Source: Stentor roeselii (Eukaryota > Ciliophora > Heterotrichea > Heterotrichida > Stentoridae). From it: a stretch of 64,000 bases of DNA. Position numbers and translations under genes: made by a program. The notes below the pieces were generated by a model that was given only the letters and a program-made list of their open reading frames with translations, made no database searches and was not told the origin of the DNA. The DNA lies in assembly GCA_006503475.1 (NCBI GenBank), contig RSEH01000113.1, positions 1 through 64,000 on the forward strand, written 5' to 3'. Positions 1-64,000 of this stretch are shown in pieces; the stretch's first letter is position 1, and every line of letters begins with the position of its first letter.

Positions 1-2004
1 GTTTTGAAGTGGAACTGAACATTTAGTATATTAACATAATTCAGAGTTATTATAATTATATTATTGATTATATAAAAATATGTGTTAAGTTCTACTTGAT
101 TTATATACCTTAAAAATCATAGAAACCAAAATTTTTCCTTTTTAATGAAATATTCTATGATTTTCTTGTTTCTAACGATTTAAAATGAAAAATCTAAAAT
201 TCACAGTATCAGCTATCAAATGGATCTGGAAGGGCTTATTAATTAGTCTTATATGAATTTTAAAGATTTTTATTTTTAGTAAAAGCAAAACTTCGAAATA
301 TTCATTAAATCAATGATATTTAGAGAGGAAGTGTTTTTTTGCTAAAATCAAAGTCCCTAGTTTTAAAGAACAAAAATTTCTCATAAACTTGCAAAATCAC
401 AGAATGAAGAAATTTTAAAAACTATAAAAAATACTTTTAGAAAGTTTTAAAACTCAGACATTACTTTAATACCCATTCCAAACAGCAATCTACCAAATTA
501 ACTAGTAAGCGAAAATCTGACTTATCCAGCATCCATCAAGACCGCTTCGAATCAGCACCTAAAAAATAATTAATTCCAAGATTTTTTTATATTTAAAAAC
601 CCTTGTCTTTCCATTAAAATCGAGGTGATTTTCTTACCAAGACTCAGTTTATCTCAGTTATTATCATATCCTTGAAGAGAACTTCAATAGATTATTATTA
701 TTATTGGAGTCCATCTTAATAAGATGACTGGAGACTGAATAATTCTTGAAGGTCACAGAATATCATATTAATTACCCGATTTAAATCCAACTATTTATTC
801 AAATGATTTAAGAAAAGCTAATAATATTAGAATAATACTGAATGGATTACAAAATATGGAATTTTGAGGGAAAATGTAATTATGAGTAAATGTTTTAATT
901 CATGTTATTAAGATATTTAACTGATAAAGTTTTTTCTGTTAAGATAAGATTCTAAATGTTTTTTAAGAAAAAAATTTTTCAACTCTCGATAGTCGGCCTC
1001 TATTCTGAAGGAATCCTTGATTATTAGTTAAGAATAAATTAAGAGCATTAATATAGCACCTTTAAATGAAATGCTTAAAAGTGCCTGCTGCTAGAGGTAA
1101 ATGCGATAAAACTAAGTAATCTCTCTAGAATAATCATCAGAAATAATCTTCTCATTCATCATCGCATGTTAAAGTTCGTAGCTACTGCAAGAGGCCAAAA
1201 AAAATCATGAAAGACAGAATTGTTTGATTTAAGCAACTTGAAAACGATTCATTCATATTTCAAGATAAGATATCATTATCCCATTATTTTTGACATTAAG
1301 TTATTAGGAATCCCCAAACCTTCCTCAAAAAACTTCAGCTTAAATTCTTATCTACTGATTACATCGGAAAGTGAAGAAATTGAGTAATTAGGTTGAAAAA
1401 ATTTCAACCATGATCAAATTTTGTTGATAAATCGTCTATAGTCCCTTCTGTAGTGATTCTGAAAGACAAAATTCTTCTAACTCCAGTAATTCCTCATTCT
1501 TTTTGATAGCTGGAAAAATTGATGTTGGAGCATTTGGAAAATCAGGAACGTTCAAGATGATTATAATTTAGATCAATGAATTGGAACTCATTGATGATCG
1601 TCCTTGTGACATAAAGACGCTTGCTGGAAATTTTTCAGAATCAAGTGAAATTTATCAAGTACCTTAATTACCTAAGACTATTTCGTTTAATCAGGGATCT
1701 AAAGTTGAATGAAAAGCGAAGCTACCATTAATTATTCAAGTCTTAATTATCCTGATAACCAAATGACGTAATAAATATACGCCTCATGATCAAGACATTG
1801 TTTAATCTTTAAGAGTCCAACAACTTAAATGCTTTCATCCATCATCAACTCTATCGAAATCAAAAGCCTAAACCAATAAACCACTATCCAGGAGAGAATT
1901 TAAATAATAATATTTCCTTTTTCCTAATAATTTCTTTTATCCCAAATACAATAATGATTTAAATTTTCGACTCTAAAGATTTATCAAATCAATGGTCGAT
2001 ATAA
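1..2004. other. Long AT-rich region without a supportable gene
   Basis: No frame on either strand stays open long enough to call. A run of ATT repeats lies near 689-704 and a small imperfect hairpin at 708-729 (CATCTT-AAT-AAGATG core). One plus-strand frame from about 1431 to 1870 has long open stretches broken by all three stops; its stop density is about that expected for random AT-rich sequence, so it is not called. The region is strikingly non-coding compared with the gene-packed remainder. Confidence 0.5.
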
Positions 2005-3039
2005 ATGTCGGAATTCATAAACACAAGCATAAACCTAAACATCGGGCAGCTCCCAGAAACACCAAGTCTGAAGTTTTCAGCTTCTCTAGGCCTAGGAGGT
2101 AATTTATCCTCAAAAACCTCTCAAGACTTTTACGAGTTGGCTAATCAAGAGATAGAACAGGAAGTCTTTTATCTAATGATTGAAGCCAAGTCTCACCATG
2201 GTGCTCGACGTCTTGTAAAAGCAATAAAAAGACTGAAGAAAAAACTCTTATCCGACGAAGAGCTATCAGAATGGTTTGCTGGCTTAAAACAATTCATCGC
2301 CAACAATGAAGAAGATTCAGGAGAAGAACAATTCAGCCATGGAGACATGCATTACCCTTTCAGCATGGGCGAGTACGAAGACGATCTTGGCATGGAAGGC
2401 TCTGATGATGATGAATTTATGGGGGGAGAAGAAATGAAGTTTACAATGATTCCATTTTACCATGAGAATAAGGTAATAGTCAAGTTTAAACCTACCGGAG
2501 AGATTGAAAATCTTATTAATTCACTCGTCATTACTGCGAGCAATATTAGTGGAGACCAGTCTGAAGAGCAAAAGGCCTTCGTCGAGTTTGACTTCGGAAA
2601 AACTTTAGCTAGTGTTGCACAGTCTGAGTATCCTTTGAATGACTTTTTTGATTCTGCTCGTTTAAAGATGAGAGTTAAGATTAAAAGTCGCACTATTAAG
2701 GCTCTTGGATCGATTTCCGGTGATGCGGATGAAGAAGGAGATGAGTCTATGGATATTTTTGTTTATTTACCGAGTAAATTGAAAAATATGGATTTGAATT
2801 TGAATTTAAAGTCTGCCAGTGAAATGGAGCCTCATCTGAAACATCACCTTAAAGGATTTAATCGGACATTTAGAAAATATTTCCTTAAAGTATCAATACC
2901 TGAGGATGTTAAAAGGTTTTTGAGCCACTTTGATCATCATGGGTCGGGAAAAGCCAAGGCTTTTATGGTCTTAAAAGGATTCTCTTTTACAGCTGATCTG
3001 GAATTCCCAGGGGTAACTGAGTTTATATCAGGAAATTAG
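2005..3039 (+). CDS. Unknown acidic 344-aa protein
   Basis: Intact 344-aa reading frame with a start in the TAAATG context seen at many starts here, ending in TAG. No family is recognised. Residues about 95-145 form an acidic, Met/Gly-rich linker (runs of Asp and Glu around residues 105-140) between a predicted helical N-terminal part and a C-terminal half (about 150-344) that alternates short hydrophobic strands and charged stretches. No signal peptide or membrane segment is visible. It stands alone between two non-coding stretches of more than 1 kb. A soluble cytosolic or nuclear protein is the most that can be inferred. Confidence 0.75.
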   Translation: MSEFINTSINLNIGQLPETPSLKFSASLGLGGNLSSKTSQDFYELANQEIEQEVFYLMIEAKSHHGARRLVKAIKRLKKKLLSDEELSEWFAGLKQFIANNEEDSGEEQFSHGDMHYPFSMGEYEDDLGMEGSDDDEFMGGEEMKFTMIPFYHENKVIVKFKPTGEIENLINSLVITASNISGDQSEEQKAFVEFDFGKTLASVAQSEYPLNDFFDSARLKMRVKIKSRTIKALGSISGDADEEGDESMDIFVYLPSKLKNMDLNLNLKSASEMEPHLKHHLKGFNRTFRKYFLKVSIPEDVKRFLSHFDHHGSGKAKAFMVLKGFSFTADLEFPGVTEFISGN

Positions 3040-4102
3040 ATAAGTAGTTTTAGAAAATTTATCAGAATTTATAACCTTTTCTGTTAAAATTAACAGGTTT
3101 GTATGGGTTAGACTTTTAGTTATTGGTATTTATTGGAATTATTTTCTTATGCTTAGATTTCATTATAAAAAAATCAGGTTTATTGAATTTAGTATTTGGT
3201 ATAAATGGCTTCAAGATCATTGAAGGATTTTATATAGTTTTAAACCGATAAAGTATTGGAAACCTGATTTTACTATCAAGATAGTCAATTTAGTTGTTCT
3301 CTGAGATAATGTTGACACTTCCGAAGAGTTCATTATTAACCCCTTTAGGTAGAATCCTGTTAAATTTGAGAATCTTCTGACTAGTAAGAGTCTTAGATTA
3401 GATAAATTGTTAATCTTTTAAGAATTAGGATAAGTTTGGTTATTTGATGAAAATTGTGTTTAAGACAAGAAACTAGACCAATTATGAAAAATCTGATCAA
3501 ATATTTCATTACGAACATCAAGGTATTCAGCCAAGGTTCAAAATATGACATAAGATTACTCTTATTGTCAATTAAAGGTTCAATATATAAAGAATTAAAT
3601 AATTTACATAGAATTATTATTCCATCACAACATAATTAGAAAATTTTAACTTAGATATTATGCAAGGCTAATTTCATGATGGCAGCTTTGAGTGCTAAAA
3701 GTTAAAATATCCAAAGACTATGAAAAATATATTTAGAAGTCTTAAGGCCAGCATTAATATTTGAAAGTCCAGGATTTAAACTTTCAGCACAACAGTGAAT
3801 TAAACTGAATTTTTCAGTCCTTATAAGATGAAGCTTAACATCGATATTAACAGCAAGGAAATATTTTTACAGAGAAATACAAAAATCAGAATATTTTCAT
3901 TGATTTCCTGTTTTATTCTTTGACTTTTATCTTATTAAAAATATTCTACTATTAAATCCTTATGAATATGGATCATTTTCAGTTCGCAAATGAAGACTTT
4001 AGCTATAAAAATAGTCAAACACTTTATTCTCGTTATAAAATGTAATATCTCTCCACTTTATAGAGGGACTATTGAAACTTAATTCTTTATAATAATATCA
4101 TC
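3040..4102. other. AT-rich intergenic region
   Basis: About 1.06 kb with no gene I can support. An open stretch at 3454-3639 has no ATG at its start and no recognisable product. The same frame continues to about 3900 through several in-frame stops with protein-like short segments, so a very old decayed gene cannot be excluded, but nothing identifies it. Confidence 0.5.
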
Positions 4103-4144
4103 AACTCAAGCTTACATCTAACTCAAGCTTTCATCTAACTCAAA
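4103..4144 (+). repeat. 17-nt tandem repeat, about 2.4 copies, upstream of FBA gene
   Basis: Two near-identical copies of AACTCAAGCTTWCATCT at 4103-4119 and 4120-4136, followed by a partial third (AACTCAAA). It ends about 65 nt before the start codon of the F-box/FBA gene, so it lies in the likely promoter/5' leader. Any regulatory role is a guess. Confidence 0.6.
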
Positions 4145-4209
4145 ATAATTACCTCTTTCCAAACATATAATAATTCCAAGTCTTACTCACATACCTCTTC
4201 ATCATAAAT

Positions 4210-5019
4210 ATGGAAAGCAGTATATGTAAAGAAGATCTCCATAATTCTCAACCGATCAGTTTAAATTCAATAAACAACAACAAATTCTTACTAATCCTGA
4301 AAAGAACTTCATCATTTCTATCAACCCAAGAACTAATGAATCTCCTGACCTTAAGTAAATTCTTCAACTTTCATCTTCAAGTCCCTGAAATAACAAACCA
4401 ACTCCTCTTCAGTTTCTTGTCATTCTTAACAAACACCAAAACTTACAATGAAAACGTGTTTAATGTCTTCGAAATTTTCTCAGGAATCTCAACTTCTTCA
4501 TTACCTGAAATCATTGAAATACTTAAAAAAAGTTCAACGAACTTAGTAAAAAATCCATCTGGAAAATTAGGATTTAAACATTGGAAAGTCAGATCAGGAG
4601 GTGATGGATGGTGTGTTGGTCATCGTTTTACTTATAAACATATGAAAACTGTCTATGCAAGTTCATTTGAGTGGGGATCTTTGGGTCTGGAAGTTGATTT
4701 GAAGGGAGTTTTACAGCCTGGGATTAAGTCTTTCTTGGTTGCTGGATCTCCTGTTTGTAGAAGGTTCGACTGTGGAGGTTATGCAAAGATTAGGATTAAG
4801 ATGCTGGGAAAATATCATAGACAAAAATGTGAAAAACTTGAACTGCTGGAGAGGATTGATGGGGATCCTTGGCTTTTGATTATTAATAAGATTGAAATTA
4901 TTCCAGAGGATGAAGTAGCGGTTGTTGAATTCTTTGGAAAGGATGCGAATTGGTGGGGTGACCATTATGGGGCGAGGTTTGGATATTGTTATACGTATAT
5001 CTTAAATCAATATATTTAG
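4210..5019 (+). CDS. F-box protein with FBA (F-box-associated) sugar-binding-type domain
   Basis: 269 aa, ending in TAG. Residues about 25-60 resemble a divergent F-box (Leu-rich helix pairs with STQELMNLLTL). Residues about 115-269 match the FBA domain of the FBXO2/FBXO6 family: the opening NPSG...HW, a GGDGW motif, the Trp-rich centre (SFEWGS), and the closing WGDHYGARFG, equivalent to the GWYGAR motif of known members. In animals this family joins SCF ubiquitin ligases and recognises N-glycans on misfolded glycoproteins in the cytosol; whether sugar binding is kept here is unknown. A clear paralogue lies at 45421-46188 on the other strand. The first half of the coding strand is A/C-rich and the second half G/T-rich. 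Confidence 0.8.
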   Translation: MESSICKEDLHNSQPISLNSINNNKFLLILKRTSSFLSTQELMNLLTLSKFFNFHLQVPEITNQLLFSFLSFLTNTKTYNENVFNVFEIFSGISTSSLPEIIEILKKSSTNLVKNPSGKLGFKHWKVRSGGDGWCVGHRFTYKHMKTVYASSFEWGSLGLEVDLKGVLQPGIKSFLVAGSPVCRRFDCGGYAKIRIKMLGKYHRQKCEKLELLERIDGDPWLLIINKIEIIPEDEVAVVEFFGKDANWWGDHYGARFGYCYTYILNQYI

Positions 5020-5125
5020 ATAGTTTAAGATCAAGAATTAATCACAGATAAGAAGATTAAGAGTTTATTAAATCTGCATACCAGACAAATTTCTATTCCA
5101 TATAAAAGTCTTCTCAATCATTACT

Positions 5126-6316
5126 TTAATTATTTTCACTATTTATTAACTTTAAAGGAGGAAAGTTAATCAAAGTCATTTTTCTCTCATATCGATGCTG
5201 AGCAGTGACCATTTTTTGCACTCTCAGTTTATTTTCCAGATCGTTATTATAGTTCAAGTATCCTGAAGCTAAAAACTGCCGATCATCCTCGATTTGTGCC
5301 TTTTCTTTATCCTTCTCAATAATCTTCTCCTTCTCCTCATCATCAAATCCAGCAACATCTTTAATTTTTCCTCCTTTTTTCTCATTTTTCAAGTTTTTTT
5401 CAGGTTTCACGAAATCTGAGAGTTTTTCGAATGAATTTTCTCTATTCTCAAATTTTGACTCAAACCTCTGATGGCCTTTTTTCTTGATTCCGAGGCTTTT
5501 TTCCATGAAATCATTGATGAACTTCCTCATCACTGCTCCTTCGTCATTTGACTTGTTTTTAATTCGCCCTAATCGACTTGGTTCAGGCTTATTTGGAATG
5601 TTTCCTGATGCTAAGTCAAAACTTTTATTAACAATATCAAGTTTCGCTTCTTCCATCGAATTGAATTTTCGGTGGCCTTGCTTTTGTTTTGGAATTTTCA
5701 GTTGAATTGGTGGAAGCTTTATTTTGCCTTGGTCTAGATTTACTGATATTTTGTTTTTGATGAAGTTACCTCGACGGATCTCAAGTTTTTTTAATGATTC
5801 TTGTGGACTTTGAGGGTTTAGTTTTTTTAGTGCAGAGGCATATCTGGGAGTGGTTTCTGCAGATAAATACTGAGGCGACAAAAAAGCAGGTCGTTTTTTT
5901 TCCCATTTCTTCCCAAATTTCCTTTTATTGTATCCAAAAACCTGTGAAATTTCCTCATCCTGCACAGTATCAAAAGTGAAATAAGAAGGACTATTCTGCA
6001 TAACCCTAGCATTAGTAGGTGAAGCTTCTAAAATATCTTTAAACTCCCAACTTTTCGGTCCTTTTTCCTTATCAGCCAAGTAATCATCAAGTGCCGATCT
6101 TTTCCAAGGAATGAACCGATCGGCATATCCAGGACTGAAGTTTTCAGTCTGCAACTGCGAGTAAAGCAAAGAAACCTTCGAGTAACTCGACTGCATTTCA
6201 GAAGAAACCAAAGAAGGTTCTTTAAAATCTCTGCAATCTCTAATAATAGTGTCAATGATATGCATGAACTTTCTTCGAGTGGGCAGTGATGAAGGGACGT
6301 CGTTAGTTAAAATCAT
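5126..6316 (-). CDS. Unknown basic, largely disordered 396-aa protein
   Basis: A longer open frame extends upstream to 6397 but has no ATG there; the first ATG is at 6316 (protein begins MILTNDVPSS), giving 396 aa and a TAA stop. The protein is rich in Lys, Asn and Ser and has a repeated short motif (GHRKFNS near the middle and GHQRFES further on), a Lys/Glu-rich probably coiled stretch near residues 300-350, and no membrane segment. No family is recognised. It is divergent from the gene at 6329, with only 12 nt between the two start codons. Confidence 0.65.
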   Translation of the reverse strand: MILTNDVPSSLPTRRKFMHIIDTIIRDCRDFKEPSLVSSEMQSSYSKVSLLYSQLQTENFSPGYADRFIPWKRSALDDYLADKEKGPKSWEFKDILEASPTNARVMQNSPSYFTFDTVQDEEISQVFGYNKRKFGKKWEKKRPAFLSPQYLSAETTPRYASALKKLNPQSPQESLKKLEIRRGNFIKNKISVNLDQGKIKLPPIQLKIPKQKQGHRKFNSMEEAKLDIVNKSFDLASGNIPNKPEPSRLGRIKNKSNDEGAVMRKFINDFMEKSLGIKKKGHQRFESKFENRENSFEKLSDFVKPEKNLKNEKKGGKIKDVAGFDDEEKEKIIEKDKEKAQIEDDRQFLASGYLNYNNDLENKLRVQKMVTAQHRYERKMTLINFPPLKLINSENN

Positions 6317-6328
6317 TTCTAATAAATA

Positions 6329-6906
6329 ATGAGAGGCTCCAACAAGAAACTTATCCTGAAAGTGCAGGAAAAAAGGAAAAACATTGAAAAAAACCAAGAG
6401 TTTGTAAGGATTAGGAGAAATGTCATGCTGAGAGTCTCAAGGAAGGTTGAAAGGGAAGATGTCAAAGATCATAAAAAGAAGGAAAATTTTGTCAAAGTTG
6501 TTAAAGGGATCCTCGCTGGACTCAGGCTTAAAGACGCGTTTTCGGCTGTAAGGAACAGGTTTTCGTTCAAAAGGTTTAGTTTTAGGGAAAGTCAAACGAG
6601 TGGCAACTTGATGGAAAACTTGGTACCTGATGAACTTAATGATACCACTGTTCAAGAAGAAGAAGAATCAAGCAATCAAAGTACCGTTTTTCATATGTCT
6701 TTACAATTTTAACTTTATGGTTAGCTGATGAGAGGGTGGCTGTTGTGGAACAGGAGATGGAAGGATCGAGTGGACTTATAATGGAAGAATTATTGAGAAC
6801 TACTGATGATGGTCTTTTTAAGAAAAATCAACTCTTAACATCGAATTTCATCAAAAGATTTACAAAATCATCACCTTCATCATTAAATCTAAAAAAATCT
6901 CTCTAA
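6329..6906 (+). CDS. Unknown 177-aa basic protein, possibly with a 44-nt intron
   Basis: The first exon starts at ATG 6329 and, unspliced, stops with TAA at 6710-6712 (127 aa). Removing 6681-6724 (starts GTACCG, ends GGTTAG) joins it in frame to a coding-looking second exon that ends TAA at 6904-6906, giving 177 aa with a continuous acidic stretch across the junction (EEEESSNQ-TDERVAVVEQ). The N-terminal half is rich in Arg and Lys. Without the intron the gene is simply a 127-aa ORF. No family is recognised. The divergent neighbour starts 12 nt away. Confidence 0.5.
6681..6724 (+). other. Putative 44-nt intron
   Basis: Begins GTACCG, ends GGTTAG, contains a TTAAC motif 10-15 nt before the acceptor that resembles a branch site, and shifts the frame so that two coding-like exons fuse. 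No shorter GT-AG pair in the interval restores the frame. All other introns seen in the window are 14 or 15 nt, so this would be an outlier. Confidence 0.4.
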
Positions 6907-6965
6907 ACTTCTCTAAAACCTCTAAAATTTAATAGAAAACTCATCTATTTCAATTATTATCAAAA

Positions 6966-7343
6966 TTAAGAAAAGATTTTTAATCTTCTCGACATTCCTG
7001 GACTTTGAAAATTATTTTTCTGATATTCCAAGTTCGGCGTTTTATTTCCTGACATGATATAAGGCAATAGTGTTTTTTTTTCTAAGAAATTCCCAGATTT
7101 CCATCCTGAAGTCTCTTTTTTCGAGCTACTGGGAGACGAGAGAAAGTCGAGAAGAAGCTTTGAAGGCTTCGGGGCAGGCACGTAAACTGGAGTGATAAGA
7201 TTCAATTTTTCACTGGAAGAGTCAATTGAGAACCTGGTCTGGTATCTTTGAATAAAATTTGGAAGTTTCTTGTTGGGGTCGAGTTGGTTTCTTGGAAGAA
7301 CAAGAGTCGAGGATCGTTTCATTGTTTTGGTATATTTTTCCAT
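6966..7343 (-). CDS. Unknown small basic protein (125 aa)
   Basis: 125-aa intact frame, TAA stop, Met start. Rich in Lys, Ser, Pro and Asn, with no predicted membrane segment and probably disordered. The stretch PAPKPSKLLLDFLSSP is the only hydrophobic patch and could be a binding motif. Its stop codon is 59 nt from the stop of the convergent gene ending at 6906. No homologue is recognised; this is likely lineage-specific. Confidence 0.55.
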   Translation of the reverse strand: MEKYTKTMKRSSTLVLPRNQLDPNKKLPNFIQRYQTRFSIDSSSEKLNLITPVYVPAPKPSKLLLDFLSSPSSSKKETSGWKSGNFLEKKTLLPYIMSGNKTPNLEYQKNNFQSPGMSRRLKIFS

Positions 7344-7425
7344 TGAATTATTAAATAGTCTAATGATCTGGCAAATGGCTTTAATAGTTTATTAGTTTTA
7401 GAGAGAATTTATTAATAATTAGGTT

Positions 7426-8335
7426 ATGGAACATCTTTGTTCGGATAATTGCGGTCGAAGTGCTGAGGGTTACTGTCCTATTTGTTCTTTTAACTTTTGT
7501 TCAGAATGCTACAAATCGCATTATAATCAAGAACAACTAAAAAGTCAAGCCTTTGAACTAGCTACTCAAGTTTATACAAATCTTGAAATTTTAGCTGAAA
7601 AATTACAAGAAGAAGGATTTTTTTTGAATTCACTTATCAATGATCTTTTAAAACTTTCTATAGAAAATTTAACACAAAGATCACAAAAAATCACAGATCT
7701 TCTAAAAAAAACTACAGATTCTGAAATAATTCAAGAAATTTCGAACTTAAACATCTCGTCAGTAGTTCCTCTAAAAGACCAGCTTTATGAAGGACTCTTC
7801 AAAAATCAACTAGATTCACTTAAACAAGACCTCGAAATAGTCAAACAAGAGGCACTTAAAGGAAACTTGCTACTTTTAAAGCTTTCTGAAAAATTTGAAG
7901 AAAATTCTCCTCAGAGTAAATCTAAGCAGATCCCGAGTTTTTAAAGCAAGAAATGAAAATTTTTATTGAAGGACAAAGGAAAAAATTTGAAGATGAGTTG
8001 GAAAAAATTGAGGTAGAACTGGAAAAGTTCAAATTTGAAGGAGTGAAAAAAATTGAAGAAAATGAAAAATTCATTCAAAAAATTTCTCAGGTAACTGTGG
8101 AAAATATTGAGAAGGTAAAAAAAAATAGATTAGAACTGATGTCGAGATTTTGAAAGATGTTATTTTTTACTCGAATGATCGAGAAAATGAAATAATTTCG
8201 TCTGTGATGGTTTCCAATGATAGAAACTATTCATTTATTTGTAATGCCGATTTAGATACTTGTATATTTAAAAAGATAGTTGGATTTATTCAGATGTTGC
8301 GAATGGATGTAAAGAAAATTAGACTGTATTTGTAA
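7426..8335 (+). CDS. B-box-type zinc finger protein with coiled coil
   Basis: Three exons (7426-7915, 7930-8114, 8129-8335) joined by two 14-nt introns give 293 aa. The N-terminus has a B-box-like Cys/His pattern (C5, C9, C18, C21, C26, C29, H32: MEHLCSDNCGRSAEGYCPIC...CSECYKSHY), followed by a long coiled coil (about residues 45-215), the order seen in TRIM-like proteins without a RING. The TAA at 8333-8335 closes this model, yet the same frame continues open and strongly coding-like (DGNLYAVRVWDNKTHRP...) to a TGA at 8507-8509. No canonical 15-nt intron removes the TAA. So the gene may be truncated, mis-assembled, read through or decaying. Confidence 0.6.
7916..7929 (+). other. Candidate 14-nt intron (GTAAATCTAAGCAG)
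   Basis: Removing these 14 nt shifts the frame by two and joins ...ENSPQ to NPEFLKQEMKIF, extending the coiled coil without a stop. Unspliced, the frame ends at TAA 7942-7944. A second GT-AG choice of the same length (GTTTTTAAAGCAAG) lies just downstream, but the GTAA start favours this one. Confidence 0.6.
8115..8128 (+). other. Candidate 14-nt intron (GTAAAAAAAAATAG)
   Basis: Removal joins ...ENIEK to IRTDVEILKDVIFYS in frame. The run of nine A residues means a homopolymer-length error (a true 15-mer) cannot be excluded from sequence alone; but a 15-nt version would not restore this frame. Confidence 0.55.
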
Positions 8336-8656
8336 ATAGACGGTAATTTATATGCAGTCAGGGTTTGGGATAATAAAACTCATCGTCCTGTTATTAAGTA
8401 TCGACTTGCTTCGGGTGACATTGAAGGGTATGCTGTTTTGGATGAGTTCTTAAAAAAGTATAAGGAATGTTACCATCAAATCTTATGTCCTGAATCAGAT
8501 GAACTATGAAAATAATTAAAATTCATTTTAATATTATAAGAAGAGATCTTAACATAAATTATTTTGAGAAACTATTTTAAACCTAAACCTTACCTATCAA
8601 CTAAAAATTAATATCAGCATAAATACAAAAAAAATTCCTAATAACCCTACTTTAAA

Positions 8657-10054
8657 CTACTCAAAATAATCAATCTTACTCTCCAAATACTCAACAAGTC
8701 CCTTAATTTCCTCAGCCTCAAATTCATTAAAATTTTCTTCAATCTTCCTCACAATATCCCTATCAAGAAACCACCCTTCTTCCAAAACATTTTTCACAAT
8801 TTCAACAAAGTTAATCTCAGCTTCAGTAGGTCCTCCTATTTTCCTCTTCAAAAACTCCATTAAAAACTCATACAAAGCCGCTTGTTTTTTACTTTTTTTA
8901 ATTCTAATCTCTTGCAAAGAGTCGATTTTTTTTTTAATATCATTCATTTTCCTCAAAGAATACGACTTATCCTTGAACTTTTCCTGATCATTAAGTATAA
9001 ACTGAGCCTTATGCCTTAAAACCTGTTCTCTCCTCGAGTCAAGACTATCAACAATCTGAATAATTTTCTTATTCTGCAAGTTTCTAACTTTCCTAAATCG
9101 TTTAGTGCATCTTTCAACGATATCCCTTGGGTCCAAATTCCTTTTCTTGAATTCAGGAAAGTAAAAATCATCATCTCTTACCGGATTTGGAGTCTTCGAT
9201 AAAAACTTGTCAGTTTTTTTTATTTTATAGTTTTCATTGAAAGTCTTTCTTTTTGCTGGACTTCTCAGTCCAGGTGATTCGAACTGGTCGTTATAAGCTT
9301 TGATGATCAAGGCCTTCTGCGCAGGATAAGCCTGGAGTCTAAGCAAGACCTTCTTGTCGCTGTTCCACTTCACCCCCGGGTTGGAATTGACGAAAATCTC
9401 GAGTCCTGAGAGTTCTTTGCTGAAGTCTTCCAAATGTTTTCCGCATTTTTCTAGTCTTTCTGTAGCTTGTGCCTTGAAGTCCTTCATTCTTTCACTTTGA
9501 ACGTATTCTTTAAATGAAGGAAGCTCGAGAGGCTTTTTTAACTTCCCAGTTGTGATTGAAACATGAGGAAGGTTGTTAGGTCTTTCTGAAATGCTTTGGC
9601 GAAGAGAGTCTTCAAGGTTAACTGATGAGTTTAACTTGATTTTGTCTAAAACGTTTGGACCTGGACCTGAATAACGAATCATTTTTCCTGCTTTTGAGGT
9701 GGAAACGTAAGACTTTCGCTCTTGAAGTGAATGGATCAGCTTTAATTTACCTGAATCTCGAGGAAGATCGTTTAGAGATGAGGCTTCTGGCTTTGATGGG
9801 GAAATTGGAGAGGTTGAAGAGATTTGAGGCTTTAAAGGATCTAGGGGAGTTGATGGGGACTTGGAAGTTATTTGCTTTCGTGAGGATAACTTTTTGAAGT
9901 CGGTGAATTCTTTTTCGAACTTTTTTATGAACTTTAAGTCGTTTGGGTGAAGTTGGGATTGGAAATAGTAGGACTTGTTTTGAGTTATCCCTACTGCCAG
10001 TTGTAGAGTTTTAGCGTAGACGTCTTGCAGGTCTTCCTGAAGGTTGCTGTTCAT
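8657..10054 (-). CDS. Unknown 465-aa basic protein with C-terminal helical region
   Basis: Intact 465-aa frame, ATG start, TAG stop. Residues about 60-110 are Ser/Pro-rich and disordered with possible proline-directed phosphorylation sites (SPSTPLDP, SPISPSKP). Residues about 180-225 and 300-390 are predicted helical or coiled, rich in Lys, Arg and Glu; the C-terminus (about 410-465) is acidic. No signal peptide, membrane segment or known domain. Base composition flips inside the gene: the 5' part of the coding strand is A/C-rich and the 3' part G/T-rich. The product might be a cytoskeletal or cortical protein, but that is a guess. Confidence 0.65.
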   Translation of the reverse strand: MNSNLQEDLQDVYAKTLQLAVGITQNKSYYFQSQLHPNDLKFIKKFEKEFTDFKKLSSRKQITSKSPSTPLDPLKPQISSTSPISPSKPEASSLNDLPRDSGKLKLIHSLQERKSYVSTSKAGKMIRYSGPGPNVLDKIKLNSSVNLEDSLRQSISERPNNLPHVSITTGKLKKPLELPSFKEYVQSERMKDFKAQATERLEKCGKHLEDFSKELSGLEIFVNSNPGVKWNSDKKVLLRLQAYPAQKALIIKAYNDQFESPGLRSPAKRKTFNENYKIKKTDKFLSKTPNPVRDDDFYFPEFKKRNLDPRDIVERCTKRFRKVRNLQNKKIIQIVDSLDSRREQVLRHKAQFILNDQEKFKDKSYSLRKMNDIKKKIDSLQEIRIKKSKKQAALYEFLMEFLKRKIGGPTEAEINFVEIVKNVLEEGWFLDRDIVRKIEENFNEFEAEEIKGLVEYLESKIDYFE

Positions 10055-10673
10055 TTTAATGTAAATTTAAACAGACTTAAATAATTTAATGACTTTCCCT
10101 GAACCCAAAAAATGAGAATAAGGATATTAATGATTCTAGAAAAATTCCAAGAACAATGAGGTTTTTTTCCATCTCTTCAACATGCTGCACCCATTCCACA
10201 CTAAAAAAACAATAAAACTTCAAGATTTATGTGAAAGCCAAATCAAGTAATATATAAATTATCATAAAAAGTGATCTACCAAAAAAAATCTATTCAATTA
10301 GTCACTGAAAGCACAAATCTCCAATGAAACCTGTAAAAGCCAGCTTTAAACTTCTCTAAAAAAATTCAAAAAGTCCGATATTCTCATTTCAACAATCCTA
10401 TTCGATTTCTTCTACATAAACCTTTACTACAAAAGCCTGATACCAGATCTATTATTAAAAATTGATTTTTTAATAAAACCTTGAAAACCTTCATCAAAAT
10501 AAAAAAATATTCTTCAAGTAACACTCAAGAGCAACTCAAACAATTCCTCCCTTAACCTAAAAAAAATCCTAACAAAGAAGTATCTCTCACTCTTAACCAA
10601 CTAATCTACTATCCCTATCCCATCAAGAGCCAAATCCAAAAAAGCACAAAACTACAGCCTCTAAAAATTAATT
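10055..10673. other. Intergenic stretch, A/C-rich on the plus strand
   Basis: No convincing gene. On the minus strand a short Met-initiated frame of 28 codons near 10094-10180 encodes a hydrophobic peptide (MEKNLIVLGIFLESL...) that could be a tiny membrane protein, but it has no visible homology and I do not call it. Confidence 0.5.
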
Positions 10674-11543
10674 CTATTTCTTTGAGCTCTTGAACTTAGA
10701 ATAATTCTTCAACAACTTGTTAGCCGTGTGAAAGCTCGTGATTTGTCCATCTTTCCTCAGTTCAGGTGACATTAAAATTTTATCACTAGTAAGATTCCCA
10801 TTCAAATTGCGATAAATCGGTGAACCTCCAGGAGAAACTTTATTCCTTCCGCTGAACTCCTGATTTAAATGTTCCAATTTGTTCTTCTGGTAACTTAAAG
10901 TGTCCAATAAATGTTTGCTATCTTGAATAACTTTTGTATAATTTTCTTGTTCGCTTTCATCGTCACTCGGCTTTTCAGGACAAACGATTTTAACCCGATT
11001 TTCATCATCAGTGCAAAAGTCTTTAAAAAACCTTAAAAGCATCAAAGTACTGCAAGACCAGTTCTCATTTCCAATGACTTGCTTGAAATGATTAGAACTT
11101 TTCATATGACTTTTAAAAATTTGATACATTCTGGTCTTGTCATGCACTTTGTTAAGGAAAACTTCAGTCAAAGCGATGATTTCGTTTATTTGTTCTGAGT
11201 TCTTATGAACAATGCCGTGCATTGAAAGTTCAATTTCATTTTTTAGCTTTAAATTCGCCTGGTTCAGTGATTTTACGACGTCATCTTCTTCTTCTGCGGT
11301 TTCGAGTTGTTTGATTTTGTTTTTCAGTGAACGGATCAGGTTGTTTTTCTCGTGATTGTCTTGTTGAAGCTGTTGAAGAGATTTTCGAAGTTTTTCTTTT
11401 TCTTCTCGCAAAGATGAAATGACGGACGATGCTGAGTTTATGTCGCTTTGCATTGATTTCAGAAGGTTTCGGTCTACTAAGGCGTGGGTGCTTCGGGAAT
11501 GTTTCTCGTCTATCGGCAGACGGTTTGGCTTGCCCTCGAACAT
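10674..11543 (-). CDS. Coiled-coil protein of unknown function (289 aa)
   Basis: 289 aa, ATG start, TAG stop. Residues about 30-115 are a strong coiled coil (heptads with Leu, Ile and Lys/Glu/Gln, SLREEKEKLRKSLQQLQQ). Residues about 115-185 are a mixed helical region with Trp and Cys; residues about 190-260 are acidic then Ser/Gly-rich with SPGGSP and MSPEL sites that look like proline-directed kinase targets. No family is recognised. It is followed on the same strand, upstream, by the TPR gene that ends 42 nt away. Confidence 0.65.
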   Translation of the reverse strand: MFEGKPNRLPIDEKHSRSTHALVDRNLLKSMQSDINSASSVISSLREEKEKLRKSLQQLQQDNHEKNNLIRSLKNKIKQLETAEEEDDVVKSLNQANLKLKNEIELSMHGIVHKNSEQINEIIALTEVFLNKVHDKTRMYQIFKSHMKSSNHFKQVIGNENWSCSTLMLLRFFKDFCTDDENRVKIVCPEKPSDDESEQENYTKVIQDSKHLLDTLSYQKNKLEHLNQEFSGRNKVSPGGSPIYRNLNGNLTSDKILMSPELRKDGQITSFHTANKLLKNYSKFKSSKK

Positions 11544-11585
11544 TTATTATTTAAATCAAGTTTATTACAGTCAGTTTGAAGGTTT

Positions 11586-12731
11586 TTATTGAGGTTTTTC
11601 GTATGCTGAAAATGGACGAGGCTTATCCAGAAGCTTAAGAGAACCTCGAGAAAGGTGAAGGTGGGGTAAGAGCTTTGAACTTAAGGATGATAGGTGGGAT
11701 GATGATAAATACTTTGGGATTGGCTTATCGTGAGGGTCTTTTAGGATTGATAGAAGGTCTTGGTATGTTATTAGCATTCGGTAAACTGGGTATTTTTCTT
11801 TGGGAAATGCGAGGACCTTGACAGCAGACTTTCCAGGCTTGTTAATAATAAAAACTTTATACTTGACATTTCCCCAAGTTTTATAAACAGTTACCAGCAA
11901 GTCAACAGCATTCCTCATATTAGTCTCACTGATATCAGGTGACTTATTGGCAGTACTTGCGAAGCTTGCAGAGCTTCGAACATCAAGTGCAGAAGTTTCT
12001 GGATTCGAGAAGTTAAACTCAACAAGTTTCTCTAAAAAATTCTGAGTTCTCTGACTATTTTCCCCCCATCGCTGCTGACTGACTTCATAAGCTTTTTCAT
12101 AATAAACCTTTGCTTCCTTAGTGCGATTTAAGTACTCAAGTTCAACTGCATAGTTAAAATAAGCCGTGGTCAGGGCTTCTGGCACCGGCTTATCTTCATC
12201 AACAGTTTCCAGTAGTTTTACAGCTTCCAAGGCATGAACCACTGCTTTTTCATGATTTCTCATTTTACTAAGCACTGCAGTTAAATTAAGAAGAGTCGTC
12301 GAAACTTCATATTCATCAATTTTCCCCTTTTTTTCTAATTTCAAAGCTTTTTCTAAGTAACTGTGAGCAGTGACTAGTTTTTCACAAGTTTTAAAATAAC
12401 AGGCCAGGTTATTCAAAGTCAAACTTCTCATTTTCAGGATTGATTCGAAGAACTGACTTGCAGGAAACGAAACTTTCAAATGTTTGTAAAGAAAAGTGCT
12501 AAGTTTCAGTGCTTTTGATAAGAAATTAAAAGATTTTTTCGTGTTTTGAGTTTTTGGGTCCAGTGCCAAGTTGTTTAAAGACTTTATCAAATATTTGCAG
12601 TTCTCGAAATGTTCACTTGAAGGATCGTTGAACTCAGAAGAAGGGTCTGATGAAAGTGAAGAAAGATGAGAAATGTAAAAATTCGTCATTGACTCGAGTT
12701 GATCTGGCTTTTGTTTGATGCTTTTTTGCAT
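11586..12731 (-). CDS. TPR-repeat protein (381 aa)
   Basis: 381 aa, ATG start, TAA stop. Residues about 95-250 carry repeated helix pairs of the TPR type: an A-x-Y-L-E-K-A-L-K-L unit near 120, N-L-T-A-V-L...EKAVVHALEAVKLL near 150-175, and YFNYAVELEYLNRTKEAKVYYEKAYEV near 190-215. TPR arrays hold multiprotein complexes together; the partner is unknown. The C-terminal 130 residues have no recognisable domain (a compact beta-like region with VKVLAFPKEKYPVYRM). It is 12 nt from the stop of the TBC gene on the same strand. Confidence 0.7.
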   Translation of the reverse strand: MQKSIKQKPDQLESMTNFYISHLSSLSSDPSSEFNDPSSEHFENCKYLIKSLNNLALDPKTQNTKKSFNFLSKALKLSTFLYKHLKVSFPASQFFESILKMRSLTLNNLACYFKTCEKLVTAHSYLEKALKLEKKGKIDEYEVSTTLLNLTAVLSKMRNHEKAVVHALEAVKLLETVDEDKPVPEALTTAYFNYAVELEYLNRTKEAKVYYEKAYEVSQQRWGENSQRTQNFLEKLVEFNFSNPETSALDVRSSASFASTANKSPDISETNMRNAVDLLVTVYKTWGNVKYKVFIINKPGKSAVKVLAFPKEKYPVYRMLITYQDLLSILKDPHDKPIPKYLSSSHLSSLSSKLLPHLHLSRGSLKLLDKPRPFSAYEKPQ

Positions 12732-12743
12732 TTTTATTAAGAA

Positions 12744-14489
12744 TTAAAATAGTTTACATGAACTGCAGGTGTCCAGGCAACTTCGAGGTTTTGATTGGAT
12801 TGTTTTCGGAATTGGAAGAATTTCAATCATTTGAGCTTCTGGAAGTTGAGGTGAATAGTTTTCAGATGATTCAAGAGGATACTTTACTGCCACTTCTACT
12901 GAGGTACTTAACTCGTCTTTTGTGTTCAAAACGAAGAAGGCTTCGTCTGGCTCTAGAAGGGGTACAAACTGAATAAATAAAAAATTTGAGTTAAATATTG
13001 AAAGGACTTGATTTTTTGTTAGAGAATCGCCGAAGGTTTCAGTGATTTCTGATGATATTGACTTGAATGACCTGAAACAATGATCTGAGAATGGGTCGAG
13101 GAAGTTTTCAATTTGGATTAAATAACTCACGAAGTCTTTTAAACTTATTTTTTCTTTTCGGCCTTGAAAAAACGTTGAAATTATTTGGTCTTCTTTCGAA
13201 GGAAGGAAAAGACTGAGGAAAATCGGTAAAGAACTTAGAGATAAACTGTTATTTCCTTGAATGTCAAGAGTATTGAACCAATTTTCACTGTTTTTTAAAG
13301 AAATCTGTAAAAACTCAGAACAAATCTTGAGAAATTTTTCTCTTGAAACTTCTGAAAAACCTTTTAAAGAATTTAAGAGTTTTTCGTATTTTTCTTTATC
13401 AAAAAGTTCGTTTTTTAGACGGGTTCTGGTTTCTTGGATTTTTTCTCTTCGGAAGTTTTCAGATTTGATTGCCAGAGCAGCTGTTGACAAGAGTTCCCTT
13501 CTGCTGAAAGAATTGAAAAAACCATCTTGCATGCATTCTTTGATCATTAGTTCAACTTGATCCACCAAGTTAGACTTCAGAAGATTCCTAATAACAGAAT
13601 TCGCAGCTTTCAACAAAAAATCATCCTCATCAGAAAAATTCAAATCATTAAAATCTTTCGATTTTTTCTTTTTTTCATCTTTTTTCAGAGTTTTCAAGGC
13701 TGTTAAAAGTGTTTTTTCATGTCTTTTGACAATCCAAACACAAGTCTTTACCCAGAACTCGAATCCAGTCATTAACCCGAGATCCCAAATCCTCAAACAT
13801 TCTGCTCTTCCAACAAATCGAGTAAAAATCCCAGTCAACAAGATCCTAACAAGTCTTGAAATTGGAATTTCAAAGGCAGATATGTCTTTTTTTGTCTCTT
13901 TTTCTTTGAAAACAGTTAAAAACTTTAAAAGTTTAGGACAAAGATGTTGAATCATAAGAACTGCTGCTTTGACTTCAGTTTGCAAAACCTGGTATTTTTG
14001 GTGAAATGTAAAAAAATCCTATTTTTCCAATACTCTCGGAAAGACATTTTCTATTATATGAGAAAACATCACAAAAGTGTCACTTTCTGAAGAAAAAACA
14101 GTTAAAAGCATTGCACAGATCTCATTCATTCCAGCTTTATAAGTAATTTCCTGTCTTCCCAGGAAAAAAATACTTAAAACATTAAAAACTTTTGTAATAT
14201 TTTCCTGAGTTTCATATTCACTTAAAACTCTAGGAAAACTTATAAGAGCTTCTTTCATAAGTACCTGGCTTAACTCTCCAGAGTTTCCCAATTGCTGTGA
14301 TTTTCCTTTTTGATAACTTGCAAGTACTCGTTGGCAATACTGAATGCTGACCATTTTCACCCAAACCCTTCATACCCCTTACATTTCCCTTAATTCCCCA
14401 GGATCCTTGCTAAAAAGTTTATAAATCTTCTGAATACTTCCCTTTTCTAAAAAGTCCTTCCAGTTCTCACTTTTCTTCACCAGCTTCAT
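12744..14489 (-). CDS. TBC (Rab-GAP fold) protein with degenerate EF-hand, catalytic residues lost
   Basis: Three exons joined by two 15-nt introns at 14368-14382 and 14019-14033 (the first with an AAG acceptor) give 571 aa. The TBC fold is shown by the LREMVWVKMVS opening, the KVFNVLSIFFLGR segment, YKAGMNEICAMLL and later helices. In active TBC proteins the arginine finger lies in IxxDxxR and the glutamine finger in YxQG; here they read ALISFPR and YKAG, so D and Q are missing and GAP activity is doubtful. Further on, LDIQGNNSLSLSSL followed by a helix resembles a decayed EF-hand, which recalls the TBC-EF-hand order of the TBC1D8/TBC1D9 group. The start at 14489 was chosen because the shorter ORF from 14360 lacks the beginning of the TBC domain. 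The divergent neighbour starts 57 nt away. Confidence 0.75.
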
Positions 14490-14546
14490 ATTTAATAACC
14501 TTCTCTATTTCAACCAGAGCTAGTCCTCTACTTTCCATTAATAACA

Positions 14547-15287
14547 ATGAAAGTCCTCAAACAAGATACTCATAAACGAGCAGAAAGACTTCAACAACTC
14601 GCTTCTGCCAAAGGAGCCTTCAAGTCTCAAAGACCTCGAACCCAAGCAATCGACTTGGAACTTTTAGAGCTTCAAAGACGTGAGACCTCTTTTAATGAAA
14701 GCATCAGAAAAGAGTTACTAAAGCTAAACTTTCCTTTACTTGACAAGCCGCCAATTAAACCAAAGAAAAGACCTGAATCTCATTTTCAGTTTTCACTTTT
14801 GACGTCTTTGAAGGCGAAATCACCGAAAATCTCAAAAACTCCATTGAATGTAAAAAGAACGAAGACACGTCATACGACCTTTGCAGGTTTTTCCAGGAAA
14901 AACACGACAGACCTGCCGACAAGTCAGCCTCTTCCAGCGCTGGTGAAGTCTGTTCCTATTCACCTTGACCCGCGGTTGAGATATGCGAAAGTCAGGAAGT
15001 TGGAAGGTGGAAAGGACAAGCTTTTTCGTTTGAATAGCATCAACTCTATAATTTCAAGTCTTCAACAAGTAGACAAAACCAGTCCCGAACGATTTGACGA
15101 GTCACTTGAAGTGATTCGAGGAAGGACGAAAAGTGTGAGTCAATGCGTGAGCGCATTATGTGAAAGTACCCGTTTTGGAGTCAATACTTCTTTGGAGACC
15201 ATCGTGCAATTGCAAAACGATGCAACCAGGCTGAACCAGTTTATTTTAACTGAAAGTAACAAGATGACATTGGCAGTTTATAATTAA
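14547..15287 (+). CDS. Unknown basic disordered protein (246 aa)
   Basis: 246 aa, ATG start, TAA stop. It begins with a helical Lys/Arg/Glu stretch (KRAERLQQLASAKGAF), then a Pro/Lys/Ser/Thr-rich middle (about residues 70-150) and a helical C-terminal 90 residues (RTKSVSQCVSALCESTRFG). No domain recognised. The gene lies 30 nt before the next gene on the same strand; co-transcription is possible but not shown. Confidence 0.6.
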   Translation: MKVLKQDTHKRAERLQQLASAKGAFKSQRPRTQAIDLELLELQRRETSFNESIRKELLKLNFPLLDKPPIKPKKRPESHFQFSLLTSLKAKSPKISKTPLNVKRTKTRHTTFAGFSRKNTTDLPTSQPLPALVKSVPIHLDPRLRYAKVRKLEGGKDKLFRLNSINSIISSLQQVDKTSPERFDESLEVIRGRTKSVSQCVSALCESTRFGVNTSLETIVQLQNDATRLNQFILTESNKMTLAVYN

Positions 15288-15317
15288 CGAACATGTAGTC
15301 TAAATATTTAAATAACG

Positions 15318-16712
15318 ATGAAAATTGAACTGCAAAAAGTTGAATCTGACTGGCAACAGTCATCACTTGGCTGCTACATCTCGCTGAACAACTCACTGTT
15401 GGACGTGATCACTCCTCTCAACAACCCTCACGTCCTTAACACTGTCGAACTTAACAATTCTGGAGTCCTTCGACTTGTCATCAGAGATATGGGCAGGACT
15501 GACGGGTACTTGGGAAGTGTGTCACTTGCCTTGTCTCTGCTGAATTCAAACAACTCTTCAATCGTTTTGCCCTTGTTTGACTCACCCAATGGAGACACTT
15601 TGAATTCTTTGCCAGTTTCATGTGACTTGCCTAGACTCACTGTCGGCTTCTTCAACGACTACTCAGATGATGAGATATTTTTACCTACTAATGAATCGAA
15701 AACGGAAAGTCAAGTTGAAGTGTTTTTAACGAAGAAGTTCTCGATCAGTGAAGAAAATGATGACTTTTTAACGAAAACATCGAATTTTAACACCCATGAT
15801 GAGAAGAAAGTAGAAGGACTTGATATCTTTCAAGCGGAAATTGATGGGTTGAGGGAGGAACTTGGAAGGGAAAAGGAAAAACATCTTGTTTTTCATGAAA
15901 AGTACTTGGAATTACTGCAGAAGTTTAAAGAAAACTCAGCGAGATCACAGGTCAGAGAAAATAGTTTACTTGAACTGTTGGCTGAAAAGGAAGACAGCAT
16001 CAATAAAAACATCGAAATTAACCTAGACCTGCAGAACCAGTTAAGAAACCTTTCATTTGAAAACAAGTTGATGGCAGGTAAGGTGGAAAAATACGAAAAA
16101 CAAGAAGAATACGTGAAACAACTGGAAAGTGAACTGAAAAAGTACCAAGACCTTCTGAAAACTGCTGAAAAAGCAAAAGATGAACTTACTTCCACCCTGA
16201 TTAAATTCAGTCAGTCTGACTACTCAGAACAAACAACGCCGATAAAGGACTCTCCATGTTTTATCTCAACTCCAAGGATCCTCACAGAGAGAAATTTTAT
16301 TTCTGACAAGTCCCCAGCGCGCCATACAGAAGACTTAATCCGTGCACAGATCTTGAAAAGTCTTCCAAAATCCCTGACTTCTCCAAAAATCCGAAAAATC
16401 AAAGATTTTCTCTATTCTGTGAATGATGTTCCTGTTTACCTCGCATTGTGTGATTCAGGTCTTTTTGTACAGAGCAACTCGAATTTAATCCCCATTGAAA
16501 AGTACCTCGAAACACTTACAAAGTCCAGAAGTAAATTTTTAAATGAAAATGAAGTCAAGTCCAAAGGCTTCCTCAGGTCAACTGAGTCTTCCTTGAACCG
16601 ACTTAAAGTTCAATCGTTTTCCAGTTCACGTAGCTCGAAAGGATTGAGAAGTGAGTTCATGACTCAAAAAATCAATAAAAAATTGAGGTGCAGCACTGCC
16701 ATTGACGATTAG
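15318..16712 (+). CDS. C2-like domain plus coiled-coil protein (464 aa)
   Basis: 464 aa, TAG stop. Residues about 1-115 have the alternating strand pattern of a C2 domain: CYISLNNSLLDVITPL, then LRLVIRDMGRTDGYLGSVSLALSLL and LPLFDSPNG, which resembles the last strands of C2 domains, although the calcium-binding Asp residues are not clearly present. Residues about 175-295 are a long coiled coil. Residues about 300-340 contain Ser/Thr-Pro sites (TTPIKDSPCFISTPR) typical of cyclin-dependent kinase targets. A ciliary or basal-body structural role would fit this architecture but is inference. Confidence 0.6.
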   Translation: MKIELQKVESDWQQSSLGCYISLNNSLLDVITPLNNPHVLNTVELNNSGVLRLVIRDMGRTDGYLGSVSLALSLLNSNNSSIVLPLFDSPNGDTLNSLPVSCDLPRLTVGFFNDYSDDEIFLPTNESKTESQVEVFLTKKFSISEENDDFLTKTSNFNTHDEKKVEGLDIFQAEIDGLREELGREKEKHLVFHEKYLELLQKFKENSARSQVRENSLLELLAEKEDSINKNIEINLDLQNQLRNLSFENKLMAGKVEKYEKQEEYVKQLESELKKYQDLLKTAEKAKDELTSTLIKFSQSDYSEQTTPIKDSPCFISTPRILTERNFISDKSPARHTEDLIRAQILKSLPKSLTSPKIRKIKDFLYSVNDVPVYLALCDSGLFVQSNSNLIPIEKYLETLTKSRSKFLNENEVKSKGFLRSTESSLNRLKVQSFSSSRSSKGLRSEFMTQKINKKLRCSTAIDD

Positions 16713-16867
16713 AAAGACTGTTAAAATTTAGAAAATAGTTAAATTTCTCTTTTTTCTCCTTATTTCTCAAATCTTCATCTGAATTTCCAATTTTAAAACT
16801 TTTCAAAAAAACAAACTAAATTTCACTCCATACTTTAAACTTAAATCCTAACGACATCCTATAAAAT

Positions 16868-18205
16868 ATGCAGTTTACACCTAAAAAGTCGTTTGAAAAC
16901 CAATCGAAGAAGACAAGCAAGATAACCTCTTACAAGTCCTTCGAAACCCCAGCAGCGACTGGAGGAAGATTCATTCCAAACCGAAGCACATCAAACCTTT
17001 CTCAACTTTTCGAAAAAAACGATCAAGAAAACCTATCATCAAAGCAACCATTCGACTCATCAAAGTTTTTTTCCTCAATTCTCGAGACCCAGCTTTTCGG
17101 TGACGCTACAAACCGACAGTCATTTTCTCGTTTATTTTCCTATAAGCTTCCATCCTCAATTCAAACAGACTGTAAAGAAAACCAAGCCTTTAGTCAAATG
17201 GAAATTCGCTGTGAAGGCCTTTCAACGACTCAGCGATCACTTCCAAAAATTCCTTATAAAGTCTTAGACGCGCCTCAGTTACAAGATGATTTTTATTTAA
17301 ACGTTCTTGACTGGAGCAACAACGACGTGCTGAGCGTCGCTTTGAACAACTCGATTTACCTGTGGTCAGCAGTGACTGGCTCTGTTGTGCACATGTGCGA
17401 GTTCACAGATGACGTCGTTTCAAGTCTTAATTGGGCACCTTCTGGAGACCACCTCGCTGTCGGCCTTACTTCAGGAAAAGTCCTTTTGTATGACGTTGCA
17501 AAAGGCAGCACTGTGAGGAACTTGCCCGGACATAATGGAAGAGTTGGAGCTTTGGCTTGGAATAATTGGCTTTTGTCGTCTGGGTCGAGAGATAAGGATA
17601 TTTTGCATCGGGATTTAAGGTGTAAAAGTGACTTTACTGCTAAACTTGTTGGACATAAACAGGAAGTTTGTGGACTTAAGTGGAACTTTGAAGGGGATCA
17701 ACTTGCTTCTGGAGGAAATGATAATAAGTTGGTCGTTTGGAGCTCTCAGGCTGTTAGTCCGGTTTTTAAGTTTAAGGAACATTCGGCTGCTGTTAAGGCT
17801 GTTGCTTGGTCACCACATGAACATGGAGTTTTGGTTTCTGGAGGAGGGACTACTGATAGGACCATTAAGACTTGGAATACTTTAACTGGGAAATTGAGTC
17901 ATTCGGTTGATACACAGTCGCAGGTTTGTGCTTTGGTTTTTAGCAAAAATTATAATGAATTGGTCAGTACACATGGGTACTCTCAAAATCAAATCATGCT
18001 TTGGAAAGCTCCTTGTATGCAAAAAATTGGAGTGTTCAGTGGACATACAAGCAGGGTGTTATACCTAGCGATGAGTCCCGATTCTCAAAACATCGTAACT
18101 GGAGCTGGAGACGAAACTTTAAGGTTTTGGAATTTGTTTCCCCAAAAAGAAAAAGGCAGCGAAAAGCAGTCTAATCTTTTCCCGAGTTTAATGGAGATGA
18201 GGTAA
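16868..18205 (+). CDS. fzr: APC/C activator, Cdh1/Fizzy-related type (WD40)
   Basis: 445 aa, TAA stop. The N-terminal part has a C-box variant, GRFIPNR (usually DRFIPSR), followed by a Ser-rich region. The diagnostic stretch KIPYKVLDAPQLQDDF then YLNVLDWS starts the WD40 propeller (about residues 130-430), with WNNWLLSSGSRDKDI and the VLVSGGGTTDRTIKTWN blade typical of the Cdc20/Fzr family. The wording PYKVLDAP...DDFYLN fits Cdh1/Fzr better than Cdc20. These proteins recruit D-box and KEN-box substrates to the anaphase-promoting complex. The usual C-terminal Ile-Arg tail is not obvious: the protein ends MEMR. Coding-strand composition becomes strongly G/T-rich at about 17540-17950. Confidence 0.92.
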   Translation: MQFTPKKSFENQSKKTSKITSYKSFETPAATGGRFIPNRSTSNLSQLFEKNDQENLSSKQPFDSSKFFSSILETQLFGDATNRQSFSRLFSYKLPSSIQTDCKENQAFSQMEIRCEGLSTTQRSLPKIPYKVLDAPQLQDDFYLNVLDWSNNDVLSVALNNSIYLWSAVTGSVVHMCEFTDDVVSSLNWAPSGDHLAVGLTSGKVLLYDVAKGSTVRNLPGHNGRVGALAWNNWLLSSGSRDKDILHRDLRCKSDFTAKLVGHKQEVCGLKWNFEGDQLASGGNDNKLVVWSSQAVSPVFKFKEHSAAVKAVAWSPHEHGVLVSGGGTTDRTIKTWNTLTGKLSHSVDTQSQVCALVFSKNYNELVSTHGYSQNQIMLWKAPCMQKIGVFSGHTSRVLYLAMSPDSQNIVTGAGDETLRFWNLFPQKEKGSEKQSNLFPSLMEMR

Positions 18206-18421
18206 TTAATTAATAATGAAGGTGATACCAAATCTATTTCATAATTTCTGATCTTAACTTTTCAATTCAAGAACACTTAACTTCCAAAAAAAAAAAAAAT
18301 TCTTAAAATTCTTAAAAAATTTAATAATATCTTCTTCAATCACTTCCTTCCAAAACCCTGTCAATTCCAACTCCACAATATCCATCTCAAAAAAAACCCT
18401 AACTTCAACTACCTAACTAAT

Positions 18422-18820
18422 CTAAATAACGTAATAATACTGCCAACATGCAAAACTATCAAAGCTGTAATGATGGAAACTGACCTGGGTAATATAACTT
18501 CCTTTATCCGAAGGTCCTTGCAGGTTAACAGTGAAATTTCCAACAGCATTCTTGAGGAACTCCTTCTGAACAGTCTGATAAGTATAATGCCAGAATCCAA
18601 TTCCATCCTTAGTTCCAACATAAATCTGTTCAACATAGTCCTTATCGGTGAAAACTCCATTGATCGAGATGGTATATTCCTGAGTTCTTTGAATAGGCCA
18701 AGGATTAATATCAAAAGTCTGAATGACAAAAGAAGGATTTTTCAAGCAAGACTCTCCAACTTGTTGCTGTAGATTAGTAGAAGCGAATACAGCCACAACT
18801 AAAAAAAACACAAATTTCAT
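18422..18820 (-). CDS. Secreted ML (MD-2-related lipid-recognition)-like protein, copy 1
   Basis: 132 aa, TAG stop. Residues 1-16 are a signal peptide (MKFVFFLVVAVFAS). The mature part has a Cys near residue 25, the F-I-x-x-F-D-x-N-P-W-P motif at about 35-42, and alternating strands ending in two aromatic clusters (FWHYTYQ; CWQYYYVI). Small secreted beta-sandwich proteins with this cysteine and NPWP/DPCP-type motif belong to the ML/NPC2 group, which binds lipids in the secretory or lysosomal route. The assignment is by pattern only. It is the tandem duplicate of the next gene, 12 nt away. Confidence 0.65.
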   Translation of the reverse strand: MKFVFFLVVAVFASTNLQQQVGESCLKNPSFVIQTFDINPWPIQRTQEYTISINGVFTDKDYVEQIYVGTKDGIGFWHYTYQTVQKEFLKNAVGNFTVNLQGPSDKGSYITQVSFHHYSFDSFACWQYYYVI

Positions 18821-18832
18821 TATTAATCCCTA

Positions 18833-19237
18833 TTAGATTACGTAGTAATACTGCCAACAGGCCAACTCATCTAAACTCGACCTGTGAACACTGACTTGAC
18901 TTGTATAGCTTCCTTTATCAGAAGGTGCCTGAAGGTTCACAGTGAAATTTCCAACAGCATTCTTGGCGAACTCCTTATTCACACTCTGATAAGTATAATG
19001 CCAGAACCCTTTTCCATCCTTTAATCCAATGTAAAGCTGCTCCACGTAGTCCTTCTCTATAAAGACTCCTCCAATGTTAATCACGTAGTTTTGGATCCTT
19101 ACTAAAGGCCAGGGGTTCACGTCGAAAACCTGAATCACGAAATTCGGGTCTTTCCTGCAAGACTCGCCCACCTGTTGCTGCAAGTTCGGAGAGGCGAGGA
19201 CTAGAGCAAGCATTAAGAAGCTGAGAGCTACTTTCAT
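18833..19237 (-). CDS. Secreted ML-like protein, copy 2
   Basis: 134 aa from ATG 19237 (a longer start at 19249 adds MVNN). I prefer 19237 because the signal peptide MKVALSFLMLALVLAS then begins at residue 1 and because the upstream sequence (AATAATATG-like) matches that of the paralogue. The mature region is about 65 percent identical by eye to copy 1: same QQQVGESC, VNPWPL, KDYVEQLYIG, GFWHYTYQ, AVGNFTVNLQ and ACWQYYYVI blocks. This is therefore a recent tandem duplication. Function: probable extracellular or vacuolar lipid binding, inferred from the ML-like pattern. Confidence 0.65.
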   Translation of the reverse strand: MKVALSFLMLALVLASPNLQQQVGESCRKDPNFVIQVFDVNPWPLVRIQNYVINIGGVFIEKDYVEQLYIGLKDGKGFWHYTYQSVNKEFAKNAVGNFTVNLQAPSDKGSYTSQVSVHRSSLDELACWQYYYVI

Positions 19238-19272
19238 ATTATTCACCATAAATGGCAGAGATCTAGTAATTA

Positions 19273-19932
19273 CTATAATTTGACTCTAGGAGTGAATTTG
19301 AATAGTTCTTTGTCGTATTTCATGATTTCAGGAAATTTTGACAGTCTTTTCATCCAGTCTTGTAGTTTGGGAAATGGGGAAAAGTTGAAACCGAACCATT
19401 TCAAAGAAACGAGTTCTGAGTAACAGGAAAGGTCAGCGATTGAGGCTTGGTTTGTACGGGCTACAAAAGGAAAGTCGCTGAGGATTGCCTCGAGCATGAA
19501 GAAAGAGTCTTCTCTTGCTTGGGTTGTAAGAGCCTCGATGTCGGGAAGGGACTTGCCGTGGATTAGAGGTGCCATGTACTTGTTATGTAAGAAATAAGCG
19601 CAGCCAAGACGAACATGAAGATGGTGCCAGTGAAGGTAACAGTCGACCTGCGCTCTTAATACCGGGTCTTCTGGGTACCATGAAGAGTTCGGGTTGAAGA
19701 CTGTCGAGATGTAAGACAAAATTGCATGAGACTCGTAAAGGACGAGATTTTTATGAAGTAAAGTTGGAATCGTTTGACTTGGTGATACTTTTTTGAAGTC
19801 TTCAGATAAATGCTCACCTTTTGTTATCCTGATCGGGACTTTCTTGTGAGGAACACGGCAGATGTCAAGGTAAATCATTACTGCCCGAGCTGGTTGAGAA
19901 GTGATATCATAATAAAGAACAACTTCTTCCAT
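19273..19932 (-). CDS. Glutathione S-transferase, theta-like
   Basis: 219 aa, the normal GST length, TAG stop. The N-terminal thioredoxin-like half has YYDITSQPARAV (theta-type Ser-containing active-site loop), the cis-proline motif SQTIPTLL and the glutathione-binding YESHAILSYI. The C-terminal helical half includes VDCYLHWHHLHVR and ISIADLSCYSEL-like helix 6 (ASIADLSC). The enzyme conjugates glutathione to electrophiles in the cytosol. It lies between the ML pair and the MARCH-type ligase on the same strand. Confidence 0.88.
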   Translation of the reverse strand: MEEVVLYYDITSQPARAVMIYLDICRVPHKKVPIRITKGEHLSEDFKKVSPSQTIPTLLHKNLVLYESHAILSYISTVFNPNSSWYPEDPVLRAQVDCYLHWHHLHVRLGCAYFLHNKYMAPLIHGKSLPDIEALTTQAREDSFFMLEAILSDFPFVARTNQASIADLSCYSELVSLKWFGFNFSPFPKLQDWMKRLSKFPEIMKYDKELFKFTPRVKL

Positions 19933-19990
19933 TAATGACTAATAAAGGATTTATTTCTGAAAGTGTATTTTTCACTAAATTAATTTTACC

Positions 19991-20752
19991 CTACTTTAAT
20001 ACCTGCCTTCTAGCCCTCGTTGTTAAACTATTGTCTATAAAAAAATTCTGTATTCGATTTCGTTGGGTGAAGGAAATTCCTGTTTTATAAGTGTTTATCA
20101 TAAAACTTTCCTCTTTCACTCCTTCCATGTTTTCAACTAGGCTGCTCTTGGTCCTTGTTTTTTTCCTTTCAACGAATTCTGTCACTTGAGTCACTTCAGG
20201 AGCCACTGTCACTGTTCTCGAAAAAATTTTCCAACTTTTGACTGTACGACTGAAACAGTTCCTTTTAATAGTTCTGCAAAGGATGATGATCATCGCGAGG
20301 TCGATGCAAAGACATACAAGTATTGCAACTGCAATATAAATTTTTCCTGATAAAGCAGAACTTGTTGAGTCATTAATCAAGAAAACCAAAAGAAAGATAA
20401 TAACAGCAGTAGTAATGCCGATGATACTCTGAATCACTATCATTTTAATCATTTCATTTCTGAATCTTTTACAAGTGCAAGTTCGTTTCAAAGTAATTTC
20501 CATTTTGACAGGAGACTTGCAGACATCACAGTTAAAAGCCTTTGGGTCAATATTTTGACTGAGAATCCAAGATTTCAAGCACCTTTCATGAATATGCTGC
20601 ATTGATCCTCGACAACTGCAAGGAGTTATGATTGGGTTTTCAGCGGATTCTAGTTCAAAGCAAATTCTGCAAATTTTATTCGCAAAATTTCTCATCATTG
20701 GGCTGCTTGATATTTTTGAAACGTGATGTGAGTCAATCATTTCAGGGTTCAT
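19991..20752 (-). CDS. MARCH-type RING-CH E3 ubiquitin ligase
   Basis: 253 aa, TAG stop. Residues 28-79 are a RING-CH (C4HC3) finger: CRIC, then CSCRGSMQHIHERCLKSW, then CDVC. Two hydrophobic membrane segments follow at about 105-127 and 133-157, and the C-terminus is a basic cytosolic tail. This is the standard layout of MARCH ligases, which ubiquitinate membrane proteins in endomembranes. The 280-nt gap upstream to the CDPK gene holds no gene. Confidence 0.9.
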   Translation of the reverse strand: MNPEMIDSHHVSKISSSPMMRNFANKICRICFELESAENPIITPCSCRGSMQHIHERCLKSWILSQNIDPKAFNCDVCKSPVKMEITLKRTCTCKRFRNEMIKMIVIQSIIGITTAVIIFLLVFLINDSTSSALSGKIYIAVAILVCLCIDLAMIIILCRTIKRNCFSRTVKSWKIFSRTVTVAPEVTQVTEFVERKKTRTKSSLVENMEGVKEESFMINTYKTGISFTQRNRIQNFFIDNSLTTRARRQVLK

Positions 20753-21033
20753 TTATAGTTCATCTTGAATATTGCCCAATGGTAAGAAAGGGAGGATGGA
20801 GGTTATTCTTTTAAATGGCTTAGAAGATTGAATGGAGTGATGTGGGTTTAACTTGTGATGAGGTAGAAGGGTGCAATGATGAACGCCCAGACTTTGGACT
20901 CTTGGCTGTGAGTGAAAAGATGAAGGTTTAAAATTGGAGGAAAATGTGAGTTGATTAAGAGAGAAGAATTGAGGAGGTATTAAAAATCTTTAAAAATTTT
21001 TTATTTGAAGTAGGTTAATTATTGATTCTCAGA

Positions 21034-22527
21034 CTAGTTATTGTCCTCACCTAATTTCCCTGAATAAGATCTCATATGTTCCATGAACTCATCGATATCA
21101 ATCAATCCGTCTTTGTTCTTATCAGCTTCTTCTATCATCGCCTTGATAGCAGCGTCAGTGTTTCTTCCTCCAAGAGCTTCTTTTAATTCTTGAAGGTCTA
21201 TTGTTCCATCTTCATTTTTGTCAAAAGTTCGAAAAACTTTCATCAAGTTCTGTTTATTGTAAAACTGTTGATGATTTATCGTCGCTGTCAGGAACTCTGT
21301 GTAATTAACCAGCCCGTTCTTGTCGATGTCACAATTTTTTAAAATACTTGATACATCTGCTGTGATTCCGAGAGATTCTGTTGCCTTTGTTATCTCTTCT
21401 GTGCTTAAGTAACCGTCACAGTTTTTGTCTGCTGCTTTGAAGACATGGCTTAGATCGTCTACTGCTTTTGTTTCGATCATCTGAGATGCGATGAAGAAAT
21501 AAACAGCTCTTTGAAGACGACTCTCTGATTTGAATTGGCTGAGTCGTTGTAAGGAATCGCGGTTTATTTCTTTGTCGGGAAGACGGTTTAAACCTCGGGT
21601 TTGTAGCCAGTCATCATTAAAAACCTGTTCAATAGAAAATCGATTCTCAGGTTTTTTTTCAAGCATTTTCCTAATCAAAAACTTAGCCCCTTGAGAAACA
21701 CTATCCCAAGACCCATTACTAAAAGTAAGAGGTTCACTTTTAATCGAACTCATAATTTCTTCAGGATTATTCCCAGTAAAAGGTACATTTCCAGAAAGCA
21801 TAACATAAAGACATACTCCAAGACTCCAAACATCTGCTTTTTTATCATAATCCTGTGCCAAAAGTTCCGGTGCCATAAAACAGCAAGTTCCAACCAATTT
21901 CTTCATTTTTTTATCAGGCTGAACGAATTTCGAAGCTCCAAAGTCAATTAACTTGAGCCTTCCATCTTCCCCTTTCCTATCAAAAATAAAGTTTTCCGGT
22001 TTCAAATCACGATGAACAATATCACTATCATGACAATGCATAATAGCAGAAACAATATCAAGCATATACCGAGCAGCTTGATTCTCTGAAAATCTTTTCA
22101 TTTCAAAGATCTTATCAAAAAGTTCTCCTCCATCACAAAATTCAGTCACAATAAAGATGCGATTTTTATTCTTATAAACTTCGTAAATTTTGATGATATT
22201 CGGGTGATCCAACTGCTTTAAAACCGAGACTTCTTTTAATAACTTTTCAATGTCGGACTCTTGAGGAGGGTTCAAAAAGTCAAGTTGTTTTATTGCTCGT
22301 TTTTGTGATGTCGACTTCTGACTTGCAAGCCAGACCTTGCCAAAGGCTCCTCTTCCAATGATTTCCTCAAATGTGTATTCTTTTGTTATTGGTCGGAAAT
22401 TCAGTTTAATGAAATCCCCCGGGCTTAAGGTGAAGTTGTGAGTGTCTCGAGTTGTAGTGCGAGCCACTTGACGAGACTCCATCGGCTTTTGGTCTTCTGA
22501 TTTAGTTGGAATGCAGCAGGTTCCCAT
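21034..22527 (-). CDS. Calcium-dependent protein kinase (CDPK)
   Basis: 497 aa, TAA stop. MGTCC at the start predicts N-myristoylation and palmitoylation, hence membrane attachment. The kinase domain spans about 52-310: GRGAFG loop at 58-63, Lys80, HRDLKPEN at 172-179, DFG at 195-197, and the APE motif. After a junction helix there are four EF-hands with complete loops (DKNCDGYLSTEE, DIDKNGLVNYTE, DKNEDGTIDLQE, DKNKDGLIDIDE). This is the canonical plant/alveolate CDPK order; calcium binding to the C-terminal module relieves autoinhibition. All catalytic residues are present. Confidence 0.96.
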   Translation of the reverse strand: MGTCCIPTKSEDQKPMESRQVARTTTRDTHNFTLSPGDFIKLNFRPITKEYTFEEIIGRGAFGKVWLASQKSTSQKRAIKQLDFLNPPQESDIEKLLKEVSVLKQLDHPNIIKIYEVYKNKNRIFIVTEFCDGGELFDKIFEMKRFSENQAARYMLDIVSAIMHCHDSDIVHRDLKPENFIFDRKGEDGRLKLIDFGASKFVQPDKKMKKLVGTCCFMAPELLAQDYDKKADVWSLGVCLYVMLSGNVPFTGNNPEEIMSSIKSEPLTFSNGSWDSVSQGAKFLIRKMLEKKPENRFSIEQVFNDDWLQTRGLNRLPDKEINRDSLQRLSQFKSESRLQRAVYFFIASQMIETKAVDDLSHVFKAADKNCDGYLSTEEITKATESLGITADVSSILKNCDIDKNGLVNYTEFLTATINHQQFYNKQNLMKVFRTFDKNEDGTIDLQELKEALGGRNTDAAIKAMIEEADKNKDGLIDIDEFMEHMRSYSGKLGEDNN

Positions 22528-22601
22528 TTAGACTTTATTGAATGGAGAAAGACTTATTGGTTTAGAGTGATTAGGGAATGGTTTGATAAAGGATTATAAA
22601 A

Positions 22602-22907
22602 ATGTTTCAAAGGGCTTTGAAAACTCAGTTTAATGAGCAGAAGTACCTCCAGGTTAGTACTGTTCGCCTTAGAAGGTTGGAACCTGAAATGATGTGTCTT
22701 AAGGGGAAGAGATTTGCTATGTTTTTTGGAATGGTTTTCTTACCTCATCTCATTAAGTTCTATAGGAAGACCCCTGATCATAAAGCTTGTTATGTACCGG
22801 TTAGGAAAGGACTCATGAGGCTCAATGATGATCCTTATGTGAAGTTAATGTCACAGAGCGAAGGATATGGAGTCTTCTATCCTCCAAAGGGAAAGGCTTA
22901 CGTATAG
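22602..22907 (+). CDS. Unknown small protein (101 aa), possibly mitochondrial
   Basis: 101 aa, ATG start, TAG stop. The N-terminus is basic and lacks acids for the first ten residues (MFQRALKTQF), and a short hydrophobic segment lies at about residues 38-53 (FAMFFGMVFLPHLIKFY). The C-terminal third is basic and ends PPKGKAYV. The size, single short membrane segment and basic start resemble accessory subunits of mitochondrial complexes, but no family is recognised. It is divergent from the CDPK gene with a 74-nt gap. Confidence 0.6.
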   Translation: MFQRALKTQFNEQKYLQVSTVRLRRLEPEMMCLKGKRFAMFFGMVFLPHLIKFYRKTPDHKACYVPVRKGLMRLNDDPYVKLMSQSEGYGVFYPPKGKAYV

Positions 22908-23143
22908 TTAGTTAATCTAGATTATAGAGGTTATTATACTAGTGTTTATATATTTTCTTATAGGAGTTGAATTATTGAAGGTAATTTAAACTTATGATTG
23001 AAGGTGCTTGATTTACTGCTTTAAGTTTGTGATTTCTCTCTGAGACACTTTAGTTCGTGTTTGTAAACTTTCTTTTTTCTCTGAAATCCTCCATATCTAA
23101 ACTAGAGCAAATGCTGTTGAAGGCTTTCAGAGCTTCGATTTTC
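22908..23143. other. AT-rich spacer between small gene and RING pseudogene
   Basis: Together with 23485-23972 this forms the roughly 1.06-kb space that flanks the decayed RING gene. I see no gene, structured RNA or repeat in it. Confidence 0.4.
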
Positions 23144-23484
23144 TCAATCTTCTACCAAGGCCTTCGACAAAGACTGCTCAAGATCTTCAAAAGATCTGGA
23201 TATGTCATCCAGGAAAATAGGGATATGCTCTGAGATACTATCTCTGCAAATAGGGCAGTTTAATCCCATATCAATGAATCGGCTGATGCAAAAGTATGGA
23301 AAATATGCCCACATATTAGTGTCGAGACAACAGTTGTAAGTGGTTAATCCACAGAGGCTTTAAGGTAACTGATTTATGCAAATCTTTTTCATCAATATTT
23401 CAATATTTCTTTGATTTCTTCAGAATTAAGATCTAATAAACGTATCATTTTATTCTTCGATTGTAAAACCAAGTACTTCAACAT
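23144..23484 (-). pseudogene. Decayed RING-finger gene
   Basis: Reading the minus strand from ATG 23484, MLKYLVLQSKNKMIRLLDL...EILK is coding-like, then in-frame stops appear and the reading continues in another frame (NIDEKDLHKSVTLKPLW). A third frame carries CGHIFHTF, and one more shift leads into CISRFIDMGLNCPICRDSI and an acidic, helical tail ending at a TGA at 23144-23146. Together these blocks spell the second half of a RING-H2 finger (C-x-H...H-x2-C...CPxC). About three frame changes are needed and no short GT-AG intron explains them, so this is a pseudogene rather than a spliced gene. Confidence 0.65.
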
Positions 23485-23972
23485 AAATATTATTTTTAAA
23501 TACCGATCTGAGGGCGGCTAGCCAATCACAAAATGTTCATAAAACATTTTTCGGTTGTTTCTTATATAATTTTAAATACAATATCTATTCATTTCCTTGA
23601 ATAAACAAGTATTGTCTTGGTAGCTGCTTTCTTTTACCTTTTGAAGAAGATTGATCTGATCAGAAAAGATCTGTAAAAAATCATTATAAAACTGCTTAGA
23701 AAATTTTTGGATCTAAGAATAAAAAACATATGCTCCATTTTATCATAAAATTTTTCCCTAACTCTTAACTTTACCCTTAAGATAATTGCTAAATAAATTG
23801 AAAATACAAAAATTTATTCAGTCTTTCTATAAATTTCTTCCAATACAATCATTCTAAGTTATTAATAATCCCTAAAACTTCAAACTCTTTACAAACCCAT
23901 TTCAAAGCAATCACTCCAAATTCTAATTCACCCCAAAAGCCATTCCATCTCAACCTTCAACATCGATAAAAT
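23485..23972. other. AT-rich spacer upstream of ELMO gene
   Basis: No gene visible in 488 nt. The last 100 nt before the ELMO start are A/C-rich on the plus strand, as before several plus-strand genes here. Confidence 0.4.
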
Positions 23973-24716
23973 ATGTCCTACCATCTTCTAAAATCAAACA
24001 CAAAGGTCGAATCATATCAAAAACTTTTCTCAAGCTGTTCTCAACGTTGCTGTTTTTACCGTTATTTACTCTCAGAGGGTGAACTGGAGTCACTAAATCA
24101 TCTAAGAAGCAAGTCTCGAATTCCTTTCAACAAGGAAAATTTAGTTCACCTAGCTGAACTAAAATCTTTATGGCAAGTGGCCTTTCCAGAGCAGGACTTT
24201 CCATCAGAAATCAAGTCAAGCCAATGGAAGTCGATGGGTTTCCAAGGCCTCGACCCTTCAACTGACTTCAGAGGTTCAGGGCTTTTTGGACTAGAACAGA
24301 TGGTTTACTTAAGCCAGAACTATCCCCATGAATTCAAAGCAATGATGCAAAGTGCCCAGAACTACTCTTTCGCGATATCAGCACTTAATATTTCAGTACT
24401 TTTTAAGTAGCACATGCTGATGAGCTTTTTTCAATTGCACAAACTTCCGACTGGGACTAGAACTGATCAAATCATGCCAATTCATATTTTAAAAGCCTTT
24501 TGTAAGCTTAATGAAAATAGTCCTGATACTATTCATGAGTTGTATGTCGCTGCTGTTATCAAGATGCATGATACTTGGGCTGATATGAATAAAAAAAGGA
24601 AAATGAATGTGATGCAGTTTCAGAATGCGATTTTAACTGCTGGAGATTTTGTTGTTAGTCTTTTAGAAGTTCAACCTGTGAGCCTTGCTGCTTTGAAAAA
24701 ATTGGCTTTTGCTTAA
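23973..24716 (+). CDS. ELMO-domain protein (ELMOD-type Arl GAP)
   Basis: Two exons (23973-24395, 24411-24716) joined by a 15-nt intron (GTACTTTTTAAGTAG) give 242 aa, TAA stop. The ELMO domain covers most of the protein and has its signature WKSMGFQGLDPSTDFRGSGLFGL, including the Arg that acts as the GAP arginine in ELMOD1-3. The stand-alone ELMO domain (no CED-12 PH region) matches the ELMOD group, GTPase-activating proteins for Arf-like GTPases such as ARL2. Without splicing the frame stops at TAG inside the intron, within a conserved helix. The next gene starts 10 nt downstream. Confidence 0.9.
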
Positions 24717-24726
24717 TTAATAAGGA

Positions 24727-25691
24727 ATGATAAAGTCATGTTTAGTTGTTAGACGGTTGTCCGCGGCTAGCTCGATTCAACCTATTTCTGAAGCGATTAT
24801 CAAACTTCCGAGTTTTCTTGAGTTTTATAGGCCAGTCATAAACCTGACAGAAAATGCGATTGAATCTATAGTATCATTCACAGGAGTACCATGGTGGCTT
24901 TCAATTTCATTGTTAACCCTATCAATACGTTTATCAAATCTACCCTTCTTGTACCTTCAATACCGTGCAATGGGTCCTCTATCATCAGCGATGCCAAGTT
25001 ACCGTCTTCTATTCAACATATCAAAGCATTCAACAGCCTCGCCATTGAAAAAGTTATCCTGCATTCTAACATCAATGCGTCAAATAAACAATCATCACTC
25101 AACGCGTTTTTTAAAATCCTTCACTTACGGTTTTTTACAAATTCCTCAATTTCTGACCTTCGTATGGGGTGTTCGAAGTTTATGTGTAAAAAACGAAGAC
25201 TTAAAAACCGGTGGTATTTTTTGGTTTGAAAACCTTTGCGAGTCAGACCCACTGATGATCCTTCCAGTCTTATCAATGGGGATGACGTACTTAAACCTTC
25301 AGCTAGGAGTGACTGCTGAGAACAAAGACTGGTTAATAAACCGATTCAAGGGGTACCTTCAGATCTGGGTAATCCTTACTCTGCCAATATCAGCCAACTG
25401 GCCTTCGGTAAAGGTAAATAGGGAGTTTTTTGCTATTGGATCACGAACTCCTTCTGTTCTTTCATCCAAGCACAGGTCATGTACAAGACGAACATCATGA
25501 CAAAGATAAATCCAGAAGTTCAACAACAGTACATCCAGATCTACTCAAAAACAATTGACCAAGAAACTTCAGAAAGACTGACGAAACTCATCACTACTGG
25601 CATTGAAGGATACTACAGAACTAATGAAAAAATCGTTGTTTATCGACTTGAAAAGTACATCGAACAACAGAATCATTTTAAGGGTAATTAA
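24727..25691 (+). CDS. Oxa1/YidC/COX18-type mitochondrial membrane insertase
   Basis: Two exons (24727-25407, 25422-25691) joined by a 14-nt intron give 316 aa, TAA stop. The N-terminus is basic and Ser-rich (mitochondrial presequence-like). PWWLSISLLTLSIRLSNLPFLYLQYRAMGPL matches the first core membrane helix with its conserved Arg; LQIPQFLTFVWGVRSL, a third segment near residue 170-185, and GVFCYWITNSFCSFIQAQVM form the remaining Oxa1-fold helices. COX18-like proteins insert cytochrome oxidase subunit 2 segments into the inner membrane; assignment to COX18 rather than OXA1 is by small size and is tentative. The stop codon overlaps the stop of the convergent G-patch gene. Confidence 0.82.
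25408..25421 (+). other. Candidate 14-nt intron (GTAAAGGTAAATAG)
   Basis: Exon 1 ends at codon TCG (25405-25407) and exon 2 resumes with GGA at 25422, joining SANWPS to GVFCYWITNS, the last conserved helix of the Oxa1 fold. The two reading frames differ by exactly the shift a 14-nt intron gives; 15 or 16 nt would not restore the frame. Confidence 0.75.
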
Positions 25692-25987
25692 GCTACTTTT
25701 AGTTTTTTCTTGGGAAGGGATAATTGGATCTGCTTCGCCGTGTCGTTAAATAAGTCCTCCCACCAGTTGTCTCCCCATTTTGAACGAGAAACTTCAGCAC
25801 CTAGGCCGAGGTTTTCTTTTCTTTTACGAACTTGTAAAGGTTCAGTTGTGCCTTTAGAGGACTTTCCAAGTCCCTCGCCTTGAGACCAGCCCATTTTCTT
25901 CATGATTTTTTCGCCGAAATGAGAGGAAATTTTATCTTTGGAAAATGATGACCGTTCTGAGACCTTGGCGAGGTACTTTTTAGACAT
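25688..25987 (-). CDS. G-patch domain protein, PINX1-like
   Basis: 99 aa, TAA stop. Residues about 22-65 are a G-patch: FGEKIMKKMGWSQGEGLGKSSKGTTEPLQVRKR and a later NLGLGAE, closely following the PINX1 pattern (FGQRMLEKMGW...GLG...GAT). After it comes SKWGDNWWEDLF, equivalent to the region following the PINX1 G-patch. G-patch proteins activate DEAH-box helicases such as Prp43/DHX15 in ribosome assembly or splicing. Its stop codon overlaps that of the convergent insertase gene by 4 nt. Confidence 0.85.
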   Translation of the reverse strand: MSKKYLAKVSERSSFSKDKISSHFGEKIMKKMGWSQGEGLGKSSKGTTEPLQVRKRKENLGLGAEVSRSKWGDNWWEDLFNDTAKQIQLSLPKKKLKVA

Positions 25988-26023
25988 TATAAGATTTTTA
26001 AAATACTTTTAATACAACATTAA

Positions 26024-26644
26024 TCATCTAAAGTTTGATGTCTTGAAATAGTCACTTACTGATATCACGTCCTCATCAACACTTTCATTGTTTTCACTTT
26101 CATCATCTTTTGATCTACTTGCCTCTGTTTTGCCGAAATCAAAAAAATCTCGGTACTTTCTCTCGTTTTTTTTTAATGCTGTCAAACGATTGATTTTTAA
26201 GAAAACTGGATTTGCTTTTTCATGGTATTTTCTTATTAATGGTCGAAGTTTTGCTGTCTTTTTTAAGGATTGTCTCATTTGTGACTTGAAATTTATGCTG
26301 AATTTGAACTCTTTTGTTATTATTGGAGAGTTTTTTTTAAGGGTTTTCTTGGTTGATAGCTTTGAAGGGGAAATTGAAAAACTACTTGGAAGGACTGGCT
26401 TCGGGATTGAGTGTTTTGAGATGAAGACTGGAAATTCGAAGTTTCTTGCGATTTGTTTGAAGTTTATTGATGGTTTTTGACTTGCTTTTGGACTTTTTTG
26501 GAAAAATAACCTGCCTCGTTGGGTTTTGTTTAGAGTTGATTTTATCTCGAAAGGGCTGAAGCTTGAATTTTTGTTTCTTGTTGGAGTTTGTGAGATTGGA
26601 AAGGTTTTAGGCTTTTCTGATTTCATTAAATCAGAGGAATTCAT
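26024..26644 (-). CDS. Unknown basic disordered protein (206 aa)
   Basis: 206 aa from an ATG at 26644. It ends in TGA, the only intact gene model in this window I found that does. Composition is Lys/Ser/Phe-rich with repeated basic clusters (KKTLKKNSPIITKEFKF, SLKKTAKLRPLIRKYH) and an acidic C-terminus (SKDDESENNESVDEDV). It may be a nucleolar or microtubule-associated basic protein, but nothing identifies it. Confidence 0.55.
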   Translation of the reverse strand: MNSSDLMKSEKPKTFPISQTPTRNKNSSFSPFEIKSTLNKTQRGRLFFQKSPKASQKPSINFKQIARNFEFPVFISKHSIPKPVLPSSFSISPSKLSTKKTLKKNSPIITKEFKFSINFKSQMRQSLKKTAKLRPLIRKYHEKANPVFLKINRLTALKKNERKYRDFFDFGKTEASRSKDDESENNESVDEDVISVSDYFKTSNFR

Positions 26645-26922
26645 TTGAATTCTTATTTATTAGGAATTATTTGATGTTTATACTATAGTGAGTTGATGAT
26701 TGTCTTGGGGTTGGGTATGATTAAAGGGTGGAAAATTAGAGAATTGTGATTGATATCAAATAGTAACTGAAAGATTTTAGATTAAATATAAATCGATTTA
26801 ATGTCTTTTTAATTATTTAATGATTCTAGATAGATTGATTTCATCGAGGTGGATAAAAAATATCGAAAGGTAGTCTTTAATCTAGAAATTTTTACTATTG
26901 ATTAATTGTTATAAAGTATCAA

Positions 26923-28575
26923 ATGATCAACCTTTCACACAAAAAAATTCCACTGCGTCCTGTTAACACTCGGAATCGTTTGAGTATAAGAGATCAAAGT
27001 CTATTGTCTTCAAAAAAAAAAAAGAACCCGTTTAACCCAGACTTGTCAAGTAAGACTCACTTTGCACTTTTTCTGAAATACTCTGAAACAGACCTTGACT
27101 TTCATATGCCCCCAACACTAATCTGCTTCAAAAAGTTAAACCAAGAGACTCTCTACTACCACAAAGCCGGCGAGCTTCACATGGAATCAGGTTTTTCAAA
27201 GCTACCCAAGTTTTTCGAACTATCAAAAGATCAAGAAATCCAAAAGTACCGTTCACCAAGATTTATCGTATTTACCCCAAGCGGAATCACCCTTTTAAAC
27301 GAAGAAGACGATTTAAAGCAAATTCTCCTAACTGAAAATCAAATCCTAATCCAGAAGTTTATAAATTCCGACAAAAAAAACTGCTCCAAGCTAAGAGTTT
27401 TCTGGAATCGCGAAAAAGGATTCACTTATTTAAACGTGATTAACAAGAACCAACTTCCTAAAACCCAGTGGTTTCAAGATGAAAGAATAAAAAAAGGTCA
27501 GTCGAGTTATTTATTCAAAGTAAATGATTTCCATTACGCTGGTCGACTCCTGAAGACTTCAATGTCTCCTTTTAACTTATATTCTTCTAAACTCAAGCAA
27601 ACCCGAGGAGCCCAATCAAAGACAACTAAATCAAGCGACTTTATTATCCGAAGAAACAGCCATGCGAAGATAAGCTACTTTCAAAACTCGTACCTGGCGA
27701 AACAGTCCGATGCTGAAAATAGTTTAAGCAGTAAACTGCTTCTTTCCTTCCCGAAACTTGAATTCGTGGTATCAAGCATCATGAATTCTTTTGATAAATG
27801 GACTGAAAACCTTGGATTCCAAGTCGTCAAAAAGGCTTGCTTTGACTTTTTAGAAGATAGAAAAGGAAAAATGTTTCTTGTTGGGTGCAAGTTCCAAGAT
27901 ATCGACCTTGAAGCTTATCTTTCTTGTCTTAGCTTGAAAAGAGTTACTTTTAATGGCGAAAGTCAAGTACAAGAAACACGGTTTGAAGACTTTTCAGCTG
28001 AAAAAGAAAAGTTTTCTAAAAAAATTCTTGATTTTAAAAAGAGACTTGAGTCAATTTCAGTGAAATCAGTAGGCTACGTAGATACCGATAAATCATCAGT
28101 CATTGCCCTTTACAAACCAGTGAATAACAACAGGTCTAAATTATCTTCAACAAAAATCGACAACGAATTATCACCAATCGCCAAGTTATACGACTCAACA
28201 ATAAACAAAGCCCGAGAACTTAAGAAAAAGACTAAACAATTCTCAGTAATTTTCGAAGATTACTGTTCTAAAGGGTGTACAATCATTGAAATAATAGATG
28301 AAATAATTGACCTTTTGACTTTAAATGATAACTTCGCCCCTTTCATGAGACAATACCTGAAAGTTCTAAACTTTCGAGACTTTCTAGACAGTTGTCTTCG
28401 AGGTCTGGTCTTCAGCGTGAAATCAAGCAATCAATTACTTAAAGACCTGGGAGTGACTCGTCGTAACTTCGAAGACTTTATAATGACACTAAACTCATCA
28501 CTTTCCAAGCACTACGAAGAAGAACTAAAAGACTTAATCCTTGAAAATTTAATTGAAAGTTCAGGGTTCACTTAA
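26923..28575 (+). CDS. Unknown 550-aa protein, probable ciliate-specific family
   Basis: 550 aa, ATG start, TAA stop. Segments are: a basic N-terminus (residues 1-40); a region with repeated short hydrophobic strands (about 40-170: HFALFLKYSE, LYYHKAGELHM, FIVFTPSGITLLNEEDDL); a compact alpha/beta segment about 270-320 (FVVSSIMNSFDKWTENLGFQVV...CFDFLEDRKGKMFLVGCKFQ); and a helical C-terminus (about 410-550). No membrane segment or known domain. Its stop codon abuts the stop of the convergent TPR gene with no nucleotide between them. Confidence 0.7.
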   Translation: MINLSHKKIPLRPVNTRNRLSIRDQSLLSSKKKKNPFNPDLSSKTHFALFLKYSETDLDFHMPPTLICFKKLNQETLYYHKAGELHMESGFSKLPKFFELSKDQEIQKYRSPRFIVFTPSGITLLNEEDDLKQILLTENQILIQKFINSDKKNCSKLRVFWNREKGFTYLNVINKNQLPKTQWFQDERIKKGQSSYLFKVNDFHYAGRLLKTSMSPFNLYSSKLKQTRGAQSKTTKSSDFIIRRNSHAKISYFQNSYLAKQSDAENSLSSKLLLSFPKLEFVVSSIMNSFDKWTENLGFQVVKKACFDFLEDRKGKMFLVGCKFQDIDLEAYLSCLSLKRVTFNGESQVQETRFEDFSAEKEKFSKKILDFKKRLESISVKSVGYVDTDKSSVIALYKPVNNNRSKLSSTKIDNELSPIAKLYDSTINKARELKKKTKQFSVIFEDYCSKGCTIIEIIDEIIDLLTLNDNFAPFMRQYLKVLNFRDFLDSCLRGLVFSVKSSNQLLKDLGVTRRNFEDFIMTLNSSLSKHYEEELKDLILENLIESSGFT

Positions 28576-30090
28576 TTATCTTAAAATTTTCATTCCTTTT
28601 TCTATCATTTCTCGTCCATAGGCTTTTTTCCCAACCTTGACAAGGCACTCGCCGACTTCAACGTAAAGACTGGCGATTTCAGGAGAATTAGCAGAGAAGA
28701 ACTTTAGTTTAATTACCTGACATTTGCTAAAAACTTCCAGGGCCTGGGTGTATTTACCTTGTTTGTGTAAAAGGCTTCCAATGTTGAAAAGAACTTTTCC
28801 TACTTCTTCACTTTCAGGACCTTTTAGAATTGAGTACTTGTCAAGAGCTGCTTCGTAATAATGAAGACTTTGACTTAAATGATTGAATTCTCGAAGAAGG
28901 TTACCCAGTTCGTTTGAACATAAAGCAGAAATTAATGGCGAGTACTGGTTTTTCTCGATTTCTTGAAGAATTTCCCAGGTTTTCATGACGTTTAAGTCGT
29001 TTAAATGGAGTTTTAGAATTGATAATTGTGTTTCGATTGCTTGGTCCTTGCCGAATCCTTCTAAAACCTTTTTGCTTTCAGTTAGGTAAACTAAAGCTTC
29101 GGTCTTGTGCCTTGATTTGGCCTTCAGTTTTCCTAATAATAATAAAATGTTACCGTATTCTATGTCGAGGACTTGAAGGTCTTCTGACATCATTTTTGCT
29201 CTTTGAAGAATTTCTTCTGATAGGGTGCTTTCCTCGGTGTAGTAAATTTGGCCTAGCTGTGTGAAGACCCATAGAAGTTCAGAACTTGGTGGCATATCTA
29301 GATGTTCTGAGGATTTTATGCAGTCGTTTAAGGTCGTTTTTGCTGATTTGAAGTCGTTTAGACGGACCTGCACCAAAGCCAAAGTAGTTAAAATTTTAAA
29401 CCTCTCTTCACTAGGATCAACAGTCAAACCCTTTCCCTCCTGAAGTACCTGCAAAGCTCTATTCAAATCATTTAAAGCAATTAAAACTTTTCCAAATTGC
29501 AAGAAATTTTCCGAATTTTTTTCAAGTCTAACAAGATCCTCAAGATAAGGTTTTGCCAAAAGAGGTTTCGCTTGTTTCAAAAGCCCTTCAACGATTTTCC
29601 CAACAATAAAAGAAGCCCTAATCGATTCAATTTGAAATTTTTCAGTTAACAGGAGAAGTCTCTGAAAGCAATGAACAGACTGTGCGAAGTTCTTATTATT
29701 AAAATAAAGAATCCCCAACAACTGTAAAGTTCTAGCTTCATAATTCGCCGAAATTTCAGAATTTTCAAAATTTTGCAACATCGACAAAGCTTTTTCCCCT
29801 GAACTAAGAGCAAGGTCATTCTGAGAGACCCTTGCACAGACATCACAATGAAGATAATGAAGATATCTGCATATTTTTTACATGTTTTCAAGAACAGGTA
29901 GAGAAAATTCATCATAACTTCGAAGACAATTTTCAATAATCGCCTTGCTTTGACCGATGTCGATATCAAGCAGGTCCAAAGCTTTCATTTCAAGAGTTTT
30001 CAACTCATTTTGAGAGATTTTTTTAGGACTAGGCGACGAGGAGCTTAAATAAAAAGTTTCTGATTTCTTGGGAGTGGAAAATTTGCTCAT
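28576..30090 (-). CDS. TPR-repeat protein (499 aa)
   Basis: Two exons (30090-29882 and 29866-28576) joined by a 15-nt intron (GTAAAAAATATGCAG) give 499 aa, TAA stop. A Ser/Pro-rich first 30 residues precede an array of about ten TPR-like helix pairs (for example LGILYFNNKNFAQSVHCFQRLL, FGKVLIALNDLNRALQVLQEG, LHYYEAALDKYSILKGP, LFNIGSLLHKQGKYTQALEVFSKC). The last repeats contain the kinesin-light-chain-like spacing with S-P-E-I-A-S-L-Y. Array proteins of this sort organise ciliary or transport complexes; partner unknown. The start is 34 nt from the divergent GSK3-like kinase gene. Confidence 0.78.
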
Positions 30091-30124
30091 TTTTTAGTAT
30101 TACGGCCGCCATAACATTATTTAA

Positions 30125-31048
30125 ATGAATCCTTGTAAAAGTCAGTTTTTGAACGGCAGGAATTTGGAGTATGTGGCTCAACTAGGAAGAGGTACATTTG
30201 GAGTAGTTTACAAAGCCGTTGACTTGACATCTGGCGACGTTTTCGCTGTCAAGTGTTCAAGAAAAACTTGTAAATTCATATCAAGAGAATACGAAATTCT
30301 TAGAAAAATCGAAGGTTCACCGAATTGTGTCAAGTTTTTCGATATTTTTTACACTGTAAATGAAAAAAAAGACGCTACTCAACACCTGGTCTTCGAGTAC
30401 GTCCCTGAAAATCTTTCCAGGTATTTAAGGAGGATGCGTGAACTTCAACAGTCTTTGAAAATCGAAGAAATAGTTAAAATCATGAAAATGATCCTCATCG
30501 GTCTCAAAGCTATTCACTCTAAAGGCGTCATGCATCGAGATATAAAACCTGAAAATATTTTAATCAACCCTGCAACGTTAGAAGTGAAAATCTGTGACTT
30601 TGGAAGTGCGAAAATGATGAACGAATCTGAAAATATTCCTTTTGTTGTTTCTAAAGCTTATCGAGCACCTGAGTTAACACTTCAATGCAGGGAGTATAAA
30701 AGTGAAATTGACATCTGGTCCGCTGGGTGTATTTTTATTGAGTTCTTCTTGGGACGCTCGTTGTTTTCAGGAAGGACTGACGGTGAACAGATTTTTCATC
30801 AAGTTAAAATTTTAGGACCTATTCCTGAAAATTCCCCGATTTTCCAGAATTCTTTACTTGAAAAAGAAATTTTAAGAAGAATCAACTCTTTTGGAGAAAA
30901 ACATGATTTGAGGGAATTTTTTAAGGATTTCGCACAGGCTGAGTTGTTTGTTGATTTGATTTTAAACATGCTGAATTATGATCAGAACTTGAGATTCTCT
31001 GCGGATGACTGTCTTAATCATGCTTTTTTTAAGAAGTTTAATAATTAG
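30125..31048 (+). CDS. GSK3-like (CMGC) protein kinase
   Basis: 307 aa, little more than a kinase domain, TAG stop. GRGTFG loop at 21-26, AVKCS with Lys43, FEYVPENLSRYLRR (the hinge pattern of GSK3), HRDIKPEN, CDFGSAK, and the activation segment PFVVSKAYRAPEL, in which the GSK3 regulatory Tyr (VSRYYRAPEL) is replaced by Ala before Tyr. The CMGC insert region (GRSLFSGRTDGEQ) is present. GSK3 kinases control signalling and flagellar length in protists. The next gene starts immediately after the stop. Confidence 0.88.
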   Translation: MNPCKSQFLNGRNLEYVAQLGRGTFGVVYKAVDLTSGDVFAVKCSRKTCKFISREYEILRKIEGSPNCVKFFDIFYTVNEKKDATQHLVFEYVPENLSRYLRRMRELQQSLKIEEIVKIMKMILIGLKAIHSKGVMHRDIKPENILINPATLEVKICDFGSAKMMNESENIPFVVSKAYRAPELTLQCREYKSEIDIWSAGCIFIEFFLGRSLFSGRTDGEQIFHQVKILGPIPENSPIFQNSLLEKEILRRINSFGEKHDLREFFKDFAQAELFVDLILNMLNYDQNLRFSADDCLNHAFFKKFNN

Positions 31049-31414
31049 ATGGACTTTCTTGATACTGTGCTTCAGATTGAAGAAAAAGCATTTCAAGAAG
31101 GGCTTGAGGATGGAAAGGTCAGGGCTAGGGAAATTGCTGAGAAGGAAAGTAGGGAATTGGGAAAGGAAAATGGATTTTTTATTGCGAGGGAGTATGGGTT
31201 TATCATTGGGTTTACTGAAGTGGTTAATATGGAAGAGCATATTCGTGAGAAACACTTGAAGACTATTCAGGAGATTTTAGATGTTCATATTGAGCCTACT
31301 ATGCCCGACCACGAGATAAACTCAAAAATGTTAAAACTCAGAAGTCTCTTCAAAGTCCTTCTAAGCCAAGTAAAAATAACCCTTCAATACTCAACAGAAA
31401 CCGATCTCTTTTAA
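31049..31414 (+). CDS. LTO1: LTO1/ORAOV1-like protein (Yae1-Lto1 complex)
   Basis: 121 aa, TAA stop. The diagnostic deca-GX3 repeat of the Yae1/Lto1 family is present: EGLEDGKVRAREIAEKESRELGKENGFFIAREYGFIIGF (read here in parts, residues about 17-54). Lto1 and Yae1 act as an adaptor that delivers the cytosolic iron-sulfur assembly machinery to the ribosome-recycling ATPase ABCE1/Rli1. The start codon directly follows the stop of the kinase gene (zero spacing), and the stop is 4 nt from the stop of the convergent TBC gene. Confidence 0.8.
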   Translation: MDFLDTVLQIEEKAFQEGLEDGKVRAREIAEKESRELGKENGFFIAREYGFIIGFTEVVNMEEHIREKHLKTIQEILDVHIEPTMPDHEINSKMLKLRSLFKVLLSQVKITLQYSTETDLF

Positions 31415-31418
31415 TTAA

Positions 31419-33179
31419 TTAATTATTCAAAAGTCCACAGTACTTCGTAGCTTGATTGACACAAGTCCTCGCATCAGTATAACTTAAAAATTCAAAGAAA
31501 AGTGACTTGGGATTATCACTAAAGTAAAACCCAACAATTCTCCTTTCCTTATTCTTACACCTAATCCGATACAAGTTTTCAAGTCTTCCATGATAAACAA
31601 TAGTTTTCGTTTCCCCTCCATAGTTCCTAACGACTCCAACAGTAAAATAATTGTGATTGATAGCGATTTCATAAAAGTCTTCAGAAAGTGACTTATGAAT
31701 TTTATCATAAAGACGACACTTATAAAGCCCAGTGTCAACATCGTCAAACTCATAGACCTGCACCTCGTTCAAAGAACTACTTCGAGTTTTCACTGCTTTT
31801 GTCTTGTTACTCGACCGTCTTCCAAAGCAAAAAATCCATCGCGTTCGAACTGGTCTACAAAGTGAACAATGGTCGTCAAAGTGATTATCCAACGGCAAAG
31901 AGTAACTTAATGCAAAATTATGACATTTCTCGAAACCACCTTCTACAAGTGATACATAAGGAAAGCCTTTAACTAGAAAAGCTTGAAGTAAATTTTGAAT
32001 AACTGTCTGGGTCTTGTCGCTATCTTTTAAAAGCTTTTCTTGCAAGTCGAAAGTTCCTATTGAAAAATCCTTGCTTCCCATAAGACAAAAGTGAAAAATC
32101 CCTCGAATCTCGATGAACTGGTCTGGAAAGTCTAAAATACTTTGAGTGTCTTTGTAAAGGTCTGGGTGCACCAGGCATGTATTCGGAAAGACTCCTTCAT
32201 GTTGTTCTTTTCCTTGACGGCAGTCAAGGATAATCAACGGCAGGTCTTTCACCCGCTTCACACACCAGGCGCACTGTTTAAACTTACAAGAACAAATTTT
32301 CATCTCAGGGTACGCACGGATCATCACTTCTTGAGGAGGGACTGTCAAACAGAATTCCTTTTCCAAAGCTTTTAAGCTAAAATTAATAGTCTCCAAGTTG
32401 TAAATGTTAAAATTCACAAGTCTCACAAAAATCGAATAAGGCATATTTTTCTTAATAAACCTCGCTTTTGGAAGAATCAAGTGCAACTCTTCTAAAGTGT
32501 CAAAATTTAAATGAGAAATTGCCTGAGCCACCAGGTAGTCTTCCTTGTCAATGATCAAGTGAGTCACATGCTGTAAAAAAGCGACAGAAACATAAACAAG
32601 GAACAAAGGGTCTGACTCTGCAAGCATTTCTTCCCAAAGCTCATAAAGTACTTCCATGTCGGTTAGTTTGAAAGCGAAGGCTGTTAGAAACCAACTGGAT
32701 GAGTAAAGTTCTGGAGAAATTCGATTCATTTGGAAAAAAGCACTTAAACGTGGCTCGTGGTATCTTAGGACAAGGCGAAATATTAAAAAAAATGCTTGTA
32801 AAGGCCGAAAGTCCTAAATTAATTGTACTGGGTCTGAAAACATTGTGGTTAGATGGTGAAGGACGAAGAGGGTGAAAAGGTGATATGCTGTATTTTCTGG
32901 AACTTGATCTCGGATCATTAGTAAGAAAGGAGCGCATATCTCGTTTAGACCTTGCTTGTAATGGATTTTCTGGTCTTTGCAGAACTTTGTTAGCATTTTT
33001 TCTAAGAGATGCTGCTCGGCTTGATGAAGGTCACCCCCTCTTGTTCGCTCTACGTCGATTTTTATGATGTTTTGCTCAGGAAGGTCCAGGTCTAGCTCGA
33101 AGCTGTATGAAGGGACTTGCTGAACTTTTAAAAGTTCCTAAATTTTAATTACGAGCCATCGTTTGACCCTAAATTCCAT
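31419..33179 (-). CDS. TBC-rhodanese protein, TBC1D23-like
   Basis: Three exons joined by 15-nt introns at 33138-33152 and 32814-32828 give 576 aa. Order: short N-terminus MEFRVKRW; TBC domain (about 10-240) with IIKIDVERTRGG and HYKQGLNEICAPFL; rhodanese-like domain (about 265-375: LPLIILDCRQGKEQHEGVFPN ... GFPYVSLVEGGFEKC); and a C-terminal beta-rich domain (about 420-576). This order matches TBC1D23, a golgin-binding tether for endosome-to-Golgi vesicles. Unlike what is reported for the animal protein, both catalytic motifs (IxxDxxR and YxQG) are intact here. The start at 33179 gives a complete TBC N-terminus. Confidence 0.85.
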
Positions 33180-33412
33180 GTAATAAGTATAATGAATTAA
33201 ATGTTTTAATCGCTGACTTTTAATCAAAATTTCAATCATTTCAGTCTTCAGTCTACTTTATGAAATTTTTCAAGAATATTTTTCTCAATTTATACTTAAA
33301 TCAAATAACAAGTCTCTTATTGATGATAGAAACCAAAAAATATTCATCTTGAAAAATTGAAATATTTATAAGTATTGAATGAAAATCTCACATGATTCAA
33401 GTTTTAACTAAA

Positions 33413-34195
33413 CTAATCGCTCTCGGGGACTACTTTTCGACAATCATGGTCATCAATTAAAATTTCTCCTGGAGGAGCAGTTTCAAGTTTCATCAAAATT
33501 TTAATTTTACCTGCTATCGTGTTCTGAGGCTGCAACTCGGCTGGTAAGCTGTTTCTTTCAACGAGAGGAGGATGCTCGAAATCAACTACTCGATGAAGCC
33601 AATCATTCCAAGTTTCATTTGGGTCGCGAACTGGATCAATTAGTTTAGGTTCTCTTATGATTGGAGCCAGGGTGAAGTGAGGAACGACATCAGGAGGGAT
33701 TCCTTTTTCTAGAGACATGAGAAATCCTGGGTAGTCAACATAACTAATATTCATATTTTTCTTGATTAAACTGTATTCTTCCGCACTTTTACTCGGTACC
33801 AGTCCAACATTATACAAAAAGTAGGCAGTGTTATAATACCCATACAAAACTGCAAAATCCGTCGCATTCATCAAATTCGGGCCAAGAATGCTAGTATCTG
33901 CCCCAAAGTTCAACAAAAATTTAACCGATTCCAAATTTCCCCTAGCCGCTGCCCACATCAAAGCCGTGAATCCAGCCCCAGCAGGTTTATTCAAGTCAGC
34001 TCCTAAAGAAATAAGCTCAGCTAAAATATGAGGACGGTCCAGATAAGCTGCCCGGGTAAGGGCGCTAGTCTTCCCGTCATCTGAAATAGGTTCATTGATG
34101 AGATTCGGGAATTTCTGGCAAAGATCTCTGACGCTTTCAGGGTCGTTCGCAGTGATAGCCACCCAAAGTTTATGTTTTTGTTCTGAGTTTCCCAT
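33413..34195 (-). CDS. Ankyrin-repeat protein (260 aa)
   Basis: 260 aa, TAG stop. Residues 5-140 contain four ankyrin repeats (DGKTSALTRAAYLDRPHILAELISLGADLN; GFTALMWAAARGNLESVKFLLNFGADTS; NATDFAVLYGYYNTAYFLYNVG). The C-terminal half contains WNDWLHRVVDFEHPP and other hydrophobic patches but no known domain. The N-terminus MGNSEQ begins with Met-Gly, and Ser at position 4 could allow N-myristoylation; this is weak. Binding role inferred only from the repeats. Confidence 0.8.
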   Translation of the reverse strand: MGNSEQKHKLWVAITANDPESVRDLCQKFPNLINEPISDDGKTSALTRAAYLDRPHILAELISLGADLNKPAGAGFTALMWAAARGNLESVKFLLNFGADTSILGPNLMNATDFAVLYGYYNTAYFLYNVGLVPSKSAEEYSLIKKNMNISYVDYPGFLMSLEKGIPPDVVPHFTLAPIIREPKLIDPVRDPNETWNDWLHRVVDFEHPPLVERNSLPAELQPQNTIAGKIKILMKLETAPPGEILIDDHDCRKVVPESD

Positions 34196-34802
34196 TAAAG
34201 TTTATTATTAATATTGTGCTGAGTTGTTATTCGAACGACTTTTGAATTCCCTCTGAAGTTGAATGTTTTTCATCATTTTTACTAAGATTTAGATTTTAGC
34301 TGGCTATTATTTAATCAACGAATCGCTTTCACTGATTCGAGCTTTCAAGAGTCTTGAATAAAAAGCTAGTGATTTTTCTATTCAGAGAAAAAAGAGTCAA
34401 ACTATTGAAGGTGGTTTTATTTAAAGTTAATGAAAAATATCTGAGAGAATCAAGAATGGTCGAGAGGGTCAGAACCATTTGAAGAATTTCGAGAAATTTA
34501 ATGAATGATCAAGTTTATTGCGGAAAAGACCTGAAACTCCTGAATTGCTTTACTTTCTGATTCAACAAAACACAAAAAATTTAAAAATTGACTTAAAATC
34601 CAGCCATACGTTTCATAAAGAAACGTTTTCTTTTTCAGTAAACGATTTAAAATCGAAAGAATCCTGCTTTGATTGGCCTTTCCTCATTAAAATCCTTATT
34701 AATCTTAAACCTCAATCAAAAAACAACAGGTTTCTTCTAATATGTTTAGTTTATATGTAAAAAATTCAAATAATTCATTTGTGATGGAAAATAAATTAAA
34801 AA
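34196..34802. other. Intergenic region upstream of the Myb gene
   Basis: No supportable gene. An open stretch at 34518-34760 lacks an ATG and has no recognisable product. A small inverted repeat, CGAATC...GATTCG, lies near 34319-34340. The sequence just before the Myb start is AT-rich. Confidence 0.45.
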
Positions 34803-35588
34803 ATGTCTCAAAGCAGAAATAACTGGACCGAAGAAGTAGCAGATATTTAGGAAGACCAGATAATAAAGGAAATCGTCCTCGTCCAAGGCAAGAAAAAATG
34901 GACTAAAATTGCCAAAACGATTAAAGACACTCTTGGAATCGATTCTCGAACTGGGAAACAATGCCGTGAACGATGGCATAATCATCTCAATCCTGATATT
35001 AAGAAAGATAATTGGAGTCCTGAAGAAGAGCTAAAAGTTTTTGAGCTGCAAAAGCGGCTTGGGAATAAGTGGAGTGAAATAGCTAATCAGATGCCTGGTC
35101 GTACTGATAACTCTATTAAGAACTGTTTCTATAGTGCGATTCGAAGAAACCTGAGAAAGTACAATAAAAAAAAGCCAGAGTCTGAAAAATTGAAAGGCTC
35201 ACTAAAAAGTCTTTTAAAAAAACCTTCAATCCAGGCAATTTTAATGAAAAGTAGTTTCGACTCAGAATCAAAACATCCACAAGAAAAAAGTCAAGAAATC
35301 AAAAGTGAGATAATCCGTCCAATAATCCAACCCCTGACACCAATAGGGATGTACCAATACCCAATAACTCCAAGCACGACTCAAAGCATGATGTCCTCAA
35401 AATTCAGTTCAGCGTTTTTCAATTTTCCAGACGAGGCTTCTATATTAGAAAATAATCTGGGAAAACTTGAAAATGAAGAAGAAGTCTTTTCACCTGAATC
35501 ACTGGCTTCTCACTACTTTATTCCTCAGTTCACTCCGAAAGATACTTTTCACTTTTACTTTACTCCCAGGAATTCAAACTCAGAATAA
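34803..35588 (+). CDS. R2R3 Myb-type DNA-binding protein
   Basis: Two exons (34803-34835, 34851-35588) joined by a 15-nt intron (GTAGCAGATATTTAG) give 256 aa, TAA stop. The intron splits the first Myb repeat: NWTEEEDQIIKEI follows only after splicing. Repeat 1 (about 7-60) has W...W...R...CRERWHNHLNP; repeat 2 (about 62-112) has NWSPEEELKVFELQKRLGNKWSEIANQMPGRTDNSIKN. The Trp spacing and the GRT-N-S-I-KN recognition helix are those of the c-Myb class. The C-terminal half is Ser/Pro-rich. A nuclear transcription factor, likely binding AAC-core sites. Confidence 0.93.
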
Positions 35589-35891
35589 ATCTCGTAGATT
35601 AAATATTTTGGAAAATGGGTAAATCTTCCAGTGAATTTAGGTTAATAAGGGTTATTTTGGTGGTTTAGAGAAAAATTTTTAATTTTTAGGCTTGTGAAGG
35701 TTTTTTGAGGTTTAAGTCTTTAAATGAGTAAAGTTTTAGAAGAATGAGTTTCATTTTGATTGTTGGAATCAACGAAATGTTAGAAAAATTTAGAATTAAA
35801 GTGCTGAGATAGCTTCACGAATTTTATTAACTGAAAATAGTTAAAAGTTCCTAGAGGTTTAAAAAAGTGCCAAGAAAGTGAATTGGTTTGT
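35589..35891. other. Spacer after the Myb gene, G/T-rich then A-rich
   Basis: No gene visible. With the tandem repeat that follows it forms a roughly 610-nt gene-free block between the Myb and RRP41 genes. Confidence 0.4.
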
Positions 35892-36055
35892 ATCAAATAC
35901 TTTAAAGTTTTGAGTTTCACAAACCTCTAAGAAAATACATTAAAGCAGATTTCCTCAATATTCACTAAATCAAATGCTTTAAAGTCTTGAATTGAAAAAA
36001 CTAAATAAAGTACTTGAAAGGCAAATATTCTCTATATTCACCAAAACAAAAGTAC
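35892..36055 (+). repeat. Imperfect tandem duplication, about 77-nt units
   Basis: Unit 1 at 35892-35968 and unit 2 from 35969 share ATCAAATRCTTTAAAG at the left, TTGARTT next, and CTCAATATTCACTAA versus CTATATTCACCAAAA at the right. The middles are diverged. It lies in the intergenic block between two convergent genes and has no coding potential. Confidence 0.55.
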
Positions 36056-36202
36056 CAAATTTTTAATTTTTTATAAATTTCAAAGAAAATGATTATCAAC
36101 TAAACCTTCTCAATATTCCTAAAATTTTTCCAATCAAATTATCTCCCAATTATTCTAATCCTTTCAACTACCGACTTAATCAATTCACTACATCATTAAA
36201 AG

Positions 36203-36919
36203 TTAATAAGCATAATGACTTAAACAAAACTGCCTGATAAAAAAGTGAATTTGTTTACATCCTTCAACAGCCAAAGCAAGTAACTCCTTCATAACAGGAA
36301 CACTTAGCTTACTACTTCCAAACTGTTCATAATTCATATAACTAATAAGCCCAGAAGACCCAAGCACAGCGACCCTAAACTCAGAAATAACTGAAAAGTT
36401 TAAACATTCCGCATAAGTGACATCTAAAATCGCTTTCCCATTAAAAAACCCACAACTACAAGACACTAAAAAGTCCTTCATCGGAACTCCAGCATCAATT
36501 AAAGCCAAGTTGACAGCATTGATAGCAGCACTTTCAACACTTCCATCATCCTGTAGAACCGAAATATGAATATCCAAGTCCGAATGAGGAATATTTTCAA
36601 ACAAGACAACACTTTCCACCATATCCTTAATAACCTCTTCAAATTCATTCGATTTTTTATCACCCCTGACGACTTTTTTCCTTTCTCCAGTAGTGCAGAA
36701 ATGAGCAGATGTAAAATAACAAAAAACTTTTCCTCTTTCTTTCTCAAATCGTGTTTGTTTAGGTCCATATACAGAGACCAGTACTTTCGTGTTGCCAAGT
36801 TGAAAAATCGCTGAACCATTAGAAGTATTGACGACTCCAACTTGAATTTTAAGATTTCTCAACTCTGCAAGTTTTCTACCGTCTTGTCTGAATCCGTAAA
36901 ACAAAACTTCTTCAGACAT
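36203..36919 (-). CDS. RRP41: Exosome core subunit RRP41/EXOSC4 (RNase PH fold)
   Basis: 238 aa, TAA stop, normal length for the family. It opens with FYGFRQDGRKLAELRNLKIQVGV, then GSAIFQLGNTKVLVSVYGPK, and later SDLDIHISVLQDDGSVESAAINAVNLALIDAGVPM, the RNase PH core motifs of RRP41. In eukaryotes this subunit forms part of the six-member ring of the RNA exosome with RRP45; the ring is usually without catalytic activity. It lies 10 nt from the next gene on the same strand, whose stop is at 36930. Confidence 0.93.
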   Translation of the reverse strand: MSEEVLFYGFRQDGRKLAELRNLKIQVGVVNTSNGSAIFQLGNTKVLVSVYGPKQTRFEKERGKVFCYFTSAHFCTTGERKKVVRGDKKSNEFEEVIKDMVESVVLFENIPHSDLDIHISVLQDDGSVESAAINAVNLALIDAGVPMKDFLVSCSCGFFNGKAILDVTYAECLNFSVISEFRVAVLGSSGLISYMNYEQFGSSKLSVPVMKELLALAVEGCKQIHFFIRQFCLSHYAY

Positions 36920-36929
36920 TTATTACTAG

Positions 36930-38321
36930 CTAATAAAAAGGCTCTGAATTTTCTTCTGGAAGAGGTTTTTTCAAAGGCTCGATTTGAACTAATTCTTTTA
37001 CAATGTCTTGAGTCTTGCGACGTGTCAGGCCTTCGAAGGCTTTTTTGGTTTCTTCGTCTTCTTGAAGTGGACGAATCACTTCGTCGACTTTCTTGCTGAT
37101 TATTTCAAACATTTCTTCTAAAGTGTTTTTTCCTTCGTTGATGTGGTTTCCTGTGGGCACTTCTAGTTTTTCTTTGATTTCTAAAGTGTGACAGATTTTT
37201 TCTCCCCAGTTTACAACTGTGTTGTAAAAACTGATGTTTTTTTGAAGTTTTTCTTTGGACTGAGCGTATTCTTTGTAGTTTTCTGTGAGTTTTTGCTCGG
37301 TCTCGTCGATTTCTGTGTAGATTTGACGAGTACTGCCGGATTCTTCGTATCTGACGGATTTTAGTTGTTCTCTGGCTTCTTCGTTTTGCTTTTTTAGATG
37401 TTCGAGTTTTTTTTCAGCTTGAGCGACGGCAGTGAGTAAGTTGGCGTAATTGTTTTCACGGGTTAAGTATCTTTCTACGATTTCATTGACGTCGGTGAGG
37501 CCAGTGTAGGACTTAATCATATTATAAGCCTGCTCAAGAGGCTGATTTTTTTTAACTTCACTGTTAAATCTTTTACACAAAACAATAAACCACATACGAT
37601 GAAGCAAAATATTTTCCCTCAATTTCGACTCCTGTGAGTCTTTATCATCATTAGCAGCAGCTTCTGAAATTTCCGCCTGTCTTTTCTGTCTTTCTTCTCT
37701 TCGATATGCCTGTTCTTGCCGTTGTCTGACACTTTTTTCCAATTGAGAGATTTTTTCATGTTTTCTTCTTTGTTCAACAGCTAAAGTTTCTTTGATTTCC
37801 TGAAGCATGACTCGTGACTGGTACTGATTTTCTCTAATTTTTCGAAATTTATCAGTTTCACTGTCAACCAGGTAATTTGTTGACTTGAGTGAGGTCTGTA
37901 AAGAGTTTGCTTTCATTTCCATTGCAATTTTCTCTTGTTTCATGCGGTCCAACATGTATAAATAAGATTTTTTGCACATAAGCTCGTCTTCATGTTTCTT
38001 TTTGTTCTGGTCTAGGATTGTTTGAAGGTTTTCGATTCGACTTTGAAGTGATTTACTGTCTTGGTCTGTCATTGTACTTGCTGTGTTTAACTTTTCTAGT
38101 TCTAGTTTCAGCTTCTCGCAATATGCACGCTTTTTACTGTTCGACTCTTTTGTCTTGTCGTGCTTTTTACGGATTAGAGAAAGTTGGGATGCTACTTCTT
38201 TAGTGTCGTCGGAACCGCTGAAGAGCTTGTCGTCTAAGTCACTTCTTGAGTAGTCGGTTATTAGGAGGGGAGAGTTTTTGGAACGGATTAATGGGGAGAG
38301 AGATCTTCTTGATTCTTTCAT
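36930..38321 (-). CDS. Coiled-coil protein, outer-dynein-arm docking complex-like
   Basis: 463 aa, TAG stop. Nearly the whole protein from about 45 to 420 is coiled coil. The segment GLTDVNEIVERYLTRENNYANLLTAVAQAEKKLEHLKKQNEEAREQL (about 275-320, given in parts) resembles the conserved block of CCDC63/CCDC114/CCDC151 docking-complex proteins (G-x-x-D-x-N-E-[IL]-V-x-[KR]-[FY]... followed by N-x-x-L). Those proteins attach outer dynein arms to ciliary doublets. The call rests on this block only; another ciliary coiled-coil protein is possible. The first 40 residues are Ser/Arg-rich. Confidence 0.6.
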   Translation of the reverse strand: MKESRRSLSPLIRSKNSPLLITDYSRSDLDDKLFSGSDDTKEVASQLSLIRKKHDKTKESNSKKRAYCEKLKLELEKLNTASTMTDQDSKSLQSRIENLQTILDQNKKKHEDELMCKKSYLYMLDRMKQEKIAMEMKANSLQTSLKSTNYLVDSETDKFRKIRENQYQSRVMLQEIKETLAVEQRRKHEKISQLEKSVRQRQEQAYRREERQKRQAEISEAAANDDKDSQESKLRENILLHRMWFIVLCKRFNSEVKKNQPLEQAYNMIKSYTGLTDVNEIVERYLTRENNYANLLTAVAQAEKKLEHLKKQNEEAREQLKSVRYEESGSTRQIYTEIDETEQKLTENYKEYAQSKEKLQKNISFYNTVVNWGEKICHTLEIKEKLEVPTGNHINEGKNTLEEMFEIISKKVDEVIRPLQEDEETKKAFEGLTRRKTQDIVKELVQIEPLKKPLPEENSEPFY

Positions 38322-38385
38322 TATATATAAATCTCATAGTTCTAACAATACATCCATTTAGTTCAAACCAGCTAATTGAATACAA

Positions 38386-39119
38386 ATGGAATCCACAAAA
38401 CTTTGTTGGTAAAAATCATCCAGCTGGGACTTCCAAGGACTTTTCAGATTTTTAGCCTTATTCGAGATGTTACGAGAAATAGTTATCTGCAGCATAATAG
38501 TTCTTTACTGCATGAAAGAAGAATTTGGAATAATTTTCTACTACTATGCGATCAGTAAATTTAATCAGATTTTATTACTTTCGTTCCAAGTCTTTTGATG
38601 ACTTCAGTTGTTTACTTCAAGTTTAGCAGACCAGTCCTTGTAGAAAAAAGTATTCCCTGTTTCTATAATGTCAAGGTAACCACAACCATTTGTTGGGTGT
38701 TAGAGTCGATTTGCATGCTCATTATCAGAGCTCTGCTTAGGATTGAATTGACGACGATCATTGTTGAAGCCGTCTTTTTGGGTATCGGGATCACTATTGA
38801 CTTCGCTTTTGTTTGCTCTGTTAGAAGTGTTAAAAATATTGCTGTTCGAGGAGAACCTATGCAACCTGCTCATTTTGGACAGCCGATTGAAGTTAAAAGT
38901 GCTGTGGTAGCCAATCCAAACATACAAACTTTCATCGTTGAATCAACAGAGATCTGTGAACTCGGTTCATACCCAACCAAAAAATTCGAATCAGAAAAAA
39001 ATCTTCCAGAAAACAAAGAAATAATCATCCAAGACTTTACCCTTCGTAAAAACAGCGATTCAAACAACTCCCATCCGACCGACCTAAAAATAACCGACTT
39101 GAACACAATTAATAATTAA
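38386..39119 (+). CDS. Multi-pass membrane protein, four-TM type (234 aa)
   Basis: Three exons (38386-38408, 38424-38554, 38569-39119) joined by a 15-nt and a 14-nt intron give 234 aa, TAA stop. Membrane segments: about 18-38 (FLALFEMLREIVICSIIVLYC), about 44-68 (GIIFYYYAINFITFVPSLLM), about 90-108 (TTTICWVLESICMLIIRALL) and about 115-135 (IIVEAVFLGIGITIDFAFVC). A soluble, Ser/Asn/Asp-rich tail of about 95 residues follows. Topology resembles the unrelated-looking four-TM protein at 41442-42032. No family recognised. The first ATG in frame was chosen as start. Confidence 0.65.
38555..38568 (+). other. Candidate 14-nt intron (GTAAATTTAATCAG)
   Basis: Removal joins YYYAI to NFITFVPSLLMTSVVYF in frame, completing a hydrophobic membrane segment. 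Without it the frame meets TGA TGA just downstream. Only a shift of two (14 nt) connects the frames; no 15- or 16-nt GT-AG choice does. Confidence 0.65.
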
Positions 39120-39127
39120 CCTTAGTT

Positions 39128-39772
39128 TCAAATCATCAAGAAAAAATTCATAACTCTTCTCTTCAGCCTTTTTTTTGAAGTAAAACTCGGAAAACTTTCA
39201 AAAATTCCTAAATTCGAAGCAGCCAAATGAGAATCAGGAGAAACTGTCGAACTTCTCGTAATGTGAAGTGTCGGCCTGATGTTTACTTTTTCTCTCAACA
39301 CATGTCCTGGAATTTCTCTTTGAATAAGTCGAAAATTTTTCGCTTTTCCTTCCCATCCTTTGAAACTTTGACTATTTTCAGTGAATGTTGAATGAAATTT
39401 CAAGATCAAAGGACAAATATGTTGATTTTTTTCATCAGATGATAGAAAATAGTCAGATTTTCTTGAAACTAAAACCAAAAAAGAAAGGCCGTCAATATGG
39501 AGGTCCACATGAGAAGATTTTTCAGTGACAGTCAAAAGATGAGAAGATATGTAAAAACTATGACTGAATTCCGAGTGAGTTTTAAAAGACTGAAAAATCA
39601 AAGAATTGTCTTTCATGATCTTGCGTTTTGCCTTCCATTTATAAGTGACCAGTTCGATTTTATGTGTTTTCTCTTCAATCCGGACCATCCAGAGATGTTT
39701 AGTTGCAGAAGACTTGAAGTACTTTCCAACGAATTCAGTTTTATAATCAATAGCCTGAGCAATACCCGACAT
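39128..39772 (-). CDS. Unknown 214-aa protein with beta-rich N-terminal domain
   Basis: 214 aa, ATG start, ends in TAA/TAG-type stop 8 nt from the stop of the convergent membrane-protein gene. Residues about 25-115 alternate short strands: HLWMVRIEEKTHKIELVTYKW, KDNSLIFQSFKT, FSHSFYISSHLLTV, HVDLHIDGLSFLVLV. The W...HKIEL...F.I..H...V.....D..I.G..F pattern vaguely recalls FAIM-type beta sandwiches, but this is not firm. The C-terminal part is basic and ends with RRVMNFFLMI. Confidence 0.6.
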   Translation of the reverse strand: MSGIAQAIDYKTEFVGKYFKSSATKHLWMVRIEEKTHKIELVTYKWKAKRKIMKDNSLIFQSFKTHSEFSHSFYISSHLLTVTEKSSHVDLHIDGLSFLVLVSRKSDYFLSSDEKNQHICPLILKFHSTFTENSQSFKGWEGKAKNFRLIQREIPGHVLREKVNIRPTLHITRSSTVSPDSHLAASNLGIFESFPSFTSKKRLKRRVMNFFLMI

Positions 39773-39835
39773 TAATAACCTTTGCGAAATCCACGATAAA
39801 TAATTATCTGTGAATGATTCTTCATATTAAAGTCC

Positions 39836-41428
39836 ATGAAAAACAAAAGAACAAAAGTCTCAAAACTTGACCTGGTCTATTCTCCCACTTCTCAGTCTTG
39901 TGTTGATTTACAAACCTTGCCGACACTTGGAAGGTCAAAAGCTTCTCCTTTGTATCCCTACTTGAACTTTACCTACACTTCCCCTTTCCTACCGCATATT
40001 CAACTCACTCGAATCCGTGACCGGAAGTCAAAAGAAACAGAAGTCACTCCTGCACTTGTCTCTCAAATAGTCAAAAAGTACTTCCTTCCCATCTTCGAAG
40101 CTCAGAGACAAAGACAAAAAAATTTAAACACAGCTAAAACTGCTGAATATAGCAAAAGCTTAAGTCAAGTCATTGAAAGTGAATTGAAAAAATCTAGAAA
40201 AATATTGAAAAAGTTGCAAAGTGACTTAAAACATATTGAGAAGGATAAGGAAAAGAAGATGCAGGAGATTATTAGTTTGAAACAGATGATTATTAGTCAT
40301 CAGACAAACTTTCAATGTGGAAAAATCGTGAATCCAAGAGTAAAACAAAGAAGTCTTCAGTTTTCCATGAGTAAAATCGTGAAAGACTTCGAAACTGTGA
40401 AGAAAAAAAACGAAAAAGAAATGAAAAAACTTTACTTTGAAGCTATTCAGAACTCGACTTTAGATGACAAGGCGAATACTTTAGACCATTTCAATTCTTT
40501 ATTTAGAATGAAAAGTGAAAATATGGGAGAGATTTTAAAAGGACTTTTCTTTGCTAATAACGAGTTGTCAATAAAGAATTTACAGTTCAGGTTCAATAAT
40601 GAAATCAAGGCTCTTAAAATATTTTGTGTAAAACTTGACTCTTCAGAGTACAGTGATTGTATCAACATGCAACTGATCATGCACAGCATTCAAACCACTG
40701 CAGGTCAAGCCCTGGAAAAGTTTATCGAAAGAAACAGTCTCCAAAAAGACCTAAAGATAAAATTTTCGAAATATTCCTACGAAAAAGACGCTTTTTCCAA
40801 TGAAATCAGGAAAAACACTGAAGAAAAAGAACTAAACCTCAAGAAGTTCATTGAAACCGAGAAAAAAAGTATCGTTCTCGAGGAAGAGTACGGAAAAATG
40901 AATAAACGTTTAAAAGAAATCAACTTCAGGAATAAACTTGCAGACCAAGAAGAAAAAATCTGCAGAAACTGTAAAAAGTACTTCATGGAAAAAGATAATT
41001 TCAACTGGTCATGCACTACTCATCCCAGTGAATATGGAACAAGCAAATTTTACTATTGTTGTGGAGCAACTAATAAAGACTCCCCGGGCTGCAGGAAATC
41101 AAAACATGTTTCAGAGGAACTAGCAGAACAAGAAGAAACCCGCAAAACTATCTACCATACAAAACTTAAATGTCTTACTTGTGGCGACTTAGGACATCTT
41201 TCTATCGAGTGCCAAAAAGACCCTAATCCTAAAGTTTTGTTTGATAGTGAAAAAATTTCATATAAAATCAAGAAAAAAGTTAAAGTTTTTCAGTCTAAAG
41301 CAGAAAAACTTCTGAATAGCAGTGAGTCTGACTTTAGTGATATTGAATATACGAAAAGAGGAGCTGGAATTGAAATGGCTCCATTATCGGCGAGATCGGG
41401 ACAGGTATTCAAATTTCTAGATGATTAG
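39836..41428 (+). CDS. Coiled-coil protein with C-terminal zinc-binding and CCHC knuckle motifs
   Basis: 530 aa, TAG stop. A disordered N-terminus (1-70) is followed by a long helical Lys/Glu-rich region (about 90-375). Residues about 378-425 hold a Cys/His cluster: CRNCKKYF...CTTHP...YYCCGATNKDSPGCRKSKH, a probable zinc-binding fold; residues about 445-460 are a zinc knuckle, CLTCGDLGHLSIEC (CX2CX4HX4C). Knuckles of this kind usually bind RNA or protein. No family match is recognised. The tail (about 490-530) is Ser/Asp-rich. Confidence 0.75.
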   Translation: MKNKRTKVSKLDLVYSPTSQSCVDLQTLPTLGRSKASPLYPYLNFTYTSPFLPHIQLTRIRDRKSKETEVTPALVSQIVKKYFLPIFEAQRQRQKNLNTAKTAEYSKSLSQVIESELKKSRKILKKLQSDLKHIEKDKEKKMQEIISLKQMIISHQTNFQCGKIVNPRVKQRSLQFSMSKIVKDFETVKKKNEKEMKKLYFEAIQNSTLDDKANTLDHFNSLFRMKSENMGEILKGLFFANNELSIKNLQFRFNNEIKALKIFCVKLDSSEYSDCINMQLIMHSIQTTAGQALEKFIERNSLQKDLKIKFSKYSYEKDAFSNEIRKNTEEKELNLKKFIETEKKSIVLEEEYGKMNKRLKEINFRNKLADQEEKICRNCKKYFMEKDNFNWSCTTHPSEYGTSKFYYCCGATNKDSPGCRKSKHVSEELAEQEETRKTIYHTKLKCLTCGDLGHLSIECQKDPNPKVLFDSEKISYKIKKKVKVFQSKAEKLLNSSESDFSDIEYTKRGAGIEMAPLSARSGQVFKFLDD

Positions 41429-41441
41429 TGATGGTTAAGTA

Positions 41442-42032
41442 CTAAATGTCTAAAATATGCTGAGATCTGTGATAGGCTGGATTTTCTCGGTTTGAGTTGT
41501 CGAATTTTTGGATCTCCTCTGCCAAGCCCAACTTCTGAGAATGAAAGTAAAGAGTAATAAAGACTGACGAAAGTACGAGAAGAGTGAGTATGCTTATAAC
41601 TAAAAGCTGTTCATTAATGCTCATTTTTCTTTGAAAGCACTGGAAAATGATTAAAACGCTATTGAGGATGAAATAAAATGTTTGGATAATTGCGAGGTAT
41701 TTCAAGTTTTCAGCACATGACCTTATATCTTTACTTCTCATATAAGAATAAGCACAGAGGGCTTCATATGACAAGTAAATGCCATAGAGCCAATAAAGCA
41801 CACCGATGAAGTCAAGTACGATGGTCATGTACTGCTCTATATCTGAGATATTAGAGAAGACATAGTATAAGGAATAATAAACTGATTTGTAAGCGATTGA
41901 AATCAAGCAGTAACTGATCACTAACAAGTCGAAAATCTTGCAGTCTTCTTGGTAGATGTCAATTTGAAGGGTATGGTGAAGTTTAATATCTTTGTCATCT
42001 CTTTTTCTAAGCCCAATAAGAGGAATTTCCAT
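41442..42032 (-). CDS. Four-TM membrane protein (196 aa)
   Basis: 196 aa, TAG stop. Hydrophobic segments at about 35-62, 68-92, 108-130 and 140-163, separated by short polar loops; N-terminal 34 residues and C-terminal 30 residues are polar. No signature residues of channels or transporters are visible. The stop is 13 nt from the stop of the convergent zinc-knuckle gene. Confidence 0.7.
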   Translation of the reverse strand: MEIPLIGLRKRDDKDIKLHHTLQIDIYQEDCKIFDLLVISYCLISIAYKSVYYSLYYVFSNISDIEQYMTIVLDFIGVLYWLYGIYLSYEALCAYSYMRSKDIRSCAENLKYLAIIQTFYFILNSVLIIFQCFQRKMSINEQLLVISILTLLVLSSVFITLYFHSQKLGLAEEIQKFDNSNRENPAYHRSQHILDI

Positions 42033-42103
42033 AATTATAATTAAATTTCTATATTATCCTAAATATCTCAGAATTTCTCTCTTTTCAACTCATTTAAAAT
42101 AAT

Positions 42104-43351
42104 CTACCTTAATAAACTTTTAATATCTTTAACCACTTCTCCTACAATCTTAACCGAAACATTAGGAAAAAGTTTGTTGATTGAATTTTCTAAGAAGCTG
42201 ATAAGACTCTCCGCAAATCTCAACATTTGCAAGATTTTTCCTCTATTTTCCTGAAGACTGGCCTTGATACTGTTTTGCATTTTTCGACATTCAGCGAGTT
42301 TTTCTCCAAGATTATGATTTAAGCACCTGTTGAAGTCTTGTACAAGTCTTTCTAAATAATCAGGCTGCTTGTGAATAAGGATAAGTTCCCTGACAGACGC
42401 AAGTAGACTAGTGATGGTTTTAATGATATCACAGTTCATATCTGAAACTTCAGCAAAAGCCTGCAGTTCAACCAGTTCATTGATCAGTCCAGTTCGAGTT
42501 TCTTTATCTTCCAAAGGAATCTCGAGTGTGTTGTTCATGTCAACTTGTTTTTCTTCATCAACAGTTTCAATTTTCCATTCAAAATCATCTTCTTCATGGA
42601 CATCTTTAGTTTGTATCAAGGCGCAGTACTTGTTTTGAAGTTCTTCAAAGTTCCCTAAAAATTCAAAATCACGGAGATGAGAAATGACTGGAAGATCAAC
42701 GTGACTATTATGATTATTTTTCGTGATACTTTCATAAGCCGATAGGATATTCATAAGCTCTTGAGACTTAACCATTTCCACAACTTTCAAATAAATTTCA
42801 GGAATTTTTCTAGTCTTTTGCTTTAACTCATACTGGATGTTATTCCCTGAAACTTCATAATTTTTGCATTTTTCTTTGTAAAATTTTTCCTTCTTTTGAA
42901 TCTCTTCTGAAATTTGGGTCTCTTTATGTATCAAGTCCTTCAGTTGTTTCTCTAAACTTGATTCAGCAGATTTAAAAGAAGGAATATCATAATTTCCCAG
43001 TTGCAGTAAGTTTTTCGCACAATCAGCTAAATGAAGATTGTTTTTTTCATAAGATCTCATCAGATTCTCCCATTCATATAAAGTTTCATTCGAGTAATTT
43101 CCAAACATAGTTCTACTCTTATCAACCCCAGATTGATTTTCCATCATTTTCATCACTTCTCTACACTGCAAGTATCCAGAGACTTCCTGTACGAAGACCA
43201 AATCAAATTTCTTATCAGCCTGTAGTTTATTAAGTGCAAGTCCATGTTTTGTTTCAACAGGTTTCAAGTATTTTGCCCAGTTTTTATCAAGTTTTCTTCG
43301 AACAACGAGCCACTCGTTGATTTGGTCAAGCCTGACATCGAGCAGTTCCAT
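42104..43351 (-). CDS. CDK5RAP3: CDK5RAP3 (C53/LZAP)-like UFMylation factor
   Basis: 415 aa, TAA stop. Family features: NEWLVVRRKLDKNW near the start; YLQCREVMKMMENQSGVDKSRTMFGNYSNETLYEWENLMRSYEKNNLHLADCAKNLLQLGNYDIPS (given in parts, about 60-135), which matches the conserved FGRYSS...W..I...YEK.N..L.E....L..N..YEIP.LK block; helical remainder. In animals and plants CDK5RAP3 works with UFL1 and DDRGK1 to attach UFM1 to ER-bound ribosomes and acts in ER-phagy. The protein is somewhat shorter than the human one (506 aa). The divergent LKR gene starts 12 nt away. Confidence 0.85.
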   Translation of the reverse strand: MELLDVRLDQINEWLVVRRKLDKNWAKYLKPVETKHGLALNKLQADKKFDLVFVQEVSGYLQCREVMKMMENQSGVDKSRTMFGNYSNETLYEWENLMRSYEKNNLHLADCAKNLLQLGNYDIPSFKSAESSLEKQLKDLIHKETQISEEIQKKEKFYKEKCKNYEVSGNNIQYELKQKTRKIPEIYLKVVEMVKSQELMNILSAYESITKNNHNSHVDLPVISHLRDFEFLGNFEELQNKYCALIQTKDVHEEDDFEWKIETVDEEKQVDMNNTLEIPLEDKETRTGLINELVELQAFAEVSDMNCDIIKTITSLLASVRELILIHKQPDYLERLVQDFNRCLNHNLGEKLAECRKMQNSIKASLQENRGKILQMLRFAESLISFLENSINKLFPNVSVKIVGEVVKDIKSLLR

Positions 43352-43363
43352 AATATTAGATAA
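43352..43363. promoter_or_regulatory. 12-nt divergent intergenic spacer
   Basis: The entire sequence between the ATG of the CDK5RAP3 gene and the ATG of the LKR gene is AATATTAGATAA. Any promoter for either gene must lie inside the other gene or in this spacer. Confidence 0.4.
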
Positions 43364-44851
43364 ATGGAAGGGACAAAAAATGTGATCGGATTACGAAGAG
43401 AGTCCAAAAATTACTGGGAAAGACGAGTCGGACTCGTGCCAGACCACGTCGCTTTTTTGGTCCAAATGGGCATCAGGGTCATTGTCCAGCCTTCCATGAC
43501 CCGGTGCTTCACTGACACTGAGTTCTTAAGAGCAGGGGGCGAAATCAACGAGGACCTGTCCGAAGCCCAGTTGATTATAGGGATTAAGGAAGTTCCCATT
43601 CATGAACTTCTTCCAAATCGCACTTACATGTTTTTTTCGCATACTTTAAAAGGTCAGTCTTATAATATGCCCCTTTTAGATGCCTTGCTTAGTAAAAACA
43701 TCAGACACATCGACCATGAATGTATTAAAAATGCGCAGGGAAGACTTGTCGCTTTTGGAACTTTTGCTGGAAACGCGGGAGTTATTGACTTTATTCAAGG
43801 ACTTGGAAAGTATTTGTTGATGAGAGGACTGGCGAATCCTTTTTTATATGAAAGATTTAGTTATATGTACTATTCTTTAGAAGAGGCTTTTGAAAATATC
43901 AGGAAAATCGGGAAAATCATTGAAAGTCAAGGTATTCCTTCTGTGCTTAGACCGATGGTCTGGGGAATCACGGGTACTGGAAGATGTGCTGAAGGCGCTT
44001 TAGCTGCTTTAGTCAATCTTCCACATAAAATTATTAGTCCTGATCAGCTGGAGACTCTTGAGGAGAGTGAAGAAAGCAGAGAAGTGATTTATATTGTGCA
44101 GTTCGGGACTAAGGACATGTATTGCAGAGTAAATGATGGAGGGTTTGATAGAGATGAATATCGAAAACAACCTGAACTTTATCGGTCTGTGTTTAAGGAA
44201 AAGTTTTCTGATAAACTTGCTGTTATTGTTAATTGTATTTATTATGAAGAAAAGTACCCAAAAATATTAACTGTCAATGATCTTCAACAGGGAACTGGAA
44301 AGTTACTTGGTGTTTGTGATATTTCTTGTGATTATTTAGGATCTGTTGAAATTTGTAGGAAATTTACTACTCCTGAAGATCCTTTTTTTCTTTATAATCC
44401 AAGTGATAATAGGATTTATACTCTTGTGCAGGAAAATGCCAAAAATTCGATTTTGTATCACAGTATGGACTTCTTGCCTTCGGAACTGCCGAGAGATGCT
44501 TCGAATCATTTCTCGAATAAGTTGTTTGATTATGTGGTTGAATTGGCTGCTGACGACGCAAATACTCCATTTGAAGACCTGCAACTAAACCCAGACATAA
44601 AAAACGGAATAATGACATGTCACGGAAAACTCACTCCAAATTTCGAGTACATCACTGAGCTACGCCGAAAAAACGAAGAAGCCGCAAAATCAGTAAAAGT
44701 CGAGAACAAGTCAATCAGTGAAATAATCGGAAAGATCGTAGATGACTGTCCAGAGCTAGTATCAGACATCCGAAACGCGGCCTACCATCAAGAAATGTGT
44801 CCAGAGTCCAAAGAAGCAATTCTGAGGATAGCAAAATTATTAGAAAGTTAG
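43364..44851 (+). CDS. Lysine-ketoglutarate reductase (N-terminal half of AASS), free-standing
   Basis: 495 aa, TAG stop. IGLRRESKNYWERRVGLVPDHVAFLVQMGIRVIVQPS is the classical AlaDh/PNT-N opening of LKR; later come FSHTLKGQSYNMPLLDALL, the DHECI and GTFAGNAGVIDFIQGLG motifs, and the Rossmann-like GITGTGRCAEGALAAL. It condenses lysine and 2-oxoglutarate to saccharopine in lysine catabolism. In animals and plants this half is fused to saccharopine dehydrogenase; here a small EF-hand gene follows instead, so the enzyme is monofunctional or the dehydrogenase is elsewhere. Composition changes from G/T-rich to A/C-rich at about 44570 within the gene. Confidence 0.88.
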   Translation: MEGTKNVIGLRRESKNYWERRVGLVPDHVAFLVQMGIRVIVQPSMTRCFTDTEFLRAGGEINEDLSEAQLIIGIKEVPIHELLPNRTYMFFSHTLKGQSYNMPLLDALLSKNIRHIDHECIKNAQGRLVAFGTFAGNAGVIDFIQGLGKYLLMRGLANPFLYERFSYMYYSLEEAFENIRKIGKIIESQGIPSVLRPMVWGITGTGRCAEGALAALVNLPHKIISPDQLETLEESEESREVIYIVQFGTKDMYCRVNDGGFDRDEYRKQPELYRSVFKEKFSDKLAVIVNCIYYEEKYPKILTVNDLQQGTGKLLGVCDISCDYLGSVEICRKFTTPEDPFFLYNPSDNRIYTLVQENAKNSILYHSMDFLPSELPRDASNHFSNKLFDYVVELAADDANTPFEDLQLNPDIKNGIMTCHGKLTPNFEYITELRRKNEEAAKSVKVENKSISEIIGKIVDDCPELVSDIRNAAYHQEMCPESKEAILRIAKLLES

Positions 44852-44857
44852 ATAATA

Positions 44858-45157
44858 ATGAAAATCAAAAAGGCTTTGCAAGTGCTTTTAAAAGACGAGT
44901 CGAAATTAAACTCTTTAGTCCGAGCAGCTTTTTCTGCCATTGATAAAGATGAGTCGGGAGAAATTGATGACTTTGAATTGTATGATATCTTGAAACATGT
45001 TTCTCATGATGATGAAGGAGTTCTTAAGTTTGAGGATGTCAAGGCGGCTATGTCTGAATTGGATACTTATAATGATGGGAAGATCACTATGGAAGAGTTT
45101 AAGGCTATGGTCACTGCGGCTCTTAACTTTTTGTATCAACGAGAGTCGAATAATTAG
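44858..45157 (+). CDS. Small EF-hand calcium-binding protein (99 aa)
   Basis: 99 aa, TAG stop. Two EF-hands: DKDESGEIDDFE at about 29-40 with all ligand positions filled, and DTYNDGKITMEE at about 66-77. Length and two-hand layout resemble small centrin/calmodulin-like or calbindin-type sensors. No targeting signal. It starts 6 nt after the LKR stop, on the same strand. Confidence 0.88.
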   Translation: MKIKKALQVLLKDESKLNSLVRAAFSAIDKDESGEIDDFELYDILKHVSHDDEGVLKFEDVKAAMSELDTYNDGKITMEEFKAMVTAALNFLYQRESNN

Positions 45158-45420
45158 ATTTATTTTAGGAATTTACTTTGTATTGTAAGGTTTTATTGAT
45201 GAGTTTAGAGAAATTAGAATTTTTGAGGTTTTATTTTTTTATTAGGAAATTTTAGAGGATTTCAGGGAAGGAATTCTAATAATATGGGATTAGTGATTAG
45301 GGGATTATTGAAATGTTGAAGATTTGGAGGGTTTTTTAATATGTTCATAGTGGTTTGTGGGGTTTAGATGATTTCGTCAGCTTTTTGTTGAGAATTTATT
45401 TCTAAAATAACTAGCCTAGT

Positions 45421-46188
45421 TTAGTGGTGAATGATGTATGCAAAGCAATATCCAAATCTAGCTCCATAATGTCCAGCCCAAAACTTTTTATCCTTTCCAC
45501 TGAACTCCAAAACAGCGACTTCATCATCAGCATTGAGTTCAATCTGATTAATAATCAAAAACCAAGGATTACTCTCAAAATACTCATCAAGTTCGATACT
45601 TTGAGTCTGCTCTCTAGTATTATTTCCTGCAAGAATTTTGATTTTTAATTTAGCCATTGACTCACAATCAAATCTTCTGCAAACAGGTGATCCTACAATA
45701 AGAGTACATTTCATATCTGACCTAACAAGACCATTTAAGTCAATTCTCTGTGTAAGAGATCCCCAGTTAAATGAACTCACAAAAACCCTATTCAGGTTTC
45801 TATAAACAGTAAAGTCTTCAACGGCCCAGCCATGTCCTCCGTTGTCGACTATCCAATGTTGTAATCCTTCCTTCCCATATGGATTTTTTATCAAATTTTT
45901 ACTTTTTTTTAAGATTTCGAAGATTTCTGTTAGAGATGTTGTCGAGATTCCAGAAAATTTCTGAAAAACTTCAGAAAAATTTTCTGAATTTGTTGGGATG
46001 TTTGTTCTGAATGTAAGGAAAGAGAAGATGAATCCAGACATTACTTCCATGTTTTGAAGATGGCTATGGAAGAAGTGGTTTAGGGACAAGATGTTTGTTA
46101 GGTCTGGGGATGAAAGGAATGGAGAAGTCCTTTTTAGGATAAGGAGAAGGTGTGCTTGAAATATTTTATCTTGATGCCCTAATTCCAT
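45421..46188 (-). CDS. F-box protein with FBA domain, paralogue of 4210-5019
   Basis: 255 aa, TAA stop. Divergent F-box at about 12-50 (LLILKRTSPFLSSPDLTNILSL). FBA domain from about residue 105: KNPYGKEGLQHWIVDNGGHGWAV, SFNWGS, GSPVCRRFDC (identical in both copies), and the terminal WAGHYGARFGYC. It is about half identical to the plus-strand copy by eye, including the N-terminal F-box, so the two arose by duplication; they now lie 40 kb apart in opposite orientation. Likely substrate receptor of an SCF ligase. Confidence 0.8.
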   Translation of the reverse strand: MELGHQDKIFQAHLLLILKRTSPFLSSPDLTNILSLNHFFHSHLQNMEVMSGFIFSFLTFRTNIPTNSENFSEVFQKFSGISTTSLTEIFEILKKSKNLIKNPYGKEGLQHWIVDNGGHGWAVEDFTVYRNLNRVFVSSFNWGSLTQRIDLNGLVRSDMKCTLIVGSPVCRRFDCESMAKLKIKILAGNNTREQTQSIELDEYFESNPWFLIINQIELNADDEVAVLEFSGKDKKFWAGHYGARFGYCFAYIIHH

Positions 46189-46258
46189 TTATTATATGTG
46201 GTAAGTATAAGGATAATGTCTTTTAAATTCTTATACTTAAACCAAATAATCTATAATC

Positions 46259-47131
46259 TTATTTTTTCTTAGAATGCAAAATCGAATACCTCGAGCTGAG
46301 TTCTTCTCCTCCTAATTTACTTGTATCAATAAAAATCCCGTTCATAGCATTCACAAGAATTTCCCGATTAATAATCTCAGGTTCTCGAGTAATCATAAAA
46401 AAAGACCAGTTTCCCCAGTACTTAGCAAAAGTCACTCTTTCAATATTTTCAGTTTCCATAAAAGTTTTCAAATCATCAGGAAATTCATACAAACTCCAAA
46501 TGATGAAAGAGTCTCCTGAAGGTTCTTTGAATGTGTCGATGCTGACAGTCGCTTCTTTTTCCCTTGAAAACTTGAATCTTTTATAAGCAACTTTCAAGGT
46601 TTTTCCGTCTTGGTTCAGTTTGATAGAACGAACAACAAGACCTTTAGAGTACATAACAAAAGGGAAAGTCCAGGCTAGAATAATTCCAAAAAAATTGTGA
46701 ACAAACCCTTGAAGTGTGATGATGATGTTAAAAATCAATGGAAAGATAAGTTTCCAGCAATATTTCAACTTAAAAGGCAATAAAAAAGACCTTTTTTTCG
46801 CTTGATAAATCAAAGCATAACCTGACTCATCGAATATCAATTCTTTTAAAGGTGTGTAGCTGTATTGAAACTCGTTTAAGTCTTCAATAAAAAAAGGTTC
46901 TATTTCTTCTTCATCACTCTTTCCAAAACTGCTTATATACTGAGGAACGTGCTTCCTTTCAACGATCTGGTTTGGGTTAGGAAAGTATTCTTTGAAATCT
47001 TTCCTCTCAACCTCAAGGTCTTCCTTTTTCAATTCTTTGATAGCTTCTTGCTCTTTTTCAACGATTTCATTAGGTTTAGAAGGAAACTTATCACTGAAGT
47101 ACCTGAAGTTCTTCCATACTCTGCGAAACAT
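46259..47131 (-). CDS. Probable mitochondrial membrane protein (290 aa)
   Basis: 290 aa, TAA stop. The N-terminus MFRRVWKNFRYFSDK is basic and amphipathic, typical of a mitochondrial presequence. Residues about 30-90 are charged; two hydrophobic segments at about 128-147 (WKLIFPLIFNIIITLQGF) and 150-168 (FFGIILAWTFPFVMYSKGL) form a hairpin; the C-terminal 120 residues look beta-rich. The layout (presequence, TM hairpin, soluble tail) resembles TMEM70/TMEM186/TMEM223-type assembly factors for respiratory complexes, but the family is not established. Confidence 0.65.
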   Translation of the reverse strand: MFRRVWKNFRYFSDKFPSKPNEIVEKEQEAIKELKKEDLEVERKDFKEYFPNPNQIVERKHVPQYISSFGKSDEEEIEPFFIEDLNEFQYSYTPLKELIFDESGYALIYQAKKRSFLLPFKLKYCWKLIFPLIFNIIITLQGFVHNFFGIILAWTFPFVMYSKGLVVRSIKLNQDGKTLKVAYKRFKFSREKEATVSIDTFKEPSGDSFIIWSLYEFPDDLKTFMETENIERVTFAKYWGNWSFFMITREPEIINREILVNAMNGIFIDTSKLGGEELSSRYSILHSKKK

Positions 47132-47426
47132 TAAATTAAGAAATAAAATCCTAATAATCTAATCATCCTAAAAATCCTTCCCCATCCTTCCTAAAAAAAA
47201 ACTTAATCATTCTAAAATCCTTAATATTCTTAAATAAAATTCACTAAAATCTTCCATAATCAATCCTTTTCTAAACCTTCTTTCAACTTCTATAACTCTC
47301 TAAAAAATCCTTACTATTCTCTTCCATAAAGACTCCTAATCCCATCACAACCAAAAAAAAAATCCTACTAAATCCTTCATATTTCTAATCAAAAACTTCT
47401 AATCCTATCTTTAATAATAAAACATT

Positions 47427-48026
47427 CTAAAAAATCCTCGAAATCGCTTTAGCATCTAAAGACCTAGCCCTTCTAAAGTTTCTCAATTTTTTCCTATGAA
47501 CCTCTCTAGTCCTTTCATCAACATACGAAATTTTCCTAGTCTTAGTGAAAGAAATCCCAAAGGCAATATTTTTCGTACAAAATTCATAATTAGGGCGATA
47601 TGAACAAGGAGTCGGCGTCATCGAATGACTTGCCAAGTTTTTTGTCTTCGAAATCAAACAATTCTGAACTCTTCTTCTTTTCGGAGTCGAGGGGTTATAA
47701 GCCCCGGGTCCAGGAACAGGTTTTATATAAAAAAGTTCTCTTTCTTTCACTGTTTCCAAACTGTAGTCTCGACAATGGTTCGAGTTGTTAAAAGAACTCT
47801 GCGAAAAATAAGACTCAGGACTTGGAGATGCTTGACAATGCTTTGAAATCAACGGCTTTCGACGACCTAGTCCAAAGGTGCAGCTCTTTCTGCTTAGAGT
47901 GCTTGGCAAGAGCAGAAGGGAAGGGTCGTGATTTTCTTTGGCTCTGGGAAATCTTGAGGATTTTGGAAATGAAAACTCGTTTTTTTTTGAAGTCGTTTTT
48001 GGAATAGGCTTGATTGAATGCTTCAT
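47427..48026 (-). CDS. SHIPPO/STPGR-repeat protein (ciliary microtubule inner protein type)
   Basis: 199 aa, TAG stop. It contains PGPGAYNPSTPKRR at about 110-123, with weaker repeats SPSPESYF and TPTPCSYRP, the Pro-Gly-Pro-x-x-Tyr motif of ODF3/CFAP/STPG proteins. These bind inside or on axonemal doublet microtubules. The protein is basic throughout (KKLRNFRRARSLD near the C-terminus). The 295-nt gap before it holds no gene. Confidence 0.75.
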   Translation of the reverse strand: MKHSIKPIPKTTSKKNEFSFPKSSRFPRAKENHDPSLLLLPSTLSRKSCTFGLGRRKPLISKHCQASPSPESYFSQSSFNNSNHCRDYSLETVKERELFYIKPVPGPGAYNPSTPKRRRVQNCLISKTKNLASHSMTPTPCSYRPNYEFCTKNIAFGISFTKTRKISYVDERTREVHRKKLRNFRRARSLDAKAISRIF

Positions 48027-48222
48027 TTAATTTTAAACCATTAACGGAAGCTTTAGGTTAAGGTAAGATGGAATTGAGGTTTATTTAAATTTCACTTTTG
48101 GGTGTTAATGAGAGGGAATTAGATGTGAAAATAAGGAAAGGTCTTTATTTGGGTGAGGAGAGTAAAGAGTTTATTTTAGAATGTTTTTAGATTTGTTATC
48201 TAAACTAATAGGCACTTTCTGT

Positions 48223-49749
48223 CTATTCAGCTTTTCTTCCATAAACGACTCCATCTGGCCGAATTAAACAACTTTCAACGTTTTTATCTTTGACGTCAAC
48301 AACAGGATAATTGAATCCTTCTGGGAGTTGGAAGTCATTCACCCTCACAAAAACAGGTTTTTTCTGATTCCTAATCAAATGACTAGGAAGAGTCCTCAAA
48401 TTAAAGACATTTCCTTCATACTTCACATGCGTGTTCTTCGCAAGCATGCCTCCGGTAGCATCAAAAAATCCTTTTTCATGAGAATAAAGCAGATCCTCTT
48501 TAGGAAAGACCAAAGGAATCAAAACCTCATCATCCTGGTAAATCTTTTTCATCTTCACATCATCAAAAAACATCTTCAAAGCCATTTGAGAAGCCCAAGG
48601 AAAGACACTTTTTCCAAAAGGTACCTTCGAGCAGAAGCCAGCAACAGTTTCTCCGAACTCAACATCGACTCCTGCTTTGGTATAAGCCTTGACAATTCTT
48701 TTAAACAATTCCGCACTTCTCTTCACAATATTTCTATTATGAGTAACAACTTCTTGCTCATAAGAATCAAGTAGTTCAGGGTAAGCGAATTTCCAAAAAA
48801 GGTTATTCACGTCTTTAAGACCAAGGTTCAGTCCAAAGCCTCCGACTGGGGTGGTCACATGACTCGCGTCCCCTGCGATGAAAACGTTTTTATTCTTCAC
48901 AGTCCTTGAGTAAGTCGAGAACAAGTTCCAAGGTTTCACTGCCTGAAGGTTAATATCAGTTATTCTCGCCCCTCTTCCAACACACTTGTTGATCATATCA
49001 ACAAAGTCAATATCTCCAGGTGACTGAACTGCCGGGAAATACTTAGAATGCAAGATAAAATCCGCTTCTTTCAAGTTATGCAGGACTAAAATGCACAAAG
49101 CGTCTTTATTTGAAAGAAAAGTCAACATTGCAGGGTTTTTCGTACAAAGATCTCGAAGCTGCTGGGAGAAAAATCGAGAACTCAGCATGTCTTCCTTGAT
49201 AAAAGCAGGCTCGTAGCCGAAACCTGCGATTTTTCGAATTTTACTCCCGGCGCCGTCACATCCGATGAGGTAGTCGGCTTCGTAGGTCTTGCCTTCCACG
49301 GTCTTAACGACGACTTTTTCGTCGTTGGTGAAGTTTTCGAGGGTCTGGTTGAAGTGGATCTCGACAGATGACGGTAAAGTGTCTGCGAGGATCTTTACAA
49401 GCTTGTGCTGGGATAAGTGAGTCACGTTGTAGTCAGTCAGTTTCAGGTTGTCAAACCACTCTGGGGATTTTGAATGGTCTACTAGCCGATAGTAAGGCTC
49501 ACGAAGAGTCGAGGTGTAGATGAAGTCTTTCCATTCTTCTAATGGGGGAGATTGACGGTATATTTCTGTTTCTGCTTTAAATAGCGAAAAGATTTCCATC
49601 GTTCTTGATGATAACACGTGAGCGCTTGGGTGGTCGGTTAAGGTTGAATTCTTTTCGAGGACTGTGGCTTGGATTCCGATGTTTGAGAGAAGATTCGCCA
49701 TTGTCAGACCTACTGGACCTGCACCGACTATTAGAACCCTTTTATTCAT
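48223..49749 (-). CDS. FAD-dependent aromatic monooxygenase (class A, phenol-hydroxylase-like)
   Basis: 508 aa, TAG stop. GAGPVG at 9-14 in the FAD-binding Rossmann fold; GCDGAGSKIRK at about 175-185 (DG motif for FAD and NADPH); FIAGDASHVTTPVGGFGLNLGLKD at about 285-310 (GD motif). The C-terminal about 100 residues form the thioredoxin-like tail domain of the family, with the typical LIRPDGVVYGR ending. Such enzymes hydroxylate phenolic rings or polyketides with NADPH and O2. The substrate is unknown; a role in aromatic pigment or polyketide chemistry is possible but unsupported. Confidence 0.9.
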   Translation of the reverse strand: MNKRVLIVGAGPVGLTMANLLSNIGIQATVLEKNSTLTDHPSAHVLSSRTMEIFSLFKAETEIYRQSPPLEEWKDFIYTSTLREPYYRLVDHSKSPEWFDNLKLTDYNVTHLSQHKLVKILADTLPSSVEIHFNQTLENFTNDEKVVVKTVEGKTYEADYLIGCDGAGSKIRKIAGFGYEPAFIKEDMLSSRFFSQQLRDLCTKNPAMLTFLSNKDALCILVLHNLKEADFILHSKYFPAVQSPGDIDFVDMINKCVGRGARITDINLQAVKPWNLFSTYSRTVKNKNVFIAGDASHVTTPVGGFGLNLGLKDVNNLFWKFAYPELLDSYEQEVVTHNRNIVKRSAELFKRIVKAYTKAGVDVEFGETVAGFCSKVPFGKSVFPWASQMALKMFFDDVKMKKIYQDDEVLIPLVFPKEDLLYSHEKGFFDATGGMLAKNTHVKYEGNVFNLRTLPSHLIRNQKKPVFVRVNDFQLPEGFNYPVVDVKDKNVESCLIRPDGVVYGRKAE

Positions 49750-50720
49750 TTATCCGTTTTTTTTTATGGGAGAAAATAAGTTTATACTGGGGTTTTAGAA
49801 AGATTTAAGGTGGATGAAGGTTTGGCGAAAGGGTTTAGAGGGATTGAGTTTTGGGGTGATAGTTTGTTTTTATAGTATTGTGTTTAGATTTGAGGAGGTT
49901 TTTGATTTAAAATTTCGTTATTAGTGAATTATAATTTATCAGATTTATCTACAAAATCATGACTTAGAGACTTTATTACAGATTTATTAAGTTTTTGTGA
50001 TTTTAAGGAATAGAGTTTATTTTAATTGGTATAAATACGTTTAATAGCATGTTAAATAACCATATCTAAATTAAATATCCTTCAAGTTGAACACTCCTCA
50101 AAGATCTGCAACATTTCCAGTTCCGAGAATGTTCGACTTAAATAATAAATGAAAATAAACGACAGTGAATCAGTAAAAAAAATTTGAAAGAAAAATATTA
50201 TCTGAATTTCATGTTCAAGATACTTGGTAGAATTAAACCAAATATACTTATGATAGATGATTTTTTTAGTTTTAATATATGTAAAAGTATGCAAAAAATA
50301 ATGAAATAATGATTTCTCATATAAATTAGTGCTCAATAATACCAGATAGCTTATTCAGTTACATATGGACTGCGTATTTGTGTGAGTATCATATATTTTA
50401 TCTTACTTAAAAAATTGATCTTATATCTTGACAGATAATGATTTTAAAAGGAAGTACCTAAAATGCTATATAAGAATCTTGCGAAATAGTAAACAATAAG
50501 TGTTATTCCCTCAAAACCTACACTATTCCCTCCATATAATCAAAAAATCATTAAAAGCACTCCTAAAAACATATTGATTATATTTTTCCAAACACCAAAA
50601 AATCAACAAAACTAAAAAAACCTCTCTATCCAAAACATGAAAAAATAACCAAAAAGTATTTTTCCTCATCCAAAAGTTTATCCTTCAATTCTTTAAACAA
50701 ATTATGAATAATAATCACTC
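49750..50720. other. AT-rich intergenic region
   Basis: About 970 nt with no supportable gene. An open stretch at 50082-50336 on the minus strand has no ATG at its start and encodes a Phe/Tyr/Ile-rich string expected from AT-rich DNA. Near 50500-50700 the plus strand is A/C-rich, as before other plus-strand genes. Confidence 0.5.
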
Positions 50721-51056
50721 ATGGGAATCTGCTGCGGGTCTCAGGAAAAATCTCGAATTATAAACGAAATTAAAGCAGATATTTACAGCTTGCCAATCGT
50801 AGTCTACAGCAAAGCAGGATGCCCGAAGTGCCTTCGAATCAAATCAAAACTTTTTTCAGTCAGAGCAGAGCCTAAAATAATTGAAGTCAGGCAATATTAC
50901 ATGAAAAATATTCTCAGGGAAGTCTCTGGAAAAAAAACTTTTCCTTTTGTTTCACTTTGGGGAAAGTTTATGGAAACCCGAGAAATAGAAGCTGAGATTA
51001 GCAAAGGGTCTTTAGATGGTCTCAAAAAAGGATCATCTCAGAATTTCAAGACTTAA
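50721..51056 (+). CDS. Acylated glutaredoxin-like protein
   Basis: 111 aa, TAA stop. MGICCGSQ at the start predicts N-myristoylation on Gly2 with palmitoylation on Cys4/Cys5. The rest is a glutaredoxin fold: IVVYSKAGCPKCLRIKSKLF with the active-site CPKC at 34-37, the TFPFVSLWGKFM segment with the cis-proline, and a C-terminal helix. CPKC differs from the usual CPYC and from monothiol CGFS types. A membrane-anchored thiol oxidoreductase is inferred; the 294 nt that follow hold no gene. Confidence 0.82.
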   Translation: MGICCGSQEKSRIINEIKADIYSLPIVVYSKAGCPKCLRIKSKLFSVRAEPKIIEVRQYYMKNILREVSGKKTFPFVSLWGKFMETREIEAEISKGSLDGLKKGSSQNFKT

Positions 51057-51350
51057 AATGTTAATGATGCTAGAGTCATCGATGATTGAATAATTTATCA
51101 ATTTTTAGGTCTTGGTGAAGGTTCTTTAGCTGGTTGTGAGGTTTAAATATTTGATAAGAACTCAAGTTAATATTAGGGAAGTATGTTAAAATTTATTAGT
51201 TAAATCAAAGTTTGAACTAAAGATTTGTTATATAATATTATTGTAAACTGAAGAGTGATTTGTTTAATTATTTGATTTTAATTCATCATTCAAGTCTCCC
51301 ATTCAATTCTTCCAACTCTTTAAAACAATAAATTTTGCTAATATTCTCCA

Positions 51351-52712
51351 ATGGAAAATGAGCCTATCTTTCGTAAAGACTCAAGTGATGAGAACATAAC
51401 TGATGCCCAAGATCTGGAAGAAAACAAATCATCAAGTTCAAGTTCATCCATAGCTGAAATGGTTTCAAATGATATTCCAATTAAAAATCTCTACCCTGAG
51501 AATAGCTCAGATAGTTCAGACTCTGAATCAGAAGAAAAAGAGACTCCATCCTATTCCAAAACTCCCCAGCAGCCAGAGCGTCGTCGAACAATGCAAGACA
51601 AATTATCAAGTCTGTCTCAATACGGAATCGAGATCACGGTGAACAACCCTCAAATACGACACACAACGTTCCGTCAGCACGTTCTTTACACAGTCTCAGG
51701 AACCGACTCACTGGGTGGCTTCCAAGTCCAAAGACGATACAAAGAATTCCTGGCACTAAGAAAAGTCTTACTAATAGAATGGCCAGGGTGTTGCATTATT
51801 TCTCTGCCCCCCAAGCAAGCATTGGTAACTTTTACACAGGGCAACCTTGAAGCGAACTTCATAGAAAATCGACGAAAACTTCTGGAGTACTTTTTAAAGA
51901 ACCTCACGAAAAACTCTTACATTTTAATCAGTGAAGAATTTCAGTTCTTTTTAAGAGGACCTGTCAACTTCCACAATTCAAACATCGCGAATAAACCAGC
52001 GAATTACGTTCAAATCGGCCAAAAGTACTCGAAAGTCTTTGAAAACTACTGGAATTTTAAAACAAGTCCTGAAGCTGAGAAGGATATTTTAACATCTGCT
52101 GATTTTTTCAATCAGGGAAAGGCAATTATAGAGAAACTTGAAAAAGCTGCTGAAGAATGTTTTATGATTTTTAAGGGTTTTGAGAAAAAATCAGCGGAAA
52201 TCGTGAGTGATATTCAAGAACTTACTAAAATGTATGAAAAACTAGAACTTTACCTGAATCCTCAGGATCCACATGAAGATCCTTATGTTGAAATTAGAAC
52301 TTGGTGCAGGAATAACTTACTTGAGGTTAAAGGAATTTGTGAATGTGTGCATCGAAGGGCTGAAATCGAAAAAGTGAAAAAATCTTTGATTGGGAAAATT
52401 GAGGATGAGAAAAAAAGTATTCAAAAACGACAGGCTGGCAAAAAGAAGCTAGTTCAGTACTTGAATAAGAAATCTAATGAATATTATATCAGTCAAAGTG
52501 AAGCTAATATTCAGCAGTTTGAAGCATGCATCGCGGCTATTGATATTATTATGAATATTTCAGCTGCTATCTTTTTACAAGAAGAAGTCCCGAGTTTTAA
52601 ACAGAAAAAAACTAACACCTTGCATATTGTTATGGAAATATTTGAGGAAATAGGAGACAAGGAAATCGGTAAGTTCATCCAAGAGTTTGAAGAAATTCAT
52701 CAGAAGATTTAG
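51351..52712 (+). CDS. PX-domain protein, sorting-nexin/BAR-like
   Basis: 453 aa, TAG stop. A Ser/Glu/Asp-rich first 80 residues precede a PX domain (about 88-205): QVQRRYKEFLALRKVL (phosphoinositide-binding RRY), the PPKQAL proline loop, and FIENRRKLLEYFLKNL. The C-terminal about 240 residues are helical with long Lys/Glu repeats and could form a BAR dimerisation region, as in SNX1/SNX2/SNX4. Such proteins bind PI3P on endosomes and shape tubules. Confidence 0.88.
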   Translation: MENEPIFRKDSSDENITDAQDLEENKSSSSSSSIAEMVSNDIPIKNLYPENSSDSSDSESEEKETPSYSKTPQQPERRRTMQDKLSSLSQYGIEITVNNPQIRHTTFRQHVLYTVSGTDSLGGFQVQRRYKEFLALRKVLLIEWPGCCIISLPPKQALVTFTQGNLEANFIENRRKLLEYFLKNLTKNSYILISEEFQFFLRGPVNFHNSNIANKPANYVQIGQKYSKVFENYWNFKTSPEAEKDILTSADFFNQGKAIIEKLEKAAEECFMIFKGFEKKSAEIVSDIQELTKMYEKLELYLNPQDPHEDPYVEIRTWCRNNLLEVKGICECVHRRAEIEKVKKSLIGKIEDEKKSIQKRQAGKKKLVQYLNKKSNEYYISQSEANIQQFEACIAAIDIIMNISAAIFLQEEVPSFKQKKTNTLHIVMEIFEEIGDKEIGKFIQEFEEIHQKI

Positions 52713-52779
52713 ATAGGTTATTAATCAGAGTTATGCAAGATAATTCTATTAAGTTATGACTGAATATTAAAGAACAAAA

Positions 52780-53304
52780 TTAATTATAGTACACTTTTTT
52801 CTCATCAGGGGTCATCTTCTTCCAAGCCTCCGAAACCAAAAGTCTCAGCTCTCGAGCAGTTCCTTCAGTTTCATTATTTTTTTCTTTCCAACTCTTGCTG
52901 AAAGCTTGAAAAGCAGCCCGTCCGCGACTTTGAAAATTGTTCCTGCGTCTAGAACTGGCAGTTTTCGTTGCAGTATTAACCCTGAGTGAAGAATATTCTT
53001 CTTTCACTTTGCTAAGAGACTTTTCCGTTTCAGCGAGGGCGAAGGTCAGGCTGAAGAGTTTTTTGGACAAAATTTTGATTTCCGAGCACAAGTCTTTTTG
53101 TTTGAGGCTCGTGGCACAAAAAGGTTGTTTTTCAGTCTCAGGAAGGGCCTCCCAAAGAGTTTTGGCTTCTTTTTCAGAAATGCCTTTGCTTTGCCTGAAC
53201 AAAAACAAAGGATTCTGAGCGGGCCAGACAAGGTTTTTCTTGATCTCAGGGGTTTTTAAGGAACCCACGAAATCGACTGAGAACTCTTTAGCTGAAAGAT
53301 TCAT
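52780..53304 (-). CDS. HMG-box-like protein (174 aa)
   Basis: 174 aa, TAA stop. Two HMG-like segments: PLFLFRQSKG...AKTLWEALPETEKQPF at about 30-65 and AAFQAFSKSWKE...ELRLLVSEAWKKMTPDEKKVYYN at about 130-174, the latter ending in the usual W-K-x-M-x-P-x-E-K-x-x-Y pattern of an HMG box. A helical linker and a basic stretch (SSRRRNNFQSRGR) lie between. Likely a DNA-binding or chromatin protein; both boxes are shorter than the canonical 75 residues. Confidence 0.65.
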   Translation of the reverse strand: MNLSAKEFSVDFVGSLKTPEIKKNLVWPAQNPLFLFRQSKGISEKEAKTLWEALPETEKQPFCATSLKQKDLCSEIKILSKKLFSLTFALAETEKSLSKVKEEYSSLRVNTATKTASSRRRNNFQSRGRAAFQAFSKSWKEKNNETEGTARELRLLVSEAWKKMTPDEKKVYYN

Positions 53305-53574
53305 TTATAGAAAGGCTTTACAGGGGCTTTTATAGTAAAAAATAAGTGGCTTTAGACATTAACGACTATTTATGTTGAATGTTGTTGGATTTTGGATTTT
53401 TATTTGATTTCTAAGATGTTTTTTATGAGAAGAATAGGAAGGAGTTTTATTGTCTCAATTATTCAACTGAAGCGATCAATTTTTATTGAGTGAATATTTA
53501 AATCCAATTTATTAAACCTTTAATTTGATCTAATATATCATCTTCTCAATCCAAGCTCAATAATCATAAAATCC

Positions 53575-54552
53575 TTAAATATAAATATTCATTAACTCAA
53601 AGCACTTCCTATGACTATAATCCACTCCTCTCAAACAAACAACACACAAAACATGAAAATTCTTACAAATGGCTAAAGAGCTTGAGCTTTCCTTCACACA
53701 AATCTCTTTACAAGTCTGACATTTCATTTCCTCATAAAAATTATTCCTTCCTAGACCTTACATCTGAAACTCAATACAAGAAATTCCTCGATGTCCTCGA
53801 GCCTTGCAAATAAGACAAAAGTTTTTTTTACATTTCTTACAAGTTCCAGGCAAGTCAAGATTCGCTTTTTCAATAAATGAACAATTAGGACAACAACTAA
53901 ATATTTTTTACAAGAAAACTGGAACATCTTTAAAAGTAAGTCGATTCCAGCTTTTCTGTTCATAAGGACAACAAAAACAAAAAGGACTAGGCACCAAAGG
54001 TTGAGCGGCATTGACACAATCAATACAAATCACATGTCGACAAGCAGAAACCACTGTTTTTTCAGGCATGACTGATTTTTTACAGTTCAAACAAGCGACT
54101 TCTACACTTAACATCTGCTGTTTCCTGCATTTAACACAAGAAAATCTGTTATTCGGTCCAGTTATCTGTTCTAAGCACGAGGTATGTGAAAAATACCTGC
54201 AACACTGCACTTTTTTCGAGTAAGGGTCACATAATCCATGACACATGGCGCATAAGGGAACAAGTTTTCCGACTTTAATAAAGCAATTCAAAGATCGCGC
54301 CAAGTTGATACTTTTTCCGACCATCTCAGAAGGAATCGAGTCATCCGAATAACTCGAAACCATGTTACTAAGAGAAACTCTCAGTTCTTTAAACAACTGA
54401 GTCTTATGAGTCATCACTTTAAACTTGTAACTTTTCAGGTTCGGAAGTTTCATCAACTTGGAAATCGAGGACTGAATACCTGACTGGTTTCTTCGCCCGA
54501 GGAAGTTGTTTAAAAGTTTGATTTCTGACTGGATGTCTGATAAATCTGTCAT
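53575..54552 (-). CDS. Multi-zinc-finger (RING/IBR-like) protein, three exons
   Basis: Three exons joined by 15-nt introns at 53897-53911 and 53747-53761 (the second ends AAG) give 315 aa, TAA stop at 53575-53577. After about 80 helical residues, Cys/His clusters follow one another: CAMCHGLC...CCRYFSHTSC, CVKC..., CLNCKKS...CRHVICIDC...CFCC, then from exon 2 CPNCSF...CKKCKKNFCLICKARGHRG, and in exon 3 CQTCKEIC and a final C...H...C. The order (RING-like finger followed by a C-x2-C...CxxC..H pattern) resembles RING-IBR ubiquitin ligases, but finger identity is not secure. The divergent neighbour starts 7 nt away. Confidence 0.78.
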
Positions 54553-54559
54553 TTTCTTT
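54553..54559. promoter_or_regulatory. 7-nt divergent intergenic spacer
   Basis: Only TTTTCTT-type sequence (7 nt) separates the start codon of the zinc-finger gene (minus) from ATG 54560 (plus). A longer open frame on the plus strand would begin at 54506 inside the minus gene but has no ATG there. Confidence 0.4.
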
Positions 54560-55888
54560 ATGGACTATAATATGGACTGGGATGATATCGCCAAACATGC
54601 TGAAGAGTCTCTTGACAAAAGAGTCTCCAGCATCTCTGCTGTGCTCAAGTCGAATAAACTTCAGATAAATAAACTTGTATCGGTTTGTGAGGCGCTGGAA
54701 AAACACTTCAAAGGAAACAACTTAAAAAAAAATACCAGCCCTGAACATGCCTTGACTGAAAGAAGGTCTGAAGCTAGGCTTAGGTCACCTGGACTGAAAA
54801 GACCTACTGACTTTAAAAAGAAATTGAAGGAGGAAGAGGATGTGAAAGTCAAGAATTCGGAAGTGAAAGCGGAAGATGTGGCTAAAGAACAGATTTTAAA
54901 GAAAACTGAAAGCAGGGTCAGTATCAAGAAAAACTCTGAAGTGCCTGAGGCTAAGAAGGAGGAGGATGTCAAACATAAGAAAAATAGTTCGGCTAGGCAT
55001 GAGGATGTCAAAAAGGGAAAAGAAGAGGATGCTAAACATGAGGATGTTAAAGTTAAGAAAACTATTCCTAAACCTAATGAAAAAACACCGAAAAAAGTTG
55101 AGGACAAGGAGGATAAAATCAAAAAAGATACTCGAATTGAAGATAAAGTCAAAAAAGAACCTAAAGTTGCAGGAGAGTTGAAAAAAAAAGAAACGAAGAT
55201 TGAAGATAAAACTCCTAAGAAAACGGAAAATGCTTTGAAGAAAGGTGAGGAAATTTCGAAAAAAGGGGATAAGGAAAATCATGAACACCCGGAAGAAACT
55301 GGGAATGTTGAAGATATTGATCACTTTGATTTATCTCCGAAGCCAGTGCATTATGACCAATCTTTAATACAACAGAAGTTATCAAGCCTGATAGTTAACC
55401 CTCACCCAAAATCAAGTGAAAACTTTTCATTATCAACAGGAGTGCAAATCCTCCTTCATTCCTTAAACAAGCTCCCTTCTGAAAAATTCTATCTGCTAAA
55501 AAACGGTCCTCCTAGTCAATTTTTATGGCTTTTCAAAGTACTTTTCCTGTTTCTAAATAAAGATTTCACTGAAGAGACCTTACCTGAAGTCACAAAAGAC
55601 TTTTTATCAGGAGGAAAAGGAACTCGAGTACTTCAAGATATCGGTAGTTTCCTAATAAACCTCTCAAACGAACTGGACTTCTCAGAAGAAACTTTGGAAA
55701 AAGTTGAAAAAGAAGTAATTGGTGTTCAAATCGACGTAAAACGATTCGGTAAAAAATGCGAGGTTTCAGGCGTTCTTTCTTATTTCATTAAAGAAATCCT
55801 GCTGTTTGGAGCAGTGAATATGGAAGAAGGGCCTGACTGGCGACTGAAACGAAGATGGGAGTACAAGTTGAGTCAGTTAGTTAATTAA
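54560..55888 (+). CDS. Lys/Glu-rich repeat protein with folded C-terminal domain (442 aa)
   Basis: 442 aa from ATG 54560 (MDYNMDWDDIAKH), TAA stop. The first 55 residues are helical; residues about 85-245 are a highly charged low-complexity region with repeated EDVK units (KKEEDVKHKK, RHEDVKKGK, KHEDVKVKK). Residues about 265-440 are compact and hydrophobic (QILLHSLNKLPSEKFYLLKNG, FLWLFKVLFLFLN, VLQDIGSFLINLSNEL), an all-helical domain without recognised homology. Its stop overlaps the stop of the convergent kinesin gene. Confidence 0.7.
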   Translation: MDYNMDWDDIAKHAEESLDKRVSSISAVLKSNKLQINKLVSVCEALEKHFKGNNLKKNTSPEHALTERRSEARLRSPGLKRPTDFKKKLKEEEDVKVKNSEVKAEDVAKEQILKKTESRVSIKKNSEVPEAKKEEDVKHKKNSSARHEDVKKGKEEDAKHEDVKVKKTIPKPNEKTPKKVEDKEDKIKKDTRIEDKVKKEPKVAGELKKKETKIEDKTPKKTENALKKGEEISKKGDKENHEHPEETGNVEDIDHFDLSPKPVHYDQSLIQQKLSSLIVNPHPKSSENFSLSTGVQILLHSLNKLPSEKFYLLKNGPPSQFLWLFKVLFLFLNKDFTEETLPEVTKDFLSGGKGTRVLQDIGSFLINLSNELDFSEETLEKVEKEVIGVQIDVKRFGKKCEVSGVLSYFIKEILLFGAVNMEEGPDWRLKRRWEYKLSQLVN

Positions 55889-57795
55889 TTCTCAATGTCG
55901 TTCAAGTCAAATGACTGGATTTTGAATTCTTCAAAGACTTTAGGGTTTCTTTTTAAGTTGCGTTTTTTGTAGTTACTCACACTGAGCTCAATACTGTGAT
56001 TCAACTCACTGATATCGAGTTCATCTTGCTCCTTAGCAAGTGTATAAGGCAGGTCTTGTATAGTCCTCGAAGTGACTGTTTTTCTCGGAATCAAGCTTTT
56101 GTAGACTCTCAGAAGGTTTGCCTTTTGATTCAAGTCCTGTTGCAAGCATTGATTTTTTATTTCTAGTTCATTGCAAGATTTTTTCATTGAAAAAATCTCA
56201 GTTTTGAGTGACTGGGCAGATTCTTCTTTTTCTTTAATGATTTCCTCAAGTTTCGCTACTTTTTCTTGAAGATGCTGAAAGTTGACGTCATGTGAAGACT
56301 GACTTGAAACTTCTGAAGATACTTTAGACTGACTCTTTGGAGTGAAGTCAACTTCCATTCTTTCAAAGGACTGGAAGAAAAAGTTGGTGTTTTTAAGTCT
56401 TTTATTTTCAGTCATTAAAAACTCAGCGATTTTGTTGATTTTCACGATTTCTTCTTTCAACTGTTCGATTTTTTGGTCTTTTTTTAAACTAAATGGAAAA
56501 GTGTTCTGAAAGTCAAGGTTTTCACTTTGACATCGACTCATGTTGAGTTCTTTTTTAAGTTCCTCAATTTCTTCATCTTTTTCTTTGCTTTCATTGAAAA
56601 GAGCCTGTTTTTCCATCAAAAGCTTTTCAAACCTTTCAGCGAGTTCAGTGAAATTTTCCCTTAACCGTTCACATTCACAGCTTTTAATAACTCTCTGACA
56701 ATAAAACCCTTCATTCTCTTCTTTTTCCTTGACTCCACTTTGAATACTTTCCAACTCCTTCTTAAGTTTCAAGATTTCCTCATCCTTTTCCCTAATTTGT
56801 CGAAAAAACAGTTCTTCACTAATCAAAAAGTTCTTATTTGTTAAAACCTGACTGACAGGCCTTATTTTTATTTCTTTCGCTTCTTGAGCGAAGTTCAAAG
56901 TCGACTTGGTCTCCGAGAACTGTTTCTTAGAAGCGACCATACAACAGATGATGACAGCAAAAGAACTTCCATTTAAAGAGTTCTCCAAAATACGAGTGAG
57001 AGCAGAATCCCGAAAAGACGGGCGGCAGTTTCCTTCTTTCAAATTAGAAACAATTCTTTTCAAAGTAAGCAAGCTCTGGTTGATATTCTTACATTCATTT
57101 TGAGTATTTTTATCAGAAGACTCAAGTCCTTCACTTCCTGCCAAATCCACCAGGTTTAATTCAGGCTGAAAAAAAAGTCCCTTTAAGTTGATTTCTAGTT
57201 CAAGTCGAAAAATCGAATGTGACCGAGAACTTGCTTTATTTGTCCCGTTGTCAGCAATGCTGCGGGCCTGGTTGCCTTTAGTGTAGAATGCGATGGCTTC
57301 TTCAGCTGATTTGACTGAGCATTTTCCTAAGTTCTGGATTTGTAGCTTGCCTGATGATTTCAGCAGCTTAAGGTCGTCGCTGTCTTGGTCCTTGTGCAGG
57401 TCTCTGGGTTTTTCGTTGTATATCTCGATTTGACTCAGTTTTACGGAGAAGTCGTTTCCGGTTAATTCGCTGAAGAGTTTTTTTATTAGAAGATGAGTTA
57501 TTCCAGGCTCTTTATCATTTCCTTGCATTGTGAATGTCTTTCCTGATGAAGTTTGACCGTATGTGAAAATTGTCAGGTTTTTACCTGAGAGGAAGTCTTT
57601 TAAATGAGGTGAAATTGAGGATGAAAAGATTTCATCGTTTGTGTGGTGAGAGGAATAGACTTCGTCAAATGTGAAGACTGAGGTGTTGTTGGTTATCACT
57701 TGCTTGTTTGTTAGGTCGATTTTTAGAAGAGAGTCTGGGCAGCAGTCTTCTTTTGAGATTGGTTTGAACCGCGCTGTGATTTGGATATTTTCCAT
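55885..57795 (-). CDS. Kinesin motor protein, kinesin-7 (CENP-E)-like
   Basis: 636 aa, TAA stop. N-terminal motor about 1-320: TYGQTSSGKTFTM with the P-loop at 80-87, SSRSHSIF (switch I), DLAGSE (switch II), and the terminal LNFAQEAKEI that starts the neck. The rest (about 330-600) is coiled coil. Compact N-terminal motor and the LNFA-x-x-A-K-x-I neck entry are typical of kinesin-7, but close homologues of other N-kinesins cannot be excluded. It should move toward microtubule plus ends. The start codon is 5 nt from a small divergent ORF. Confidence 0.92.
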   Translation of the reverse strand: MENIQITARFKPISKEDCCPDSLLKIDLTNKQVITNNTSVFTFDEVYSSHHTNDEIFSSSISPHLKDFLSGKNLTIFTYGQTSSGKTFTMQGNDKEPGITHLLIKKLFSELTGNDFSVKLSQIEIYNEKPRDLHKDQDSDDLKLLKSSGKLQIQNLGKCSVKSAEEAIAFYTKGNQARSIADNGTNKASSRSHSIFRLELEINLKGLFFQPELNLVDLAGSEGLESSDKNTQNECKNINQSLLTLKRIVSNLKEGNCRPSFRDSALTRILENSLNGSSFAVIICCMVASKKQFSETKSTLNFAQEAKEIKIRPVSQVLTNKNFLISEELFFRQIREKDEEILKLKKELESIQSGVKEKEENEGFYCQRVIKSCECERLRENFTELAERFEKLLMEKQALFNESKEKDEEIEELKKELNMSRCQSENLDFQNTFPFSLKKDQKIEQLKEEIVKINKIAEFLMTENKRLKNTNFFFQSFERMEVDFTPKSQSKVSSEVSSQSSHDVNFQHLQEKVAKLEEIIKEKEESAQSLKTEIFSMKKSCNELEIKNQCLQQDLNQKANLLRVYKSLIPRKTVTSRTIQDLPYTLAKEQDELDISELNHSIELSVSNYKKRNLKRNPKVFEEFKIQSFDLNDIEN

Positions 57796-57800
57796 TATAA
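57796..57800. promoter_or_regulatory. 5-nt divergent intergenic spacer
   Basis: TATAA is all that lies between the kinesin start codon (minus, 57795) and ATG 57801 (plus) if the 43-aa ORF is real; the combined sequence CATTATAAATG reads a start on each strand. Confidence 0.3.
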
Positions 57801-57932
57801 ATGGAAGAAGTGAAGAATATTAGGGAAGAAATTGAGAGGCAGCAGACACCTGGGCATCTCCTATCCTCATCCCTTCAAGAAGTGATCTCACGACTAATCA
57901 AGCACAAGAAAAGGATTAAATTATCTAACTAG
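57801..57932 (+). CDS. Possible 43-aa small protein
   Basis: ATG in the TAAATG context, 43 codons (MEEVKNIREEIERQQTPGHLLSSSLQEVISRLIKHKKRIKLSN), TAG stop. The amino-acid mix is that of a helical soluble peptide, unlike random AT-rich translation (no Phe, no Tyr). Its 3' end overlaps by 8 nt the stop of the convergent 57925-60420 gene, which is usual spacing here. No homologue recognised. It fits perfectly in the gap between kinesin and the zinc protein. Confidence 0.4.
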   Translation: MEEVKNIREEIERQQTPGHLLSSSLQEVISRLIKHKKRIKLSN

Positions 57933-60420
57933 CACTACAAACCCTGCAATTCATCAACATAGAATGATTTTCACAAACCCTATGTCCACATTCTAAAACT
58001 TTCATATATCCCTTAAAAACTTCCGTTTTGCATTCAGCACACATATCGAATAAATGATCATTCACTTCAACTTTTTCTTGTTTCGAAAGATGAATATTAA
58101 ATCTCTCATTCCTTCTCAAATTATAAAACTCATAAGTGCATGATACACAAAAAGAATAATTTTCTTTATCAATATATTTCCCATAAGATCCAATAAAATA
58201 ACTAATATTTCCACAATTATCGCATTCAAATGTTTCATTGAGGATTTGACTAAGATCAAAGTTTTCAGTGCAAGGTAAGCAAGGATAAACCTCACTTCTT
58301 AACTTATCAGCGAAGCATTCTTTACAGTAGTGCAAACAAACATCATAAAATCTTTTCTTTTTATTTTGACAAGAGGTGCACTTGAGCTCTCCATTCGTTT
58401 CAAAGACTGCCCTCAGATTATAAGTCTCCAGATCATTTTTCCGAAGACAAAGCTTTCTCCAAATACTTGCTTCTTCTGCTTTATCAGTAAAAGCGCCACA
58501 AGCAGGACACTGCATGTCGTTGATTCCTTGAGTATTGAAAGCAGCTTGTTTTAAGCAGTTCAAACAAATGATATCAGAACATCTGAGTTCAAATAAGACA
58601 TCCGGGTTATTTTCATTACAGATCTTGCATTTTGATATTAATTTCAAATGATTTAAAACATTTTCTGCCTGATCTGAACCTCTTCTTCCGAGGTCTTTTA
58701 ATTTCTCTTCGAATTCCTGTTGTTTCGCGTTGATATCGTTTACACTGAGGATTTTTTTCAGATTATCAATGATTTTCTGTAGGTTTATTATGATGTCGCC
58801 TTGAGTGAACTTTCGAAAAGTGCTTGGGATCTCGTTTTTGGGAATTGAAAGGCCTAAGGCTTGAGGTTTTTTCCCATCTTGAATGATCGCCGAGCCTGAC
58901 ATCATTTTTCCAATCATCGGAGGTACCGGGTTCATAGGTTTTGAAGATATTTCTACTGGAAGAGATGGTTTGTTTACAGCTTGACCTGGAAAAACTGAAA
59001 GGTTTGGATGATTTGAAGGTGGAGGACCACTTGGAAGTCCTAAAGGACCTTTGGGCCCTCCTAGGTTCGGGAGATTTTGAGGAATCACTTTTTCTGCAGG
59101 TTTTTCAACAACAGGCTGAATTGGAGGGTTTTGCTCTTTTTTAGCTCCTGGAAAGCCGCTTTGATATGTTGGAGGCGGGTTGCTTTGAATAGGTCCTGAA
59201 GAGTTCGGATTTAAAGCTGGCACTAATGGAGACTTGTTCATATTCCCTGGACCACTTGGTAGTCCCGGGCTGTTCATATTGACTAGAGGACTATTTGATT
59301 GAACTGGCGGGTTACTCATATTTCCTGGAGGACCGCTTTGATATCCAATAGGCCCTGTTGGTATATTCGGTCCACCTGAATTCGGTTTTACTTGAGAATT
59401 TCCACCAAGAGGTCCAAAATTCACCTGAGGAAAAGACCCAGTCGCAGGTTTTTCTAAATCTTGTAACTTTTTCGGGTCTTGTTCTTTAAACATCTGATTT
59501 CCTTGAACCCCAGGAGGCCCCTGCCCGATTATCCCTGAACTTTTCATTGGTAAATGTCCACTTCCAATACCCCCTGCTTTTTGAGAGCTTTTCGGTGAAA
59601 TCTGTTCATTAACTTTAACAGGATTTTGTTGTATTAGAGGTGAAGGTATTTCTGGAGGCTTTACATTAGATTGGTTAAGAGAGTTGCCTGGTTTGTTATA
59701 AGTTGATGATGAATGTAAGGGATTCGGGAACGGGCCTGGATTCGGAGGGCCTGGCGGGTTTCTATTTGAAAAACTGGACGAGTTGCTCGGAGGATCAGGT
59801 TTAAATTGATTTGGTAAGCTCGGATTGAAGTTTTTATTTGGGTTGATTATTGGAACATTCGGAGCACTCTGCACTGGAATACCTGGGGGCGCTCTTTGGC
59901 CTCCTTGGCCTGAAAAACCTGCTGGAACTTCTGAAAAGTTTTGAGGTTTTGACTGTGGTTCGATTGTATTTATTTTTGGTTTTTCTCCAGCACCAAATGA
60001 ACCTGGAATGTTTGCACCTTGTGGATTAAGGTTATTGAAACCTTGAGGATTCGATTGATTCATGAATGCAGGAACTGGTTGAAATTGAGGAAGGTTTTGA
60101 GGGATTTTATTTTGATTGCCATTTTGTGGGTTCATAATTCCTCCTCCAATGGATGGAGGTTGATTATATTGTCCAGGTACAAACCTCTGACTACTGAGAT
60201 GTTGTGGGAAAGTCCCTCCATTGTTCTGTAAGTTTCCTGCCGGAGGGAAAGGAGAACTGTTCAGCGCTGGTCCACCAGTATTGTATCCAGTTTGCCCAGC
60301 GAAGTTCGTATGTTGAGGCACTTGGTTTCCTTTCAGAGAGTTCATTCCCTTCTCGGAGCCTAGAGTATCTTTCGTGGAAGGCTTGATTTGATCATTACCC
60401 AGTTCATCATCACTATCCAT
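57925..60420 (-). CDS. Pro/Asn/Gly-rich protein with C-terminal zinc-finger array (831 aa)
   Basis: 831 aa, TAG stop. Residues about 1-540 are low-complexity, rich in Pro, Asn, Gly, Gln and Ser (a prion-like or condensate-type region). Residues about 560-600 are helical. From about 605 there are successive Cys clusters: CKICNENN...CSDIICLNCL...CPAC (RING-like), CTSC...CLHYCKEC, CLPC...CDNC, CVSC, and finally CAEC...CGHRVC...CRVC. The last CGHRVC-x-x-H-x-x-x-x-x-C-x-x-C unit again resembles a RING. A ubiquitin-related or RNA-granule role may be inferred only from layout. Confidence 0.8.
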   Translation of the reverse strand: MDSDDELGNDQIKPSTKDTLGSEKGMNSLKGNQVPQHTNFAGQTGYNTGGPALNSSPFPPAGNLQNNGGTFPQHLSSQRFVPGQYNQPPSIGGGIMNPQNGNQNKIPQNLPQFQPVPAFMNQSNPQGFNNLNPQGANIPGSFGAGEKPKINTIEPQSKPQNFSEVPAGFSGQGGQRAPPGIPVQSAPNVPIINPNKNFNPSLPNQFKPDPPSNSSSFSNRNPPGPPNPGPFPNPLHSSSTYNKPGNSLNQSNVKPPEIPSPLIQQNPVKVNEQISPKSSQKAGGIGSGHLPMKSSGIIGQGPPGVQGNQMFKEQDPKKLQDLEKPATGSFPQVNFGPLGGNSQVKPNSGGPNIPTGPIGYQSGPPGNMSNPPVQSNSPLVNMNSPGLPSGPGNMNKSPLVPALNPNSSGPIQSNPPPTYQSGFPGAKKEQNPPIQPVVEKPAEKVIPQNLPNLGGPKGPLGLPSGPPPSNHPNLSVFPGQAVNKPSLPVEISSKPMNPVPPMIGKMMSGSAIIQDGKKPQALGLSIPKNEIPSTFRKFTQGDIIINLQKIIDNLKKILSVNDINAKQQEFEEKLKDLGRRGSDQAENVLNHLKLISKCKICNENNPDVLFELRCSDIICLNCLKQAAFNTQGINDMQCPACGAFTDKAEEASIWRKLCLRKNDLETYNLRAVFETNGELKCTSCQNKKKRFYDVCLHYCKECFADKLRSEVYPCLPCTENFDLSQILNETFECDNCGNISYFIGSYGKYIDKENYSFCVSCTYEFYNLRRNERFNIHLSKQEKVEVNDHLFDMCAECKTEVFKGYMKVLECGHRVCENHSMLMNCRVCSAS

Positions 60421-60440
60421 TTATAGACTATTTAGTGATA

Positions 60441-62282
60441 ATGGATGAGTGCCTGATCTGGAAACTCACCCAAGAGTATCTTCTTGCTTTTCACGGACTT
60501 GACCTTGAAGTCATCAGGACTTCAGAGGACCCAGGGCGAAAAGCTGTGGTTGTCGAGTAAACTTCATTCAGTGTATCCGAAATGCTTGACTTTTCCGCGG
60601 ATTTTATATCTTTGGTTTACTCTGACCCTTTTGGAATGATTGAAAAACTTCTAAGGTGTTTAAAAGAACTACTTCGGGATGAGGATGTACTGATTGATGT
60701 TCGTTTAGCGAATCCACCTGCACCTTTTATTAAAGTTTCTATTGGACAAATCGGAACTGGTGATTGTGACAAACTCATCAGTATCTCTGGAACTGTCATT
60801 TTATGTGGAAGTGTCAAAAGTTTAGCACTGAGGAAGATGTTCAGGTGTTGTCTCTGCGGAGAAGAGTATCTTTTAGAAGCTGCTATTTCTTTGTTCAATA
60901 GTTTTGATGTTCCTAATGTTTGTGAGAGGACTGGGTGTAAAAGCAATAGTTTTCAGGAAGTTCAGGGAAGTGAAGAATGGGTTGATTATCGAGAAATTAA
61001 GATTTATGATGCTTTTACATGCTCGTTTCGTGGAAGACTACCTGAAAGCTTGTGGGTTATTCTTACTGCTGAACAGGTCGGACTTTGTACACCTGGAGAT
61101 GATGTTTGTATCACTGGAGTCCTTTTGAAAAGATGGATGCCGCTTGTTAAGGATAGGACTTGTGAAGTTCAACTTGCTCTTTATGCTACGGATTTACAGG
61201 TTTATAACTCGAAGTTGCAGAGACCTTGCTTGGAAATTGTGGAAATTGAGAAAAGTGTGGATTTTTCGTTTAGGGCTTTGATTATCAGGTCTTTTGCACC
61301 TTTTATTTATGGGGTTGATTTTATTAAACTTGGGATTTTATTGTGTGTCTTGGGAGGTACTAGGGAGGAAATTGGAAATTTACATATTAGGGGTCATTCC
61401 CACTGTTTATTACTAGGTGAGCCAGGAACAGGAAAATCCGATTTACTACGAGAAGCATGCAAGTTAATAAGCCGAGGTATCTACACAAACGCAATCGGAG
61501 CAAGCAAAGCCGGTTTAACTCTAAGTGCAGTAAAAGAAGGTAACGACTGGATGTTAGAAGCAGGAGCCTTAGTTCTTTCAGACTCAGGCATCTGCGCGCT
61601 AGACGACCTCTCCTTCCTAAACAAAGAAGACCTATCAGAAATATACGAATGCATGGAAAACCAGACAATAAGCGTAGCAAAAGCAGGAATGGTGTGCACA
61701 GTGAACACCCGAACCTCAATCATCGCAGCCTGCCGTCCGAAAAAGAACCGTTTCGACTTCGGGCAAGAACTAAGCGAAAACGCTTCAATGCCTGCACCTC
61801 TTCTCAGCAGGTTCGACTTGATTTTCTTGGTGATTGATTTACCCGACAGTGATTCCGACCGTTTAAAATCAAATTTTATCCTAAGCCGACGAAGTGAAGA
61901 CTCAGGTTACACAATGGGCCAGTTGCAGTACTTGATTGGAAAATCTTCTAAAATCAAGCCGAAGTTTTCAAGAGAAGCTGAAGAGATCATCAACAAGTAC
62001 TTCGAACTGCTCAGGAAAGACTTGAGAAAAGATGTCACAATGAGACAACTGGAAAGTCTTTTAAGACTTGCCCAGGCACATGCAAAGTTATGTCAAAGAG
62101 AAGAAGTGACTATTTTTGACTGTGTTAGTGTTCTCATGGTCTATGAAAGCAGCTACCGTGGAATCGGAATGACTAAACACATTTCTTTCACTGATCAAAC
62201 AGAGTTTCAGAAAGGCTTCGATGAAATCAGTCTCGCCTTAGGTGTTGAGTGTTTTTTAATAGATGATAGCGTGTTTAAATAA
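60441..62282 (+). CDS. MCM9: MCM9-like helicase
   Basis: Two exons (60441-60556, 60572-62282) joined by a 15-nt intron (GTAAACTTCATTCAG) give 608 aa, TAA stop. N-terminal part with a Cys4-type zinc motif (CCLCGEEY...CERTGC), DYREIKIYDAF and RWMPLVKDRTCEVQL (close to MCM9, EIKIQE...RWKP...CEVEI), then the MCM AAA+ core: Walker A GEPGTGKS at about 321-328, LSDSGICALDDLSF (Walker B region, with DD where most MCMs have DE), NTRTSIIAA (sensor 1) and LLSRFDLIF (arginine finger). MCM9 acts with MCM8 in recombination repair. It lacks the long C-terminal extension of animal MCM9. POP1 starts 12 nt after its stop. Confidence 0.88.
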
Positions 62283-62294
62283 TGATTGTAGTTA

Positions 62295-64000
62295 ATGGCC
62301 AGTCGAAAAGCTGCTGCTTTTAAAAGTCGCGCGAAGGAAGAAACTTGTAAGATTCCTGCTTCGGTCTTGTCGGTTCCTCTTCCTCGAAATCTGGACTTGG
62401 CTAGTTTTGTTGATGCCCGGATGACTGAATTGAACCATTTTCTTGATATTCTTGCGGATAAGGCCAAAGGAAGGATGTCGACCAAGCGCAACTTTCAGCT
62501 GCTTCCGAAACATATGAGAAGACGCGCCATGTCTCACAACGCGCATCGAGTCCCTTCACGTGTAAGGACTGCTAATCAAGAAATCGCTTATTTGAAGAAC
62601 CCGTGTCGCAAGTCTCGTCGACATTACGTGAAAATGATGCAAGAATACACGAAGAGAAGTTTGAAGGCCATGTGGCTTGAAACTCATATTTGGCATGCGA
62701 AAAGAATGAAAATGATGGAAAAATGGGGATATAAAATTGGGTTTAAATGTAATGATAAAAGTGTCAGGGCAACTTACAGGTTTTCAAGAGATTCAGCTGT
62801 TATTTATGATCAGTCTTATTTGGTTTTTTTGGTTATTCAGGATGTGGAAAGGTTTTTTAGATGTTTTGATTTGAAAGCTGTGGAAAATTTTAGAAGTGTT
62901 CAAAGACTTGTTCATGTTAAACTTATTGCGAATGTCGAGGTTTATTTTAAAGACTCGTTGCTGGTCGTTTCGATTCATCCTGCAGCTTTTGAAGAGTTTT
63001 CTCAAGTCTTAAATGAACTTCAGATTCCTTATCAGAGCTTCAAAGACCAGGTAACTGTCTTCAAACTTCGAGGCCCTCGAAGTACTGAGTACCTATCCAA
63101 ATCTCTTAACTTCAAAAATGACGAAATCGCGAATTTGATGCGTCAAGTTGGGAAATTTCAAAACTTTCACTTTAAAAACGGGTCAATGATCTGTGTGGAT
63201 GTGATAAAATCTCTTCATTTCTCGAAAAACAACTCGCATGATGACTTGAAAAATTCTGGAGACATGATCCCTGAGCAGCCGAGTATCGATCTTTTGCTTC
63301 AGGTTCAGAATCACAATGGAAAATTTTATGATTCTGCCTTTTGGGACTTTTTAGATCCTGATTTGAATGTCGAGTCAAGAGTTCCTGAAAAAATTACTAC
63401 TAGAAGTGCACGATCAAGGTACCCTGCAAGTCGCAAGACGAAACAAAAATCTTCAGACACAACCGGCGACACTAAAATGAATAAAAATGGAAACCCTTTA
63501 GTCCTTGCAGAAAATAATCTAAAAATCTCAGAAATACCTGAAAATGATGTGGAAATGGCAGATGTAAATAATGAAAAATTCGCAGAAATCACTCAAAATG
63601 ACGTGGAAATGGAAGAAATCACTGAAAATCTGTTAGATGTTAAAAAAATAAATGAAAATCTTTTGAAATCAGGTAGAGTCCTTCTTGTTTATCATCGATC
63701 CAAGCATGGTAGCGGGTGGGACTTGATTTTGAAGTCTGGGTTCAACAACGATATCTGGAGAAGTTTAGTCTATTCAGGGTGTAAAGCTGTTGGTTTGCAA
63801 GAATTCAAATCGATTTCCTTCGAAAGTGGAGACCTCTTCTTCCCAAACGACTTTCCAAGTTCTCAGTCATATGATCACTACTCAAACGAAAAAGCCAAGG
63901 ACCTGATATTAAATTATTTCAAGAAACCCAGTGCAAAACGTATCAATTTCGAAAGAATAAAAAGTCCTTTTCCATTTTACTCTTGTTGGAAACTCGGCAA
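62295..64000 (+). CDS. POP1: POP1, RNase P/MRP protein subunit (5' part; runs off the window)
   Basis: Open from ATG 62295 to the end of the window (568 complete codons), so the 3' end is missing. POP1-specific motifs: RRRAMSHNAHRVPSRVR at about 75-91 and MWLETHIWHAKRMKM at about 132-146 (the POP1 N-terminal signature), then a POPLD-type region near residues 460-520 (LVYHRSKHGSGWDLILKSG, LVYSGCKAVGLQEFKSI, FPNDFPSS). POP1 is the largest core protein of RNase P and RNase MRP, binding their RNA for tRNA 5' processing and rRNA cleavage. No intron with a visible stop occurs in the seen part. Confidence 0.9.
   Translation, partial: MASRKAAAFKSRAKEETCKIPASVLSVPLPRNLDLASFVDARMTELNHFLDILADKAKGRMSTKRNFQLLPKHMRRRAMSHNAHRVPSRVRTANQEIAYLKNPCRKSRRHYVKMMQEYTKRSLKAMWLETHIWHAKRMKMMEKWGYKIGFKCNDKSVRATYRFSRDSAVIYDQSYLVFLVIQDVERFFRCFDLKAVENFRSVQRLVHVKLIANVEVYFKDSLLVVSIHPAAFEEFSQVLNELQIPYQSFKDQVTVFKLRGPRSTEYLSKSLNFKNDEIANLMRQVGKFQNFHFKNGSMICVDVIKSLHFSKNNSHDDLKNSGDMIPEQPSIDLLLQVQNHNGKFYDSAFWDFLDPDLNVESRVPEKITTRSARSRYPASRKTKQKSSDTTGDTKMNKNGNPLVLAENNLKISEIPENDVEMADVNNEKFAEITQNDVEMEEITENLLDVKKINENLLKSGRVLLVYHRSKHGSGWDLILKSGFNNDIWRSLVYSGCKAVGLQEFKSISFESGDLFFPNDFPSSQSYDHYSNEKAKDLILNYFKKPSAKRINFERIKSPFPFYSCWKLG

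Follow-up and report, generated by a model that had tools for sequence, protein, structure and literature searches.

Candidate 14-nt spliceosomal introns in a heterotrich ciliate genome

Can a spliceosome remove an intron of only 14 nt? The question is raised by four sites in the window, i.e., the whole stretch of 64,000 nt that was analyzed (C18:1-64000, in a genome of 44.4 Mb in 522 contigs), at each of which a 14-mer stands between two reading frames. About 95% of heterotrich introns are reported to be 15 nt long and the remainder 16 nt (in the passage on introns of PMC11441545); in Stentor coeruleus, 8173 of 8806 introns have 15 nt and 633 have 16 nt (in the text of PMC9505925). The four sites are:

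7916-7929, + strand: candidate 14-nt intron GTAAATCTAAGCAG, phase 1, in a B-box-like gene
8115-8128, + strand: candidate 14-nt intron GTAAAAAAAAATAG, phase 0, in the same gene and within a run of nine A
25408-25421, + strand: 14-nt intron candidate GTAAAGGTAAATAG, phase 0, in an OXA1/YidC-like insertase gene
38555-38568, + strand: 14-nt intron candidate GTAAATTTAATCAG, phase 1, in a member of a small membrane-protein gene family

A sequence check found all four 14-mers, at the coordinates reported in a first-pass annotation of this DNA, to start with GTAA and end with AG, and so to carry the GT...AG ends of spliceosomal introns. At each site the frame change calls for the loss of a number of bases that is 2 mod 3, which excludes 15 and 16 nt; the original claim that exact removal of 14 nt joins the frames at all four was confirmed, the motifs being present and the lengths being 2 mod 3. 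As in heterotrich tiny introns, the four have a GTA start, a YAG end and an A five bases before the 3’ end; their length, 14 nt in every case, falls outside the 15 or 16 nt of that type. The branch A of S. coeruleus introns is placed at A10 in 15-mers and A11 in 16-mers, leaving a 5-nt tail (text of PMC9505925), which predicts A9 in 14-mers, and this holds in 4/4. Since all four have A at both positions 9 and 10, either could be the branch base on sequence grounds. Scanning the window for Rfam families and tRNAs returned no matches.

We consider it likely, from the sequence, that spliceosomal introns lie at these sites and that they belong to the heterotrich tiny-intron type, one base shorter. 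For all four we infer splicing, and the intron reading is probably right for at least two. The two strong cases in the window are 25408 and 38555; the two sites of the B-box-like gene are weaker.

The standard genetic code was first taken from ORF lengths, and was dropped on stop usage and on the presence of TGA inside long genes. When TGA was read as a stop, 68 of 119 genes with a score above 30 and without overlap stopped at TAA, 40 at TAG and 11 at TGA, and three of these 11 continue in a coding-like frame. In-frame TGA codons were found inside long coding frames at L012, at L023 and in the window at 5126-6694 (- strand). In an ABCG gene (589 residues), TGA stands at codon 356, with ABCG2 homology running through it. 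UGA is very probably a sense codon in this genome, likely encoding Trp, the meaning it has in Blepharisma stoltei (PMC9942806). With its very probable sense UGA, its genome size and its base composition (44.4 Mb, with 65.6% AT over 264 kb, vs 41 Mb and 66% AT in B. stoltei; PMC9942806), the organism appears closer to Blepharisma than to Stentor. Tiny introns are a further likeness to B. stoltei, but they are described there as “predominantly 15 and 16 bp”, with 14 not mentioned in the main-text passages (PMC9942806). Likenesses to S. coeruleus are the GTA start, the AG end, the A five bases from the 3’ end, AT richness and the low number of introns per gene; in contrast to the sense UGA that is very probable here, that species uses the standard code, and “14 nt” is absent from the text of the article (PMC9505925). 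Loxodes magnus, from the sister group of heterotrichs, also has very short introns, but their mode is 17 nt and those below 16 nt are described as negligible (passages of PMC11441545). Our literature search, which covered main-text passages, found no 14-nt heterotrich intron; the lone text matches to “14 nt” (PMC10449743) and “14 bp” (PMC9942856) concern telomeres and IES logos.

We applied a codon model with free intron length to 264 kb, i.e., the window plus 20 stretches of 10 kb, without overlap. The number of 15-nt introns called was 16-21, varying with the penalty and with the donor allowed (GT or GTA), and was 0-5 at each other length; the 15-nt peak was absent from control end pairs (seven in one run, four in another). 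Calls of 12-, 13-, 18-, 19- and 20-nt introns were unsupported. At 18254-19237 (- strand) there are two tandem, closely similar small genes, which the model fused through false 12- and 19-nt introns. The first-pass annotation had spoken of “Stentor-type” ciliates with 15-16-nt introns, and this description has to be corrected: TGA lies inside long coding frames as in Blepharisma, and 15-nt introns but no convincing 16-nt intron were seen in the 264 kb. A reference set of 26 15-mers was formed by 20 from the codon model (with GTA required) and six from paralog loci. All 26 start with GTA, but for 20 of them this was a model requirement; A10 is present in 25/26, and the end is YAG in 23 and AAG in three. 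The GTA start and the mostly YAG end are shared between the mostly 15-nt introns of this genome and the 14-mers. Over the 200 kb sampled by place outside the window, the model made a single 14-nt call, and this one was poorly formed (motif score 1.0); the window, which was picked for these sites, is therefore an outlier, unusually rich in them.

How often a removal of 14 nt joins good open frames by chance, as judged by LLR and joined score, was measured on both strands of the 20 stretches of 10 kb outside the window, by testing every third base (129,600 positions in all). There were 1042 occurrences (0.8%) with LLR≥12 and joined≥5, 348 (0.27%) with LLR≥15 and joined≥8, and 0/129,600 with LLR≥15 and joined≥25. 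The corresponding scores (LLR / joined) were 20.9 / 29.6 at 7916, 13.7 / 19.4 at 8115, 12.5 / 6.0 at 38555 and 5.1 / 15.2 at 25408. Codon support at 25408 is low because the unspliced frame is also open, and the case for this site thus rests on homology, which concerns the following gene:

24727-25691, + strand: OXA1-like insertase gene with two exons, from Pfam and OXA1L homology

The joined protein aligns with human OXA1L without a gap across the junction (LPISANWPSGVFCYW / LPITMHFPTAVFMYW, E 1.1e-20), and scores 47.5 bits against Pfam 60KD_IMP, vs 26.8 when read through (cut-off 35). A second OXA1-like gene, on contig C235, reads on without an intron at the matching place, as judged by eye.

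The site at 38555 could be compared with homologs that do have an intron at the same position, unlike the case of 25408. The gene is:

38467-39119, + strand: membrane-protein gene with the 38555 intron and a conserved C-terminal DFT motif

A family search gave seven matches, corresponding to the two window exons and five paralogs. When the six genes were aligned with introns removed, the intron fell in column 57, in phase 1, in all six; its length is 15 nt in the five paralogs and 14 nt in the window gene. L041 contains a second family member, the sixth copy besides the window gene, and its 15-nt intron (GTAACCTAAAAATAG) is at the matching place, as seen by eye without alignment. The simplest history for 38555 is a single-base loss from a 15-nt intron. 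These two genes also bear on ribosomal frameshifting across the sites with nothing spliced, a process reported in Euplotes, another ciliate genus (PMC10235951), which would account for the frame change found in every case. We regard it as extremely improbable: in the OXA1L alignment, as in that with SERINC3 described below, residues encoded by the 14 nt would have no place, and at 38555 the paralogs have an intron.

The 15-nt length in the paralogs of the 38555 gene would also be expected if assembly or base calling had lost one base from ordinary 15-nt introns, and the run of nine A at 8115 is in keeping with such a loss. Neither 25408 nor 38555, however, has a long homopolymer. With frameshifts allowed, the gene model placed 5-13 of them in about 187 kb of coding sequence when TGA was a stop, depending on the penalty. 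When TGA was a sense codon it placed 14 in 187,671 coding nt, and 13 of these were in weak genes or where a gene or stretch ends. At 11 per 187 kb, 0.02 losses would be expected in 24 introns; the argument is statistical, and the P of about 2e-6 for at least three losses is too small, since the window was picked for these sites. Frameshifts thus look too rare for base loss to be a likely explanation of the 14-mers, and we consider it improbable.

The B-box-like gene gave a less clear picture. Its features, besides the two sites above, are:

7426-8515, + strand: B-box/zinc-finger coiled-coil-like gene, from sub-threshold Pfam matches only; its candidate 14-nt introns number two or three
8309-8322, + strand: possible further 14-mer GTAAAGAAAATTAG, unproven, motif score 9.2
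8333-8335, + strand: in-frame TAA in the third segment of the gene, from sequence and translation

The last two were absent from the first-pass annotation. The gene has no accepted Pfam domain, and no close paralog was found in a genome search. At 8115, one lost A in the run of nine would turn a 15-nt intron into one of 14. Past the TAA, a coding-like frame continues to 8513-8515. The 14-mer at 8309, with a 19-nt partner that avoids the TAA, was chosen by the gene model with TGA as stop; it was not chosen with TGA as sense, and in the local test joining there gave no open frame. Within 8309-8357, GTAAAGAAAATTAG, the TAA and a 15-mer, GTAATTTATATGCAG, lie close together, and no combination tried read convincingly. 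It is possible, if somewhat doubtful, that the window has just two 14-nt introns, those at 25408 and 38555, and that the B-box-like gene is a pseudogene whose segments are joined by chance or by indels, as may be suggested by the TAA, the run of nine A and the lack of a close paralog and of an accepted Pfam domain. Against this, 7916 outscores all 129,600 control positions and has the full intron motif.

Aiming to see whether 14-nt introns occur elsewhere in the genome, we examined two samples. The first consisted of nine sites in five stretches, taken from listed GTAA-N-AANYAG places, mostly clustered ones. The second consisted of 24 sites: the 16 best motif scores among 39 listed matches (one more listed match being in the window), and the first eight new sites of 27 matches to a stricter motif. 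A site passed the local test with LLR≥15, joined≥8 and no stop. Four of the 24 motif-chosen sites passed, vs about 0.06 expected at the control rate of 0.27%; the other 20, and 8/9 sites of the first sample, failed. The four are in a SERINC gene (C1:123279), at C59:39545, at C85:169455 and in L054. Exact removal restores a conserved protein in the SERINC gene as in the OXA1-like gene of the window, the junctions being ungapped against SERINC3 and OXA1L, respectively. C59:39545 and C85:169455 belong to unnamed genes, open on both sides, and score above all control positions. L054 was set aside despite passing: its 14-mer comes after a MIF4G domain, where an ordinary end of the protein is just as likely. 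In the first sample, the site in an MFS gene (C28:116013) passes the local test; its alignment with SLC22 transporters continues across the junction, with a gap of 1-2 residues beside it, and a second 14-nt intron in this gene is possible. For the site in an RRM-WW gene (C7:132689), also of the first sample, the alignment of the RRM runs through the junction, leaving a loop gap of 1-4 residues, and the local test is failed because a 52-nt intron follows closely. This gene (L042, C7:131700-133500) seems to need that intron, GTAAGG...CACTAACTTTCGTAG, which contains CTAAC, a branch-like site, and longer introns may thus exist beside the tiny ones.

For six of the nine sites read first, a 14-nt intron was unsupported. 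L048 is a kinesin that reads through and was not accepted, nor were C7:132385, the C5 pair, C22:118442, L061 and the C25 pair, of which the gene model had called one site, close to the end of a gene. L047, L051, L052, L069 and C28:114970 are possible sites. At C25:117623-117840 there are three identical 20-mers 99 bases apart, which suggests a tandem repeat with a 99-bp unit.

With these further cases, the earlier reading of the four sites as spliceosomal 14-nt introns gained ground at 25408, through the OXA1L alignment, and at 38555, through the position common to the 15-nt introns of the paralogs; for the B-box-like gene it is uncertain, with strong codon support at 7916 next to the run of nine A at 8115 and the in-frame TAA. 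That gene, with its TAA and its two or three 14-mers, is also what might be seen if real one-base deletions had broken the introns, leaving the sites unspliced and the alleles or genes decaying, and the 15 nt kept by the paralogs of the 38555 gene fit with this too. We think such decay quite unlikely: those parts of the OXA1-like, membrane-protein, SERINC, RRM and MFS genes that were inspected showed no other lesion (taking as given the 52-nt RRM intron and the possible second 14-nt MFS intron), and A9 and the YAG end are retained.

Genome-wide, the form GTAA-N-AANYAG was counted 866 times at 14 nt, 2434 at 15, 684 at 16, 740 at 17, 900 at 18 and 850 at 20. The 15-nt form stands out (2434 vs 900 at 18 nt) and the 16-nt form (684) does not. 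A control with the backward pattern gave 1423, 1172, 1690, 1590, 1539 and 1791 for the same lengths, exceeding the forward count at every length tried except 15 nt. The 14-nt excess over lengths of the same codon phase (17 and 20 nt) is 16-126, as set by the background length chosen; the count is roughly compatible with about a hundred 14-nt introns of this form, and proves no class. A joining test on the broader motif GTA..ANNYAG, with TGA as sense and LLR≥9, was noisy: 7/46 sites joined at 14 nt, of which three are the sites of our own finding and four are unconvincing, vs 0-3 for any one of nine other lengths and a maximum of 4 in controls. An earlier version of the test, with TGA as stop, had looked cleaner than this repeat. 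A standing class of 14-nt introns, with tens to about a hundred members genome-wide, a 9-nt loop and a fixed 5-nt tail, has in our view slightly less than an even chance of existing.

If the 14-mers are tiny introns one base shorter, the spliceosome would remove them by branching either at A9, with a 9-nt loop and a 5-nt tail like that of the Stentor 15- and 16-mers, or at A10, with a 10-nt loop and a 4-nt tail. A lariat loop of 10 nt is already implied by heterotrich introns of 15 nt (text of PMC9505925). A one-base loss from a 15-nt intron would be tolerated, the 3’ block being required and the loop being allowed to be one base shorter. In a standing class with the 9-nt loop, loop length would be free (9, 10 or 11 nt) and the distance from branch to 3’ site fixed. 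Natural one-base variants, with 14 vs 15 nt at the same position in one family, would allow one to ask which distance the spliceosome measures. Gene predictors that allow only 15-16 nt would take such genes for frameshifted ones or pseudogenes. Introns of 14 nt may be among the shortest removed by the splicing machinery, one base under the 15-16 nt of relatives; a class of them would lower the minimum reported for heterotrichs, and would come near the smallest size that the spliceosome can physically handle.
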